DNA from: Choricystis sp. odSpoLacu1
Taxonomy: Eukaryota; Chlorophyta; Trebouxiophyceae
NCBI GenBank assembly: GCA_958009055.1
Contig: OY253653.1
Coordinates: forward strand, 558,001-622,000
Direction of reading: 5' to 3'
Length of the DNA: 64,000 bases
In this document: one piece after another, positions 1-64,000 of the stretch
How positions within the stretch are numbered: position 1 is the stretch's first letter
Layout: the number at the start of each line of letters is the position of its first letter
The notes under the pieces: generated by a model
What the model was told of the DNA's origin: nothing
Database searches by the model: none
The model's input: the letters and a program-made list of their open reading frames with translations, nothing else
Position numbers and translations under genes: made by a program

Positions 1-1005
1 CTTGGTCAGGTACAGCGCTTCCTCGACCGCGGTGTCGCCGCCGCCGACGACGGCGACGGGAGCGCCTTTGAACAGGGGGGACGCGCCGTCGCAGATGGCG
101 CAGGCAGAGATGCCGGCCGACCAAAACCTGGACTCGGACGGCAGGCCGAGGCGTTTGGCGGTGGCCCCCGTCGCGATGATGATGGTGTGGGCCAGCACGT
201 CGCCATCCGAGGCGGAGACGCGGAAGGGGCGGGTGGCGAGGTCGATCAAGTCCACGTCATCGGTGACCAGCGCCGCCCCCCACCTCTCCGCCTGGGCGCG
301 CATCCTGTCCATGAGGTCGGGCCCGGTGACGCCGTCGGGAAACCCGGGAAAGTTCTCCACCTCGGTCGTCGTCATCAACTGGCCGCCGCGCACGCCGCCC
401 GCCGACACGCCCTCGAACACCAGGGGGCGCAGCGCGGCGCGGGCGGCGTAGATGGCGGCGGTGTAGCCGGCGGGGCCGGACCCGATGACGACGACGGCGT
501 GGGTGGGGGTGGGGGTGGTGGTGGGGGCGGGGGTGGAGGCGCCTGGGGGGAGGGGGGGTGGGGTGGGTGGGACAACGGACACGGACGTGTGGCGCGGTCG
601 TGTGCGTGCTTTGTCTCTCGCAAGGCACACCCGACCCCCTCCTCCGCGCGACCACCACACGCCAGGCGACAGTGGGCGCCCAGCCAGCATGACTCCCGGC
701 CTCGATTGGGGGTGGCCACACAGGGGAGAGTGCGCAGCGCTCTGGGAGAAGAGCGCGAGCGGAGCCGCGGAAGCCGCTTGCCCCCCCGCCGGCGCCCCTC
801 TCGCCCTGGCTCCCCTCCCCACCCCTCCCTCTAGTTCACACTCACCGTTGGTCGCCTTGACCTCGACCCTGGGCACCGGAGTCCGAGGCTGCCGCCTGGG
901 CAGGACACGCGGCGGCGCGGCGCGCAGCGTGGCGCGTGGCGCGGCCGACCGCGCCACGCGCGTGCCCACGCGCCCTGCGTCGGCGCGAGGCGCGCTGATG
1001 CGCAT
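1..1005 (-). CDS. NTRC: NADPH-dependent thioredoxin reductase, plastid NTRC-like (partial at left edge)
   Basis: Flavoprotein that passes electrons from NADPH to a thioredoxin disulfide; NTRC-type enzymes act in the plastid stroma. Exons read on the minus strand: 1005-846 and 542-1 (runs off the window). Exon 1 encodes an Arg/Ala-rich, acid-poor leader of about 54 residues starting [11 protein letters not shown], as expected of a transit peptide. Exon 2 gives the FAD-binding [10 protein letters not shown] loop, then the redox motif SACAICDG and the NADPH-binding [17 protein letters not shown]. The CAIC site with the following ASPLFKG stretch resembles NTRC more than cytosolic NTRA/B. The intron (845-543) starts GTGAG and ends CCCCCCAG, and the phase joins correctly. 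The C-terminal thioredoxin domain that would prove NTRC lies outside the window. Confidence 0.85.
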
Positions 1006-1191
1006 GTGGAGAGGGTGTGTGGGACGGAAAGGGTTTGGGGGTGTGCGCGGGGAAGGGCAATGCACGAAACCAACGAGAGGGAGAGTGTGCGAGGGAGAAG
1101 GGCAGGAAAAACACACCGCAGCAACACAAAAAAACACACCGCTAGAGAAAAACAAACCCCTTGACAAACAGGAGTCAAAACCTTCCAATCA

Positions 1192-2475
1192 TCAAATCAC
1201 CCAGTCCAGGATGAAGTCGTCCACCAGGTTCATGTCGCGGCTGGGTTCCGCGGTCAGCCCCGTCTTGACGATGCGGGCGGGGACGCCGACGGCGACGCAG
1301 TGGGGGGGCAGGTCACAGACGACGACGGAGCCAGCGCCCACTTTGGAGCCGGCGCCCACACTGACAGGCCCCAGCACACACACGCCCGCCCCCAGGAGGG
1401 CGCCGTCGCCGACGCGGGGGTGGCGGGTGCCGCGCACGGTGCCGGAGCCGCCCAGGGTGACGTGGTGGAGGAGGGACACGTTGTCCCCCACGACGGCTGT
1501 TTCGCCAATCACGACGCCCGTCGCGTGGTCGATCAACACGCCCGACCCAATCACCGCCCCCGGGTGGATGTCGACGTGCATGACCTCCGACACGCGGGAC
1601 TGGAGGGCGAGGGCGAGGGCGCGGCGGCCGTGGCGCCAGAGGTGGTGCGCGACGCGGTGCGACTGCAGCGCTTGGAACCCTTTGAAGTACAGCACGCACT
1701 GCGCCACGCCGCCACAGGCGGGGTCGCGCTCCAGGCAGGCGCCCGCGTCGGCCACCGCGGCATCGATGAGGGTGGGGTCGGACGCGTACGCGTCTTCAAT
1801 GGTGGCGGCGAGCTGGGTGCCGAGGAGGGTGCGCGACGCGAGCTTGTTGGCGAGGAGGCAGGCGAGTGCACGTGCCAGGGAGCCATGTGTCAACACGGTG
1901 GTGTGCAGGAAGGAGGCGAGGGCGGGCTCAGCCGCGGCGGCGGCTTCGCAGTCGGAGCGGAGGGACGCCCAGACGGCGGCCTGGGTGGAGGGCGTGGGCG
2001 CGCGCGGCGGCGCGTCGGGCGCGCGCGGGGAGGCTGCGACAGGGGGAAAGTGGGGTGAGCGGCCGCCGTGCGCCTCCCCACGCCTCCCACTCGCCCTCCC
2101 ACCCCCCCACATGTGCAGGTCTCGCCACTGGGTCGCGCAATGTGGATGAAGACGCACGTGGGCAGGGGCGCTCAGGCCCCGTTTTCGCTCTCCCCATGCC
2201 CGCCCCGCGTGCCCTCACACTTCGCACCAGTCCACGTGCTCACCTTCCCCGCCCTCAGTCGTCACCAACTGCCGCCTCCAGTGCGCGCTGCCAACCGCGT
2301 TGCCTCCCACCACCACCGCTTCCGGGGGGGCGCGCCCCGGGGACCGCGTGAACGGGGTCGGCGGCAGTGCCGCGGCGCGCTGGGCGCCACGCGCCGTCTC
2401 CCCACCTCCTCCTCCTGCTCCTCCCTTCCCCGCCTCCGCGGGCGAACTGGAGCGTGGCGCCACCAGGGCCGACAT
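1192..2475 (-). CDS. SAT: Serine O-acetyltransferase
   Basis: Transfers acetyl from acetyl-CoA to serine, the committed step of cysteine synthesis. The main exon (1980-1192) carries the helical N-terminal SAT domain (AVWASLRSDCEAAAAAEPA, LACLLANKLASRTLLGTQL) and then the left-handed beta-helix with hexapeptide repeats, including DIHPGAVIGSGVLIDHATGV, GDNVSLLHHVTLGG and VPARIVKTG. A first exon (2475-2221) is proposed from phase: it ends ...HVDWCE before GTGTGAG and joins at GCCGCCGTC. It would supply a Pro/Gly/Ser-rich leader, probably plastid. The start at 2475 has a good GCCATG context; an in-frame ATG at 2568 would add 31 residues. The beta-helix part is certain; the first exon, its 240-nt intron and the start are less so. 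The gene is head-to-head with the MenE-like gene. Confidence 0.85.
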
Positions 2476-2841
2476 GGCGGGCGGGCGGGACGGGCGGGAG
2501 GGTGAGGGCCCCCGCCGCGGCGCGCCGGACGGCGGACGGTGCGCGCGGCCGCGCGGCGCGGCGACCATTCACACGCGGCGCGGGCGTGTGTGTGGCGTGT
2601 GTGTGTGTCGGGCGTGGTGGTCGACAGTCGCGTGGCCAGTTTGTGTGCCGTGGCCAGTTTGTGTGCGTTTGTCGACGCGTGCCCCAGAAAGCAAGGGGGA
2701 GAGTGGTTGGGGGAGACAAAACTTTGTTCTGGCCACAGCTTCCCCTGCTCCCCTGCTCCCCTCCGCCAAAAAACGAGGCGGATGCGTGCCCCACTCTAGG
2801 CCACCTGTGCGCACGCACCCCCCCTCCCCCTTTCCTCCACA

Positions 2842-4668
2842 ATGAGCGACCACGTCGCTGCACCACTCACCTCTCCCTCCCCCCCGCGCGTCGCGTGCGG
2901 CTCCCGCACGCACGCCGGCCCGTCCTTTGCGGCCGCCGTGGCCGCGCTGGCGGGAGGACTGCTGGCAGCCGGCCTGCAGCCGGGCGACCGCGTGGCCGTG
3001 CTGGCGGGGCCACTGGGTGATGCTTCCACTCGCTACCCAAACGACGCAGTGCTAGCCACCCTCCTGGCCGCCACCGCGGCGGGCGGCGTGGCGACACCGC
3101 TGGCGGCACGAGCACCGGTGGCCGACCTGGCGGCCTGGCTGGCGTTGGTGAGGCCGGGGTGGGTGTGCGCGCCGCGCGGCGGGCTGGAGCGCGCGGCAGC
3201 CGCGGTCGTGGCGGCAGCTGGCACCGCGGGTGGCGCCGATCCGCCGTCACAAGGCCTGCCACTGGGACCAGACCAAGCGAGTCTGGTGCTGTTGGACGTG
3301 TTTGATGATGGTGGTGAGGGCGAAAAAGAGCCTTCGCCCGCCCTCCCCTTTCTCCGCGCGTCCTCCTTCCCGCCCGCCCCCTTCCTCCCCCTGCGCCACG
3401 CCCCCTCCGATATTGCGGCCATCGTGTTCACGTCGGGCTCCAGCGGCGCCCCCCGCGCCGCCCTGCTGACGCATGCAGGGCTGGTGTTTCAATCCAGCGT
3501 TAAAATCGACCGCCTCGCACTCGCCGCCCCCGACTCCGCCACGCTGGCGCCCGCCCCCCTGTCCCACGTGGGTGGACTCAGCACCGCCCTGGCCGCCCTG
3601 ACGGGGGGCGGCACCCTGGTGCTGCTGGAGGGTGGGTGGAGTGGGAGTGCTGCGGTCGCAGCTCTGACCACGCACGCCGTCATGGCGGCCTCCATCGTGC
3701 CCGCCATGGCGGTGGACATCGCGGCCGAAACAAGCGCATCGAGTTCGGCGGGTCTGAGTCGGCGGGCGGCTGTGGCCACCGCCCTGCACTCTGTTCGCGC
3801 TGTTCTCATCGGCGGCGGCGCGCCGCCACCGCGCGCCGTGCTGCGGGCCGCGTTTCCGCGGGCGGTCGTGCACACAGCGTACGGCCTGACGGAAGCAGGC
3901 AGCAGCGTGTTGTGGGGGGAGGTGGGGAGCGTGGGCGAGGGCGCACCGCGCCCCGACGCGGCTGCAGGCGCGCCGCCCGCGGGCGCCCCCCCACCCGGCG
4001 TGGCCGCCGTCGTCGCCGTGTGCGAGGGCGACCCAGCGTCCCCGTCCGCGTGGCGACTGGCTCAGCCTGGGGAGACGGGGGAATTACTGGTGGGGGGACG
4101 GATGGTGATGGCCGGGTTTTGGCGCGCGCGCGCTGCGACGGCGGCCGCCCTGCTGCCTGCGTCTGTCCTACCCTCCACCACCACCGCCACCACCTGGCTG
4201 CGCACCCGGGACGCGGCCGTCGCTGACACCGCCGGCCGCGTGTGGATCCTGGGGCGGGGGGCAGACGCGCTGCGCGTGGGCAGCGAAACCGTGCACGCCG
4301 CCCGCGTGGAGGCCGCGCTGGCCACCGTGCCCGGTATCGTCGGCGTCATCGTGGTGGGGCTGCCCGATCTGAGGCTGGGAAGCGTGCCCGCTGCCCTGGT
4401 GGCGCTCGGCCGGGGCGTGACGTGGCGTGGCGCGGTCGCGCGCGGCGAGCCACCGCCGCCGCCTGCTGCGGGGTGTGGCACCCCCCTGTCTCTAAGCACA
4501 CTGCGGTCCGCGGCACGAGGCGCGGGCCTGCCGGGCGTCGCCCTGCCGCGTGCAGCGGTGGCGATGTGGCGCGGCGTGCCGACGCGCGGTCCGCTGAGCA
4601 AACCGGATCGGTCTGCCGCGGCGGCGGTGGTGGCGGCCGCGCTGGCGGGGCCGCAGGCCAAGCTCTAA
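2842..4668 (+). CDS. Acyl-activating enzyme, probable o-succinylbenzoate-CoA ligase (MenE-like)
   Basis: ATP-dependent acid-CoA ligase of the AMP-binding (ANL) family, 608 residues in one exon. The P-loop-like motif FTSGSSGAPRAALLTH lies near residues 195-210, the adenylate motif TAYGLTEAGSS near 350, the GRVWILGRGADALRVGSE hinge near 470, and the C-terminal catalytic lysine context GPLSKPDRSA near 585. The short family-typical core and PLSKPDR ending fit the MenE/AAE14 branch, which makes o-succinylbenzoyl-CoA for phylloquinone. Substrate choice is inferred, since the family includes many acyl-CoA ligases. No clear transit peptide is seen; the N-terminus reads MSDHVAAPLTSP. An acidic, proline-rich insertion sits near residues 155-185. 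Confidence 0.75.
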   Translation: MSDHVAAPLTSPSPPRVACGSRTHAGPSFAAAVAALAGGLLAAGLQPGDRVAVLAGPLGDASTRYPNDAVLATLLAATAAGGVATPLAARAPVADLAAWLALVRPGWVCAPRGGLERAAAAVVAAAGTAGGADPPSQGLPLGPDQASLVLLDVFDDGGEGEKEPSPALPFLRASSFPPAPFLPLRHAPSDIAAIVFTSGSSGAPRAALLTHAGLVFQSSVKIDRLALAAPDSATLAPAPLSHVGGLSTALAALTGGGTLVLLEGGWSGSAAVAALTTHAVMAASIVPAMAVDIAAETSASSSAGLSRRAAVATALHSVRAVLIGGGAPPPRAVLRAAFPRAVVHTAYGLTEAGSSVLWGEVGSVGEGAPRPDAAAGAPPAGAPPPGVAAVVAVCEGDPASPSAWRLAQPGETGELLVGGRMVMAGFWRARAATAAALLPASVLPSTTTATTWLRTRDAAVADTAGRVWILGRGADALRVGSETVHAARVEAALATVPGIVGVIVVGLPDLRLGSVPAALVALGRGVTWRGAVARGEPPPPPAAGCGTPLSLSTLRSAARGAGLPGVALPRAAVAMWRGVPTRGPLSKPDRSAAAAVVAAALAGPQAKL

Positions 4669-4782
4669 TGCAAAGAGAGAAATAATAGTGTTAGTCCGTG
4701 CTTGAAAACCGAGGGAGTGACGGGTCGAAAACAAAACACACACCCTCCTACGTTTCGTGTTGCGCGAAAAAAAAAACCATCA

Positions 4783-5203
4783 ATGTCGCTCGCCTCCTCC
4801 CTGCTGACGCAGGCGCGCGCATGGGGCTTCCTGGCGGGCGTGGCCACCTCTGGCGTTGCATACGTGGCGGCCAAGGTGAGTGGGAGCGGGGATGGGGGGC
4901 GCACGATGGGTTTGCGTGCCGCTTTGGCCTGGCGCATCGCAAGCCGGCAGGCCAGTGGGAGAGGGAGCCCTCCCTCTCCCACCCCTTCTCCCTTTCTTCA
5001 CACACACATAGCGCGACCTGTGGACCTCCACCGCCTGGCTGGCCGACCGCCTGCCCAACCCGCCTCCTCCGCCCCCACCTACGTCCGAGCCAGAGCCGCT
5101 GGTGGGCCCAGGGGCGCGCGCCCGCGCGGCGCGCGCCTGGAATGAAGGCGTGGACGCAGTGTTTGGGCCTGCGGTGCGGGAGTTGAGTCGGAGGGGGTGG
5201 TGA
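4783..5203 (+). CDS. Small membrane protein of unknown function (94 aa)
   Basis: Two exons, 4783-4875 and 5012-5203, joined in phase 0 with a GTGAGT donor and a CACATAG acceptor. The protein starts MSLASSLLTQARAWGFLAG and has one hydrophobic segment (roughly residues 13-29), a proline stretch, and a C-terminus WNEGVDAVFGPAVRELSRR. One N-terminal membrane span followed by a conserved-looking WN..VD..F motif recalls small mitochondrial MICOS subunits of the Mic12/Mic13 type, but this is a weak resemblance and no function is assigned. The splice sites and the sensible joined product support a real gene. It lies 115 bp after the MenE-like gene in the same direction. Confidence 0.55.
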
Positions 5204-5513
5204 GAGAGAGTGTGTGGGTTAGAAAGGGGGCGTGTGTTTTTTTTGTTGATCTTGGGGGGAGCGTGTTTTGCCTCCCCCCGTCTCCTTGTTAGTCATCGAA
5301 ATCCATAATGTGTGAAATGCTCCAGCTTGTGTGTGTGTGTGTGGGGCGCCACGCACACGCACGGCGGTTTTGCTCTGTGTGTGGACCGGCGTCGGCAACA
5401 CGACAGAACGGCGTTGTGTTTTTGGTCGCCCGCGCCTCGATACACGCCCAGCGCACACCCCTCTCGCGTCCGTCGTGTGCATTTCTCTCACCCTCTCAAT
5501 CCTTCACCCCACA
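5204..5513. other. Intergenic stretch
   Basis: About 310 bp between two genes on the same strand. It holds a T run, short GT/CA repeats and a pyrimidine-rich stretch just before the next start codon. It is probably 3' UTR followed by promoter and 5' UTR. No gene, RNA or repeat family was recognised. Confidence 0.5.
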
Positions 5514-6543
5514 ATGCGTGCCCTGGGGGCGCGCCGTGTGGCCCCGACGCGCCGCATTGCACCGCCGCGCCGTGCGCCGTCACGGCCGCACCGCCGCGGC
5601 GCACCCTTCCGCGCACGAGAGGGTGAGCGAGATGCGGGTTTTTGTTCGTGCTTGTGAGCACACAGTGTGGGCTGTAGGCGTGCCCACACAACCGGTCTGT
5701 CTTGATTCCCAACCACCTCCCCTCCTCTCCTCCCAACCTCCCCAGCCGACCCAGGCCCCGACGTCGCTGTCTTCCGCTTCACGCTGGGCCTGCCGGGTGT
5801 GGACGACGCCCTCGTGCCCCGCGCCGTGGGCTGGCTCGCCCTGGCTGCGCTGGCCGCCAACCGCTGGTTTTCGCCGGGCGCTGCCACGCCCGGCCAAACC
5901 ATTGCGGAAGGCGTGGCCGCCGCCCTGGCGGCCGCCTGCGTGGCGTTGCCGACTCTGGAGACCGCCCTGGCGGATGCAGCCCCTGGGCGGGGGCGGCGGG
6001 CGGCGGGCGCGGTTCCTGGCTCGGCGTCCCTGTTTCGCGTCGCGCGGCCGCCCACGCTGGCCGACGAGTCCGCCGCCGAGCTGGCGTGGGCATCCTACGC
6101 TCTGCTCCGCAATGCCAACGTGTGCACGGTGGCGGTGGTGGCGTTGCCAGGGGGCAAGGCGTCCCGCCCGCCGACCGCCCTCCTGCTGCGCGGCGCGGCG
6201 CCCGCCGCCCTGGCCACCGCGGCCGACCCGTTGGTGGCGGCGTCTGCGGCTACTGCCGCGTCGCTGGCGCCAGGCAGCGGCAGCGCTCCCGCCTGCGCCG
6301 CGCGCGGGGAGGGGGGGGGGAGCGCCCATCTACCTTCCCGACAGCGTGGACGGCGGCTGGGGCATCCTGCCTTCGGGCGCGGGGTGCGCCCTAATTCAGC
6401 CTGTGCCCCGGCGGCGGGGCGGGGGTGGCGCCCCCCCCGCCGCCCTGCTGGTGGTGGCTGGCGACCGCCCGGGCGCGCTCACGTCGCGCGACCGGGCGTG
6501 GGTGGCGGCGCTGGCGGCCAAGATGGGCGGGGTGTTGGGATAG
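5514..6543 (+). CDS. Cytochrome b6f cofactor-assembly protein, CCB2/CCB4 family (frame broken at a G run)
   Basis: CCB2 and CCB4 help attach haem c-i to cytochrome b6 in the thylakoid membrane. Exons 5514-5622 and 5746-6543. Exon 1 encodes an Arg/Pro-rich leader (MRALGARRVAPTRR) suited to plastid targeting. Exon 2 has hydrophobic helices (GWLALAALAANRWF), then AWASYALLRNANVCTV, YLPDSVDGGWGILP and the C-terminal DRPGALTSRDRAWVAALAAK typical of the family. The frame changes at a run of ten G (6311-6320): removing one G joins ...CAARGEGGG to APIYLPDSVD without a stop, giving about 301 residues. I read this as a sequencing or assembly error rather than a dead gene. CCB2 and CCB4 cannot be separated by eye. 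Confidence 0.7.
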
Positions 6544-6755
6544 ATTGAGACAGGAGGGGAGCTGACCGTGTGTTTTTCAGGGACTGTTTTTTTTTTGTTT
6601 GTGTCTGTCGTGGGCGTGAAAAGCAGGCAAGATGGGGCCGCAAAAAAACACACCAGAGACAAAGAAACGGCTCCCCCCCCTGTCCACCCTCTCCGACAAA
6701 AAACGCCACCACTTGAGCTTGCGACACAGTCTGTGTCCATAGCTGGAGGGCGGGC

Positions 6756-7859
6756 ATGGACGGCAGGTGCGTGTGAGGGGTGTGTGGGGGGGGGGGGGGG
6801 GAGGCGGGGGCGGAATGCGCAGCGCTGTTTCCTCCACCTCTCTGCCCCCTGTTCCACAGACCGCCGGCCGACGCGCCGCTGCAGCAGCGGCGCACGGTGC
6901 TCATCAACTCGACAAGCGCAGGTGAGGAGAGAGGGAGGGCTGCACAGGGAGGGAGGGAGGGCGTTTTGGGCACTGCGCCTGCCCGCGTCGGGAAGAGTAA
7001 CCCCCTTTAAACCTCACTCCCTCCAGCCCTGCTCGAAACCACGGGCGACCCGCCAGGCCTCCCCCCCCACACCATCCTCGTGGCAAAGTGGCTGACTCGG
7101 TCGGATGCAGGCGGCCGAGTCATCCTGCCCCGCGCGCGCGTCGAGGCGTCCCTCCCCTTCATGCTGTCCCACCGAGCCTACACCCTGGCCTCCGCGTCGG
7201 CGACGGCCGCCACCCCCATCACCATCAAGTCGTGGGCCAACGGGTTGGACGCGCGGCGCGTTTACGCGCTGTATGGAGTCGCCCCGCTGCTCAAGGCCGC
7301 GCGCGCGGGGGTGGGCGCGCCCATTGGACTCGCCACCGACGCCGACGGCCGGGTGTGCGTGGTGATCGGATCTGAAGACGCCCGCCTGGCGGCCGCGTTG
7401 GCGGAGGGGGAGAGAGGGCGGCCGGCTGTGAAGAAGGCGCGGCACCCGGCTGCGCCTCTGCCGCCACCACCACCCTCTGACGAGGAAGCGTCGGCCGCGG
7501 CCTGCCTCGTCCGCCTGCAAGGCAAAGGCAATGTCAACTCCCCCTCCCTCACCACCGCCCTGGCGCACGCGGTGGCGGTGGCCGCGGCGCGCGGAGGGCC
7601 CCCCCTGTCGCCGCCGCCGCGCGGGCGCGCGGCGCGGCGCGGACCTCGCCGCGGCCGGGCCGCGCCGCCCGCGGTGACGCCGCCGTGGACGACGCCGGGG
7701 CCACGGGCCGTGGTGGTGGAGGGGCGGGTGTCGTCCCCGTTGGCGCCGCTGCCGCCCGCGCCCGCGTCGCCCGCGCGTGCCGCGGCGACGACGCCGCCGA
7801 CCGAGGGCAAGGCGGCTGGGCGGGCGGCGGTGTGCATCACGGCGACGGCGGCAGTGTAG
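6756..7859 (+). CDS. B3 DNA-binding domain protein (VAL/HSI2-like)
   Basis: Three exons: 6756-6766 (only 11 nt, MDGR), 6860-6921 and 7027-7859. The phases join exactly to give 301 residues. Residues about 30-140 look like a plant B3 domain: ILVAKWLTRSDAGGRVILPR, then VEASLP, SWANGLDARRVYALYGV and GRVCVVIGS. In VAL-type proteins the corresponding pattern is SDAGR..RLVLPK...WPNN..RMYVLEG. The rest is Pro/Ala/Arg-rich and disordered, with an acidic patch (PPSDEEAS). B3 proteins bind DNA in the nucleus, and VAL-class members recruit repressive chromatin factors; that role here is inferred. The very short first exon is supported by phase and a GTGCGTG donor, but an upstream start cannot be excluded. 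Confidence 0.7.
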
Positions 7860-7967
7860 AGAATGTGGAGGGAGAAGTGTTTGTTTCCTGGGTTTGGGTG
7901 GCTCAAAAACGACACTTGAAAATGATTGAAGCAGCAGCACAAAAAAACACCCCTCTCTGCGTGCGGT

Positions 7968-9965
7968 TCACGCACCCTCCTGCGGGCACAGCGCCGCCAC
8001 CACGGCCGCCGCGTCCGCGTCGCCCCCCCCCTTCCCCCAGGTACCGAACCACGGTCACCACCACCTGCAGCGGGACGGGTGCCGCCCCCGCGTCGGAGAG
8101 AGCGGCAGCGAGGGCGGGCGCGTCGACGCGCTCCGCGCGCGTCGCGAGCGCGCGGGACGCCAGCGCGCGCTTCAGCCCCCCCTGCCCGCCACCGCGCCCG
8201 CCAGCGTGGCGACCGCCCCCGGACCATCGGCCAGGGGGTGTCCCCTCCTGGCCATGCGGGTGAGGGTGGCCCCGTCGGCAGCCCCCATGCGGAGCGCGGC
8301 GCCGCGCACGCGCACGCACGCGCCGCAGAAAAAGTCGGGCTCGCTGTAGTGGGTGGTGGAGGAGGACGCGGCCGCACTGGCAGCACCACCCCCTCCACAC
8401 CCCGTGCACGGCAGGCCGGGGGCGGGGCGGGGCGGGGCGCCGCGCGCGGCCGGCAAACCTGCCCCCAGCATGCCCATCCCGCCGCCCCTCCACCACGTCC
8501 ACCGTGCCGTCGGCTGGGTGGTAGCGCAGGGTGAAGGCGCGGTCGGCGTCGCCGTCGGCGGGGGGAGGGGCGCCGGGGGCGGGGACGCGGGTGGCGGCGA
8601 AGCGCAGCGTCACGCCGTCGTCCGAGGGGCGGGGGGCGCGGGATTGGCGCGTCTTGGGCACCAGGCTGGTGCAGGAGCGAGCTGAATCGGCGTCCGACCC
8701 AAACCCGGTGTGCGGGGGGAGGGGTGGAGGGGGGGGGCGGGTGGTGGGCGGCGGCTCGAAGAAGCGAGCCAGCACGCCGCGCGGGTCGTCCGATCCAGGG
8801 GGGGGGGGCGGGGGATCGCCACCCGCCGACGGGAGGCGCCATGGTGTCCCACAGGTGGACGCCGGTGGAGGGCGTGGCGGCGCCGGTGGCGCGCGCGGCG
8901 CGGGCGGCGGTTTTGGCTGGCGGGGTGGTGGAAGGGCGTGCGCGAGGTTCAAAAACCGCGCTCTGGTTGGGGAAGGGCGTGCGTGTGGTTCACCACACGC
9001 ACGCCACACAAAAAACCGCTCTCCCCTCCCCTCCACCCCTCCCCCTCTTTCTCACCTGCCGCCGCCTCACGCTGCGCTCGCTCCCACTTCCCCTCGGGCG
9101 GGGTGGCCGGCGGCCCGGGGTCGGGCTTGCCGGCGCGGGAGAGCCACGCGCGCGTCGCGGCGTCGGCGTCGGTGATCGTGACGGCGCGGCCATAGATGTT
9201 GGTCTGGGCGGGTTGAAAGCGGGTTTAAAAGTGTGGGTTGAGAGTGGTGTGGTGTGCGTGTGTGTGGTGGTGGGAGGGAGGGGCAGAGCGTGGTGTGCTC
9301 GTGTGTGCGCCCGCCCCTCGCCCTCCCCCGCCCCCCTCCCGCCCCCCCCCCCCCCCTTCGCCCCTCGTCGCACCGTCGTCCCCACCGCCACCGCGTCCGC
9401 GGTCAGCGGCACCCCCCCCACCATCAGCGCATGCCGCCTCACCAGCACGCCCTGGTCCAGGCCGGAGTTGGGGGTGCGGGGCTCGAGCAGGGTGGCAGTG
9501 GAGTCGGAGAGGTGCAGCGCGAGCACGACTTTGCGCACACGCCCCTCCCCCTCGGCCGCACACCCGGGCACCGCCTCCCGGAACCAGCCCGCGTAGCGCA
9601 GGGTGACGCCCGCCAGGGTGACGTAAGGCGGGTCGGGGAAAGGGGTGGAGGTTGGGGCAGGGGCAGCGGCGGCAGGCGGCGGCGGCGGCGACGCGGGCGC
9701 CGCGGCGCACGTCGGGGCCGCCGCCCCATCCTTGGACAGGGGCAGCGCGTCGGGGGCGGCTCCACGAGCGGTGGACACGGCGTAGACCAGGGTTTGGGGG
9801 CGTTTGAAGGTGGCGGGCGGGGGCTGGTGGGGAGGTGGGGTGGGAGGTGAGGCTAAAAATAACCCGGCCTTTTGTTCGATCACCATTTTTCGCCACCCCC
9901 TCTCTCCATCTCTCTCTCACCGGCCGCGGGCGCCAGCCGGCCAGGTTGGGCTCGACGGACGCCAT
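7968..9965 (-). CDS. DM10-domain flagellar protein (EFHC1/Rib72-like), several frame breaks
   Basis: EFHC/Rib72 proteins line the lumen of flagellar doublet microtubules. Exons on the minus strand: 9965-9921, 9823-9374, 9203-9056, 8916-8459, 8343-7968. The N-terminus MASVEPNLAGW followed by FKRPQTLVYA matches the family start. DM10 domain 1 runs from YVTLAGVTLRYAGWFREAV through LLEPRTPNSGLDQGVLVRRH to NIYGRAVTITDADAATRAWL. DM10 domain 2 includes GVLARFFEPP, FTLRYHPADGTVDVVEG and EPDFFCGACVRVRGAALRM. Frame breaks occur at an 11-G run (8798-8808) and a 9-C run (8023-8031), each cured by dropping one base, plus one unresolved shift near 8176-8182. The 115-nt intron 8458-8344 starts GTTTGC, which is unusual here. 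Either the assembly is faulty or the gene is decaying. Confidence 0.7.
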
Positions 9966-10217
9966 GGGTGGCGCGCGGGGGGGGCCGCGTGTGCGGCTTT
10001 GGGTGGGAGAGAGAACCGACGAAGAAAGGAGAAGAGAGTGACGAGCAGCGGAAAAACACGCTCTCACACAGCCACACCGCTCTTTGTCTCCACACACACC
10101 GCTCACGTGCCTGTCACACGAGCTCCTGCACACCCTCCACTCTGCCACACGCGAGCCCGCGCGCTACTGCGCCTCCCACTCACAAAGCAATTGACCCCCC
10201 CCCATCAAAACATCGCG

Positions 10218-11259
10218 ATGGCTTCCTCGACGCAGCGCACGCTGACGTCCTTCTTCAAGCGCCCCGCGCCGGCGCGGGACGCGAGCCTGTCCCCACGCAA
10301 GCGGCCGGTGAGTGGCGGGAGGGGGGTGGGGAGTGCGTGAGAGGAGAGCGTCCGAAATGCGTCCCCCCCCCGCCGACCGCCCCGACACTCCGAAACCGAC
10401 CCACCCACCCTCCAGGCCACCACCGCCGCCGTCGCCACCACACCCTCCGCGCCGGCCTCGCCTCAGCGTCAACCCACGCCTCCCGCCTGCCCCCACGACC
10501 GCGCCGCCGCGGCCGCCGCCGCGGCAGCCGCCACCGCGGCCGCGACCGCGGCCGTCGACGCCGCGCGCGCCGCGTCCCACCCTCCCCGCTTCACCGACCT
10601 GCTCGTCGACCCATCCTGGAAGCCGGCTCTGGCACGCACCCTCACCCCCACCCTGCAAACCTTCATGGAGCGCGAATGGGCGACCGCGCGCGTGTTCCCG
10701 CCCCCCCCCTACATTTTTCGCGCGCTCAACGAGGTGCCCCTGCCCTGCGTGCGCGTCGTCATCATTGGGCAGGACCCGTACCACGGGCCAGGGCAGGCGG
10801 AGGGGCTGTCCTTTTCGGTGCCGCCAGGCGTGCCGCCCCCCCCCCTCCCTGCGCAACATCCACAAAGAGCTGGCCTCTGATGTTGGCGCCGGCATGCCTT
10901 CCCACGGCTCCCTCACCAAGTGGGTGCGTCAGGGCGTGCTGCTGCTCAACGCGACGCTGACTGTGAGGAGTGGGGCCGCCAACTCGCACGCGGGCAAAGG
11001 GTGGGACGCTGTCACCGACGCCGCCGTCGCCGCCATCGCCGCCCGGGAGACGCCCGCCGTCTTCCTGCTGTGGGGCAAGTTTGCGGAGAAGAAGGCGGCC
11101 CGCGTGGACAGGCGCAAGCACGCCGTACTGACCGCGCCCCACCCGTCGGGCCTGTCGGCGCACCGCGGCTTTTTTAGGTGCGCACACTTTTCGCAGGCCA
11201 ATGCGGCGCTGGTGGAGAGAGGCATGGAACCGATTGACTGGGACCTGAGCAAGCCGTAG
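10218..11259 (+). CDS. UNG: Uracil-DNA glycosylase, nuclear type with PIP box (frame broken at a C run)
   Basis: Removes uracil from DNA at the start of base excision repair. Exons 10218-10307 and 10416-11259. The first residues, [13 protein letters not shown], form a PCNA-interacting peptide (Q..L..FF), as in nuclear UNG2. A low-complexity Ala/Pro linker follows. The catalytic core has [20 protein letters not shown] with the water-activating Asp, LLLNATLTV, and [12 protein letters not shown] with the catalytic His. The stop is at 11257-11259. A run of ten C (10836-10845) shifts the frame between [12 protein letters not shown] and SLRNIHKEL; removing one C restores the family sequence, giving about 310 residues. 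It is head-to-head with the DM10 gene across about 250 bp. Confidence 0.9.
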
Positions 11260-11357
11260 AGAGGGGTAGAAGGGAGAGGGGAGACGTGTGTGTGTCGGAA
11301 CCTTTTTCGCCCCATCGGGCACCCCGATTCCACCCCATCTCTCCACTCCTCCACACC

Positions 11358-12413
11358 ATGTCCATCCTGCACTCCCTCGCAGGCGGCTGGGCCGAGATAC
11401 TGGATGAACCCACGCCACGCGCGCGCGCCGCGCGCGCGGTGCGCACCACTGCGATTGTCCTCACCCATTTGGCCGGCCAAGCGGCCCTCACGCCCTACGC
11501 GGTGCGCTGTCTGGCGTTGAGAGCCAGTTTGCCCACCATGACACCGAGTGGTGGGGCTGGATCGGCGTCGCCACCACCCGCGCGCGTCGCGCTCGCGCGG
11601 GGGGTGCGGTATGGAGCGTCTCCTCGTGCGACTGCTGACGTGTACTCTCCCCCAACGGCTGGCAGGGACACAAAAACGCCGCTTCCACCCGTCACCCTGC
11701 TCGTGCACGGCGGCACGTGGTCCGCGGGGGAGGCGTGGCACATGGCCCCCGCGGCCGCCGTGCTCGCGTCGGCCGGCGTCGTCACCGCTGCTCTAAACTA
11801 CTCCCTCTGGCCGGCCGCCTCGATCCCGGATGCCGTGGCCGACGTGAGGGCCGCCCTGGCGTGGGCGAGGTCGCCCGCCGGGGCGGCGGTGCATGGGGGG
11901 GATCCAGAGCGTGTCTCTCTCGCCGGGCACTCTGCGGGTGGACACCTCGCCCTCGCCGCCGCCCTGGCGGAGGCCGACCCCCCCCCCGTCGTCGCGCTGG
12001 CGGGCGTGTTTGACTTGAGGGCTCACTACGCGTATGAAGCGGGGCGTGGGGTGCACCGGCTGTCAACGATGGCACGCGCGGCACTCGGGCGGGGGGGGCC
12101 GCCGCCGCCGATATCTGCCGACAAGGCGGTGGCGGCGGCGCTGGAGGCAGCGTCACCCTTGACCACTCTGCGCACCGCGCGGCGTCTCCCGCCCCGCGTG
12201 CTTCTTGTGGGCGGCGCCCGAGACACCGTCGTCCCCGCGTCTCAGTCGTCCGATTTCGCGGCCGCCCTGCGCACCGCGGGGGCCCTTAACGTGACCCACA
12301 TCACCGCCGCCGCCGAGCACGCCGACTTTGTGACGGCGTGGGGTGGTTTGGGGCGGACGGACCGGGCGCCGGCGGGGTGGGGGGAGGCGGTGGTGCGGTT
12401 TGTGTGCCAGTGA
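11358..12413 (+). CDS. Alpha/beta hydrolase, carboxylesterase resembling isoprenylcysteine methylesterase
   Basis: Single-exon 351-residue alpha/beta hydrolase. The oxyanion-hole motif HGGTWSAGEAW lies near residue 118, the nucleophile elbow GHSAGGHLALAAAL near 195, and the acid and base region GGARDTVVPASQS and AAEHADFVTAW near 285 and 320. The motif set HGG..W..G, GHSAGG and HADF is that of BD-FAE or prenylcysteine methylesterase-like enzymes. An N-terminal segment (IVLTHLAGQAALTPYAV) could be a membrane anchor. The substrate is unknown; ICME-like demethylation of prenylated proteins is one possibility. A run of ten C near 11978-11987 is in frame here, unlike most long G/C runs in the window. 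The start at 11358 follows CCACACC. Confidence 0.75.
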   Translation: MSILHSLAGGWAEILDEPTPRARAARAVRTTAIVLTHLAGQAALTPYAVRCLALRASLPTMTPSGGAGSASPPPARVALARGVRYGASPRATADVYSPPTAGRDTKTPLPPVTLLVHGGTWSAGEAWHMAPAAAVLASAGVVTAALNYSLWPAASIPDAVADVRAALAWARSPAGAAVHGGDPERVSLAGHSAGGHLALAAALAEADPPPVVALAGVFDLRAHYAYEAGRGVHRLSTMARAALGRGGPPPPISADKAVAAALEAASPLTTLRTARRLPPRVLLVGGARDTVVPASQSSDFAAALRTAGALNVTHITAAAEHADFVTAWGGLGRTDRAPAGWGEAVVRFVCQ

Positions 12414-12481
12414 AAAAAAAGAAAAAAAAATGGGTCGTCCTCCCTCACCCGCTCTCTGCACGGGCATCAGTGTGTTTCAAC

Positions 12482-12612
12482 TGGACACTGCGAGGATCGG
12501 ACTCGCGACTTTCTGCGACTTTCTGCGAATTCAGGCCGATCATGGGAGCTTGTTGCTTATGTGTGATCAGAAAGCGTGCAAAGCAGACGCTCTACCACTG
12601 AGCTAAGCGCCC
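12482..12612 (-). tRNA. trnA-UGC: tRNA-Ala (anticodon UGC) with a 59-nt intron
   Basis: Read on the minus strand from 12612. The acceptor stem GGGCGCT pairs with AGTGTCC using G-U pairs. The D arm is GCTCAGTGGTAGAGC. The anticodon arm TCTGC-TTTGCAC-GCAGA places UGC at the anticodon, and the T arm is GCGAG-TCCGATC-CTCGC. A 59-nt insertion sits after the base 3' of the anticodon (position 37/38), the canonical site for nuclear tRNA introns. Spliced length is 72 nt including discriminator A at 12482. The intron ends with a copy of CGCAGAAAGT that is repeated as the start of the 3' exon, so the exact cut could slide. No CCA is encoded, as expected for a eukaryotic nuclear gene. Confidence 0.88.
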
Positions 12613-12613
12613 G

Positions 12614-13070
12614 AGTGTCCCGTGTGAACGGGGGAGGGGGGTCTGGGCGCCACGATCTCGCGACCGAAATTGCATCGGTCGCCCGTTCGTGCCGCCCAAA
12701 AAAACGTTGCTAAAAATGAATTTTTAACGTTTTATGTTGTTTGGCAAGGAAAGTGGGCGCCCCAAAACACCCGGGCACAGCGTGCTGGCTGGCTCCTGGT
12801 CACGCCAGGTGCGCGATAAACATTGTGCAGCCCTCTGATCGCGGTGTTGGGGGGATGGTGGGTGGGCTGTGGTGTGGCGGTGAAAGACACAGCCCCACTC
12901 CCAACGCACAGCCCCACTCCCAACGTAAGAAAGCGGGGCGTCGAACCAAATCGTGTATGCCTGCAAAAACGACGCGCTTCCGCTTCCCTCTTAATATACT
13001 ACCCCTCCCCTTTCACTTCTCTGTAGGATTATTGCCTTCGCCCTTGCGTCGCGCGTTGCGGCCTGCGCAA
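12614..13070. other. Intergenic stretch with a strong hairpin
   Basis: About 450 bp between the tRNA 5' end and the Sel1-like gene. It holds an 8-bp perfect inverted repeat, GCGACCGA (12660-12667) and TCGGTCGC (12675-12682), with a 7-nt loop. A further GAACGGG/CCCGTTC pair (12626-12632 and 12683-12689) could close around it. An AT-rich patch with AACGTT twice follows. Part is probably the promoter and 5' UTR of the next gene. No protein gene was seen. Confidence 0.5.
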
Positions 13071-13455
13071 ATGTCGACACAAGCTGAAAAACCCCAAAAC
13101 GGGACGGCCGCCAAAAAACCCTCCTCATCCGCCCCCCGCCCCACCGCCCCCCTCGCCGCCGTCGTGTCTGACGCTGTGCACCGGTGGTACGGAGACGCGC
13201 TGAGGGAGGCGCAGCGTGGCGACGTGGTATGTAGGCGGCGGGGGGGATGCGGACGCGAAGACACACGTGTTTTCCCGCGCGGACGACGCCTCACCCTCCC
13301 CACCGTCCCCACACCCACAGAAACAGCAAGCCCTCCTCTCCCAAATGCTGACCGAGGGCTACGGCTGCGCTCCCGACCCCGAAGCGGCCGCCTCGTGGGC
13401 GGCGCGCGCCCGGAGGCGGGGGTATCGCCAGGATGGGGTGTACTGCCGGCTGTGA
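13071..13455 (+). CDS. Small Sel1-repeat-like protein (96 aa)
   Basis: Two exons, 13071-13226 and 13321-13455, joined in phase 0 (GTATGT donor, CACCCACAG acceptor). After a Ser/Pro/Lys-rich start, one helical hairpin is seen: AVHRWYGDALREAQRGDV, then QQALLSQMLTEGYGCAPDPE and AASWAARARRRGYRQDGVYC. The pattern of small residues with EGYG...D...A..W...A...G resembles one Sel1/TPR-like repeat, and I recall similar short proteins in plants. Sel1 repeats are protein-binding scaffolds; no specific role can be given. The exon structure and the strong second-exon motif make this a confident gene with unknown function. Confidence 0.7.
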
Positions 13456-13574
13456 CTGGTTTGGCCTTGGGCCCATCTGCTGTGCGTGCTGTCATGTGTG
13501 CTGCTTGATGCGCATGTTATTTTTGAATCGAGTGTTTTAAACGAACAAACGGGGCCTTGTTTCCGTCTTCTCTT

Positions 13575-14066
13575 TCACACTCCGTCTCGTGCTCCCTCCC
13601 AGTCCACTTTGGCAGCCTCACTGCCCGCCAGCACGGCGTCATCCGCGAGCCTCAACAGTGCGCCCGCCGTGGCCAGCACGAGGCGTGCTTCTGCGACGGT
13701 CTCTGCGTCCCCACTCGCGCGCGGCACGTGGGGTGCCAGCGCGGCCGCCGCAGCGCGGGCGCGGGCCGCCGCGGCCGCGACACGGTATGTGGGAGCGGCG
13801 GGGCCGACGGCGGAGGCCAGGGAGGCGGCAGCAGTGTCTGCGGCGGAGCGCAGGGAGGCTAGTTCTGTCGTGGACGGAGGAGGGCGCGAATCTAGGCGGG
13901 CCAATATGCTTGCGTTAGCCTCATCCAGCGCCAGTGCCAGTGCAACCGGGTCGGTGGGGCGGGTGGACGGGGCAGGGGGCGGGGGCGTGCGCTTTGGGGT
14001 GGCGCGCTTTGGGGAGGCCGCGATGCGGGTCGGCCGCCGTGTCGTCGGCGTGGGAAGGACGCGCAT
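13575..14066 (-). CDS. Hypothetical alanine-rich helical protein (163 aa)
   Basis: Single open frame starting MRVLPTPTTRRPTRIAAS. The first 40 residues are basic and proline-rich; from about residue 41 on the sequence is acidic/alanine-rich and looks almost entirely helical (ALALALDEANASILARL, ELASLRSAADTAAASL, EARLVLATAGALLRLADDAV), possibly a coiled-coil bundle. The basic leader could be a targeting peptide. I do not recognise the family. In such GC-rich DNA an open frame of this length can arise by chance, but its position, with the stop just after the convergent Sel1-like gene and the start 197 bp from a divergent start, fits a real gene. Confidence 0.5.
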   Translation of the reverse strand: MRVLPTPTTRRPTRIAASPKRATPKRTPPPPAPSTRPTDPVALALALDEANASILARLDSRPPPSTTELASLRSAADTAAASLASAVGPAAPTYRVAAAAARARAAAAALAPHVPRASGDAETVAEARLVLATAGALLRLADDAVLAGSEAAKVDWEGARDGV

Positions 14067-14262
14067 TGTATGCTGAGTGTGTGGTTGGGGCGGAATGTGA
14101 AGTCGCGCGGGCGGGACGAGCGCGCGCTGACGAGCGCGCGAGAGAGGGGAGTCGAAGTCAGCCTCTCACTCTCGACGTAGAAGAAAGAGAAGGTGGGCGC
14201 GTCGTCGGGGCCCCCAATCGCCCGCCTCCGCCCCACACACCCTGCCCACCCGCTCGACAACC

Positions 14263-14885
14263 ATGCATCGCGTGATCACCTCCGAGGGCTCATCTATGCT
14301 TCTGGCAGCGACGAGCGTGCGTGCGCTGCGCACGCTTGTCGACGAGGTGCGAGAGATGGCACTTGGCCAGGGCTCCGTCTCTGCGCCCCCGCCCCCCGCT
14401 CTGCCCCGCGGGAAACAGACCATATCACACCCGACACGACCATCCTCAACCCCACCACACAGGCGCTCGCATCGTCGTCTCCGGCCGGTCGTCCCCGCAC
14501 CTACGTCCGCCTGCTCGCGGCCGGCCGCGAACTGAGCGACGCCCACCCCCTGCCCCCCCCCTCCGTCACGCTGCATGCTGTGCTGTCCCACAAGCCCCCC
14601 CCCCGGTTTGTCGGGGGGCGGGGGCGGGGTGGGCGCTCCCTGGGGCCGGGTGTGGCGGCGGTGGCACTCGGCGCTTCTGCCGGCGCGGCCGCCGCCGCCC
14701 TGGCCCGCGGCTCGCCCGCCGCGCCAGGGTTGTGCTGTGCCGTGTTTTGCTTTCTGTGTGCGTTTATTCCAAAACTGCTGTTCGCGCCCGCGGTGCAGGC
14801 GCCGTGCTCGCCGCCTCGGGCGCCTGGCGCGGTGTGGCGGCGCCACGTGCCACCCCGGCTGCACGCGCCCGTGATGGCTGGCTAG
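14263..14885 (+). CDS. Ubiquitin-like membrane protein (DSC3/TMUB-like)
   Basis: Exons 14263-14346 and 14463-14885, phase 0, giving 168 residues. The first half resembles a ubiquitin fold: MLLAATSVRALRTLVDEAL, then YVRLLAAGRELSDAHPL and SVTLHAVLSHKPPP, the R.L.AGR.L.D......HAV pattern of Ubl domains. The C-terminal half has two hydrophobic stretches (PGVAAVALGASAGAAAAALA and LCCAVFCFLCAFIPKLLFAP) that could be membrane spans. A Ubl domain followed by two C-terminal spans is the layout of Dsc3/TMUB proteins, which work with membrane ubiquitin ligases. That role is inferred from architecture only. The proposed donor GTGCGA lies in GAGGTGCGAGAG; reading through instead loses the Ubl pattern. Confidence 0.55.
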
Positions 14886-15104
14886 AGAGAGTGTAGGGTG
14901 TGAGAAGAGAGTGTGTGTGTGTATTGCTTTGTATCCTTGTTTGTACTATTTGTCTTGCGCTGGAGAAGAAGAAAGAGGGGGGAGGTTTGAGTGGAGGCTA
15001 GCAACGACACTAAAAACACAAATTTGCCGTTTTAGCGGGGCTCAGCGGCGCTGCGTGTGCCTCCGCCGCGACTGCACACACACAGCACACACACACACAC
15101 ACAC

Positions 15105-18100
15105 ATGCAGGCCACCACACTTCCCACGGGCGCCCGCCCCGCCTACCGCCCGGCCGCCACGGTGGAACCCTTCTTTGGGGGCGGCGGCGGCGTCGGCGCG
15201 CTGCCCGACGGCCGCCTGGCCACGGTGTGCGGTGACGAGGTCAAGGTAGGTTGATGGAGATGGATAGAATGAGGGATTGTGTGACTGGGTGTTGGAGGAG
15301 GGACGCTGGCGGCGAGGGCGGGGCGCGGCGGCCCAACACACATGCGCTGCCGCCGCCGACACCGACCAACCCTCCCTCCCCACCTCCCCAAACTAGATCG
15401 TCTCCCTCGATACCACCACCGTGCACGCCACCCTGGTCGGCGACGGTGACCCCATCACCGCCCTCGCGGTCGGCCCCGCGGGAGGGCGGGTGTACGCTGC
15501 GTCGCGCTCCCTCACACTGCGCGCTTGGACTGTGCCTTCACCAACCACCCCTCCCGCCTCCCCGCCCCCCTCCCTGACCGCCACGCGTGCGTGGCGAGGC
15601 CACACCGCCCCCCTGGCCTGCCTGGCGGTGGATGCATCGGGAGGGCTGCTGGCGGGCGGCGGCGCAGACGGGTGTGCGCGCGTGTGGGACGCGGACGCGG
15701 CGCACGCCACCCACGCCCTGCGCGGCCACACCGGCGTCGTCACCGTCATCTCCTTCCACCCATCCTGCTTGACCCTGTTCACGGGCGGGGACGACGGCGG
15801 CGTGCGGGCGTGGGACCTGGCGTCGCGCGCGTGTGTCGCCGTCCTCCCCGCCCACGCCGCGCGCGTCTCGGCCTGCGTCCCCGTCCCCGCCGCTCCCTCC
15901 CTCCTCCTCACTGCTGCCCGGGATGGATTGGCGGTGCTGTGGGACTGGACGGTGAAGACCAAAGTGGCGGAGGTGGCGGTGATGGAGGCGATTGAAGGAG
16001 CAGTGGTTGTCGCAACGGGGGCAGCCGCCAAAGCGGGCGCCCACCCTGACGTCTCCTTTGCGACGGCGGGCGCCAAGGGCGCCATCGCGCTGTGGTCCAC
16101 GGCCACGAGGCGGGAGCTGGTGCGGGTGCCGGTTCCGGGGGCGGGCGCGCCGGGCGGCGAGTTGACGGCGCTGCTGCCGCTGCCCGGCGGCGGGGGCGCG
16201 CGCTTGCTCGCCGCCTCCATCGACGGCCGCCTGGTGGAGGCCACCGCGGCCACATCGCCTAAACCCACCATCCACGTGGGACGGCACGTGGTGGGCGACC
16301 TGGACGACGTGACGGACGTTCGGTTTGTGGGTGGTGGTGGTGGTGGTGGTGGTGGTGGTGCGAGCACCGCCACCCTCGCCTCCACCTCCACCTCCCACCC
16401 CACCCACGTCGCCGTTGCCACCAACGCGGCCGACGTGCGCGTCATCGATGTCGCCACTCGGGCCACCGTGGTCTCCCTGGGCGGCCACGCGGACGCGGTG
16501 GTGGCGCTGGATGCCACGGTTTTAAAACCAGCGGTGGCATCATTGACCGCCGCCGACACACCCGCCTCCCAGCCTCACTGGCTGCTCGCTTCCGGCGGCA
16601 AGGACGGCCGCATCTGTGTGTGGACCCCCCTGGCTGCCGTGGCGGCCGCGACGGCCGGCGGCGCCAGCGTGGTGCCCCCCGTTGCAGAAGCGGCGCGCGC
16701 GCACGCGGGCGCGGTCACGGGGGTCGCCTGGTCGCGCAAGGCGCCCGCCTCGTTTCTGGTCACCGTGGGCGACGACAAGATGGTCAAAGTGTGGGACTTT
16801 GGGGGCGTGGCGGCCGCCCTGGCCGACGCTGCCGCGGGCGGCGCGCCGCCCACCCCGCCCGCCGCGCCGCGCGCGGCCGCTGCGACCGCGGCACACGCCA
16901 AGCCCGTCAACGCGGTGGCTGTGTCTCCAGACGACACCCTGGTCGCCACCGCGTCTGCCGACCGCACCGCCCGGCTGTGGAGCCTGCCTCACTTGGTGCC
17001 CGGCGCGACGCTGCGCGGCCACAAGCGGGGCGTGTGGGACGTGCGCTTCTCGCCCGCCGCCAAACTGCTGGCCACCGCCTCCGGTGACGCCACCCTGCGC
17101 CTGTGGTCCGTCCCCGATGGCGCCTGCCTGCGCAGCCTGGATGGACACGGTGCATCCGTGCTGCGGTGCTCGTGGGCGCGGGGGGGCAGCGTGCTCGCGT
17201 CGGTCGGAGCAGATGGCCTGCTCAAAGCCTGGTCCCCTCGCACAGGCGACTGCCTGTGCACCGGGGACGCGCACGCCGCCAAAGCGTGGGCCCTGGACGC
17301 CGCCCCCGATGGCGCCCTGGTCAGTGGCGGCGCGGATGGGCGGGTGATTGTATGGGGGGACCATGGGGCGGCCGACGCGGTGGCCGCGGCGGCCACCGCT
17401 GCCGCCGACGCCGAGGGCGCCCAAGCCCTGGCCAACGCGCTCGCCTCGGGCGATGTGCGTGGCGCGGCCGCCCTGGCTCTGCGCCTGAAAGCGCCGGCCA
17501 GGCTGCTGGCCGCGGTGCGTGGTGCTGCGGCCGCCGACGGCCCGCCGGCTGGGTGTGGCGCCTCCGCTGCGCCCACCCCCCGCCCCGGCACCGCCGCCCT
17601 GTGTGCCGCCCTGCGCGACGCGGCGCCCGAGGGAGGCCTGGTCATCGCCCTGGACGCGGTGCGGGCGTGGGCGGCGCGCGCGCGCACGTGCCACGACGCG
17701 GCGCGGTTGTTAGCAGCGCTGGCTGCCACTTTTCCACCATCCACTCTGCTCGCCGTCCCTGGCGCCGCGTCCGCCCTGGACGCCGCCCTGGCCTACACCT
17801 CCCGCCACGCGCGCCGGGCGGAGAGGCTGCTGGAGGCGACGTACGTGGTGGATGCCGCGCTGGCGGATGCAGGGGAAGTGTTTTCGGAGGATGACGAGGG
17901 TGGAGGCACGGCCGCGGCCGCCCGCGCCGCGCGGCTGGAGGGAGGCGGTGGTGGTGACAGCATGCACACTGCCACCACCGCCGCTGACTCAGCCCAGGAG
18001 GAGGACGACGGCCTGCCGTCCCCCGTGCGCGACGCGTCGCCGAGCGAGGAGGAGGGGTCGCCGCTACTGGCCGCGCCCGCGCCCCCCGCGCGCAAGCGCA

Positions 18101-18246
18101 CGGCGCCCGCGCCAAAAGCCGCGCGCCCCGCCGCCAAGCCGGCGCCCAAGGCCAAGCAGGCAGCCACCAAGCGCCGCGCGGCGGTCGCCGCTGCGCCGCC
18201 GCCGCCGGAGCGCCGGGTGACGAGATCGCGGGGGCCGGCAGTGTGA
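15105..18246 (+). CDS. UTP13: UTP13 (TBL3), WD40 component of the small-subunit processome
   Basis: Part of the U3 snoRNP (UTP-B) that processes pre-18S rRNA in the nucleolus. Exons 15105-15245 and 15397-18246, 996 residues. The start ...TVEPFFGGGGGVGALPDGRL matches the conserved Y/V-EPFFTGG opening of TBL3/UTP13. Two WD40 propellers follow, with clear repeats such as ALRGHTGVVTVISFHPSC, GGKDGRICVWTPL, NAVAVSPDDTLVATASADRT, KRGVWDVRFSPAAKLLATAS and DGHGASVLRCSWARGGSVLA. The Utp13 C-terminal helical domain begins near residue 700 (DVRGAALALRLKAP). A poly-Gly tract coded by GGT repeats sits at about 16327-16359. The tail is lysine/proline/alanine-rich (KAARPAAKPAPKAKQA), typical of nucleolar proteins. 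Confidence 0.9.
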
Positions 18247-18347
18247 TTTGTGAGAGTGAGGGCTTGTGTTTTATTGTTTCGATTGTTTTTTTTGGTGGCA
18301 CTGCCCTCTTTCCAGCGTTTACAAGCAACCCGCTCTCCCCCCAACTC

Positions 18348-20121
18348 TCACTTGACCTCGCCCTCCTCCTCCTCATCCGACGACGGCGGCCTCGCCCCCT
18401 CCTCCCGCGGCGACCGCCGCCGCGCGCCGGTTTCGCCGTCATCGCGCGACCTTGACCTGTGGTCGCGGCTCCCCCCCCGCGACCTGCGCGCGGGCGACCG
18501 CGACCGCCGGCGCGGGGAGCGGGACCGGTCCCGACTGCGCCGGGAGCGCCAGCCGTAGTCGTCGTCCCGGCCGCCGCGGGCGCGGTCGTCCCTCCACGGC
18601 GCGCGGTCGCGGTCGCCGTAAAAGTCGCGGGGCGGGGGCGGGGGTCCTCCCCTCCGATCAAACGACGGCGGCCCACCCCAGGGGGGCGGCGGCCCACCCC
18701 AGGGAGGGGGAGGGCCTCCCCACGTGGGCGGGGGCGGTCCACCCCACGGCGGCGGCGGGCCGCCACCACCACCACCACCCATCATCATCATCGCTCCTTT
18801 CGGCAATGGCGGCAGCCCCGCCCGCCGCCGCTTGACCGCGTTCCTCGGCTCCTTGGCCACCCTCCCCTCGCCCCCTTTGCCGCCACCCAGGCGGGTCGGG
18901 CGCCAGTCGCGCACTGTCCTCCCCCTCTCCACATCCACCACGAGACGCCTCCCGCCCAGCCTCCGCCCGTCGCCATGCTTGTAGGCGGCCTTCATGTCGG
19001 ACGCGTGGTCGTACTCGATGAATGCGTAGCCGCGGGAGGTGTCGGTGGTTGACGCTTTAACCAGCACCACTTTTGAAATGGGGCCATACTCCTCAAACTC
19101 GCGCCTCAGGTCCCGCTCCGTCGCGTCCCGGGGCAGGCGCCCAACGAATAGTGTTTTGAAGGCGTCGGCCGTGGCGGAGGCGTTGGAGGAAGGGTCGTAA
19201 TCGGCGGCCGCCGCGTCGCGCGCGCGCGCGCGCCGGCCGCGCGCTTTTCCTCGGCCGCGGCCGCTACCCTCTCCAGCGGGGTCAACGCGTCCAACCGAGC
19301 CTGGAACGCGTACTCTGCATTATGCAGGCGGCGGGGGGAGGCCGGCACGCCCGGCGGGCGGGGGGGGCAGTGTTCGCCGTCGCCCGGGGACGCAAACTCG
19401 GACACGTGGCCCCCGATCCCGCTCCACCCCACCCTCGCGGTGCGCTTGCGGACAGGGGGCGCGTACGGCAGCGGGTCCCTAGGCTTGAACAGGGGGGCGA
19501 GGCGGGGGGGGAGGCCGGTGGAGGGGAAGAGAGAGCCCTCAACCTGCGGGGTGGGGGGCGGCGGCGGGCCGCCATACCCGGGCGGCGGCGGCCCCCCACC
19601 AAACGGAGGCCTAGCCTGCCAGCCGGGGTTGAAGCCGGGCGCCGGCGGAAAGTAGCCGGGCGGCGGCGCTCCTGGCAGCGGCTGCACAGGCGGCGGCGGG
19701 CCAGGCAGCGGCGCATCAGCAGCCCCGCCGCCCGGCGGCCCCGGGCTGGGCGGGTCCGGCAGCTCGGCCGCCTCTGCCGCGGGTGGCGGCGGCCCGGGAG
19801 GCGGCGGCGGCAGGGGCAGGTCGTGCGGTGGGGGCGGGGCTGCCAGTGGCGGCGGCGACGCGGCGGGGGACGCCGACCTGTGTGTGTGGGGTGGGAGTAT
19901 GGAGGTTATGGTGTGAGTGTTTAGGGTTGTGCGGAGCAGGCGCCGGTCCCGGTCCCGGTCCCGGTCCCGGTCCCCCCGGGGCGACGGGGGGACCGGGGGG
20001 CGTTCGATCGGCAGAGGAAAAAAAAAACACGTGCGACGGGGGGTCGTCCCTCTCCCGGTGCCACACACGCACTCGCGCGGCACAGTGTGTGCGTGCTCTG
20101 CACACACTCTCACACTCACAT
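18348..20121 (-). CDS. SNRNP70: U1 snRNP 70 kDa protein (U1-70K), start codon split by an intron
   Basis: Binds U1 snRNA stem-loop I and takes part in 5' splice-site recognition. The coding part is 20121-20120 (AT) plus 19877-18348. The donor CACGAT|GTGAGT and acceptor CACAG|GTCGGC join as ATG TCG, so the intron splits the start codon. An unusual Pro/Gly-rich extension of about 117 residues precedes the family N-terminus [18 protein letters not shown]. The RRM has RNP2 TLFVGRLPR and RNP1 RGYAFIEY. After the RRM come [18 protein letters not shown], repeats of WGGPPPP, and an RS/RD-rich tail ending DEEEEGEVK. The frame shifts inside a CG dinucleotide run (19217-19233); removing one CG unit joins ARARA to the [20 protein letters not shown] segment. 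Confidence 0.88.
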
Positions 20122-20238
20122 CGTGGCTTGGAGTGACCGCCCACGGCCTGGTGCGAGAAAAACAAACAAAAAACAACAACGAAAGACTGACGCCCACATT
20201 CACACACCGGCTGCAGCCCCGCCCTCTGCTCGCCCGCT

Positions 20239-20796
20239 ATGCGCCGCGCAGCAGCCGCCCTCGTCGCACGGGCCACACGCTCGCCCGGCGTGTGGCCGAC
20301 CACCAGCGCGCGCCCCGCGTCGACCGCCGCCGCAGGAGAAAATGCCGCGCCGTCGTCCTCCTCGCCCGACGCGCCCGCCTCCCCCCCGTCTCCTCCTCCC
20401 CCGCCCACACGCCACCCCCAGTTCACAGTCGTGGGTCGGCTGACGGGCAGAGTCCAAATTGAGCGCAGCCCAGTGTACGCAGTTGTTGAACTCGGCGGCT
20501 CCCAAGCCAAACTGTCGCCCGACGACCTCATCTACACCGACCGCCTCCCCGGCGTCAGTGTACAAGACGTGCTGCGCCTGGACCGTGTGCTGGCGGTGGG
20601 GACGCGCACGGCGACGCGGATCGGGCGGCCGGTGTTGGAGGGCGTGGCATTGACGGCTGCCGTCGAGGAAGTGACGCTCGACGCCAAAGTGACCCACTTC
20701 CACAAGCGGCGGCGCAAGGCGAGCCGGCGGTTGACGGGGCACCGGCAGCCGGTGACCGCGTTGCGGGTGCTGAGTGTGGAGGGGGTGGAGGTGTGA
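20239..20796 (+). CDS. Mitochondrial ribosomal protein bL21m
   Basis: Large-subunit ribosomal protein of the bL21 family, 185 residues in one exon. The N-terminus MRRAAAALVARATRSPGVWP is an Arg/Ala-rich presequence, more mitochondrial than plastid in style. A Ser/Pro linker precedes the bL21 core: VYAVVELGGSQAKLSPDD, LDRVLAVGTRTATRIGRPVL, then AKVTHFHKRRRKASRRLTGH with the basic loop that contacts 23S rRNA, and ALRVLSVEG. Plastid location cannot be excluded. It shares a gap of only 117 bp with the divergent U1-70K start codon. Confidence 0.85.
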   Translation: MRRAAAALVARATRSPGVWPTTSARPASTAAAGENAAPSSSSPDAPASPPSPPPPPTRHPQFTVVGRLTGRVQIERSPVYAVVELGGSQAKLSPDDLIYTDRLPGVSVQDVLRLDRVLAVGTRTATRIGRPVLEGVALTAAVEEVTLDAKVTHFHKRRRKASRRLTGHRQPVTALRVLSVEGVEV

Positions 20797-21039
20797 TGAT
20801 GGGACAGGGTTTTTTGTTTTTGTGACTTGTTTCTGTTTCTTGGTGTGTTAAATCATGTCTGTGTTTCTGGGTCGGCTCGATGTGCTGTTGATTGCTCTGG
20901 CCAGCATCTTTCAGTGGCGAGAGAGGAAGCGAGAGAGGAAAGACCCGTGCGCAAACAAAAAAGGCCGGCCGAGCCTGGTCGTTTCACATCTCACCCTCTC
21001 TCTCTTCCCTCTCTCCTCCTCCCCCCACACACAAACACC

Positions 21040-22054
21040 ATGCCACTCTTCGCGTCCCGCCTGGGCGCCTCCACTGCCAAGCACCCCTACTCCCCCGCCA
21101 CTGCGGTCCTCCCCCACGGCTACGCGCCCGCCACGATGCCGTTTGGCCTCGTGCTGGCCGCCTTCTTTGGCGCCACCGCGGCGGGCTCCGTGGCGACGTG
21201 GCGGTTTGCGAGTGAGTGTGGTGGGGTGTGGGGATGGTGGCGGCGTGGCGGGGCGCCGCGGGGGGTTGCGTTTTTTCGACGCCGACCCCCATCACATGCC
21301 CCGCTCAACCCCGCCCACTCCCCACCCCACACAGCTCGCCGCGGCCTGGCCTCCCGCGAGGCCGCCATCGTCACCTGGCTCACCGTCACAGGGTTCATCC
21401 ACGTGCTGGTGGAGGGGTACGTCGTGCACACGCCGGATTTCGCTGCGGACTCGTCTGGCAACCTGTTTGCCGAGATCTGTGAGTGGTTGGTGGTGTGGAT
21501 TTCAGTGTGTGGGGGCCCACAGCTGGCGTGGCGGCTCTGTCCAGTTTGCTGGGGCCAGGATCAGCCGAAGCTCGTCGCAAAACAAAACGCTAATCCACTT
21601 TTGAACCCTTTTTTTTGAACCTCCCCCAGGGAAAGAATACTCCGAAGCCGACTCCCGCTACGCCACCCGGGACGCGTTCACCATCTGCATGGAGGCGGTG
21701 ACCGCCTTCTTTGTGGGGCCGTTGTGCCTGGCGACGGCCGCCGCGTACGTGCGTGGAGACCCGTGGCGCCACGCGGCCGCACTCATCGCATCCGTCTGCC
21801 AACTCTATGGCGACGTCCTCTACTTCGCCACCTGCCACTATGACGGCTGGGTGCACGCCCGCAAGGAGGCGCTCTACTTTTGGTTTTACTTTGTCGCCAT
21901 CAACTCGGTGTGGGTCGTGCTTCCCGCCGCGCTGGCCGCGCACGCGCTGCGCGAGCTGGCCGGCGTTAAGGCGGCGCGTCCCGGGCGGGCGAGTGCGGCG
22001 GTGTCGCCCGCGCCGCCGCTGAAGCGGCGCAGCTCGTCGTCGCGGCGCAAGTGA
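21040..22054 (+). CDS. EBP: Emopamil-binding protein, sterol delta8-delta7 isomerase
   Basis: ER enzyme that moves the sterol C8 double bond to C7. Exons 21040-21211, 21335-21478 and 21630-22054, 246 residues. The family pattern is clear: KHPYSPATAVLPHGYAP, then TGFIHVLVEGYVVH with the active-site His and Glu, WKEYSEADSRYATRDAFTIC, MEAVTAFFVGPLCLATAA, SVCQLYGDVLYFATCHYDG and FWFYFVAINSVWVVLPAAL. Several hydrophobic segments fit the multi-span EXPERA fold. The tail KRRSSSSRRK may be an ER-retention-like basic end. Both introns have GTGAG donors. An upstream ATG at 20855 opens a frame in the leader that overlaps this start in another frame, a possible uORF. Confidence 0.92.
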
Positions 22055-22256
22055 GGAGAGAGAGGAATGAGGAGAAGGGAGATGACGTTTTTTTTTCTAA
22101 CCCTTTCCCCACCCCCACCCCCCACCACCCCCCACTACCTACTCTTTTGACCCCCACAAAGAAACAATGACCCACGCCTCGTGTTTTGGTTGTATTTGGG
22201 CAAACGTTGTTTATATTTCTTCCCCCTTTTTTTTGTTCACACACTCAAAAAAACTC

Positions 22257-23718
22257 TCAAGCTTCTCCCGCCAGCGGTTGCCCGACCGGCACATCCGGCC
22301 GCGTCAAGCAGTACATCAGCTTGACGACGGCGCACTCGGCCGTCATGCGCCCCGCCGCCTCCGCGCCCAGGCCCATGGCGGCACAGCCGGAGCGATACAG
22401 ACCAGGGTTGAGAGGGCCTGCCGCGCACTGCGACGTGAGCACGACGCGCACGCCCGCCGCCCGCTGGGCCGCGATCCAGGGGACCCAGCCCGCGGTGTCC
22501 AGGTCGGGCAGGTTGCCGACGCCAAAGGCTTCGAGCACGATGCCCTTGACGCCGCGGGCGGCAAAGTCGCCGTACGAGACGCGGGGGTCGCACCCCGGCA
22601 CCACGGGCACGCGCACAACACGTGGATCCAGGTCAAAGCGGGGTTGGTAGACGGTGCCTCCCGGGAGGAGGGCGGCGAGGTCCCAGTCGACGTCGACGCC
22701 AAGGGTGGCCAGGGGCGGGTGGGAGGGCGACGCAAACGCGCGATACGCAGACGAATGGTGTTTCACAGCCCGGTTGCCGCGCAGCAGCATGCCGCCAAAG
22801 CACACTGCGACCTCACGGAAGCGCGGGTGGGGGGCCGCACCCTCGGCGACGGCACACGTCAACGCGTCGACCAGGTTTTGCCGCGCGTCGGAGCGCGGCA
22901 GGCTCAACGGCAGCTGAGATCCCGTCAGCACAATGGGTTTGTCAAAACCCAGCAACATCAGGGAGAGCGCCGACGCGACGTACGCCATCGTGTCCGTGCC
23001 ACTGATCACGACAAACGCGTCAAAAGAATTCCGAGCAGAGTGTAGGATTTTGGCCAACGCAACCCATTCAGCGGGGCCGACGCGGGACGAGTCCATGTTG
23101 AAGGGTACCGCGAGCTTCAAATTGGCCAGCGACCTCAGTTCGGGAACTTGCGTCAACAAGGACGACAGCATGGTCCCCGGCGCGAGGCCGCCCGCACCGT
23201 TGCCGGAGGTGACGACCGGCAGGTATTCCCCCCCCGTCCCCGACCGCAGCTCGGGGTGCAGCCCCCCCGTGTCCACATAACTGGCTGCCACGTCCATGCC
23301 CAGGGTGCCGCCCGTGTGCAGGATGAGGGCTTTGGGCAGGGGGCGGGAGACCATGCGCAGCGGGCCTGGGGGTGAGTGTACGGGGGCGGGGGTGGTTGGT
23401 TCGTCGCCCCGTCCCTGTTTGTTTTGGGTGATCACCCCCCCAAACCAACCCCTCACCATCCTCGCTCCAGTCGCGCGGCACGGATGCCGCCTTGCCCGCC
23501 TTCCTCTTGCGGGTGGCCCGGGGCGCGCCCGCCACGCCGCCCGCCGCTTGGAGGAGCGTGTGCCCGTCATCGGTCGCGCTGCCGTCGTGGTCGTCGGACG
23601 TGGCGCGTGGGGCGTGGGGCGCGGCCAGAGCGGGCGCATGATGCACAGGCTTGCCAGCGGGCGGCCGGCGGGGAGCGCGAGCCGCCGCGAGGGGCGGCGT
23701 GCGCAAACACGGGGCCAT
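22257..23718 (-). CDS. L-asparaginase, type I-like
   Basis: Hydrolyses asparagine to aspartate and ammonia. Exons 23718-23457 and 23365-22257, 456 residues. Catalytic motif 1 is LILHTGGTLGMD with the nucleophilic Thr; motif 2 is VVISGTDTMAYVASALS with the Thr-Asp pair; PIVLTGSQLPLSLPRSDARQ and CFGGMLLRGNR follow, all typical of the bacterial-type (cytosolic AnsA-like) fold rather than the plant Ntn-type enzyme. Exon 1 adds about 90 residues with an Arg/Pro/Ala-rich start and a KRKAGK patch, which could be a targeting leader. It ends ...PRDWSED and splices in phase to GPLRMVSRPL. The start at 23718 is the first ATG of that exon. Confidence 0.85.
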
Positions 23719-23919
23719 TGGGTTTTGTGCACCCCCGAATGAAAAAAAAACTAACACGCCCACCGCCCACCTCCCCCCTCGAAACCGCGCACAGTTCATC
23801 AAACCAAAGTCTCCACTAGACGTTTGCATCAAGGCAGTGCAAACAATCGCACGTGAATCGCCCTCTCTGCCCTGTGCCTCAACCAACAAACAATCCACCC
23901 CCTTTTCCCCTCTCTCTCG

Positions 23920-24986
23920 TCACGCGACCGCCACGTCGCGGAGCACGCCCACGTCCGCATACTCGAACGCGCCACTCGCTTCATGCGCCAGCACGTCCAG
24001 CGCCACCACCGCCGACTGGGCGACGATGGGGTCGGCGTCGCCCGCGGCCGCCGTGAGCGCGCGCGTGGCCGCGTCGGCGCCGACCGCGCCGAGCGCTTCT
24101 GCAGCTTCGTGCCGCACCATGGCGTGCTCGGACGCATCCGCCAGGGACGCTTGCAACGCGGGCACAGACGCTGGGCTTTGCAGCTGGCCCAGCACGTACG
24201 CGACCTCGTGCTTGAGCAGGGCGGAGTGCGTCGTCCGCAGCGCGGTAGAAAGTGTGGCCACAGCCTCCGCCGTCCCTGCATCCCGCAGCGCAAACAGGGC
24301 GCGGTACCGGTCGAACACGGGGGCGGTCTCACTCAACAGGGTGGCCTCCAGGTCGGTGTGCGGGGTGGAGGGTGGGTAGGGGGGGGCGGGGTCGACCGAG
24401 AGAAAGCGGGACGATGAAGAGACGCCGCCAGTGCCCCCAGCCAGCCACTCTGCCCTCGCCAGCGTCAGTTGGCAGGTTTGAGCCACCACGGCGCACGCAT
24501 CGGCCGCGTGTGCAGCCACCGCGGCCAGCGCGGCCGGGGTGCCGAGGGCGCCGAGCGCTTCCGCGGCTTCGTGCCTCACCATCCCGTGCTCCTCCGCATC
24601 GGCCAGGGCCGCCGCCAACGACGGCACCGCGGTCTCACGCTGCCTCTGGCCCAGGCAGAAGGCGACGTCGTGGCGCAGCAGGGCGGAGGCGGACGTGGTG
24701 AGGGCTGGGGGGGGAGGGTGGGTGGGTGAGGTCGGGCCGAGCCGTCGCCTGCCGTCTCTTGGCATTGCCACCCCCTGCGCCAACCTCACCTCTCCCACCG
24801 CACGCACACACACACACCCAAACAGCCTTTCTCACCTTGCACGAGAGCGTCCTCTGCCTCCCCACTGTCCGCGTTGCGCAGCGTGAACAGCGCGCGGTAG
24901 CGGGCCGGCATATCCGCCCCTTCGTCCAGCAGGGCCGCGGCCGCGGCGGCCACGGTGGCGGGGTCCAGGGTGCGCAATGTGGACAT
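23920..24986 (-). CDS. DOHH: Deoxyhypusine hydroxylase (DOHH)
   Basis: Completes hypusine formation on eIF5A; a di-iron HEAT-repeat enzyme. Exons 24986-24836 and 24704-23920, 311 residues, close to the usual 300. The four His-rich motifs are LLRHDVAFCLGQ, MVRHEAAEALGALG, LLKHEVAYVLGQ and MVRHEAAEALGAVG, with RYRALFTLRN and RYRALFALRD opening each half and FLSVDPAPP in the linker. The first motif reads HD where the family has HE; the other three are HE. In the human enzyme the Glu at that place is needed for substrate binding, so an Asp there is notable. Single-base mistakes cannot be excluded. Confidence 0.92.
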
Positions 24987-25249
24987 TGAATGCGGGGAGC
25001 AGAACGTGCGGTGTTGCGCGGGGCGCCGAACACAAAACGAAAACGCGAAGTGTGTCCGTCACGTTGTTCCACCGACTCGTTCCTTCCCCCAGTTTGCGGT
25101 AAGCACTCCACCCAGAAAGCGGTTGATCAATGTGCACATCAGTGGGCAGCATGTTTACCTTCTTCTCCCTCCCTTGCGAAAATCAAAACAAAGACATGTT
25201 TCAGCGTTTGTTTAAAAGGCGTCCCCCCTTCCCCCCTCCTCCTTCTCCC

Positions 25250-26592
25250 TCACTCCACCTGGAACGTGTCCACCCGCCTGCCACTGGCCGCCGCGTACAC
25301 CGAGTCGCCCTTGACCTCGGTGTCGAACTGCACCTCCAGCAGGCGGTGGTTGTCGGCGCGCCGCCTCACAGCGACCGTGCCAACAACACTGTCCCCCGCC
25401 GCCGCCCGCACGGGCGGGGTCAGCGGGAACACTTGCTGCCCCCAGTGCGTGGCGCCCTCGGCGCAGGGCTCGGTGGACAGGGAGACGGGGGTGGGGGCCG
25501 GGTTTTGGGGGGAGCCCTCAAACGCGACGTCGAAGAAACCCACGACCGCGTCCACCGGCCCATCCTCGCCCACCGGCATGGCGACAGGCGCCTCTATGGC
25601 GGCCTCGATTTCAGCGCGCGTCACCGTGTGCAGGTCAAAGGTGGCGGCGACGCAGGGGGGGCCGAGCAGGTCGTCGGGGTGGACGTCTGCCCAGGCAGCG
25701 GTGCGCAAATAATAAGTTCTCTGCTCCTCACGGTAGGCATCGGACAGGACGCCCACATCCACGCGGTACAGGGAGGAGACGTCGCCCGCGAACTTGGCCC
25801 AACCCGCCATGGAGGACGCAAACTCGGACGCGCGCGACGCGGCGAGCGCGGAGCGCGCGGGGGCGAAGAGCAAGCGCGCGGAGGATGGGTACAGTGCCCC
25901 CCCCGGCTTCAAAAACTTGTTGCGCGCCGCCAGGACTGAATCCAGCATGGACTCGCGCAGTAGGAGGTAGCCCATCCACTCAGAGACGATGATGTCCACT
26001 TTTTCGGGGAGGTCGACAGATTCGACCGTGCCTTGAATGACTTCGATCACATCGCTTAAACCCGCGCCCGCGACTAGTGTCGCCGCGTGTTTGGCCATGG
26101 GGGTGGCTTCCACGGCGTAGACGCGGCGCGCGCCGGCGCGGGCGGCGAAGAGGGCGAGGATGCCCGACCCCGCGCCGACGTCTAACACCACTTTGTCTTT
26201 GAAGGCGGCCGCGTTGCCCTCGATGGCGGCCATGTAGGCCCCCGTGCGCACGTGGTCTTCCAGCATGTCTTTCTGTGGTGCGTTGAGTGGTGTGGGAGGG
26301 TGGTGATGTGGGGTGGAAATGTGGGCGGAGTCGGGGGTCCCGCCGAGTGGTTTCGGCTAGGCTGGCACGTGGATTGAAACAAAAACGCGCCCCTCCCGCC
26401 TCCTGCCTCTTTCTCCCCACACTCTCTCTCACTCACCTGGTGATACAGAAACGCGTACGTGCAAAAGTAGGTGGACCAGTCATTCTCGGCGGGGGGGGCG
26501 CCGTCCAGCGCGGACACGCGGGCGGGCGGGCCGCCGCCGCCCGGCGGCGCCGCGCGGGGGGGGGCGGGGCCGCCGGCTCCTCGGCCGCTCAT
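25250..26592 (-). CDS. PRMT10: Protein arginine methyltransferase, PRMT10-like
   Basis: Transfers methyl groups from S-adenosylmethionine to arginines of target proteins. Exons 26592-26437 and 26272-25250, 392 residues. After a Gly/Pro-rich start comes WSTYFCTYAFLYHQKDML, motif I VVLDVGAGSGILALFAARAG, post-I VYAVEAT, the double-E loop SEWMGYLLLRESM, and the THWGQQVFPL (THW) loop near residue 320. The combination TYAFLYHQKDMLED and VEATPMAKHA resembles plant PRMT10 more than PRMT1. The assignment to PRMT10 rests on remembered resemblance; membership of the class I PRMTs is firm. It is head-to-head with the SNARE gene across 150 bp. Confidence 0.88.
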
Positions 26593-26742
26593 GCAGGTGG
26601 GCGACCGACGGAGGTGGAGGGGGCGGCTGAGGCTGGGGAGCGCCAGCGCGTGTGGAGAGTGTGGGGGGGCGGGGAAAGGAAAGAGAAGGCGACAGGGTAA
26701 TGCGTGCCATTCTTTTTCGCGTTTGTTTTGGGGACGGCAAAC

Positions 26743-27841
26743 ATGGCAGGTGCGTGACCTCCCTCCTCGACGCACACACGCCAGGCCGCACGCACCAAGC
26801 ACACACACGCCGAGCGTGGCAACCAGACGGGGCACACGCGCGGGCGGGGTTTCGCGCCGACGCGCCGCGCTGTCACTCACCCCTCCCTCTCTCCACCCTC
26901 CTACCCCTCCAGCTCCCGACGCCGCCTGGACGACCGACTATGACAGGGCACAGCAGCTGGTGGCGGACGTGTCGGCCGCGCTGCAGGTGAGAGGAGAGAG
27001 GGAGGGTCAAAGAAACGACGCGCCATGGAGGGCGCACACGCGCTTGGCCACCCACGCCCCCGCTGCCGGCTCTCCTGCCGGCCCCGCCGGTTAACACTCA
27101 CCACGCAGCAATCCCCACCCCCCCCAGGAACGCAACGCCCACCACCCCGACGGCGGCCCCGGCGCGTCGCGCCTGAGCGCGACCGCGCGGCGCGGCCTGT
27201 CGTCCCTCGGGGTGGCCCTAGACTCGCTGCGCGAGCGCACGGTGGTGGCGACCGATGTGTGAGTTAGGAGTGGGAGAGAGGGAGTGTGGTGGTGGTCGTG
27301 GGGGGGCAATAAAAGTCATTTTCATTCTCACCCTCTCCACCCACCACACACAACCAGCACCGACGGCGAGCGCAACCGCCGCCTGGACCTCATCGACGGC
27401 CTGTCCACCCGCCGTGTCGCCCTGCAGGGCTCCCTGCGCCGGTCCACGGCGGGTGCGGAGGCATCAGCCGCGCCGCCCACACAGCACCGTCCGCGCGAGA
27501 CCGCCGCCACCGCCCCCCTGTCCACTGCCGACCTGCTGGCCTCCCAACAAGCCGTCATGGCGGCCCAGGACGCCGCCCTGGACACCGTGGAATCGTCGGC
27601 TCGCAGCGTGAAGCACGTGGCCCTGGCGGTCGGAGACGAGCTTGACCTGCAGGCCCGCCTCCTCGACGACCTGGACGACGACGTGGCGGGCACGGGGACC
27701 CGCCTCGCAGCCGCAGCACGCCAACTGCGCGGCGTGGCCGCCCGGTCGGGCGGGTGTGCCGGCCTGTGCCAGGGGCTGCTCGGGTTGACGGTGGCAGCCG
27801 TCTTTGCCATCATTTTCCTGCGCATCGCGCGTTTGTTTTGA
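26743..27841 (+). CDS. Qc-SNARE, SYP5/syntaxin-8-like
   Basis: Membrane-fusion protein of the late endosome/vacuole route. Exons 26743-26749 (7 nt), 26913-26986, 27128-27258 and 27358-27841, all phases consistent, 231 residues. It starts MAAPDAAWTTDYDRAQQLV; the N-terminal helical region includes SRLSATARRGLSSLGVALD and ERNRRLDLIDGL. The SNARE helix runs ASQQAVMAAQDAALDTVESS, ARSVKHVALAVGDELDLQAR, LLDDLDDDV, with the zero-layer Gln in ELDLQARLL. A C-terminal membrane anchor, LLGLTVAAVFAIIFLRIARL, ends the protein. The pattern KH.ALA..ELDLQ.RLLDDLD fits the SYP5 group. The first coding exon holds only ATG GCA G. Confidence 0.85.
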
Positions 27842-27958
27842 ATGGGTGGCTGGTGAGAGCGTGTGTTCTATCTTCTTTTATGTTTGCAATACAATGTGTT
27901 TAGGCCGCCCCAGGGCTGGGCGAAAAATGAAAAAAAACACATTTTTTTGTCTCTCTCT

Positions 27959-29172
27959 TCACCGGCGCCGCCGCACGCGCACACCCCCGTCCTCCGCCTC
28001 ACGCTCGTCTGCCAGCCCATAGTACTCCACGGCCGGCGTGGCCGGCAGCAGCAGTGGAGCGGCGGCCGCCACGATGGATGGGCCAGTGGCATCAGCGCTG
28101 GCGGCAGCGATCACACCACCTCCCTCCCTCCACACCGCCCGCCACCACGTGTCCGCCGCCGTCTCGCCGTCCGCGTACCGCCCCCGCCGGCTGGCTTTGA
28201 CCAGGGACAGGGTGAGCACACCGTCACACGCGGTCCAGGTGCAGGCGTCGGGGGCGACGTCGCGGCAGGTGGCGCCCCTGAGCGAGAGAGTGGTTGCGCC
28301 GCCGCGGGCCGGCGTCGCGGTCACGACCACCGCCCCCCGCCCAAACGTCACGCACACTTCGCGCCCGGTCCACCCGGCCGGCAGGCGCACAACCGCCGTC
28401 ACACTGACGGGCGTCTGCCACCACACGTGGTGGGGGGTGGGGCCGCAGGGCGGCACGCTGCGGCCTGTCGCGGCCGCGGCGGGGGAGGGTGGCGCGCTCG
28501 CGTTGAGCCACGCGCGGTCCTCCACCGCCAACACCGCCGCCTGGCGCCCTTCCTCCGCCTCCCGCGCCGCCACGGCAGCTACTTCAGCGGGCGTGTAGCT
28601 TGGAGGCACGGGGCCCGGGTCGGCGCGCCCGTACATGGAGGAGAGGAGAGCACCGCGCGCGCCCAGCTCGCGCGTCGCCGCGCCCGCCGCCGCTTCCAGC
28701 CGCTCCACCTCTCCGTCCCGCAGCGCCGCCTGGCGCCCGTGGCGGCGCAGCCAGGCGCTGAAGCGGGGGTCCTCGGCTTCCACCGCGTCCGCGAAATCGT
28801 TGGGGCGGCAGGCGGAGCGGTGAAAGGGCCAGTAGGCCTGTGGAGGGAGGGAAAGGGGGTGGTGGAAAAGGAGGCGGTGAACAACCAAAACAAAAAGACG
28901 TCGCTCTTCACCCCGTCCCACCTTCTCTCTCACCCACCTTTTGGCATGCGCGCGAGCAAAACCAGGCGCTCCGACAGCGGGAGCAGCGCATGACGCCGTC
29001 CGTTTCGCCGCAGTTGCCTGGGACGTGGCAGTTTTTTTGTTGTTGTCTGCCCTCACGACTGGCGTGCGCGCGCCACCCACTCACGCTCTCTCCCTCCCCC
29101 TCTTCTCCTTCTCTCACCGCACTCGGGGCGGGCGGGGTCGGCGTCATCCAGATTGAGAGGAGGGTGCGTCAT
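27959..29172 (-). CDS. MYND zinc finger plus CS (p23/NudC-like) domain protein
   Basis: Three exons, 29172-29118, 29017-28938 and 28837-27959, spliced in frame to 337 residues. The spliced N-terminus forms a MYND finger: PECGNCGETDGVMRCSRCRS, then AWFCSRACQKAYWPFHRSAC, giving C-x2-C, C-x2-C, C-x3-C and H-x3-C. The C-terminal half has a CS-type beta sandwich: HVWWQTPVSVTAVVRLPAGW, REVCVTFGRGAVVVTATP, CTWTACDGVLTLSLVKAS. MYND fingers bind proline-rich peptides, and CS domains bind HSP90 or similar partners, so a co-chaperone or adaptor role is plausible but unproven. The low number of single-exon alternatives and the perfect finger after splicing make the structure convincing. Confidence 0.78.
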
Positions 29173-29398
29173 GGCGTGTGTGTGTTTTCCGTTTTTGGTG
29201 TGGGTGTGTCGAGAGAGAGCGAGCGAGAGAGAAAAACCAACCTTTTTTTTCTTCTTCTTGTGTGCGCCCTCTCTCGCGCAGAGCAAGCCTGACGCAAAGC
29301 GGCTTACACGAAAATTGTGCTTGTTTTTTTTTTGTATTAATGAGGGGGCAGCAACATGGATGTTTTGTTTCGGCGCCGCTGTGCGGCGCCGCGCGCGC

Positions 29399-29438
29399 TC
29401 ACGCCCCTGGCTCTCCCCTCACGCCCCTGGCTCTCCCC
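29399..29438. repeat. Two tandem copies of a 20-bp unit
   Basis: The unit TCACGCCCCTGGCTCTCCCC is repeated exactly at 29399-29418 and 29419-29438. It lies in the poorly assembled stretch left of the N gap. Confidence 0.85.
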
Positions 29439-29566
29439 TTGCGAGGAAAAGGGGGGGGGCGTGATCTCCGCGCGGGCGGCCGGCGCGCCATGATCCTTCC
29501 TCTTTTCTGTGCGAATAGACGCAGCCCAGGGACGGGAAAAGGCAGCGACTCTGCACACATGAAGAT

Positions 29567-29592
29567 GGGGGGGGGGGGGGGGGGGGGGGGGG
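29567..29592. repeat. Run of 26 G
   Basis: An uninterrupted poly-G tract next to the assembly gap. It is the longest homopolymer in the window. Runs of this length are hard to sequence and could fold as a G-quadruplex; it probably contributed to the assembly break. Confidence 0.95.
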
Positions 29593-29644
29593 TCGCGAGG
29601 CAGCTCTGTTGTGCACCCCCGACCCCCGTCTTGGGGTGGGGTGG

Positions 29645-29844
29645 NNNNNNNNNNNNNNNNNNNNNNNNNNNNNNNNNNNNNNNNNNNNNNNNNNNNNNNN
29701 NNNNNNNNNNNNNNNNNNNNNNNNNNNNNNNNNNNNNNNNNNNNNNNNNNNNNNNNNNNNNNNNNNNNNNNNNNNNNNNNNNNNNNNNNNNNNNNNNNNN
29801 NNNNNNNNNNNNNNNNNNNNNNNNNNNNNNNNNNNNNNNNNNNN
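29645..29844. other. Assembly gap (200 N)
   Basis: Exactly 200 unknown bases, the usual placeholder for a gap of unknown size. It interrupts the small minus-strand gene that begins at 30157. Confidence 0.98.
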
Positions 29845-29957
29845 GCGGCGGCGGCGCCAGCAGTGCGCGACCTCGAACGAGATGGGGAGGCCCCGAGATG
29901 GGAGCCGCCCAAACGCGCCCCCCCGCCCTCTCCCTCTCCTCCCCCCACCCCACTCAC

Positions 29958-30157
29958 CTCGACGTCGGCGCACAGTACAGCTGCCCAAACAGGGTCTGCA
30001 GCACTTTTTGGCCGGCTTTGCCCACAAAGCGGGCGGCTGCCTTGACGATGTCGGCGGGTTCGCCACAGAGCGACGCGGCCAGAATGACGCGCGCCACGGC
30101 GGCGTGGTCGCCAGCCAGGTGGGGGCGCACGGTGTGGGTGGTCAGGGGTTTGTCCAT
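29958..30157 (-). CDS. Unrecognised protein, first exon only (broken by the assembly gap)
   Basis: An ATG at 30157 opens a 200-nt exon that ends at a GTGAGT donor (29957). It encodes MDKPLTTHTVRPHLAGDH, then AVARVILAASLCGEPADIV and AARFVGKAGQKVLQTLFGQL, a probable helical domain. The next exon would lie in or beyond the N gap. I do not recognise the family. The exon is supported by the consensus donor, an open frame and non-repetitive helical content. The sequence left of the gap on this strand (29640-29340) is low-complexity and shows no clear continuation. Confidence 0.5.
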
Positions 30158-30487
30158 AGTGGGGGGTGGGGGGTGTTTTTCGTGCGAAAGGAGGGTTTCG
30201 CGAGAGAGGGATGGGGGAGAAAGGCGAGAGAAGTGGGGGAGAAGCGGCCGAGAAAAAATAGCCGCAAAAGTTATTCTCGCTCGCAAACGTGTGGTTGTCG
30301 CACCCGCGCGCCGGGCCACCCCCCTGCCGCGCGCCGAGCCACACTCCCGTCGCCCGCAGTCATGGCCTTTCACGCTCGTCCACGTTGTTCTATTGTTTTT
30401 GTTGTGATGATTTTTTCGGTTGACACTCAAAACGGCCCTCTCCTTAACTTTTGCACTCTCTCTCTCTCCCTCCCTCCACCACCAACT
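30158..30487. other. Intergenic stretch
   Basis: About 330 bp between the start of the broken gene and the SecY stop, both on the minus strand. It begins with a purine-rich, promoter-like segment and ends in T-rich and CTC-repeat sequence, probably the SecY 3' UTR. No gene or structured RNA was recognised. Confidence 0.5.
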
Positions 30488-32568
30488 TCACTTGACATCG
30501 TCCAGGTTGTCGTACAGTCTGTCTACGTCCCCATACTTGGACATGGCGGACTCCGCCCTCACCCGGCGCGCGGTGTCGGTGGCGACACCGACGAGAATCA
30601 GCAGCGACGTCCCCGCAAACCCGCGGAACGCGGTCAGCCCGGTCACCCTCTCCACCAGGGGGGGGGGCGGCGGCGAGGGCGCCCAGAAAGGCAGACCCCA
30701 GGATCGACATTCGGTTGAGCGTGCCCGTGATGAAGTCTGATGTCGCCCTCCCCGGCCGCACAGCGGGGATGGACGCGCCCTGCCGCTTCAACTGGTCCGC
30801 CAGGTCCACGGGGTCGAGCTGGAGGAAGGTGTAGTAGTAGTTGAAGAAGACGATGAGGGCGATGGAGACCTGGGTGGAGTGTGGGTGTGTGGAGTGAGAC
30901 AAGGGGGAGGACAACAGAAAAAAGGTGTGTGTGGTCGCTGGGCAGACTGCAGAGAGGTGGACGTGACGTCCCCTCATCCACGTTGTGTCGCCCCGACCGT
31001 GACCGCTGTTGGCGGGAACGCCTAGCGCTGGACAGACGCCACGGGTGTGGAGGCGTGCCAGTGACTCTAAGAGCGCCGCCGTGGTGTGTGGGTGCCGTCC
31101 CCCTTCCCCCCCCCCTTCCCCCCCCCCCCCCCCACCCCTACTCCACACTCACCGGCAGATACAGCGGCCCCGCCGGCCCCACCGCGTCCGCCACGGGCTC
31201 CAAGCCGGGTGCGTAGCGCGCCAGCCCCGCGGGCAGGGCGAGCAGGGTGGACGCAAAAATGACGGGCATAACTCCAGTGGCGTTCACTTTAAACGGCAGG
31301 TACGACTGCCTCGCCAGCGCGCTGTTCCTGTACCGCGACGCATAGTTCATGGGGATCTTGCGCTCCGCTTCCTGGACGTAGACGACGCCCAGAGTGGTCA
31401 GTAAAAAGGAGAGAGCGTACAGGCCGAGCGAGGTCGCGCCTTGGTTGTCCGCGGCTTGAGCCACCGCCGCCCCCACACTCGTCGGCAGCGACGACGCGAT
31501 GTTGGCGGTGATCAGGACGGATGTCCCGTTGCCCACCTTGAGCTCCGTGATTTCGTCCGCCACGTAGACCAGGATCATCGCGCCCGCCACGAGCGTCACG
31601 CCAGACCCCAGCGCCCACGCGGGCGACCAGTCCTGCACATACGGCCGCACATACGTCAGCTGGCCCGCCGCCTGGGCGCACGCAAACACGAGGGCCAACA
31701 GCTTTTGGTAGAGCTGGAAGCGGGCTTGACCCTGGGGGCCTTCCTCGCGCTGCAGCTTTTTGAGGGAGGGAAACGCGGTGGCGAGGAGTTGAAGGACAAT
31801 GCTCGCATTGATGTAAGGCACAATGCCCAGCGAAAACATGCCCACCCGCGAGATGGAGCCACCCGACAGGGTGTCGATGTAGCCGAGGAGGCCGCCGCCC
31901 GCCAGGGAGGAGGCAAAGGCGTCGACATCGACGCCGGGAAGGCGGGCATAAACACCGACGCGTGAAAACGCGACGAGAGCCAGCATCGTAGCCAGCTTGC
32001 CCGCCAGGGATGTGGGGCCGTCGGAGCCGCCACCTCCACCAGAGCCAGAGCCGGAGGGGGTGCCAGGGGCGCGGCGGGGGGTCGGCGCGCGCTGGGTCGA
32101 TGCAGCGAGGTGGGTGAGGCCGAGTGGGTCGCCCCACTCGGCCACCCCGCCGCTGGTGGACGATGACGCTGCCTGGTCGTCATCGTCAGCATAAGGGCGG
32201 GCCGGCCAGCCGGACGTCAGGGAGCCGCCAAAGGAGGACGTAGCGCGTGCGGGGCGGAGGGCGCGGCGGCCTGTGGGGAGGAAAGGTCGGGGTGAGCGAG
32301 GGTCGGTGGTGGTGTCCTCTTGGCCTCTCGCGCGCACGCACGTCTCTGCCCCCACGCCCACCACACGTGCCGCATTCGCGCATTCTCGGCGCGGCCTGTC
32401 GTGTTGCGAGCCCCGGCGGAGGGCGCGGGGGCTAGGCGAGACACACAGCGTCGAGCCGCCCCCCGAACACGTCGTTCCTCCTCTCTCCCCTCCCCGCCCA
32501 AAACACCAGCACGCACCCGATGTCGACGCGGCACCCAGGCGACCCGCACGCAGCGCGGTGGGCCGCAT
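30488..32568 (-). CDS. SCY1: Plastid SecY translocase subunit (frame broken at a G run)
   Basis: Central channel of the thylakoid Sec machinery. Exons on the minus strand: 32568-32517, 32270-31153, 30869-30488. Exon 1 (MRPTALRAGRLGAAST) and the start of exon 2 give a transit peptide and a Ser/Gly-rich linker. The ten-span SecY core is evident: YIDTLSGGSISRVGMFSLGI, VPYINASIVLQLLATAFPSL, LKKLQREEGPQGQARFQLYQ, VVYVQEAERKIPMNYASR, SYLPFKVNATGVMPVIFAST and VFFNYYYTFLQLDPVDLADQ. A run of ten G on the plus strand (30658-30667) shifts the frame; removing one base joins LGALAAAPP to LVERVTGLTAFRGFAGTS and the end YGDVDRLYDNLDDVK, giving about 516 residues. Confidence 0.93.
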
Positions 32569-32736
32569 CGCAGCAGGGAGTCGAGGGAGAGAGGCGGGAG
32601 AGAGGGAGGGCTTGTTTCTTCGTTTCGTCACGCAGATGTGTGGAAACTCGCCCGTTATTTTCCTTTCCTCCCCAAAAACTCGCGACAGAACACCAGTGAC
32701 AATTCTTCACACACACGCACACACACAACTCTTCAC

Positions 32737-33399
32737 TCATCGCCGCCCTCCACCATCCACCTTGACACTGAACGGGTAGACCACGGCCGCCGACGTGGAG
32801 GGGCGCGTGCACTCCCCCCCACACAACCGCGCACACGACCGCGCGCCCCTGGCGGCCGCCTCTGCATCCAGCACGAATCCTGTCGCAGCTTTGACAGCGG
32901 CCGCGTGCCTCGCCACGGCTTGGGAGCAGGCGGCAGCACACGCGCGCGCACAGGCGGCGGGCAACGCCGCTGCGCCACCGCCTTCCGCACGCCCGCACCC
33001 GGTCGGTGGGGCAGCTGCCTCCGCCCCCACCTCGCTGGCCAGCGCGGCCTCTGTCTCGCCACCCCGCACCCCGCCCGCGGCGGCGCACGCGGCGGCGGTG
33101 ACGCCCGCGCGGCGTGAGACAACGCGCGTGGACGCGGCGGACGCGCCGACCTCTAGTGTGTCCCGCGAATATTTTTTTGCCACCCGCCCCGCCAGCGTGA
33201 AGGGGGGCACTGGGTCGGCGTCCAGGCGGGGGGTGGCTGCGAGGGACGGGGTGGGGGTGAAGGCCAGGATTGCAGCGAGCGCAGCCGCGGCCAGGCGGGG
33301 TGCCGGGCGCGGTGTGGGCGGGTCGGGGCGGGCGCAGGTTGGCGGCACAGTGCTGCGCCTGGTGTCGTGAGACCGTGCTGGTGAGGGGAGTGCGCGCAT
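32737..33399 (-). CDS. Hypothetical plastid lumen-type, cysteine-rich protein (220 aa)
   Basis: Single open frame starting MRALPSPARSHDTRR. A basic leader of about 34 residues is followed by a hydrophobic segment, LAAAALAAILAFTPTPSLA, ending in a likely signal-peptidase site (SLAAT). This two-part layout is that of thylakoid lumen targeting. The mature part has VAKKYSRDTLEVGASAAS near its start and a C-terminal region with about ten cysteines (GCGR, CARACAAACSQ, SCARLCGGEC). The cysteine pattern could hold disulfides or bind a metal. I do not recognise the family. It is head-to-head, 189 bp away, with another plastid-like unknown protein. Confidence 0.55.
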   Translation of the reverse strand: MRALPSPARSHDTRRSTVPPTCARPDPPTPRPAPRLAAAALAAILAFTPTPSLAATPRLDADPVPPFTLAGRVAKKYSRDTLEVGASAASTRVVSRRAGVTAAACAAAGGVRGGETEAALASEVGAEAAAPPTGCGRAEGGGAAALPAACARACAAACSQAVARHAAAVKAATGFVLDAEAAARGARSCARLCGGECTRPSTSAAVVYPFSVKVDGGGRR

Positions 33400-33588
33400 C
33401 GGCAACAGGAAAAGGGGCAGCAGGTTTTTTTTTGTGCGTGGGCCGTCGCGTCGGTGCGAGTGGCCTGCAGCCGGCACACCTCATTCTTCCGCCCCGCCTC
33501 CAGCCCACCCCAGCCGCCCGCCACCCGCCACTCCCGCGCGTGTGTGCCGCATTCCACCCTCTCCGAACCACCCGCCCTTTCTCTCCCC

Positions 33589-34197
33589 ATGCGCGACCTC
33601 GCCCGCGCCCCCGCCCGCGCGCCGCCTCGCACGGCCGCCAATGCGCTGCCGCCGCGCCGCGTGGGCGCTCCTGCCCGCCCCACGCCCACCGTCCACCACC
33701 CCTGCCGCACCACCGTGGCCGCTGCCACCGCCTCGGGCAAGGGCAAGCTGATTTCGGCGTCGGAAATTCCGGCCTTCATTCCGCGCGCCGACCTCATCGA
33801 CCAGCTCCTGCGCTGGGCGGTCGCCGCCGAGGAGGACGGACGCGCCACGTATGGCGCCCCCCTGCGCGTGACGCCCGTCAAGAATGAGGCGGGCGAAGCT
33901 TGGGGGTTCACGGTGGACGTGCTGCGCGACGGCGCGCCGTCCGCGTCGCTCTCGGTCGGGTTTGACGACACCGACACCATCAAGCACGAGTGGGTGGGGC
34001 GCGGCGTGGACGGCTTCCCCGTGATGACGGGCAGCGAGACCGCTGTCAAGGGGAAAATGTTTGAGGTTTGGAGCACCGGCACCACCCCCCTCGACGAAGA
34101 CACTCGGACTGTTGTCCGCAACTTCTGCACCCTCATGGTGGGCGCCGTCAACAAGTACTACGCGTTTGGGTCGTGCTTCTCGGATGATTCGACTTGA
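33589..34197 (+). CDS. Conserved-looking plastid-targeted protein of unknown function (202 aa)
   Basis: Single exon. The first 50 residues are Arg/Ala/Pro-rich (MRDLARAPARAPPRTA) and look like a transit peptide. The rest is a compact globular sequence with normal composition: KLISASEIPAFIPRADLIDQ, LLRWAVAAEEDGRATYG, WGFTVDVLRDG, SLSVGFDDTDTIKHEWVGRG, VDGFPVMTGSETAVKGKMFE and FCTLMVGAVNKYYAFGSCFS. It contains no membrane span. I cannot name the family. The low GC-bias artefact content and the even amino-acid use make it a confident gene. Confidence 0.7.
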   Translation: MRDLARAPARAPPRTAANALPPRRVGAPARPTPTVHHPCRTTVAAATASGKGKLISASEIPAFIPRADLIDQLLRWAVAAEEDGRATYGAPLRVTPVKNEAGEAWGFTVDVLRDGAPSASLSVGFDDTDTIKHEWVGRGVDGFPVMTGSETAVKGKMFEVWSTGTTPLDEDTRTVVRNFCTLMVGAVNKYYAFGSCFSDDST

Positions 34198-34305
34198 AAT
34201 GGTGGTGTGTGGTGGCGTGTTTGTGAGTGGAGACTTTTTTTTGCACCCCTTGAAAACCTTCCTTTGCTTTTCTTCTCGTTGTTTTGGGCGCAGAATCAAA
34301 AATAA

Positions 34306-34396
34306 CACACACACTCTCATCAATCGGATACCCTAGCACTCACACACACTCTCATCAATCGGATACCCTAGCACTCACACACACTCTCATCAATCG
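34306..34396. repeat. 35-bp minisatellite, about 2.6 copies
   Basis: The core ACTCTCATCAATCGG recurs at 34313, 34348 and 34383, an exact 35-bp spacing, with the whole unit including GATACCCTAGCACTCAC. The last copy runs into the final codons and stop of the DUF1802 gene (stop at 34392-34390), so the repeat covers the 3' UTR and the end of the coding region between two convergent genes. Confidence 0.9.
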
Positions 34397-35158
34397 TCGC
34401 GGCTGCCCAGGGCGCCGACATCTAATTCAGCGGAAGTGGTCGCAGCACGCGCCAGCACGGCCCGCAGCCTCGCTGCACGCACCGCGAACACGTCGTCGGT
34501 CATGCAGGGGGTGGCGCCATCCAGGGAGGGGGGGAGGTGCAGGCCTGGGACGGTGGCGAGGTCTGCCCAGGCGCGGCACCCCGCGACCGCCTTGACCGCG
34601 GCAGGCGGCAACACCACGGGCTGCCGCAACTCGAACGCGCGCACCTCCACCAGGGTGATGGGCTTGCCTTCATGCCCCTTCAGCCGGGCCGCGACGCCCG
34701 CGTCGGACAGACGGTGGAAGGGGCGCGTCGCGGTCGCCACGCTCGCCGCGTCGGCGACGACCCACGCGCCCGTGACTTCGGCTGCAATCGTCAGGGTGAG
34801 GCCTCCATCGAGGGTGGTGGCGAGCGTCATGGCTGCCGCATGGGCGGTCGCCACCTCGTCCTCCACGCCCGCTGTGTCGGCGTGGTGCGACGTCGGCAGC
34901 AGCAGGAAGCGGGGGGTCTCAATGATGAACCCGGCCCTGTCCCGCACCCCGCCCCGGCGCAGCAGCACGGTGGATTCGCCTGACGCCAGGGCCGCACAGA
35001 GGATGGCCCACTCTTTGAGGGCGAGGGGGGGGGAGGGCGTGGTGGGTGGGTGGTGTGGTTGCGAGCGGGTTGGCGCGTGGGGGCTGTCGCCGAGCCCTGG
35101 GAGTTGCCAGAGATGGGTGGGACGGCACCGCCGGTCGGAGGGTGCCGAGAGGGCGCAT
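34390..35158 (-). CDS. DUF1802 family protein, plastid-type (frame broken at a G run)
   Basis: DUF1802 proteins are found in cyanobacteria and plastid-bearing organisms; their activity is unknown. The core begins LALKEWAILCAALASGESTV, then LLRRGGVRDRAGF and ETPRFLLLPTSHHADT, the family signature ALKEWA...G....LLRKGGI......F......RF.L.PT. The upstream ATG (35158) starts MRPLGTLRPAVPSHPSLATP, an acid-free leader suitable for plastid import, in another frame. A run of nine G on the plus strand (35025-35033) lies exactly between them; removing one base joins the leader to LALKEWA and yields about 255 residues. An intron instead of an error is possible but no good splice pair was seen. Confidence 0.75.
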
Positions 35159-35314
35159 AGCGCGCGCGGGGTTGATGAAACGCGGCGCGATTGGAGAGTC
35201 GCGTTGAGTTTGTGTGTCCCCGACCTTTTTCTGTCACACTCGACCGCGCATTTCGACGCGCGCTCCGTCCCCACAAGAACCGTCTCCCCTTGTCTCTTCC
35301 TTCCCACTTCACAG

Positions 35315-35528
35315 GTCGGCGACGTCCTGGTTGAACGCACCGTGGGCGAAGTGCTGCCCGCTGTGCAGTCCAACAAAGCTCAACTGGACGAGGTGAGCGT
35401 GGGTATGGGGGAGGGATGCGGGTGGTGGGAGAGGGGCGGCGTGTCGACCCCTCACCCGACGTTTCTTCCTCCTTTCCTCTCCCCAGGTCCTGGCCAAGCT
35501 CAAAGCCGACGCTTCAACCAAGGAGTAA
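35315..35528 (+). CDS. C-terminal exons of an unrecognised small protein; 5' end unresolved
   Basis: Two in-phase exons, 35315-35392 and 35487-35528, with good ACAG/GTGAG and CCCAG borders. They encode VGDVLVERTVGEVLPAVQSN, KAQLDEVLAKLKADASTKE and a TAA stop. The 39 residues look helical. No ATG exon with a proper donor was found upstream; only about 150 bp separate this acceptor from the divergent DUF1802 start, so the first exon must be tiny or use an atypical donor. A TGTAAATAAA motif follows at about 35711, a possible polyadenylation signal. The family is not recognised. Confidence 0.5.
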
Positions 35529-36042
35529 GAGTTGCAAGCGTTGATCGAGAAGGCGATTTTGAGGACGACGTGTGAGGGATGACGCGCTGGGGGCGGCAGC
35601 TGGATGTATGGTGGGAGAGAGATGGCGAGAGAGAGAGCGCACACGAAAGAGAACACAACACGGGGGGAAAAGAGTTTTGCCTGAAAAGAGAGAAGAATGT
35701 TTTTGTTTGCTTGTAAATAAAAGTCCAACCCTCGCCCCCCCATTTTGACGGGTCCGTGTCGTGGGACGAAGGCCGGGTGTGATGTGGGAGTCTGTTTGTA
35801 GGTGAGAGTGTGTGTTTCGGCGGGTGTACAAAAAACACAGGAATCGAAAACGCAGGTGAGAGAGAGAGAAAACAAAATAGGATCGTGCACGCGTGTGAGA
35901 GAGAAGTCGTTGCACCAGACGGGCTGGCGGGGAGTGTGTAAAAAACGACGATGAAAAACAAAAAAACGTTGACCGCCGACGCTTCTCAAACACTTTCTCT
36001 CTGCTTCACGGTCTCTGCGACCGCACCCCTGTTCCTCGTGCT
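35529..36042. other. Convergent intergenic stretch
   Basis: About 510 bp between two stop codons. It is less GC-rich than the genes, with GAGA, T-rich and A-rich tracts and the motif TGTAAATAAA near 35711, probably both 3' UTRs. Open frames on the minus strand here are low-complexity and not convincing. Confidence 0.5.
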
Positions 36043-37137
36043 TCACGGATAGCCGGGAGACGCACACACACAACCTTCCCTGTCCAAGCTGAGCAGGCGC
36101 ACCGGGGATCCATCGTCGCTGCCGTCGTCATCGTCTGCTGCCGCGTCGGCTGCGGCGGCGCGCTTGACCGCGCGCCGCACGAGTAGAGTGGCGACGACGC
36201 CGCCCGCGATGCCGGCCACGACGGACAGGCCCCCAAAGACGTACACCAGCACTCCCCCCCTGTGCGCCGCCGACCCCGACGCAATCGCAGTGATGGACTC
36301 AGCCAGCGTGCCCGCATAGACGAGGAGGCCGCACTCGGGGATGATGCCGACGGCGGAGGCGGCGGCGAAGGCCCAGAACGGGACGCGGGTGGCAGCGGCA
36401 GCCACGTTGAGCAAGTTGTACGGCACCAACGGCGACAGGCGCAGCACGAGCAACAGTTTCCAGCCTTCCAACGCGAGGGCGGTGTCCAGGGCTGCCCACA
36501 GGCGGGACCGGCCGCGCAGGGCGGTGGCGAGGGACGCGCCGACAAGGTGCCTCGCAATGAGGAACGCGGCGCACGACCCGGCTGCCGCACCCAGCCACGT
36601 GCCCAGCAGGCCGCGGGGCATGCCGAAGACAAAGCCGGCGGCGAGGGCGCCAGCCACGCCGGGCAGGAAGAGGGCGACATTGAGTGAGTAGGCTGCGACA
36701 AACACGCCCCACCCCGCCCAGCCAGAGTGGGCGGCCAGCCACGTCAGCGTGTCCCGAAAGAATGACGCGCCCTTGACGGCGGCCAAGCAGATGACGGTGA
36801 TGACGGCGGCGAGGATGAGGGCCTTGTCCCAGGAGGCGAGGGCGGTGGCGAGGAGGCGGGCGGCAACGCCGCCGCGCGTGCCGCGGCCACTGCCACCACC
36901 TCCACCGCCGCCTCCTCCTCTCCACTGTCGCCGCCCTGGCCTGCCCTGCCCCGCCTCCCGCCAGCGCGACCGCCAGCGGGGGGGCGGGCGGGACAGAATC
37001 TCATCAGGCGGTGGCGGCGGCGCGTGCGGCGGCGGGGACGGCACCGCCGGCGACGCCGCCGAGGACGACGGCGACGCGGGGGTGTCGCCATCCCCCAGAA
37101 AGGGTGCGTCTATGGAGCGTGGCGAGAGGGCGTCCAT
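36043..37137 (-). CDS. VTT-domain (TVP38/TMEM64/DedA) membrane protein
   Basis: Single exon, 364 residues. After a Pro/Gly-rich N-terminus with WRSRWREAGQGRPGRRQWR, the membrane part has six or so spans. The family core is seen as VFVAAYSLNVALFLPGVAGA, LAAGFVFGMPRGLLGTWLGA, GSCAAFLIARHLVGASL and LLLVLRLSPLVPYNLLNVAA, with the F....G.G...G....R..P..P....N pattern of VTT proteins. Related eukaryotic proteins act as lipid scramblases or in Golgi/ER traffic; which applies here is unknown. The tail is acidic then ends LLSLDREGCVCASPGYP. The start at 37137 is the first ATG of the frame with downstream Ser/Pro-rich coding. Confidence 0.82.
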   Translation of the reverse strand: MDALSPRSIDAPFLGDGDTPASPSSSAASPAVPSPPPHAPPPPPDEILSRPPPRWRSRWREAGQGRPGRRQWRGGGGGGGGGSGRGTRGGVAARLLATALASWDKALILAAVITVICLAAVKGASFFRDTLTWLAAHSGWAGWGVFVAAYSLNVALFLPGVAGALAAGFVFGMPRGLLGTWLGAAAGSCAAFLIARHLVGASLATALRGRSRLWAALDTALALEGWKLLLVLRLSPLVPYNLLNVAAAATRVPFWAFAAASAVGIIPECGLLVYAGTLAESITAIASGSAAHRGGVLVYVFGGLSVVAGIAGGVVATLLVRRAVKRAAAADAAADDDDGSDDGSPVRLLSLDREGCVCASPGYP

Positions 37138-37455
37138 ATGGTTGTGTGGTGTGGGTGGGTGGTTTTTTTGACGCTCACACACCGGGTGTGTGTGGAGGCC
37201 TGCCCACACACACACACGCCCAGCACTGCGCTGGAGACGGCGAGACTGCCGTTCCCCACACAGGGCGAGGATGGCGTGTGTGCTGTGGGGCGCGTCCGTT
37301 TTGTTTGAGAGGATGCAAAAAAAGTGAGACTTCACAACGCAATTTCGCAACAGCACATCCACTCTCCTCTGTGGCGCCTCACTCTCGAGTGTGTGTTGGC
37401 GCGGGCTGTGGTGCCAGCACACCCACCACACGTCGCCGCTTTGGCACCCACAGAA
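37138..37455. other. Divergent intergenic stretch (shared promoter region)
   Basis: About 320 bp between two start codons in opposite directions. It contains CA/GT microsatellites and short A and T runs. No TATA-like box or other named site was recognised. Confidence 0.45.
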
Positions 37456-38730
37456 ATGGTGCGCCAGTGTTGGCGGGACGCGGCCGTGTGCCGCGGCCCC
37501 CCCTTCTCGAATTGTCATTTCGCTCACCTCCCTCTCTCCCTCCCCCTCCTCCCCGCAGTCGGTGCGCGCCAACGGCGGCGCGCGCCGTGGCGCCGTGTCA
37601 GGGGGCAAGGTGCGTGAGTGGAAGGCGCAAAAGTGTGTGTGTGTGTGCAGAGCTGGCGCCAAAGCAACCGCTGGAAATGGCGCGGTTCACCCCCCTCTTC
37701 CTCCCTCCCCAGCGCTCGCGTTCCTCCCAGTTCCTCGACTCCCTGGTGGACGACTTTGACTGGCATGACGCTGGCGCGTGGGCGCCCAGCCTGTTGCCAG
37801 GTACGTTGGAAAGCAGGCGCAAATGCTGGCGCGCGCCACGGGGGGGAAAACGGGCGCGGCGTCGCGCGGTGGCGTGTTTTGGCGTGCTGCCGCCTGTGTG
37901 CGCTGCCCTCTTTTCTGCGCGCACACTGTGGCGCGCTGGGTAGAGGGGACATATACCCACTCATTGACGGCGGCAGGGTGTGCGTGCAGGCGGAATGGGG
38001 GGCGGCGCGGCGGCCCCAGATTCAGAGCCATCCCTGCGCGCGCCTGGCGCCAAAACCGCGCGCCCCCCCCAAAACAGTCAACTCACACACGCCCTCCCCT
38101 TTTCTTCCCCTCCCACAGGCGGCTTCAAATCCCTGAAGTCGCGCTGGTTGTGCGAGTACGAGCGCGAGCAGGCGGAACGCCCCCGCGGCCGCGGCCGCGG
38201 CGGTGGCGCCACCGCGTCCGAGTCTGCGCGCGACTCGTCGGGCGGCGCCCCTCCCCGCCGCGGCCGCCCGTCCGGCTCCCGCGTCGGCGGGCGGGGCGGA
38301 TCCGCCGCCGATGGCCGCCCCCGAGACCGCGCGCGGGAGCGGGGGGGGGACCTGGCGCTGGCGTTGGCGCCGCGCGCCGCCCCCCGCGCGCCGCGCGCCC
38401 GCGCCCGTGTCTGTGCTGCCTCCTGGAGGCCGTGGCGCTCCCGCCGAGCTGTGCACGCTGGACTTGGCCCGCTTCAGTAGCGCGGCCGACCTTTGGGACG
38501 CGGCCCACGCGGCGGTGGCGGCTGCGTCGGCACCCGCGCCGACCGACGGTGACGCCACTCCCCCCGCCGACCCGCCGCCTCCACCCCCTCCACCCCCGCC
38601 CCCCGCCCCGCCCGGCCTGCGCCTCATCTACCAGGACGCGGCGGGCGACCTGCTGCTACTGACGGCGGCGGAGGCGTGGGGGCGGCTGGTGAGCTCGGCG
38701 AGGCGGGTGGTGTTGCTGCCCGACGCGTGA
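37456..38730 (+). CDS. PB1-domain protein resembling the AUX/IAA C-terminal domain (frame broken at a G run)
   Basis: Exons 37456-37458 (ATG alone), 37559-37609, 37713-37800 and 38119-38730, all phases consistent. The early part reads SRSSQFLDSLVDDFDWHDAG then GGFKSLKSRWLCEYEREQAE, followed by a long Arg/Gly/Pro-rich disordered stretch. The C-terminal 110 residues look like a PB1 fold: ELCTLDLARFSSAADLWDAA, then a proline run, LRLIYQDAAGDLLLLTAAEA and RLVSSARRVVLLPD, where YQD.AGD..LL is the acidic OPCA-like motif found in AUX/IAA and ARF proteins. A nine-G run (38341-38349) shifts the frame; dropping one base links the parts. No DNA-binding domain was identified, so auxin-like signalling is not claimed. 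Confidence 0.6.
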
Positions 38731-39057
38731 GAGAGAAAAAAACGCTCTCTCCCGCCGGCTTTATATTGTGTTTTTTGTTTTGTTGAACTCTGCCCCTCTT
38801 GCTACCCAGCTTTTTCTGAAACTCCCACCGACCTCTTTCAACCCTCTCGGGGGGGGCGCGTGATCGCCCGTTTTTTGACACACTTGCCGCGATCACGTGT
38901 TTTATCCTCCTCCCCCCTTTTTGTTTTTCATATGAAAAGTTTCCGACCGGTTTCTAATGCAACACTTTCATTTGCAAACATAAAACACATTCAGATTTTG
39001 CACGCCCCGAAAACAGAGAAAAACACACGAAAAGAAAGAAAAAAAACATTCTCTCAC
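38731..39057. other. Convergent intergenic stretch
   Basis: About 330 bp between the PB1 and HROB-like stop codons. It is AT-richer than its neighbours, with T-rich and A-rich runs and GATCACG-like palindromic bits. It is probably two 3' UTRs; no gene was seen. Confidence 0.5.
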
Positions 39058-39133
39058 TCACGCGGCGTCGGGCGGCGTCCACAGGCCACAGTCCATCAGT
39101 TCACCCACATCGTCAACCGCGTTGGACGCGTGT

Positions 39134-39169
<36 letters not shown>

Positions 39170-40135
39170 GGTGGAGGTGGCGGCGCTGACGGCGGCGCCG
39201 ACGCCAGCGGTGGCGCCGCCACGGGCGGCAGCGACATGCGCGGAGTGGGCGCCGCCACGCTGGCAGAGGGAGGCGGCAGCGATGCAGTAGGCCCAAAGCC
39301 ACTGGCTGGCGGCGTGGGCACGACCACGCTCAAGGGTGGAGACGGCGCACCACCGCTCGCCAGCGGTGGCGGCGGCAGCGCGCGCGGCGGCCCCGCCTCG
39401 TCCACCGCCAGCGCGGCTCCATCCCGCGACCAGGCGGCCACGCACACGGCGGCAGTGACCACGACCACGCGGTCGCGTCCCCCGCCGCCGCCCCGCCGCA
39501 GGATGGGAGCACCGTCGAGGAGCAGCGCCGCACCGTCACCCGCGCACCCGCGCCGCGCGAGGGACGCGTCCACCACGCCCGCCACGCGGCCGCCCGCCGC
39601 GTCCGTCAGCATGACGGACGCGGAACCGGTGGCGGTGGGGGCGGAGGCGGCGACCAAGGCGGCAACACGAGCGGTGCGGCAGGGCGGTTTGGATCGCGCG
39701 ACAGACGCCAGCCCCCCCGCGGGCGCAACGCCATCCTCCCGCCAGCCCGCGGCTGCCATGGCTGCCCGCCACCCGGGGGCCGAGTATGCGGCATCCCCGG
39801 GGCCAGGAGCCAGGGCCAGAGGCCCCGCGCCCGCCCCCACAACCCCATCCTCCTCCGCCGACGGCGCCCGGGCGCGCAGGTCGGCCGCAACCGCGGCCAC
39901 CGGGCCCGGCAGGCGCCTGTCCAGGCCGGCAGGCAGTGGCAGCGCCAGCGCGGTGGAGGCGGGCGGTTGGGAGGGGTGCAGGGCGGCGCGCTTCGCGGCC
40001 GGCGGCGGGGCCAGGGGCGCGGGAGGCGGCCGCTTGTCCAGGAGAGAGAGGGAGGGCGCTGGCTGCGTCTCCTCGTCATCCAGCTCCAGGGCGGACGCGT
40101 CGTCGAGGGTGGGGGGGGGGCGCGGAGGAGGCCAT
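39058..40135 (-). CDS. HROB-like OB-fold recombination protein (frame broken at a G run)
   Basis: HROB (MCM8-interacting OB-fold protein) loads or stimulates the MCM8-9 helicase in homologous recombination. The start MASSAPPP (ATG 40135 in CCAAGATGG) runs into ten C on the minus strand (plus 40111-40120, G); dropping one base continues as TLDDASALELDDEETQPAPS and gives about 358 residues. The OB-fold part is ARVAALVAASAPTATGSASV, MLTDAAGGRVAGVVDASLAR, GAALLLDGAPILRRGGG and DRVVVVTAAVCVAAW, which follows the HROB domain order of strand, DxxG turn, strand and L.G..L.L. A long poly-Pro tract and acidic end GELMDCGLWTPPDAA follow. The identification is by pattern, not alignment. Confidence 0.65.
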
Positions 40136-40438
40136 CTTGGCGCAGTGTCGCGTAAGGGAGCGCCTCGTCAGCGGCGGCCGCGCCTTGGAGCCCGCTCCGA
40201 GAGCGTGGCTTGGGGCGCCTGCGCCTAGCCTGCTGAGAGTGGGCACAGGCGGGGAGGGGTGTGGGGCGCACGCGCAGAGAGTGTTTTCTTTTTTTTGTGA
40301 GAGCGCGAATTGGCGTTTTTCACACTCACGTCAGGCTCTCCCCTTTTCTTTCTTGTGTGTGGCGCGCGGAGGGGTCGCAGCGTGTCCCACACGCACACAC
40401 GCACACACAACCCGCAGTCACACCCAACCACACCCCAA

Positions 40439-43144
40439 ATGGACGTCGACAAGGGCGACCGCAAGCGCAAGCGCGATGACCGCCCGCCGCCGCCGCCCGA
40501 CGGCGTCGACCGCCCGCTGCTGGCGTCGTTGCTGCGGGTGGGCGACTTGCCACGGGTGAGTCGTGTGTGAGAGAGGTGGCGTGTGCGTGTGGTGCCAGGC
40601 GAGAGGCAGCAGGCGGCCCACCCCCACTCCTTCCATTCCCACCCTCCTCCAGAAACAAGGCGCGCCGCCCGCCGAGGAAGCGATCGAGGCGCTGGCCCGC
40701 AGCCTGAAACGCGACCTGGGCGGGCCTCGAGATGACACGGTGCGTGGTGGTGTGTGTGTGGGGCGAGCGACGGAGAGAGGAGGACGGCGACACGCTCACA
40801 CCGACCCTCCTCTCCTTCCCTCCCTCAGATCCGCCGCTTCCTCCTCGACTGCGCCATCGACCTGCCCCACAAGGCGCCCACCTATGCCACGCTGGCGGGC
40901 CTGTTCAATGCAGCCTCCCCGGCGACGGGGGCGGCCATTGTGGGGGATGCATCTGCGTACCTGTCGACCGCCGCCACCACCGACGACCGCGACGGGGTGC
41001 GCGTGGGCGCCCGCTGGTTGGCCGCCCTGGCGGCGGCGGGGGTCGCCACCCCTGCCTCCTTGGGGGCGTGCTTGACCGCGTTGGTGGAGGGGGCGGACGC
41101 AGCGCGGGTGGCTGGTGAGAAAGCGGGTGTTTCCCCACGCGAGTGGCAACCCTACGCCGACGACCTTGCGGCCGCCGCCCTGCTGGCCCTGCCCTGGTGC
41201 GGCCCCGACCTGGCGGGAAGCCATGAACTGGCGGGGGTTGTACAGGGGGCGGGTCGGTACGCGGCGTCGCGCCCGCGCACCGCGTCGCCCGGCCTCTCCC
41301 CCTACCTCGGCCCCCTGCCCGCTGACGACGCCGCCGCCGCCTGCGACTCGGGTGGCGCCTCCTTCCTGGGCACGTTGTTGGATGCGATCACCGCCGCCGC
41401 AGAGTCTGGCGACTGGGCGACCGCCACCGTCCCCACCCCCGCGGCCACCCTGCGCGCCACCCTCGCCGCCTCCACCCCGCACGCCGCCACCCCGCCCTCC
41501 GTGCCCGCCGACCCGCCCTGCCTGGCGGCCGCAGGGGCGGCGTCGCCGGATGAAAGGGCGGCGACGCTGCTGGCTGCCCACCCGCCGCGCGGTGGTGCCG
41601 TGCTGCTGCCGTCCCCCCTCCCCCCCCTCGACGCCATCATCGCCGCCGACTACGTCACAGACACGGTGCGCACGTTTGATGGTGACCGCATCGCGGCGGC
41701 GCGCACGCTGGCGCTGGGCCTGCCGTGTGCTGCGGCCGCGGAGGCCGCGCGGGAGGGGGGGCACGCGATCATCCTGGCAGACACCCTCATCTCCGCCCTC
41801 CTCCGCCCCCCGCTCCCCGCCCTCAAGCCCCTGGCCTACGCCGCCATCATGGTGGACGTGTGCAAGCTGGTGCCCGCGTTTCCGCGGGCCATGAGTGGGT
41901 GTGTGCGCGAACTGTTTTCGAGGGTCGAGGCGTTGGACCCTGAGCTGTCCGCCCGCACCGCCGACTGGCTCTCCTACCACCTGTCCAACTTTGAGTTCAT
42001 GTGGCCCTGGCCCAAGTGGGCCGGCGTGCTGGCCGCCCCGACGCACGACCCGGCGCGTCGCTTCGTGGGTGGGTTGATCGCGCGGCTCGTGCGGCTAGCC
42101 TACTGGCAGCGGATCGAGTCTGTCCTACCGCCCGAGTTTCGGGTGCTGCTGCCGCCCACCCCCGATCCAGCCCCGCTGCCGGCAGCTGGGGTGGGTGGCG
42201 GTGCTGCGTCCACCCCAGAAGACGCGGCTGCTGCAGAAATCGTGGCCCTGGTGCGGCGCAAAACGCCAGCAGCTGGTTTAACCGAGTGGGTCGAGTCTTC
42301 ACCGACCGCCACCGCCCTCGGCGGCCCCTCCTCCCCGGCCGTCGTGTCCGCCGTCGTGCGCGGCCTGCTGACTGCGGGGTCCAAGTCCTTCACCCACATG
42401 ATCACCGCGCTGGAGCGGTACGTGGAGGCGGTGGGGCCCCTGCTCGACGCGGCGGGCGGCGCGGGCGCGGCCGCCGCCCTGTCCGCCGCCGCCACCGTGT
42501 GGGCCGCCGCCCCCGCCCGCGCCGCCCAAGCCATCGACCGGTTGATGGCGCTGCGCCTGGTGTCCGGCGACGCCGTGGTGGCGTGGGCGCTGGCGTCGCG
42601 GGGGGCGGCGTCCCTGGAGGACGCCCCCGCCCTCGACATCGCGGACGCCGCGCTCCACCTCGCCGCCGACAAGCTGGCCGCCCGCTCCGCCGACGCGGCT
42701 GCCGACGCCGCCGCCACCCGCGGCGCCGCCGTGGACGCCGCGGAGGCTGCGGATCTGGCGGACGAGGCGGCCGCGGCTGATGCTGCCGGCGGGCGCGACG
42801 ACGCGGCGGCGCCGGCCGCGGGGCCGCGTGCGGCCGCCGCCGCCGCCGAAGCAGCTGCCGAAGCCAAAGAAATCGCCCTGGAGGAGGCCCTGGCCACGCA
42901 GCGGGGGGCGCTGCTGCTGGCGGCGCGCACGCTGGTGGCGGTGCTGGCTGCCCGCACGCCCACCCCCGACGGCGACGCCGCGGGCGCCGCCTGGCGCGCC
43001 CACACGCTCATGGCGTTGCGCGGCTTTGTGCGGCGGCACCATGGACCGTACGCCGCGGTGGCTGACGAGTTGAGGGGGGTGGTCGGCGCGGAGGGTGTGC
43101 CAGCAGATGTGCGTGCAGCTGTCGAGGCGAGCCTGGACTTGTGA
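40439..43144 (+). CDS. CBP80: Nuclear cap-binding protein CBP80 (NCBP1)
   Basis: Large subunit of the nuclear cap-binding complex, which with CBP20 binds the m7G cap and guides splicing, export and decay. Exons 40439-40555, 40653-40739 and 40829-43144, 839 residues. The basic start MDVDKGDRKRKRDD is a likely nuclear localisation signal. The MIF4G-type helices include IRRFLLDCAIDLPHKAPTYA, then FPRAMSGCVRELFSRVEALD, and the hallmark LSYHLSNFEFMWPWPKWAGV near residue 400. A C-terminal domain continues (FTHMITALERYVEAVGPLLD), interrupted near residues 690-760 by an Ala/Asp-rich low-complexity insert, and ends FVRRHHGPYAAVADELRGVV. Both introns are short with consensus borders. Confidence 0.92.
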
Positions 43145-43303
43145 GAGAGAGAGAGAGAGAGATGGAAGGATGGAAAAGGGCATGCTTTTGGCGTGTGTGA
43201 GGGTGGGGTTACATGTGTTTTTTTTGGGGGGGGACTGGGGACGGTGGGAACAAAAGACGGTGCTGAAAAAGAAAGAATGAAGAATAGACACCCCCAAACC
43301 CTC

Positions 43304-45236
43304 TCAATTGGACCACACGTGCACGCACCCGTCCGCTCCCCCCGTGATGACGGCGCCGGAGTCTTCATCGTAGAAGAGGGCGGTCACGCTGTCGAGGGCT
43401 GCGGCCGCGCGCGCGTCGCCGCTGGTCGCCGCGTCGGCTGCCGTCAGGCGGGCGATGGTGGCGCCGGAGGCGACGTGTGACACGGTGATGGCGCCCACGG
43501 TGGGGTCGGGGGGGGGAGGGGTGGATGCATCGTCCGCAGCGTCGTCGCCGGGGGGGGTGCGCGGCGGCGACGGCGGCGACGGCGACCGCTCCCCCCCCTT
43601 GCCTGGGGCAGTCACACGCCCATACGACACCACGTACTGTTGGTCAGCGGTGACGTAGACGGAGTTGGCGGCGGGGCCGCCGGGTGAGGCGGGGGCGGCC
43701 AGGGCCACGCCAGCCAAGTCCGCCCCTCTGACGCCGCGCCCGTCCAGCACGGCGGCCGACCCGTCCCGCCCAAACGCCAGGCAGCGGCGGGCGTCGTGCA
43801 GGAAGATGAAGGCGGAGGGAGGGGGCAGGCGCGGGTGGGAGGGGGGGGGCGGGGGACGCGGCGCCAGTCGCGACGTCGACCAGCGTGAGCGAGGGAGGGC
43901 CGGGGGAGGCACCACCGCACGCCACCGCTCCTGCGGGCGACGCCCCCACCAGCAGGCTGCCCGCAAACAGCTCGATGAAGTCGACGCGGGCGCCGGGAGG
44001 AATTGGGGCGTCAAATGAAGCCAGAGGAGAACCGTCGGCGATCGACACGAGGCGGCACGGGACACGTGCGCCAACGTCACCACCACCACCACTCCCACCA
44101 CCATGCGAGTCGCCCACCAGCAGCAGGACGCCGGGCGCGGTCCTCACCTCGCGCACACCGTCGCCGGGCACGGTGAACCTCGGGGCGTAGGTGGACAGAT
44201 CCGTTATGTTGTACCGCCCTTCGTCCGCGTCCGCCGCGATGGCCACCCCGTTGACATCGTCAAACTCGACAAATCCCGGCCAGCGGAGACCAGCGCCACC
44301 GAAGAGGGGGCGGGCGGTGGGGGGTGGGGTGGTGGGAGTGGCGGCAGCAATTGCACTCAACGACACGGCGCTGCACCTGAGCGCGCCATACCCATCCCGC
44401 CTCGACACCGCCACCGTGACGACGTCGCCGGCAGCCCTATTCACAAACAGGGAGCGGACGACGGTGTCGGGGGCGTCGTTGAGGTGACAGAGCAGGGCGC
44501 CAGTCGCGGCGTTGAACGCGGCCGCGCCGCCTGCCGCCGTCAGCGCCAGCAGGCAGCCGCCCGCGGCCGCCACTTCAACCACGCGGGACCGTTTGCGGGC
44601 CCAGTGAGGGGAGGTGGCGTCGGAAGGAGGGGCTGCTGCGTCCAGGGAGGTTGTCAGGTGCAAGCGGGCAAAGCGAGCCGCGCGCAGGGCTGCCCGTGCA
44701 GACGGCGACGGCCGCCCTGCCGCACGGTCGGCCAAGGCGGCGGGGAAAGGGTGGGAGGGTGGCGTGGGTGGTGGCCGGCGTGGCGCCAAGACGCGGTGGG
44801 TGGTGAGGGAGGTGGCTGGGTGTGAGGGAAGCGAGGGGAGAGCGTTAGCGTTTTGACACGCGGCATGTCCCTCCCTTTCCGCTGCCGCCCCTGCACCACG
44901 CCAGCTGCCAGCTGCGTCCACCACCCCCACACGCGGTGGCACATGACACCCAGGGCTGCGCGTGGCCCGAGTGTGGGGACGGGGCGACAGGCGGGCGGCG
45001 GGGGGCGGGGGCGGAACGATCGGTGTGCGCGCGCAGGGACGCGGGGAGGCGCTGCTTGCTGATGTGGCGCGAGGGCGGCCGCGCCCCCACGCACAGACGG
45101 GGGGCGCCTCTCCTTTCCTGCCCCCGCCTGGATGCATGGTGTGATAATGGCGACCTCGTGGCGGCGTCGCCTCTCCGCCCCACTCACCGGGTGGCGGGCT
45201 GGCGCACGCGCCATTCGGAGGCGCGTCGGTTTCCAT
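43304..45236 (-). CDS. Conserved plant-type WD40/transducin-like protein (frame broken at a G run)
   Basis: Proposed exons 45236-45188 (METDAPPNGACASPP) and 44815-43304, joined in phase across 372 nt, long for this genome, so a middle exon may be missed. The beta-propeller-like body contains TVVRSLFVNRAAGDVVTVAV, LRWPGFVEFDDVNGVAIAAD, RVDFIELFAGSLLV, PPSAFIFLHDARRCLAFGR, NSVYVTADQQYVVSYGR and the C-terminus VTALFYDEDSGAVITGGADG, CVHVWSN. I recall plant proteins with LKWPGFVEFDDVNGK and a TGNRHGLVHVWSN end, some with an F-box; no F-box was identified here. A nine-G run (43841-43849) shifts the frame and one base must go. The function is unknown. Confidence 0.72.
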
Positions 45237-45557
45237 CGTCGGGCTGTCGTCCGGCAAGCCAAGCGTCGCGCACAAGCTCCTGTGTCCTCTCCTCCCAGGC
45301 TCAACCAGGGGCTGGTGGAGACGCCTGTGTGGTGGGCGGCGGCAGCACACAGCGCGCGCCGGAGGCAACGCACACACAGGGGAGCAAAAGCGCACACACA
45401 GGGGAGCAAAAGCGAACACACAGGGGAGCAAAAGCGCACACACAGGGGAGCAAAGAGGGGAGAGTGTGATGTTTTGGCGTTGCACTCGCCTTTTCGACAC
45501 ACCTCTTCTTTATATTGCCTTGTTTCCCCGCCTCTCTCCATCATTTCGTCCCCAGAA
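45237..45557. promoter_or_regulatory. Divergent promoter region with a 22-bp minisatellite
   Basis: About 320 bp between the WD-protein and acetyl-CoA synthetase start codons. It carries the four-copy CACACACAGGGGAGCAAAAG-type repeat at 45369-45455 and a TTTATATTG patch at about 45509-45517, which could act as a TATA-like element for the plus-strand gene. No transcription start is visible. Confidence 0.45.
45369..45455. repeat. 22-bp tandem repeat, four copies
   Basis: Units begin at 45369, 45391, 45413 and 45435. The core ACACACAGGGGAGCAAAAG is identical; the third copy has CGAACAC in place of CGCACAC and the last is one base short. It lies inside the shared promoter of two divergent genes. 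Confidence 0.95.
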
Positions 45558-48500
45558 ATGGCCTCCCACGCCGCCCGCCCGCCCACCGCACCCGGCGTTG
45601 CATCCACTACCCCCATGGCCCGCACCCGCTCGCGTTCGGCGTCGCGGTCGCGCCCCGGTTCGCGTGCCGCCTCACGCGGCACCTCCCCCCTGCGCGCCTC
45701 CGCCGCCGCGCCTCCCTCCTTTGACGCGCCCAAAGCGACGTCCGTGTCTGCTCCCTCGGACGCGGTGCTGGGAGAGGACGTCGACCTGTACCCGCCCCCC
45801 GCGAGCCTGAAGAATGCGCACTGCGCGTCGTTGGCCGACTACCGCGCCGCGCACGCCGCCTCCCTTTCCGACCCCGCCTCCTTCTGGGGCGGCATCGCGG
45901 ACGAGTTCACGTGGAAGAAGAAGTGGGACGCCGAGTTCACGCGGTGAGTCGAGGTGGGGAGGGGAGGCGGGCGAAAACCGAAAGCGAGGGTGTCGGGTCG
46001 GCATTTGGCATCCTTCGGCCGGGCCGCGCACACCCGCCCCCGCGCCCTGTTCCCGCGGCCTGCTCCGCCTCCTGTCCTCCCGATGCGGGCTCGACACATT
46101 CATGGTCGGCCTGGTTGGGCAGGAATGAGCGTGTGGGCCCTGCCCAGTGCGCGGAGGTGGCGAGTCGAGACCCCGACGCGTCGTCGCGTCGTCGTACCCG
46201 TCCGGTCGGCGTTTTCGTTTTGTGTCCAACACACTCACGCCCGCCCACCCTCCTCCCTTTCCCTTCCCCTCCCAGATCCAATTTTGACGTGCGCGACGGC
46301 ACCATCTTCAGCGAGTGGTTCATCGGGGGCGGTGAGTGTGGTTGTGTGGTGGGCGACTGGTGGGGCGCGTCGGCGTGGACGACCCGCCGGGCGGTCGGTT
46401 GAGTTTGTCGCTCGACCAAACCGACCCCAACCCCTCTTCTCTCTCTACCCTCCACACTCACCACCTTCCCCTCCACCCACACACCCCCACCACAGAGACC
46501 AACATCTGCTACAACTGCGTTGACCGCCACCTGGAGGCCGGCCTCGGCGACCGCGTCGCCTTCTACTGGTGAGGAAATGGGGGTCGCGCTTTTTTTTTCT
46601 CGTTTTCCTCGTTTTCCCCGTTTTCCTCGAAAAAAAAAAAAAACTCAACACTTCCTCGAAAAGAAAAGGCTCACACTCACCAACTCACCGCACACAACAC
46701 ATAACCCACCACCAACCTACAGGGAGGGCAACGACGTCGGCGAAGAGTCCACGATGACGTACGCCCAGCTGCACGCGGAAGTGTGCCGCGCTGCCAACTG
46801 GCTCACCTCGTGCGGCGTCTCGAAAGGGGACGACGTCACCCTCTACATGCCCATGGTGCCGGAGCTGCCGATCGCCATGCTGGCGTGCGCCCGCATCGGG
46901 GCGGTGCACTCGGTCGTGTTTGCGGGTTTCTCGGCCGACGCGCTTGCGTCCCGCATCCTGGACTCCACCCCCGCCGTCGTCGTCACCGCGTCCGCCGTGC
47001 GGCGCGGGGCCAAGCCAATTGGCCTCAAGTCCATTGTGGATGCGGCCTGCGCCAAAGCCGCGGCCGAGGGGCACGCGGTCGCCACGGTCGCAGTCCTGGA
47101 CAAACCCGAAGCCATGGCCCGCACCGACACGCCCATGACCCCCGGCCGCGACGTGTGGTGGGATGAAGCGGTGGGTGGCCAGTCCCCCGACTGCCCGGTC
47201 ACCTTGGTGGGGTCGGAGGACCCGTTGTTCAAACTGTACACCTCGGGATCCACGGGCAAGCCCAAGGGCGTGCTCCACACGACGGCGGGGTACATGGTGG
47301 GGACGGCAACCACGTTCAAGTACACATTTGACTACAAGGTGAGTGGGATTGGGGTGTGGGAAGGTGCGAGGTGGGGAGAAACGGTTTACGCGATCACTTT
47401 TTTTATCCGTCACCTTTAACCCACCCTTTTCCAACCTCAGCCCTCCGACATCTACTGGTGCACCGCCGACTGCGGCTGGATCACGGGCCACTCGTACGTC
47501 ACCTACGGCCCCCTGCTGCACGCGGCCACGCAAGTCATTTTCGAGGGGGTGCCCACGTTCCCCGACGCGGGGCGCATGTGGGCGATTGTCGAAAAGTACA
47601 AAGTGTCCCAACTCTACACCGCGCCCACCGCGATTCGCGCCCTGGAAGCCCTGGGCGACGATTGGGTCACCAAGCACGACAGGTCGAGTTTGCGCGTGCT
47701 GGGCACGGTGGGGGAACCGATCGGGCAGGTCGCGTGGCACTGGTACCACGGCGTCGTGGGCGAGGGGCGGTGCCCGATTGTCGACACCTGGTGGCAAACC
47801 GAGACGGGCGGCCACATGATCACGCCCCTGCCTGGCGCGACGCCGTTGAAGCCTGGCTCTGCCACCCTGCCCTTCTTTGGCGTGGAACCCGCCCTGCTGG
47901 ACGACAAGGGCACAGAGATCGAGGGCTCGGGGGAGGGCGTCCTCGTCATCAAGCGGTCGTGGCCGTCGTCGCTGCGCACGCTGTCGGGCGACCACGCCCG
48001 CTTTGAGGCCACCTACTTTGCGCCGTATCCGGGGTACTACTTCTCGGGGGATGGTGCCAGACGGGACGAGGATGGGTACTACTGGTGCGTGTGTGGGTGA
48101 GGGAGAGGGCCGAGAGGTGGGGTGTCGCTTCGTGTTTGTTTGGTGCGTTCTCACACCCCACCCCACCCCCCACCCCACCCTCCCTCCAACAGGCTCATCG
48201 GCCGCGTGGACGACGTCATCAACGTGTCCGGCCACCGCATCGGCACCGCGGAAGTTGAGGGCGCCCTGACGGAGCACCCCGCGTGCGCAGAGGCCGCGGT
48301 CGTGCCGGTCGACCACCCGATCAAGGGGCAAGGCATCTACGCGTTTGTCACCCTCATGGCGGGCACCCAGTACCCGCCCCCCGACTCGCTGAAAAAGGAG
48401 TTGGTGGCGCAGGTGAGGTCGGTGATTGGCCCCATCGCGACGCCCGACGCGATTCACTGGGCGCCCGGGCTGCCCAAAACGCGGTCGGGGAAGATCATGC

Positions 48501-48610
48501 GGCGCATCCTGCGCAAGATTGCGTCGAGGGAGGAGGAGTCGCTGGGGGACACGTCCACGCTGGCGGACCCCGGGGTGGTGCAGACGCTGATTGATCTGCG
48601 TGGCGTGTGA
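45558..48610 (+). CDS. ACS: Acetyl-CoA synthetase, probably plastid
   Basis: Makes acetyl-CoA from acetate, ATP and CoA. Six exons: 45558-45943, 46276-46331, 46496-46568, 46723-47338, 47441-48084, 48193-48610; all phases join to 730 residues. The first 70 residues are Arg/Ser/Ala-rich ([20 protein letters not shown]) and suit organelle import. The core has [20 protein letters not shown], the P-loop [17 protein letters not shown], the adenylate motif [48 protein letters not shown] and [18 protein letters not shown] with the catalytic and acetylatable Lys. These are diagnostic of AMP-forming acetate-CoA ligase. Donors are all GTGAG or GTGCG. Confidence 0.95.
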
Positions 48611-49049
48611 GAAAAGGGAAGGAGGGGTTTGTTTTTCGGGCGGGTGTTCTTCATTCTGGCGCATTTGCTTTTCTCTCCCTTTCACCACCGTCCACACACC
48701 CCCTCCTGGCGGAGGCACAACTGTTTGCGCCCTCTTTTCGATGGGTCTGGTGGATGCGTGGAGCGTTGCGTTGGGTGTGTTTTTTTGCGCGTCTTCACCT
48801 ACCCTTTTTTCTACCGACGGGAAAAAACAAAAAAAACATGGGCACGAAGCCAAGGCGGGACGACGCTTACGTGGCGGTTCGTTCCCCTTTCTTCTAGTGC
48901 GCGCGCGCCACCAGCGCGCGCCGTGTGTAAAAAGAAGAGACAAGTTTTTGAGAGAGCGAAAAAGAAAGAGAAGACAGGGGTTGTTTTTTTGCACAGACCT
49001 TCCCACCAAAAAGCTGCATGTTGGTTGCCTCCACCCCGCTAAACACACC
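48611..49049. other. Convergent intergenic stretch
   Basis: About 440 bp between the acetyl-CoA synthetase and UMP1 stop codons. It has several T and A runs, and is less GC-rich than the genes. It is probably two 3' UTRs; open frames here are low-complexity. Confidence 0.5.
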
Positions 49050-49850
49050 TCACACCCGCCGCGCTACGGGGGCCGTGCCCAGCCGCAGCGCCGCCTCCAT
49101 AGCGGAGTGGGTGTCGATGGGGGCGACCTCGGGCGCAGAGTCCGGGGCGAGAGACCCAGGGCCCAGGTAGTCTTCAGGACCGAATGCATCCAGTTCCCCC
49201 GACAGAGACGCCCACCCCAGGTTGAAGGACTCGGCGCCGGTGCCGGGCAGGCGGGCGGGGCTGTGGGGTGGGGAGGGGAAGGGGTGTGTGGGGGGGTCGA
49301 GGGAAACACCTTCTCTCTCTCTTGTCCGCCCCCTTCCCAAAACACACTCACCGCGTCAGGATCTGCTTCTCCATGCTGGCCCGCGCGGCGGCGCCCGCGC
49401 CGTAGACGGCGGCCAGCGTTTTGAGGCGGGTGTCGTGCGCGGTGGCAGCGTGCTGAAGGGTAAGGAAAAAAAGGGGTGGGGTGGGGCGGTCGTTTATTAT
49501 TATTATTGCGGCCATTAAACACGTCTCCAAACAAGCCCCCCACGCAACCGCAGCGGGGCGGGGGCTGGGGGCGCGCCGCAAGCGAAACACAGCCCCATCA
49601 AAAACTCACCGCGCGCGCTGCGGCTTCCGCCGGGTGGGTCGGCCCCACGGCCGCTTCCTTGTAGGAAGGCAGGCCCAGGCGCAGGGCGTCGTGCGGGGTG
49701 GCGCGGAAGGGCAGGGAGGATGGGTCCTGTGTGGAAGAGGAGAGGGGATGGCGCGCATCGAGTCGGTGTCTCGCGTGAAAGTCTCGTGTGAAAGCGCCTG
49801 CCGAACGCTGCGCCTCCCGCCGCTCGCTCCTGTCCTCAGAGGCTCACCAT
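49050..49850 (-). CDS. UMP1: Proteasome maturation factor UMP1/POMP
   Basis: Chaperone of 20S proteasome assembly that is degraded when the particle matures. Exons on the minus strand: 49850-49848 (ATG alone), 49726-49610, 49452-49352, 49260-49050; 143 residues, normal for the family. It reads M|DPSSLPFRATPHDALRLGLP, then GPTHPAEAAARAHAATAHDT, LKTLAAVYGAGAAARASMEK, QILTRPARLPGTGAESFNLG and GPEDYLGPGSLAPD. The MERQ(I/L)L-like MEKQILTR, RLPG and EDYL motifs are the UMP1 signature. The start codon sits alone on its exon: CCACCATG|GTGAGC, with the next exon opening in phase 0. Confidence 0.88.
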
Positions 49851-50218
49851 GGTGGCTCGAGTGCGTGTGTGTGGCGGATTGAGGGCCCCGAGGCGATAAA
49901 GCAAAACAAAGAGAACGCGGGAGTGACAATTTACACTTCGCGAAGCGTGCTGTCCGCACACGAGAAAAGGTGAGAAGGCGCTCCCACGCTGCGACCTCTG
50001 TGCGTGTTTCCTGGTCACCGCTGCTAGCCAGGGTGGCTCGGACACCGGGGAGAGGGCCCCAGCCGCTGGGCGCAGGAGAGGGCAGAACGACCGCAATCGC
50101 GCGCGATCCCCCTCTCAACGCGACGCGTCCCTCTCCCCTCCCCCCCAGCCACCGCCTGTGAGCGACACAGGGCGCACCCCTTTCTTTTCTCACTGCGCCA
50201 CAGCCACCCACAGCCGCC
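49851..50218. promoter_or_regulatory. Divergent promoter region
   Basis: About 370 bp between the UMP1 and C2-protein start codons. It contains an AT-richer patch around 49896-49945 and a pyrimidine-rich stretch before the plus-strand start. No defined regulatory site was recognised. Confidence 0.45.
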
Positions 50219-50942
50219 ATGGCCGTCGCGGCCGACCCCAAAGTGAAGGGCTACCTCGTCGTCACAGTCGCCGAAGCGACAGGGAAAAACAAGGATGAAG
50301 TCGTGGTGTGGGACCCCGCCTTTGTGGAGGGTTTTGTCAAGGGTGAGTAGGGGAGTGGGTGTGTGGGGGAGGAGAGAGGCAAAGGGGCGCGTGCGGCGGG
50401 GGAGGGAAAGAAAACACGCGCCACCGCGCTGCCCCATCGAAAAAACGCCAACGGTCGCTCCAACCCTCCCCACTCCAGTCGAAATCCGGGGCGGCGCCCG
50501 CCCCGTCAAAGCGACCTCCACCCCGCGTCGCGTGCTGGCCAACTCGGAGGCGTGGGGGGAGGACCTGACCCTGGAAGTGCTGGAGGGCGCGTCCGAGCTG
50601 CGCCTCATGCTGTGCCGCGAGAAGCGCGTCGGCGCGCGCGTCGGCACGAGTGTCGTCGCTGCGTGCGGCATCTTTGTGTCCGACATACTGGACGCCGTCC
50701 CCATCGACAAGTTCTTTGAGCTGTTCAAACCCGGGGCGGGCGGGGAGGGGGGGTTTATTCGGATTGGGGTCGAATTCTACCCCGATGCCAAAGCGCTGGC
50801 TGCGCGGCGCGGCGCGCGCGGGCGGCGGGCGGGGGGAGTGCCGATCATTCCCCTGCTGGTGGCGGGCGGGGTGGCGCTGGCCGCCAAGTTCCTGCTGGGC
50901 AGGAAGCAGGCGGAGGAGGGGAAAGACAAGAAGACAAAGTGA
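50219..50942 (+). CDS. C2-domain protein with C-terminal membrane anchor
   Basis: Exons 50219-50342 and 50479-50942, 195 residues. The body resembles a C2 beta-sandwich: GYLVVTVAEATGKNKDEVVV, VKVEIRGGARPVKATSTPRR, LANSEAWGEDLTLEVLEGAS and LRLMLCREKR, with the usual order of a core strand, a variable loop, and NPxW-like NSEAWGEDLTLEV. Near the end is one membrane span, VPIIPLLVAGGVALAAKFLL, followed by a lysine-rich tail GRKQAEEGKDKKTK, the layout of a tail-anchored protein facing the cytosol. Few of the acidic Ca-binding loop residues are present, so calcium binding is uncertain. The specific role is unknown. Confidence 0.7.
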
Positions 50943-51316
50943 GGGCAGGGGTTGGCAGCGTGATTCTTGGTCGTCGCCCTCTTGTTCCCCTCCCCGCCCC
51001 GTGTGTTTTTACCCCAGCGCGCCCCCACTCCTCTTTATGCGACACTCTTTTTACCTTTTTTCCCCCATGTGATAGCGAGCTTTTTTCGAGACCAACCAAC
51101 CAACAAAAAAACGGGGGGGGGGGGGGGCAAGGCGAGGCGTGGCTCTCAATAACACTCCACACACAACTCCCGCTCTCTCTCCCGCTCTCTCTCTCTGCCA
51201 CATGGTGCATCTCTTGTCTTTCGCTCGCTTATCGCTCGCTCACCACACAACACACACACACCCCACTCAACACACACACACCCCACTCAACACACACACA
51301 CACTCTCTCTCTTTTC
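50943..51316. other. Convergent intergenic stretch with simple repeats
   Basis: About 370 bp between two stop codons. It holds a poly-G run near 51114-51127, CTCTC-rich sequence, and a 20-bp repeat (CACACACACACCCCACTCAA) at about 51251-51302, two full copies plus part of a third. No gene was seen. Confidence 0.7.
51251..51302. repeat. 20-bp tandem repeat, about 2.6 copies
   Basis: The unit CACACACACACCCCACTCAA is found at 51251-51270 and 51271-51290, with a partial third copy. It lies in the 3' region shared by the convergent C2-protein and BASS2-like genes. Confidence 0.9.
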
Positions 51317-52817
51317 TCACGAGGTGGGGCGCCCGCGCCAGAACACGGCCAGCCCCGACCCACCCAGCGCCATGAAGACGACGGACACGGCGGACGGGAC
51401 GCACACCAGGGGGTCTGAGAAGTGGGCCTGGGCCAGGAGGAAGCCGAGGGCGGCGGACTGCATGCCGGTCTCGATGGACACGGTGCGCGCGGTCTTCTCG
51501 TTGAAGCCCAGGCCGCGAGACAGGAAGTAGCCCAGGGAGAAGGCCGCCACGTGCAGCAACGCGACGGGGCCCGCCAGGTTCAGGCCTTGCTGTTTCAGGA
51601 TGTCGGCCACCTGGGCGCAGGGTGAGGCGCAGAGGAGGGTGGTGAGGGCGACGCCGACGAGCGGCAGGAACGCCTTGATCTTCTGAACGGCTTTGGGGAA
51701 GCACTCGTTGGCCAGCACGCCCAGCAGGGTGGGCACGAGCACGACTTGGAAGGTGGACAGGGCGAGGCCGGCGGCGTCGACGGGGACGAGGGGGCCGGCC
51801 AGCAGTTTGGTGAGGAGGGGGGTCATGACGATGGCGCCCAGCGTGGACGCCGTCGTCATCAACACAGAGAGCGCCACGTCCCCGTTGGCGATGTAGGTGG
51901 CCACGTTGGAGGCTTGGCCACCCGGGCAGCAGGACACGAGGATGAGGCCGACGGCGAGGGGGGGGGGGAGGGCCAGGGCTTTGGCGATCGCAAACCCGAG
52001 GAGCGGCTTCACGATGTATTGGGCGAGGTAGCCCACCCCGATCGGGACCGGGTTCTTCAGGCACTGGCGGAAGTCGTCCACCGTCAGCGTCAACCCCATG
52101 GACAGCATCAGGAAGCCGAGCGAGTAGGTGAACAGGTCGGTCTTGAACCAGGCGAAGGCTTGGGGCTGCGTGATGCCGAGGGCGGCGCCCGCGCACACCC
52201 ACACCGGGAAGAGGGTGGTCAGCGTCTCCGTGAACTTTTCCAGGGAGGTCGGGGGGGCGAGGGAGCCGCCGGCAGCGGCCGGGGGGGTGGGGAGGCTGGT
52301 GCGGGGGTGGGTGAGGGGGACGAGTGGTGGTGAGAGCGAGCGGCGTCCAGGCGCGGCTCACGCGATTGGGGGAGAGGGCGGGGGACAGCGCGCGCAGACC
52401 CGAGAGGCGCGTGCCTTGTTTCCTCCTTTTTCCCCCACTCTAACAGGCTCGCTGCACAGTGGCGCGCGCCGTGTGAGTGGCACGGCGCGAGCGTGGAGGA
52501 GGACGCGGGGAGACAGAAACCAAGGACCGCCGCGCGACGGCACCAGCGGGATCTCGCCCTTTGCCCCCCGCCCGCCTCCGACCACGCTCCTGCCACCTCC
52601 CCCTTTTGCCACAGCACGACGCCTGTCAAGGTTGGCACTCAAAGCCCCCAATCCCCCCACACACTCACCGAACCGGGGCGGTGAGGACGGGCAGGCCAAC
52701 AACCGGCGCGCGCACAGGCGCGAGCGCGGGAGCGCGGCGGGCGGGGGCGGGGGCGCGCGCGCGCAGGGGGGCGCGCGCGGCCAGGGCCGGAGTGCGGATG
52801 GTGCGGGCGGCCTGCAT
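51317..52817 (-). CDS. BASS2: BASS2-type plastid carrier (sodium/pyruvate cotransporter-like)
   Basis: Bile-acid:sodium symporter family member of the plastid envelope; BASS2 of plants imports pyruvate with sodium. Exons 52817-52669 and 52295-51317, 375 residues. Exon 1 is an Arg/Ala/Pro-rich transit peptide ([20 protein letters not shown]). Exon 2 has about nine spans with the family motifs [98 protein letters not shown] and [13 protein letters not shown]. The close match to remembered plant BASS2 sequence supports the subgroup; substrate is inferred. The intron (373 nt) is long for this window. An 11-G run at 51958-51968 is in frame here. Confidence 0.9.
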
Positions 52818-52991
52818 TGCGGGGCTGTTGCGGTTGAAACGGGCGCTGGGCAAACGGGGTGAGGGAACAAAGGGAAGGTTAAGAGTAATCGCTTCTGCGG
52901 TCGGTTTCTCACTCTCTTCTCACACACTTTCCCCGCGCGTTTGTTTGCGGCATTGTTGTGTGTGTCCCTGTGTGTGTTCCACACACCAGCC

Positions 52992-54322
52992 ATGGGAGCC
53001 CCCAAGCCGGCGCCCCCACCTCCCAAGACGTGGGGCGACAAAGCCGCGTCGGCGGTGTCGGGTGAGAGAAAAAGTGGGGAAAGGGGCGTGTGGCGTGTGT
53101 TTCTCGCGGCGTTTGGCGGCCGCCGTGGATGCACGGCATCACGCAGAGCCTGTTGCGGGGCGGTGGGGGCGGCAATGCGCGCGGAGCGGGCTGCCAATGG
53201 GGCGGAGAGGCTAGCCGGGGGCGCTGCCACTCGAAAACTCACCCACCCTTTCCCCACCACCCCGACCACCACCCCAGGCTGCCTCACCGGCGCCGTCGTC
53301 TCCCTCACTGTGCAACCCCTGGATGTGCTGCGCACCCGCATGCAGGCGGACGCGGTGGCGGGGCGGGCACGGGGTGCGGTGGCCACCGCGCGCGCGATCG
53401 TGCAGGCGGCGGGCGTGCGGTGCGTTTGTGGAAAAAGAGAGGAGGAGGAAGAGGAGTGTGGTGTTACAGCGACGCCTTTAGGTTGACAAAAATCTCGCGC
53501 AACATTGCCTCTAACGCGCCCTTTTTTTCTTTTTTCCCCCTCCACAGCGGCCTCTGGGCCGGCTCAGGCCCCACCGTCGCCCGCCTCTCGGCCGGCCTGG
53601 CCATCCAGTTCATGGCCATCGACGCTCTGCGCGACTGGGCGTTGACGCGGGCGGCCGGAGGTGGGGGCGGGCGGTCCCCTGTCGCGCCCGGCGCAAAACA
53701 ACGCCCCGCTGCCACCGGCCTCTCCCCGTCCGCAGCTCTCTTCGTGGGCGGCGCCGCGCGCGCCCTCTCCGCCACCGCCACCTCCCCCATCACCCTGGTC
53801 AAGACGCGCATGGAGTACGCGGGCGCAGGGGGTGGGAGTGGAGGGCAGAGGTATCGAGGCACGCTGGACGCGCTGAGAACAATTGCGCGCACTGAAGGCC
53901 CGCGCGGCCTCTTCCGCGGCCTCGGCCCCACTGTGGCCTCCAACGCGCCCTTTTCAGCGCTCTACTACTTGTTCTACTCCCGGCTGCAGCACCGGCTGGC
54001 GGATGCGGCCGCCTCCGGCGCTCTCCCTGTGCCGCCGCCCGTCCAGAATTTTGTGGCGGGCACCACTGCCGCCGTCGCGGCCACCCTGCTGACGCAACCA
54101 GCCGACATGATACGCACCCACATGCAGCTGGGGCTGGGCAAGGGGGGTGGCGTCAGTGGGCCGGTCTCCGCTCTGCGCGGGGTGGTGCGCGAGCGGGGGG
54201 CTGCCGCACTGTTAGCGGGCACAGGCCCCCGCGTCCTCAAGCGCACGCTGCAGACGGCCCTCGTGTGGACGCTGTATGAGGAGCTGCAGCCGCGGTTGGC
54301 GGCGGTGGTGAGCGGCAAGTAG
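52992..54322 (+). CDS. SLC25A38: Mitochondrial carrier, SLC25A38-type glycine transporter
   Basis: Inner-membrane carrier; SLC25A38/Hem25 proteins bring glycine into mitochondria for haem synthesis in animals and yeast. Exons 52992-53061, 53278-53419 and 53548-54322, 328 residues. Three carrier repeats show the Px[DE]xx[KR] signatures as VQPLDVLRTRMQ, TSPITLVKTRMEY and TQPADMIRTHMQL. The second repeat S-P-I-T variant and APFSALYYLFYSRLQ, PRVLKRTLQTALVWTLYEEL are characteristic of the SLC25A38 group. Algae make 5-aminolevulinate from glutamate in the plastid, so the need for a glycine carrier here is not obvious and the substrate may differ. Confidence 0.88.
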
Positions 54323-54413
54323 AAGAAGGGAGTGTAGAATTTGTTTTCCGCCTAAAAATGAACAAAACAAATAAAAAACACGTCCTTTGCTCCGCACCCA
54401 ATTCTCTCCAAAG

Positions 54414-55651
54414 TCACACCCCAAAGTTGGGCACCACAAAACTCAGCGCCACGTACACGATGGCCCCCGTGAAGATGTAGGAGTCGAACCTGTCCAGGAG
54501 GCCGCCGTGCCCCGGGATCAGGTCGGACGAGTCTTTGAAGCCTGCGTCCCTCTTCATGACACTCTCCAGCAGGTCGCCAAACAGGGAGGAGAAGAAGGCG
54601 AGGAGGCCGAGGCCGCCCGCAACCGCGGGGTGGGCGGGCCACCCGGTGACGGCGCGAATGGCGAGCGCGGCGCCGACGGCGGCGACCGCGCCGCCCGCGG
54701 CGCCTTCCACTGTCTTTTTCGGCGACGCGGCCGACAACTGCGTCCTCCCCAGCGTCCTGCCCGTGAAGTAGGCGCCCGTGTCGGCCGCGATGACGGCCGC
54801 CACGGCGAGGGCGGTGGCGGCGAGGCCGACGGTGAAGGCGGGGGGGCCGCCAAAGAGGGGCGGCCAGCGGGAGGCGAGGGCGGCGCCCGCAGCGGGGGCG
54901 GCCAACAGCCTCAGCTTGATCCAGAAGGAGGGCAGGTACCCACAGTAGAACAAGCCAAACACGCTGGACGTCAGCTGGGCGAACCTGGGGCGTTCCCGGG
55001 CGGCCAGGTGGACGGACAGCAGGCCAAACGCGGCGACCGCGAGCGCCGCGGTTTGTTTGCCGCGCGACGCGTGCGTCCACAGCACGATGCCGGCGCACAG
55101 GGCGGACGTCAGAGTCGACGACCCGGGCACGGGGGCCGTCATGGAGTCGGTGATGGCTTTGGACGTGACAAAGCCATAGTATTCCTGTGGGGGGAAGGGT
55201 GGTGGTGGGCGGGGGAGGTTGGGTGAGACACGCGTCGAAAAAAAAACACGCATTGCCGTCGGGGAGCGTTTGTTTTGTTGTGCTCCCTCCCTCCGCCCCC
55301 CTTTCCACCTACCTGCGAACACTGGTGCACAATGAAGCACCCCAGCACCGCCAGCGGCCACCCGCCCGCCGCAATCGTGGCCGCCGCGCCGACGGCCAGG
55401 GCGGTGCCGGAGCCGACGCGGCGCGCCAAGTCGGACCACTGTGACGACGACGCGACGGGCGCCGCCCCCGCCGCCGCCGCCGCCGCGGCTCCACTGCCGT
55501 CCGAAGTGGAGGCGGTCGCGACACAGCGCGCCGGCTGGGGAGGCAGGGAGGGGCGGGGGGAGGGGCGGGCAGCGCGGGGGAGTGACGGCACCCGCGCTGT
55601 CCTCAGCGTCGGCGCGGGCGGACGGGGCCGCGCCGCGCCGGCGGCCAGCAT
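54414..55651 (-). CDS. Phosphatidate cytidylyltransferase (CDP-diacylglycerol synthase), plastid type
   Basis: Makes CDP-diacylglycerol, the precursor of phosphatidylglycerol. Exons 55651-55313 and 55184-54414, 369 residues. The N-terminus MLAAGAARPRPPAPTLRTAR is a plastid-style leader. Multiple spans follow; the family signature is seen in VIAADTGAYFTGRTLGRTQL, SAASPKKTVEGAAGG and SLFGDLLESVMKRDAGFKDS, SDLIPGHGGLLDRFDSYIFT, equivalent to the S..R...K.D...P.HGG..DR.D motif of CdsA. EYYGF opens the second exon, as in plant CDS4/5. The assignment is firm; the plastid location is from the leader and from similarity to the prokaryote-like plant forms. Confidence 0.92.
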
Positions 55652-56009
55652 TGTGTGTCGAGGGGAGAGGGTCTAGGAGGTCTAGGAGGTCGAGGCGGGT
55701 GTGCCACGCCCCAGAAGAGGGGTGTTTGGAGGTGTGGAGAAAGAGGAATTGCAGGCCGCCGACAGAGACACCAGTTCAGACTGCCAAACTCGCCTCTCAA
55801 TCCCCCACCCTTCTCTGTTTTTGTCTGCGGGGGCAACGGGTGTGCGTCTGCAGCTCCCCGCGTGGTCGGTGCGGGGCCGCTCTCTCCCACTCCTGCCTGT
55901 CTACACCGCAGCCACACCGCGCGCGCCCCCAGCGCTCTGCGCTGCGCGCCGCCGTCCCCGACCGCCCGAATTGCCGTCCGGACCTCCTCCCCCCTCCCCT
56001 CCTCCCCAA
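55652..56009. promoter_or_regulatory. Divergent promoter region
   Basis: About 360 bp between the CdsA and PRP4 start codons. It includes a short tandem TCTAGGAGG repeat (55674-55691) next to the minus-strand start and a pyrimidine-rich stretch before the plus-strand start. No other site was recognised. Confidence 0.45.
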
Positions 56010-57525
56010 ATGGACCCGCCACGCCCTCCAACCCACTATGGTGCACCAGGCCACATCCCTCAAGCGGGCCAGCCCCCGCCACCCGCGTCCACAACCCTGC
56101 CCCACACCGCGGCCGCGGCCGCCGCGCGCGCCGCCGCAGACGCGGTCGCCGCCACCGTCGCCTCCCGCCAGCGGGCGCGCGCGGTGCCGGTGCCCACCGA
56201 GGACGGCGTGGTGAGGAAGCTGCTGCGCCGGCTGGCGTTGCCGGTGACCCTGTTTGGCGAGCGCGAACCTGAGCGGCGGGGCCGCCTGCGCGACGCGCTC
56301 GCCGCCGTGGACCCCGACGCTGCAGCGTCCCTGGTGGCGGCCGACTCGGTGGATGGCGCGGTGGCGATGGATGCGGGGGGGGGGGGGCGCACCGCCGCCC
56401 GCCGCGCCGCGCGGCGAGCGCTTCTTCACGGAGGGCCCCCCCGCCCTGGCGCCCGCGCGCACCGCCATCGCCGAGTTTTCTTTGGCGCGAGCGTCCGCCC
56501 GCCTGGTCGCCGAGCGCGCAGACCGCGCGTCGGGCGCCTGTGGGGGGAGGGACGCGGCCGCGGTGACCCTCGCGCGCGCGTCCGCCCTCCTCACCTCTGA
56601 AGTCGGCGACGGCCGCCCCCTGGCCGCCGCCTCGTTTTCAGCAGACGGCGCCGCCCTCGCCACCGGCGGCTGGAGCGGGGGCGTCCGCCTGTGGGCGTGC
56701 GCCGGTGGCGAGTGCAAGGCGGGCGCGCTGCTGCGCGGCCACACAGACCGAGTCACGGGCGCCGCCTGGCGCCCAGGCGTGGCCGCCACCGACACGGCCT
56801 CGCCCGCCGCCGCCCTGGCCACGGGCGGCGTGGACCGCGCGCTCAGGCTGTGGAGTGCAGGGGGGGCACCACGGTCCACCCTCACCGGCCACACAGACCG
56901 CCTGGCCCGCGTCGCCTGGCACCCGGCCGGCGCCCACGTGGCGACCGCATCCTTTGACGGCACGTGGCGCCTGTGGGACGCGGAGGCGGGGGCGTGCCTG
57001 GTCGAGCAGGAGGGGCATGGGGGGGGGGTCTATTCTGTGACTTTCCACCCCGATGGTTCCCTCGCTCTGACAGGCGGCCTGGACGGCCACGCCCTGGTGT
57101 GGGACCTGCGCACGGGGAGGACTGCGCTCGCCCTGTCGGGGCACGCGGGCGGCGTGCTGGGGGTGGCCGCCTCGCCGTGCGGGTTTGTTGTTGCCACGGC
57201 CTCTGACGACGCGACCGCCCGCCTGTGGGACCTGCGCGCCCGGGACGCCACCGCCACGCTGCCCGGGCACACAGGCCTGGTGTCGTCCGTCACATTCTGT
57301 GGCCCCGGGGGAGGAGTGCTGGCGTCGGCAGGGTACGATGGCGGCGTGCGGTTGTGGTCGCGCGCCGACGGCACGCTCGCGCGCGCGCTGGATGGAGGCG
57401 GCGGCCGCCTGGGCGACGTGGCCGCGTGCCCGGAGCCGCCTGGAGGGGCGCAGGGCGGCCTGCTGCTGGCGACGGCGGGGCATGATCGCACGGTCAAGCT
57501 GTGGGGAGGCGTGGCGGCGGCGTGA
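56010..57525 (+). CDS. PRPF4: PRP4, WD40 protein of the U4/U6 snRNP (frame broken at a G run)
   Basis: Component of the U4/U6.U5 tri-snRNP. Single exon with one frame break. The N-terminus is MDPPRPPTHYGAPGHIPQAG; the SFM (splicing factor motif) domain follows as VVRKLLRRLALPVTLFGERE, PERRGRLRDAL, which is diagnostic for PRP4. After a helical linker (ERFFTEGPPAL) seven WD repeats run to the end, for example ASFSADGAALATGGWSGGVR, HTDRLARVAWHPAGAHVATA, LALTGGLDGHALVWDLRTGR, GVAASPCGFVVATASDDATA and LATAGHDRTVKLW. A run of 13 G (56375-56387) separates the two frames; removing one base gives 504 residues, the normal size. Confidence 0.92.
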
Positions 57526-57744
57526 CGAGGGAAAAAAAGTTGTGATGAAGAGAACAAAAAACAGACGAAACACAGAAAACACCCGTGCCAAACGGCGCAC
57601 ACACACACAATGGTATCAAAAGAAGTCGGAGTTTCTACAAAAGAAAGGGGAGGAAAAAAAAAAAGGGAAAGGGGGCCGTCTCTCTGCGCACCAATAGACA
57701 AGGAAAAAACATCAACACAAAAACCCTCTCTCTCCTCCCTCTTC

Positions 57745-59072
57745 TCACGCCCCGCTGGGCGTGGCCTTGGCCCCCGAGTCGGGCGGCAGCATCGTCACCA
57801 CCGCCTCCCGCGTCACGGCGGACACATCCATCTTGGCGCCGCACGCGCCGCACTCGCACGCGTTGGTGTCACGGGAGCCCGCGACGCTCAACACATCCCC
57901 AAAGTAGGACCGCACCGTGGCCCCACAGTTGGGGCAGGGAGCTTTGAGGATGACGGCGTCGCGGATGACGAGGTTGGTGAGGGAGGAGGAGAGGACGTAG
58001 AGCGCGGGCAGGAGGAACCCCCACACGACGGCGATGCCCCAGGGCTCCGGGAGCTCCACGGCTTTCGTGATCTCAAAGCCCGTCAGATCGTCCACGCTGA
58101 AGAGGCCGGCCAGGACGAGGAGGGCGGCGGGCACGTTGAGGGCGGTCATGAGGAGGTAGTCGGGCGCCGCGTCTGAATAAGAGCGCTTGGACCGAATCGA
58201 GCACCTCGGCCCCTGGGCCGTCACCATGGACCCGTTGCGCTTGAGCTTGACTTTGAGGGCGTCGTAGGCGGCGTCGTCCAGGATGGGGCGCCCCGCGCGG
58301 AAGGCGGTGGCAGCCTCCAGGAAGCGCAGCTCGTCGGTCGACAGGACGGCCACCTTGGACCCCGCCCACGTGAGCTCGTCCTTCAGAATTTCAAATTCTT
58401 CGTTGGACATGGTGGGGGCGCCCTCGTAGTAGAAGGCCTGGAGTGGCCGGGTGGGCAAAGAGGGTGGGTGGACACCCCCCCGCAAGCGCGCGGCTCCACC
58501 ACCCTTTTTCTCTCCGACTCACCCGCAGGGCGTCGATGAACTCGTTCTCTTTGTCGCCCAGGGTGCGCTTGGACATAGGTTTGCGGCCCTGGAGGGGGTG
58601 AAAAGGGAGGGAGGGGAGATGATAAGTGTGGGTCGCGAATGGGGGCGCGTAGTTGTTCGCGCCTTTCCTCCCGCCTCCGCTGGGCGCCGGCACGCCCTCC
58701 ACCACCCTCGCACGCGCGTGTACATGTTGCAGTGAACCCGAGGCAGGCAGAGGGGAAGGAAGCCGTCCCGAGGCACGCGCGTGGCGCGCGCCGGGACGCA
58801 AACAGCGCGCTGGCGCGGCGCGGAGGGGTGCGCGCCGCCTCGGCGCCCCCCCCGCCCCGCGCCCCTGTCGCCACGTGTAGCGCGCCACACACACGCACCT
58901 GCTTGTCCAGCGAGCAAAAGTCGCCAATGTTGTCGGCACACTCGTCCACGACGCCCTCCTCGGGCGTGGGCGGCGCGTTCGCGCGCGGCGGGGGGGCGGC
59001 GGCGCGGCGGCCGCTGGAGGCGGCGCGGGCCAGGGGGCGTGCGCCGAGAGTGGGGCGCGGACGGACGAGCAT
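57745..59072 (-). CDS. PGRL1: PGR5-like protein 1 (PGRL1), cyclic electron flow
   Basis: Thylakoid protein that with PGR5 supports cyclic electron flow around photosystem I. Exons on the minus strand: 59072-58899, 58588-58523, 58437-57745, 310 residues. The leader MLVRPRPTLGARPLARAASS is a transit peptide. The body has ECADNIGDFCSLDKQGRKPM, SKRTLGDKENEFIDALRAFY, NEEFEILKDELTWAGSKVAV, DELRFLEAATAFRAGRPIL, GPRCSIRSKRSYSDAAPDYL and DLTGFEITKAVELPEPWGIA, two spans (MTALNVPAALLVLAGLF and GIAVVWGFLLPALYVLSSSL), and the C-terminal redox cysteines CPNC and CECGACGA. This order is specific to PGRL1. Confidence 0.93.
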
Positions 59073-59743
59073 GGCGGGAGGAGAGGGGAGAGCGCGGGGG
59101 GAGGGGGCGAGACGCGAGCGCAAAAAACACACGGGCGAAGTGTAATCGACGCTCACTCTCTCCGAGCGTTCTTCTTTCGCAGGTACGCACCACGCGCCCG
59201 TGTCGGCCCACACACACCCCGGCGCCCGCACCGTGCGGAGCTCGTGTCCGTGTGTGGAAGGGGCGGGCTGGAGGGCTGGCTGGTGGCGCGAGGCCTGCCG
59301 CCGCGGCGACCGATCACGCCGGCCCGGGGGCGGCCCATAAATTCGGTGCCTTGTGCCGCGCGGACGCCCACGCGGGTGCCCGCTCCCTTGGGCTCGGCCG
59401 TGCACTGACCACTCTCCTCGCACCGCGTGCGAGCCAGGGGTTGGCTCGCCCGCGGCAGCGTGGGGGGCGGCCGCAGTCGCGCTGGCTCTCCCCCGCTCCC
59501 CGCGGCGGGTCTCCCTCCTGGCGCCCCTCCCGCCCACGCCAGCCCACGCCGCCCACCAGGCAACGTGGTGGGCAAGCCGGGGGCTAGCCCGGGTGGCGAG
59601 GCGCGCGGGAGAGGGGCGGCAAAGGCGGGCGCGCGCCCCCGGAGAGCCGCCGATCGCAGAGCACGGCCGCCGCTCACCCTCTCTCTGTCCCTCCCTCTCT
59701 CCAGGTTTTTCCGCCTCCCCCGACCCACTCCACCCACCCCACA
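59073..59743 (+). promoter_or_regulatory. Divergent promoter with a probable 5' UTR intron of the eL31 gene
   Basis: Between the PGRL1 and eL31 start codons. A good donor CGCAG|GTACGC (GT at 59183-59184) and a good acceptor CTCTCCAG (AG 59703-59704) frame a 522-nt intron just before the eL31 start codon, a common arrangement in ribosomal protein genes. No coding sequence was seen inside. The promoter itself would then be the short stretch 59073-59170. Confidence 0.55.
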
Positions 59744-60100
59744 ATGGCGCCCGCCGACAAGAAGCGCCACGGCAAGGAGGTCGTGACCCGCGAGTACACG
59801 ATCAACCTGCACAAGCGCCTGCACGGCATGACGTTCAAGAAGCGCGCGCCGCGCGCGGTGTCTGAAATCCGCAAGTTTGCCACCAAGATGATGAAGACCA
59901 AGGACGTGCGCCTGGACGTCGCCCTCAACAAGGCGGTGTGGGCCAAAGGCATCCGCAACGTCCCCTTCAAGGTGCGGGTCGCCATCTCGCGCCGCCGGTC
60001 GGAGGACGACGACGCCAAGGAGGACTTTTACTCGTACGTCGCCCTGGCGGACGACCCCGAGACGAAGGGACGCGGCACGGTGGTTGTTGACGAGAAGTGA
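59744..60100 (+). CDS. RPL31: Cytosolic ribosomal protein eL31
   Basis: 60S subunit protein, 118 residues in one coding exon. It starts [20 protein letters not shown] and continues [60 protein letters not shown] and [20 protein letters not shown], all as expected for eL31, ending VVVDEK. The ATG is in the context CCCACAATGGC. The coding exon follows a probable 5' UTR intron. Confidence 0.97.
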
Positions 60101-60453
60101 GTGTGCGAGCCGCCTTTCTGCTTTGTGTTTGAGGGGTGTGTGGCGTGCTGCTCTCGACGTTTTTTTCCTTTTTTCATGTGCAACTTGTGTTCTGGCCAAC
60201 CCCTCCGTTTTTTCTTCGATTTTCTGGGTTTTAAAGTGAGAGAGAGAGAACAGCCGTCTCCCCGCGCCTTGTTTGAGTGAAAAGAAAACGGTTAACAGAG
60301 GGGGCCTTTGTTAGAGGGAAACGAAAAGGGGGAGGCAAAGGCGACAAGCACAAGCACAATCACCTCCCGACCCTCACGCCCCACGCTCACGAAACAAAAG
60401 CAAGACACAAAGAAACAAGCGGCACGCCACACACACACACACGCCTCTCTCTC
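60101..60453. other. Convergent intergenic stretch
   Basis: About 350 bp between the eL31 and eL27 stop codons, with T-rich then A-rich sequence, as expected of two facing 3' UTRs. No gene was seen. Confidence 0.5.
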
Positions 60454-61337
60454 TCAGAAGCGCAGCTTGGTGAAGAACCACCGGTTCTTGCCCGTCTTGA
60501 ACTTCTCCTCCAGCAGCTCTTTTGCCGCGCCGCGCGCCTCCTTGCGCTTGGTCGCCGTGTCGGCCGCGTCGCCGCCCACCGCCGCCTTCAGGTCGACGTC
60601 CAGGTTGTAGCGGGTGGGCATGACGTGCTGGTAGTTGACGACCTTGACAAAGGTGCGCAGCTTGGCCTGTTTGGCCTGCTTGGCGGGCGACTGCTTTTTG
60701 GTGACCTTGCACGGCGCGCGGTCGAGGCCGACAACGAGGGCGTGGCCGTAGCGGCGGCCGGGGGCGCCGTCGTCGAAGTTGCGCACGATGGCGGCCTTCT
60801 TGCCGGCGTGGCGGCCGGTCAGCAGGATGACGACGCGCTTTTCCTGTGGGTGATGTGGGGGTTGAGGGGTGGGGGAGTGGTGAGTGAGGAGACGTCGGGG
60901 TGGTGGTGAAGCCGGCAGGCTGGGTCTCTCTGGCTCCGATCCCTGGCGCGAGGTCGGCGCGCGTGTCCCACACGCCCGGTGGGGCCGGGGCGGGAGGAGG
61001 AGGGAGAGAGGAGGCGGGCGCAGCGTGCGGCCGCCGCGACCGATTTCGCCGCGATCGCCGCACGCCGCCCCTTCCTCCCGCCGCCCTGTGCCCAGCCTCT
61101 CTCGCTCCTCCCCTCAGCGCCCTCCGCTGGCACGCGAGGACGAGCCAGGCTTTGGGCGGGGCCAATGGGGTGCCGCAGGGCGGGGGGACGAGAGCCGCCC
61201 GCGCGCACCCGCGCCCGGGGCGGCGGCGGCCCGCGGCGTCGGTGCGGCGGGGGGCGGCACCCCCCGCGCTCGCCGCTCCCACGTTTCCTCGCATCCGGGA
61301 TCGGGGGCGTCACACGCACCTTGAGGAACTTGACCAT
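60454..61337 (-). CDS. RPL27: Cytosolic ribosomal protein eL27
   Basis: 60S subunit protein, 135 residues. Exon 1 is only 18 nt (61337-61320, MVKFLK); exon 2 is 60843-60454 and starts EKRVVILLTGRHAGKKAAIV, then RNFDDGAPGRRYGHALVVGL, DRAPCKVTKKQSPAKQAKQA, LRTFVKVVNYQHVMPTRYNL and EEKFKTGKNRWFFTKLRF. The intron of 476 nt (61319-60844) is one of the longest in the window; early long introns are frequent in ribosomal protein genes and may carry regulatory elements. It is head-to-head with the sirtuin gene, 161 bp apart. Confidence 0.96.
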
Positions 61338-61498
61338 GGTGGGCAGGCGATAGTCTGGGGCAGCAGAGAAACGCCGAACGGGGAGAGAAGAGTGAGAGAG
61401 AGAGCGCAGCGAGAGTGAGACGAAAGCAAAACGCTCGCTCTTCGACCCAATCACTCTGGCCTCGCGGCCGTTGAGCTTTCTCAACGCCGCACACACTA

Positions 61499-62873
61499 AT
61501 GGCCGGCTCCCTCGGCTACGCTGACGCCCTCACATGGCGCCCCTCGTACGGGGGGTCTCTGGGCGCCCCGGAAACCAGGGACCCGGCCGCGACGCGCGTG
61601 GCCACGCTGACCGCGTTGCTGGACGCGCTGGCTGGCGCACGCTCGATCGTAGTGTTCACGGGTGTGTGTATGTGGGGGACAAAATTTGGGGCAACGATGG
61701 CAAAACATCATTCTTTCCCTTTTTAACCCCCACGTTTTTTCACCCCCAGGCGCCGGCATCTCCACCTCCGCCGGCGTGCCCGACTTTCGGGGCCCAGGCG
61801 GTGTGTGGACGCGCCAGGTGGCGGGCCTGCCGCCTCCCCCGCTGTCCACTCCGTTTTCCGCCGCGCGGCCGACGCTGACGCACGCTGCGTTGGCCGCGCT
61901 CGTGACCGCCGGCCGCGTCACCACCATTGTCTCCCAAAACGTGGACAATCTGCACCGCCGATCGGGCGTGCCGCGTGAGAAATTAGCAGAACTGCACGGC
62001 AACTGCTTCATCGAGGTGTGTGTGCGGTGCGGCGTCGAACACGAGCGCGCGTTTGAGGTGGGGTCCGTCGGCTTCCGCCCCACCGGCCGCCGCTGCGGTG
62101 CACACGGCTGCCGTGGCCGCCTCACCGACTGGACGCTGGACTGGGAATCTGAGCTGCCGGAGGCGGATGCTGCCCGTGCTGACGCGGCTGCTGATGGTGC
62201 TGAGATCGCGCTGGCGCTCGGCACATCCCTCCAGATCGAGCCAGCCAACCGCATCCCGCTCCGCACCGTGCGGAGTGGCGGCCGCCTCGCCATCGTCAAC
62301 CTGCAGCCCACACCCAGGGACAAGGATGCGAAATGGATTGTGAGGTGGCCAGTGGACGATGTCATGGCAGCGCTGGTTAAAAAGCTAAACTTAAAACTGC
62401 CGGTCTACACGCGCACTGACGCGGTCGACGTGCGTGTGTCCCTTGGCGCGGGCCCAACCGGGCGCGCGGGGCCGCTGGTGGCCACGGTCCTCGTGGCGTC
62501 GCCCGCGGGGGAGGGGTGCCCGGTCCCTTTGCTCGCGTCTGTGAGTGTGCGAGCCGCAACGCCCAGGGAGGAGGAGGTCGACACAGCGACTGTTTCCAAA
62601 CCACCGTTCAAGCTGCGGCTCGCGGTGCCTCGCGGGCGGGACACCGCCACCATCGCGGTCGCCCTGGCGTGGGGGCCGGGCACCGACGCAGGCGCGTCGA
62701 ACGGTGAACACTGCGTCACGGTGGAGGCGGCGCCGGGGGCGACCGTGACGCGGCGGGTGGAGGTGGTGACGCAGACAGTTGACCATGGACCGGCTGTCGC
62801 GGCCGCGGCAGCGCGCGCGCTGGGGCGGGGCGAGAAGGAGACAGACCGCAGCAAACTCGTGAAAACAGAGTAG
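61499..62873 (+). CDS. SRT1: SIRT6-type sirtuin (SRT1-like)
   Basis: NAD-dependent deacylase of the class IV sirtuins, in chromatin. Exons 61499-61661 and 61750-62873, 428 residues. It starts GYADALTWRPSYGGSLGAPE, close to the SIRT6 opening. The NAD site is VVFTGAGISTSAGVPDFRGP, the catalytic His is in SQNVDNLHRRSGV and KLAELHGNCF, the zinc ligands are CVRC and CGAHGC, and the rest is LTDWTLDWESELPEADAARA, ALALGTSLQIEPANRIPL and GGRLAIVNLQPTPRDKDAKW. The second zinc pair is spaced C-x4-C, much tighter than the long loop of animal SIRT6. A C-terminal region of about 140 residues of beta-strand character follows. Confidence 0.93.
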
Positions 62874-63084
62874 GAGTGTGTGTAGTTTTTGGAGCGTCTG
62901 GTGTTCAACAAGCCAGCGTTTCTGGTGGGGCGGGTGGGAGAGGGAGGAAGAGGTTGGAGCGTGTTTTTGGACGTCACTTCTCTCCCCGCAATTTCGCGTC
63001 GTGCCGCTCCCCGCACACGCCCGCCTCCGTCTCGCACGCCCCCCCCGGGCCACAGGCCCTCTAACCCCCCCCCCCACACACGCC

Positions 63085-64000
63085 ATGTCGTCAAAGCGCA
63101 AGTCGTCGACGACGGCGGCCGCAGCGGGCGCGCCTGCCGACGCCGACGCGACGCCGCGCGCCGAGATCGTGCCCCTGGGCGCGGGGCAGGAGGTCGGCCG
63201 CTCGTGCGTCGTGCTGAAGTACCAGTGAGTGATTGGTGGGGGTGGGGAGGAGGCAGAGTGGAAGGGAGCGTGCGCGTGCCGGCACGCCACCATGCCTCCC
63301 TCCCTCACGACCCACCACCCCCACACAGAAACAGAACCATCATGTTCGACTGCGGCGTCCACCCCGGCCTCACCGGCATGGCGTCCCTCCCCTTCTTCGA
63401 CGAAGTGGACATGGCGAGCGTGGACGCCATCCTGGTCACCCACTTTCACTTGGACCACTGCGCCGCGCTGCCCTACGTGGTGGGCCACACCCCGTTCCAG
63501 GGGCGCATCCTCATGACGCACGCCACCAAGGCCGTGGTCGCCACCCTGTTGCGCGACTTTGTGCGGGTGAGCAAGACGAACCCAGCGGTGCCGCCACTGT
63601 ACACCGACGCTGATCTCGACGCGGCGCTCGCAGCGACCGAAGTCGCCGACTTTCACCAGACCATCCACCTGGACGCCGCCGTGTCCGTCACCCCGCGCCG
63701 CGCGGGGCACGTCCTTGGAGCCGCCATGTTTGACGTGGACGTGGCGGGCCTGAGAGTGCTGTACACGGGAGACTACAGCCGCGTCGCTGATCGCCACATG
63801 CCGCCCGCCGACGCCCCCCCCCACCCCCCCCACGTCCTCATCGTGGAAGCCACCTACGGCGTCTCCCGCCACGTGCCCCGCGGCGAGCGGGAGGCCAGGT
63901 TTGTGGAGAAGGTTACCTCCATCGTGGCGCGGGGGGGGCGCGTGCTGCTGCCCGTGGTGGCGCTGGGCAGGGCGCAAGAGCTTTTGCTCATTCTAGAAGA
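63085..64000 (+). CDS. CPSF3: CPSF73, mRNA 3'-end endonuclease (partial at right edge)
   Basis: Metallo-beta-lactamase/beta-CASP nuclease that cuts pre-mRNA before polyadenylation. Exons 63085-63224 and 63329 onward. After a Ser/Ala-rich start comes IVPLGAGQEVGRSCVVLKYQ, NRTIMFDCGVHPG, then the metal-binding motif 2 VTHFHLDHCAALPYVV, THATKAVV, FHQTIHLDAAVSVTPRRAGH, VLGAAMFDVDVAGLRVLYTG with DYSR (motif 4), and VEATYGVSRHVPRGEREARF, the CPSF73 signature at the beta-CASP entry. The frame is open to the window edge (PVVALGRAQELLLILEE). The first intron starts GTGAGT after the two first bases of a Gln codon. Confidence 0.95.

What the first reader, a model, noticed from the sequence alone, without database searches (positions are those of the whole stretch)
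6311..56387. Ten long G/C runs in coding regions each break the frame, always by one extra base
In nine otherwise intact genes the reading frame changes exactly at a G or C run of 9 to 13: CCB2/4 (6311-6320), DM10 protein (8798-8808 and 8023-8031), UDG (10836-10845), SecY (30658-30667), DUF1802 (35025-35033), PB1 protein (38341-38349), HROB-like (40111-40120), WD protein (43841-43849) and PRP4 (56375-56387). Every break is cured by removing one base (or adding two); none needs one base added. Chance alone would not favour one direction ten times. U1-70K has a similar break in a CG repeat, cured by removing one CG unit. Two long runs are in frame (11978-11987 and 51958-51968). Most likely this is a biased over-call in the assembly; slippage during transcription or translation is the exotic alternative.
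Basis: partly seen in the sequence, partly recalled or inferred. Interest (0 to 1): 0.78.

Follow-up and report, generated by a model that had tools for sequence, protein, structure and literature searches.

The report
Assembly over-counts long G/C repeats
In what is likely the genome of a sponge-dwelling green alga, seven long runs of G or C and one CG repeat inside genes are written one repeat unit longer than the reading frame fits, which is likely a sequencing and assembly error rather than biology and would make normal genes look broken.

Summary
Real pattern, ordinary cause. The window is C5:558001-622000 of a 14.59 Mb, 19-contig assembly whose contig number and lengths match ucChoSpea1.1 (Choricystis sp. 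from Spongilla lacustris): PacBio HiFi only, 16x, no polishing step reported. A codon-model frame test confirms one base too many at 7 of the 10 listed runs, leaves 2 undecided (35025, 38341) and puts 1 (40111) in the opposite class, perhaps wrongly. Over 314 kb, decided G/C runs of 9 or more are 33 in frame, 20 one too many, 4 one too few, 110 undecided. In 264 kb the estimated share with one too many is 17% at 9, 54% at 11 and 69% at 12-13. CG repeats of 13 nt or more: 6 of 6 decided are one CG unit too long; at 10-12 nt 59 of 61 are in frame. The common rule is one repeat unit too many, whether the unit is one base or two. A +1 ribosomal shift cannot do that, and in-frame runs of equal length exist. 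The only UDG-family gene found needs one C fewer to fit its family. Over-call is the best reading (0.86), untested by reads; Illumina Hi-C and RNA-seq of the same specimen would settle it.

The parts
6311..6320 (+). G10 in the CCB2/CCB4 gene; one base too many
   Evidence: Frame test 7.2 nats. Pfam PF11152 is split between two frames (23.4 and 47.3 bits) and is one 73.1-bit hit over profile 2-195 when read through.
8023..8031 (-). C9 (G in the mRNA) near the 3' end of the DM10 gene; one base too many
   Evidence: Frame test 5.5 nats; few codons remain downstream.
8798..8808 (-). G11 (C in the mRNA) in the DM10 gene; one base too many
   Evidence: Frame test 4.5 nats; DM10 matches lie on either side of the run, at about 8424-8616 and 9370-9624.
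10836..10845 (+). C10 in the only uracil-DNA glycosylase gene found; one base too many
   Evidence: Frame test 7.3 nats. With nine C the protein aligns without a gap to 3zoq and, at the run, to 12 of 13 relatives (P0006 has one more residue). Only UDG-family hit in the genome.
19217..19233 (-). CG repeat of 17 nt in U1-70K; one CG unit too many
   Evidence: Frame test 7.3 nats for removing 2. U1snRNP70_N rises from 31.5 bits (profile 2-48) to 40.8 bits (2-92) when read through.
30658..30667 (-). G10 (C in the mRNA) in a SecY gene; one base too many
   Evidence: Frame test 7.6 nats. PF00344 stops at the run (profile 280) and reaches 305 of 306, 94.4 bits, when a trimmed read-through is scanned.
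35025..35033 (-). G9 just 5' of the DUF1802 domain; frame undecided
   Evidence: Frame test 0.0 nats. The DUF1802 match starts at about 35022.
38341..38349 (+).
   Evidence: Frame test 0.7 nats for in frame. HMM path changes frame at 38382-38384. No Pfam hit in the three frames scanned.
40111..40120 (-).
   Evidence: HMM calls the one-too-few class by 4.4 nats. The one-too-many reading also fits if the ATG 8 codons upstream is the start.
43841..43849 (-). G9 (C in the mRNA) in a DUF7899/WD gene; one base too many
   Evidence: Frame test 6.5 nats. PF25463 split 167.9 + 54.8 bits, 223.2 bits when a trimmed read-through is scanned.
56375..56387 (+). G13 in PRP4; one base too many
   Evidence: Frame test 5.3 nats. 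PRP4 motif in one frame and WD40 repeats in the next. Intact relative P0121: 55% identity, 94% query coverage as listed.
10701..10709 (+).
   Evidence: Frame test 6.3 nats for in frame.
14595..14604 (+).
   Evidence: 5.1 and 8.1 nats for in frame.
11978..11987 (+).
   Evidence: 8.2 nats.
51958..51968 (-).
   Evidence: 7.5 nats.
29645..29844 (.). 200-N gap, which looks like a scaffolding gap
   Evidence: The matching assembly was scaffolded with YaHS; the paper sections read do not give its gap length, and that 200 N is a YaHS default is recalled.

Best explanation
Seven G/C runs of 9 to 13 bases and one CG repeat in these genes are written one repeat unit longer than the reading frame fits, and this is likely a length-dependent over-call in an unpolished PacBio HiFi assembly, not a feature of the living cell. 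Shown here: the breaks, their direction, their rise with length at 9 bases and above, and the same one-unit excess at CG dinucleotide repeats. Inferred: during consensus the reads, or the few that set the consensus at about 16x coverage, carry one unit too many at long G/C-only repeats, and no other read type corrected it. The k-mer quality score (QV 51.1) would not see this if the reads themselves carry it. The real genes would then be intact, with runs one unit shorter.
For: (1) Length dependence over 314 kb, in frame: one too many: one too few: length 6 186:6:0; 7 60:0:3; 8 51:3:2; 9 19:2:1; 10 8:4:1; 11 4:6:0; 12 1:5:0; 13 0:3:1; 14 or more 1:0:1. (2) Direction at 9 or more: 20 against 4, two-sided sign test p = 0.0015 (17 against 4, p = 0.007, in the 264 kb); pseudo-sites 16 against 12. 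(3) CG repeats: 10-12 nt 59 in frame of 61 decided; 13 nt or more, 6 of 6 decided are one CG unit too long, 9 undecided. One mechanism that counts units explains both; translation does not count units. (4) Reading the broken frames through joins split Pfam domains: CCB 73.1 against 47.3 and 23.4 bits; DUF7899 223.2 against 167.9 and 54.8; SecY 94.4 against 71.6; UDG 58.9 against 41.7 (some read-throughs were trimmed to the domain). (5) The only UDG-family gene found aligns without a gap to 3zoq with exactly one C fewer. (6) No room for introns: at six of the seven runs the HMM coding segments lie 6-31 nt apart. (7) Assembly match: total 14,593,115 bases, 19 contigs, C5 1,219,714, C1 1,515,297, C2 1,428,307 against 16 chromosomes (1.52, 1.43 ... 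1.22 Mb), one further scaffold and two organelles. The paper reports HiFi 16x, hifiasm and YaHS, and mentions no polishing step. [quoted passage not shown]
Against: I have no reads. HiFi is usually accurate, and PMC10612404 (passages) found hifiasm error-correction rates only slightly raised in homopolymers in CHM13. In my searches I found no paper that documents an over-call direction for G/C runs in HiFi. The rise with length is not smooth below 9: the mixture fit gives one-too-few 6.0% at length 7 and 6.5% at length 8, more than one-too-many (0% and 2.8%), and one-too-many 2.3% and 3.5% at lengths 5 and 6. Among C runs the one-too-many sites more often begin at codon position 2 (10 of 13) than in-frame runs of 9 or more (5 of 21; Fisher p = 0.004, uncorrected), which a pure read error would not predict. 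Most runs (110 of 167 at length 9 or more) are undecided. The HMM was trained on the same DNA that it tests.
Confidence: 0.86

Rival explanations
1. The extra units are real in the DNA, and the cell removes them from the mRNA by RNA-polymerase slippage or RNA editing, as reported for poly-T in Oikopleura dioica mitochondria.
For: Basic genes are affected (UDG, only family hit; SecY, PRP4, U1-70K). A precedent exists: PMC11384890 and PMC12004063 (passages). One-unit trimming at both mono- and dinucleotide repeats would fit slippage.
Against: Runs of equal length are in frame elsewhere (at 9 or more: 33 in frame against 20 broken; at 10 8:4, at 11 4:6). A trimming machine would break those unless it is stochastic or site-specific. 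The matched assembly gives a simpler route to error.
Confidence: 0.04
2. Programmed +1 ribosomal frameshifting at GGG-G or CCC-C, by a four-base-reading tRNA or by loss of m1G37.
For: Homopolymer breaks are mostly the one-too-many class. C-run breaks favour one codon phase.
Against: CG repeats need the other frame class (two bases removed) at 6 of 6 decided sites of 13 nt or more, which +1 shifting cannot cure. In-frame runs of equal length exist. A TRM5-type methyltransferase domain is present over cut-off, though matched only over profile 1-101 of 164. The tRNA genes themselves could not be read.
Confidence: 0.01
3. The DNA really carries the extra units in the sequenced cells, as slippage mutations or mixed alleles in a symbiont population, for example after weakened mismatch repair.
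For: Unit expansion and length dependence are also typical of replication slippage (recalled). The sample is alga from one laboratory-grown sponge.
Against: Seven MutS_V hits over cut-off in open frames of 308-1199 aa. Breaks in UDG, SecY, PRP4 and U1-70K at once would be expected to be harmful. About 23 separate breaks in 264 kb are hard to square with a viable genome (inference).
Confidence: 0.06
4. The frame changes come from short introns, misplaced frames or errors of the codon model.
For: A few sites are ambiguous (35025, 38341, 40111). Background calls occur at 28 of 1426 decided pseudo-sites. At lengths 7 and 8 the one-too-few class is as common as the other.
Against: 6-31 nt between coding segments leaves no room for an intron at six of the seven runs. 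Split domains join when read through. One-too-many against in-frame is 15:12 at length 10 or more and 7:250 at 6-8 (Fisher p = 7e-13).
Confidence: 0.03

Closest known systems
Residual homopolymer and dinucleotide indel errors in long-read assemblies before short-read polishing (PMC13174521, PMC11429912, PMC12746033; passages read)
   Same: Errors sit in homopolymers and short repeats, can cause frameshifts, and are poorly seen by k-mer QV.
   Different: Here the errors in G/C-only repeats go mostly one way (one unit too many). The passages I read do not state a direction.
Poly-T insertions in Oikopleura dioica mitochondrial genes, trimmed in the transcriptome (PMC11384890, passages)
   Same: Homopolymers interrupt coding frames in the DNA record.
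   Different: That case is mitochondrial, in T runs, and backed by RNA data. Here it is nuclear, in G/C runs and CG repeats, with no RNA data and with in-frame runs of equal length.
Frameshift suppression at GGGG or CCCC by four-base-reading tRNAs or m1G37 loss (recalled, not looked up)
   Same: A +1 shift at G or C runs.
   Different: It does not cover CG repeats, which need the other frame class.

Membership tests
Long-read assembly repeat-length error | Error rate rises with repeat length | tested here: met
   One-too-many share (mixture fit, 264 kb): length 8 3%, 9 17%, 10 30%, 11 54%, 12-13 69%; pseudo-sites 0.8%. Not smooth below 9: 2.3% at 5, 3.5% at 6, 0% at 7, and one-too-few 6.0% at 7 and 6.5% at 8.
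Long-read assembly repeat-length error | Affects repeats by unit, mono- and dinucleotide alike | tested here: met
   CG repeats of 13 nt or more: 6 of 6 decided (9 undecided) are one CG unit too long.
Long-read assembly repeat-length error | Assembly from long reads without short-read polishing | tested here: met
Long-read assembly repeat-length error | Accurate reads show a different length from the consensus | not testable with these tools
   No read data available.
Programmed +1 ribosomal frameshifting | All sites need the same +1 shift | tested here: not met
   CG repeats need two bases removed.
Programmed +1 ribosomal frameshifting | Fixed codon phase at the slip site | tested here: inconclusive
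   C runs: codon position 2 in 10 of 13 one-too-many sites against 5 of 21 in-frame sites, p = 0.004 uncorrected; G runs: codon position 3 in 3 of 4 against 6 of 7.
Homopolymer RNA editing or slippage (Oikopleura-like) | mRNA differs from the DNA at the runs | not testable with these tools
   No RNA reads; the paper lists PolyA RNA-Seq ERR12708738.
Replication-slippage instability (mismatch-repair loss) | Mismatch-repair genes missing | tested here: not met
   Seven MutS_V matches over cut-off; MLH genes not tested.

The most novel reading that the evidence does not exclude
The written DNA is right: a nuclear genome carries one repeat unit too many in a large share of long G/C runs and CG repeats, and the cell cures the frame by trimming one unit in the mRNA, a unit-counting nuclear analogue of Oikopleura homopolymer editing.
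Probability: 0.03. Interest if true: 0.9.

Novelty: not a real feature. Interest (0 to 1): 0.2.

Why it matters
If the over-call reading is right, roughly one coding break per 11-12 kb of sequence (about 23 separate breaks in 264 kb) would mislead gene prediction and pseudogene counts for this alga, although the reported QV is 51.1. The same bias may sit in other GC-rich genomes assembled the same way. It also suggests a cheap check: in GC-rich coding sequence, count the frame class at G/C runs and CG repeats by length.

Tried and rejected
A flank-only frame test with 90-base windows left most runs undecided; it was replaced by the neutralised-run HMM test. Looking for a conspecific sequence that would show the true run length: among the best 120 of 7999 UDG hits the top two have 70% and 76% identity; of 80 PRP4 hits the best has 55%, and P0164 has 77% over only 19% of the query; so I found none. 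P0012 was left out of the UDG alignment of 13 relatives. Looking for near-identical duplicates of a run within the held DNA: two alignments, none of 150 bases or more. tRNA test for four-base decoding: no tRNA in the window by ARAGORN; 61 tRNA matches genome-wide among 63 scored candidates, but their DNA could not be read. Literature on a HiFi over-call direction: not found; a paper on repeat-length accuracy that PMC12769509 cites was not held. One search for Choricystis with frameshift listed one paper, on another alga (listing only). Passages only were seen of PMC11471861, PMC10612404, PMC12746033, PMC12769509, PMC11429912, PMC13174521, PMC12004063, PMC11384890 and PMC12263367; of PMC12141999 the abstract, outline and sections 6 and 9. 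Introns were rejected at six of the seven confirmed runs because there is no room. Double counting: c76734 and c76814 may be one break, as may neighbouring CG repeats at c150704/150720, c155695/155709 and L007:727/754; the 20 and the 6 of 6 are counts of sites, and the six CG sites of 13 nt or more lie at separate loci. One 8-nt CG repeat scored one unit too long (that in L007) and two 8-nt ones scored one unit too short.
Full report
What was checked. The ten runs exist as described. To test frames without relying on homology I trained a seven-state codon HMM (noncoding, three forward and three reverse codon positions) on the window and on 200 kb of the same chromosome (C5:1-200000); it calls about 65% of the sequence coding. 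For each run I then made the run itself neutral and compared the likelihood of its 450-base flanks with one base removed, unchanged, or one base added. The model was trained on the same DNA.

Result in the window. Seven of the ten listed runs carry one base too many by 4.5 to 7.6 nats: 6311, 8023, 8798, 10836, 30658, 43841 and 56375. 35025 and 38341 are undecided.

Homology. Reading through with one base fewer joins split domains: CCB2/CCB4 73.1 bits against 47.3 and 23.4; DUF7899 223.2 against 167.9 and 54.8; SecY 94.4 against 71.6; UDG 58.9 against 41.7 (the SecY, UDG and DUF7899 read-throughs were trimmed). The UDG protein with nine C aligns without a gap to a solved uracil-DNA glycosylase (3zoq) and, at the run, to 12 of 13 green-algal and metagenomic relatives; P0006 has one residue more there. 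UDG is the only family hit in the genome. For U1-70K one CG unit fewer completes the U1snRNP70_N domain (2-92 of 92, 40.8 bits, against 2-48, 31.5 bits). PRP4 has its PRP4 motif in one frame and its WD40 repeats in the next, and an intact relative matches the read-through (55% identity, 94% coverage as listed).

Is it general? With 49.7 kb from other chromosomes added (15 loci; L001, L036 and L038, which overlap the window, were dropped), the decided G/C runs of nine or more are 33 in frame, 20 with one base too many and 4 with one too few; 110 are undecided. They split as 8:7:1 in the window, 20:10:3 in C5:1-200000 and 5:3:0 on other chromosomes. By length the in-frame: too-many counts are 186:6 (6), 60:0 (7), 51:3 (8), 19:2 (9), 8:4 (10), 4:6 (11), 1:5 (12), 0:3 (13), 1:0 (14 or more). 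Without any threshold, a mixture fit on the 264 kb gives 3% at length 8, 17% at 9, 30% at 10, 54% at 11 and 69% at 12-13, against 0.8% at pseudo-sites. Below 9 the picture is not clean: one-too-many is 2.3% and 3.5% at lengths 5 and 6, and one-too-few is 6.0% and 6.5% at 7 and 8. At 10 or more the direction holds at thresholds from 2 to 6 nats (22:6, 21:3, 18:3, 14:2, 11:2). A/T runs of nine or more were never decided in the 264 kb, so nothing can be said about them.

The decisive contrast. CG dinucleotide repeats behave alike in unit terms: of 10-12 nt, 59 in frame and 2 one unit too long; of 13 nt or more, 0 in frame and 6 one CG unit too long, with 9 undecided. Other dinucleotide repeats of 11 nt or more were never decided. 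A ribosomal +1 shift would cure the homopolymers but not the CG repeats. What the two share is one repeat unit too many above a length threshold, which is how a repeat is counted, not how it is translated.

Where the sequence comes from. The window is C5:558001-622000 of a genome of 14,593,115 bases in 19 contigs. Contig lengths (1.515, 1.428, 1.225, 1.220, 0.840, 0.833, 0.730, 0.684, 0.675 Mb) and number match ucChoSpea1.1, Choricystis sp. from Spongilla lacustris (PMC12141999, sections 6 and 9 read). That assembly is HiFi only for its bases, 16x for the alga, hifiasm and YaHS, with no polishing step mentioned, QV 51.1. About 23 separate breaks in 264 kb (16 homopolymer sites of nine or more, counting c76734 and c76814 as one, and 7 CG loci; one or a few of these may be background calls) correspond to about 9 errors per 100 kb of sequence, roughly ten times what QV 51.1 implies. 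This is possible if reads share the error, because k-mer QV then does not see it; PMC13174521 (passages) says so for long homopolymers.

Mechanism. The most likely account is length-dependent over-counting of G/C-only repeats in HiFi consensus that was never corrected with another read type. Shown: breaks, direction, length dependence at 9 and above, unit rule, and the match to a HiFi-only assembly. Inferred: that the reads carry the error and that the cell's DNA is one unit shorter.

Against this reading. HiFi is usually accurate, and one study found hifiasm error correction only slightly worse in homopolymers (PMC10612404, passages). I found no paper giving this direction for G/C runs. Among C runs, broken sites favour one codon phase (10 of 13 against 5 of 21, p = 0.004, uncorrected), which I cannot explain and which needs more sites; in a small logistic model on C runs of 8 or more the phase term adds 3.5 log-likelihood units beyond length.

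Rivals. mRNA trimming of real extra units would have to spare in-frame runs of the same length. Real slippage mutations would disable many basic genes at once, and mismatch-repair MutS genes are present. Four-base decoding fails on the CG repeats, and a TRM5-type domain is present.

Verdict. A real and fairly clean technical signature, most likely not a biological feature; of practical use for anyone annotating this genome.

Noticed in passing
window 29567-29592 and 29645-29844: A 26-base G run lies about 50 bases before the only N gap of the window (200 N), as if the G-rich stretch ended the contig.
   Followed up: no
C5 sites listed: C runs with one base too many begin at codon position 2 more often (10 of 13) than in-frame C runs of 9 or more (5 of 21). 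Unexplained; small sample.
   Followed up: partly
window 8177-8183 and 8385-8402: In the DM10 gene the HMM path changes frame twice more at places without a G/C run of 8 or more; one lies near a CG repeat at 8441-8448 that scores as one unit too short.
   Followed up: no
   Followed up: partly
L037 1484-1494 (C2, TRM5-type methyltransferase): An 11-C run just upstream of the domain match leans to one base too many (3.5 nats, below threshold).
   Followed up: no
L024 6697-6716 and L025 2047-2059 (C5:156697-156716 and 162047-162059): Runs of 20 and 13 G fall in the one-too-few class, which equals two too many; perhaps a double over-call.
   Followed up: no
264 kb, G/C runs of 7 and 8: A small excess of the one-too-few class (6.0% and 6.5% in the mixture fit), opposite to the longer runs. 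Unexplained.
   Followed up: no
L009 1-300 (C5 start): The contig begins with degenerate CCCTAA telomere-like repeats, so C5 probably reaches a chromosome end.
   Followed up: no
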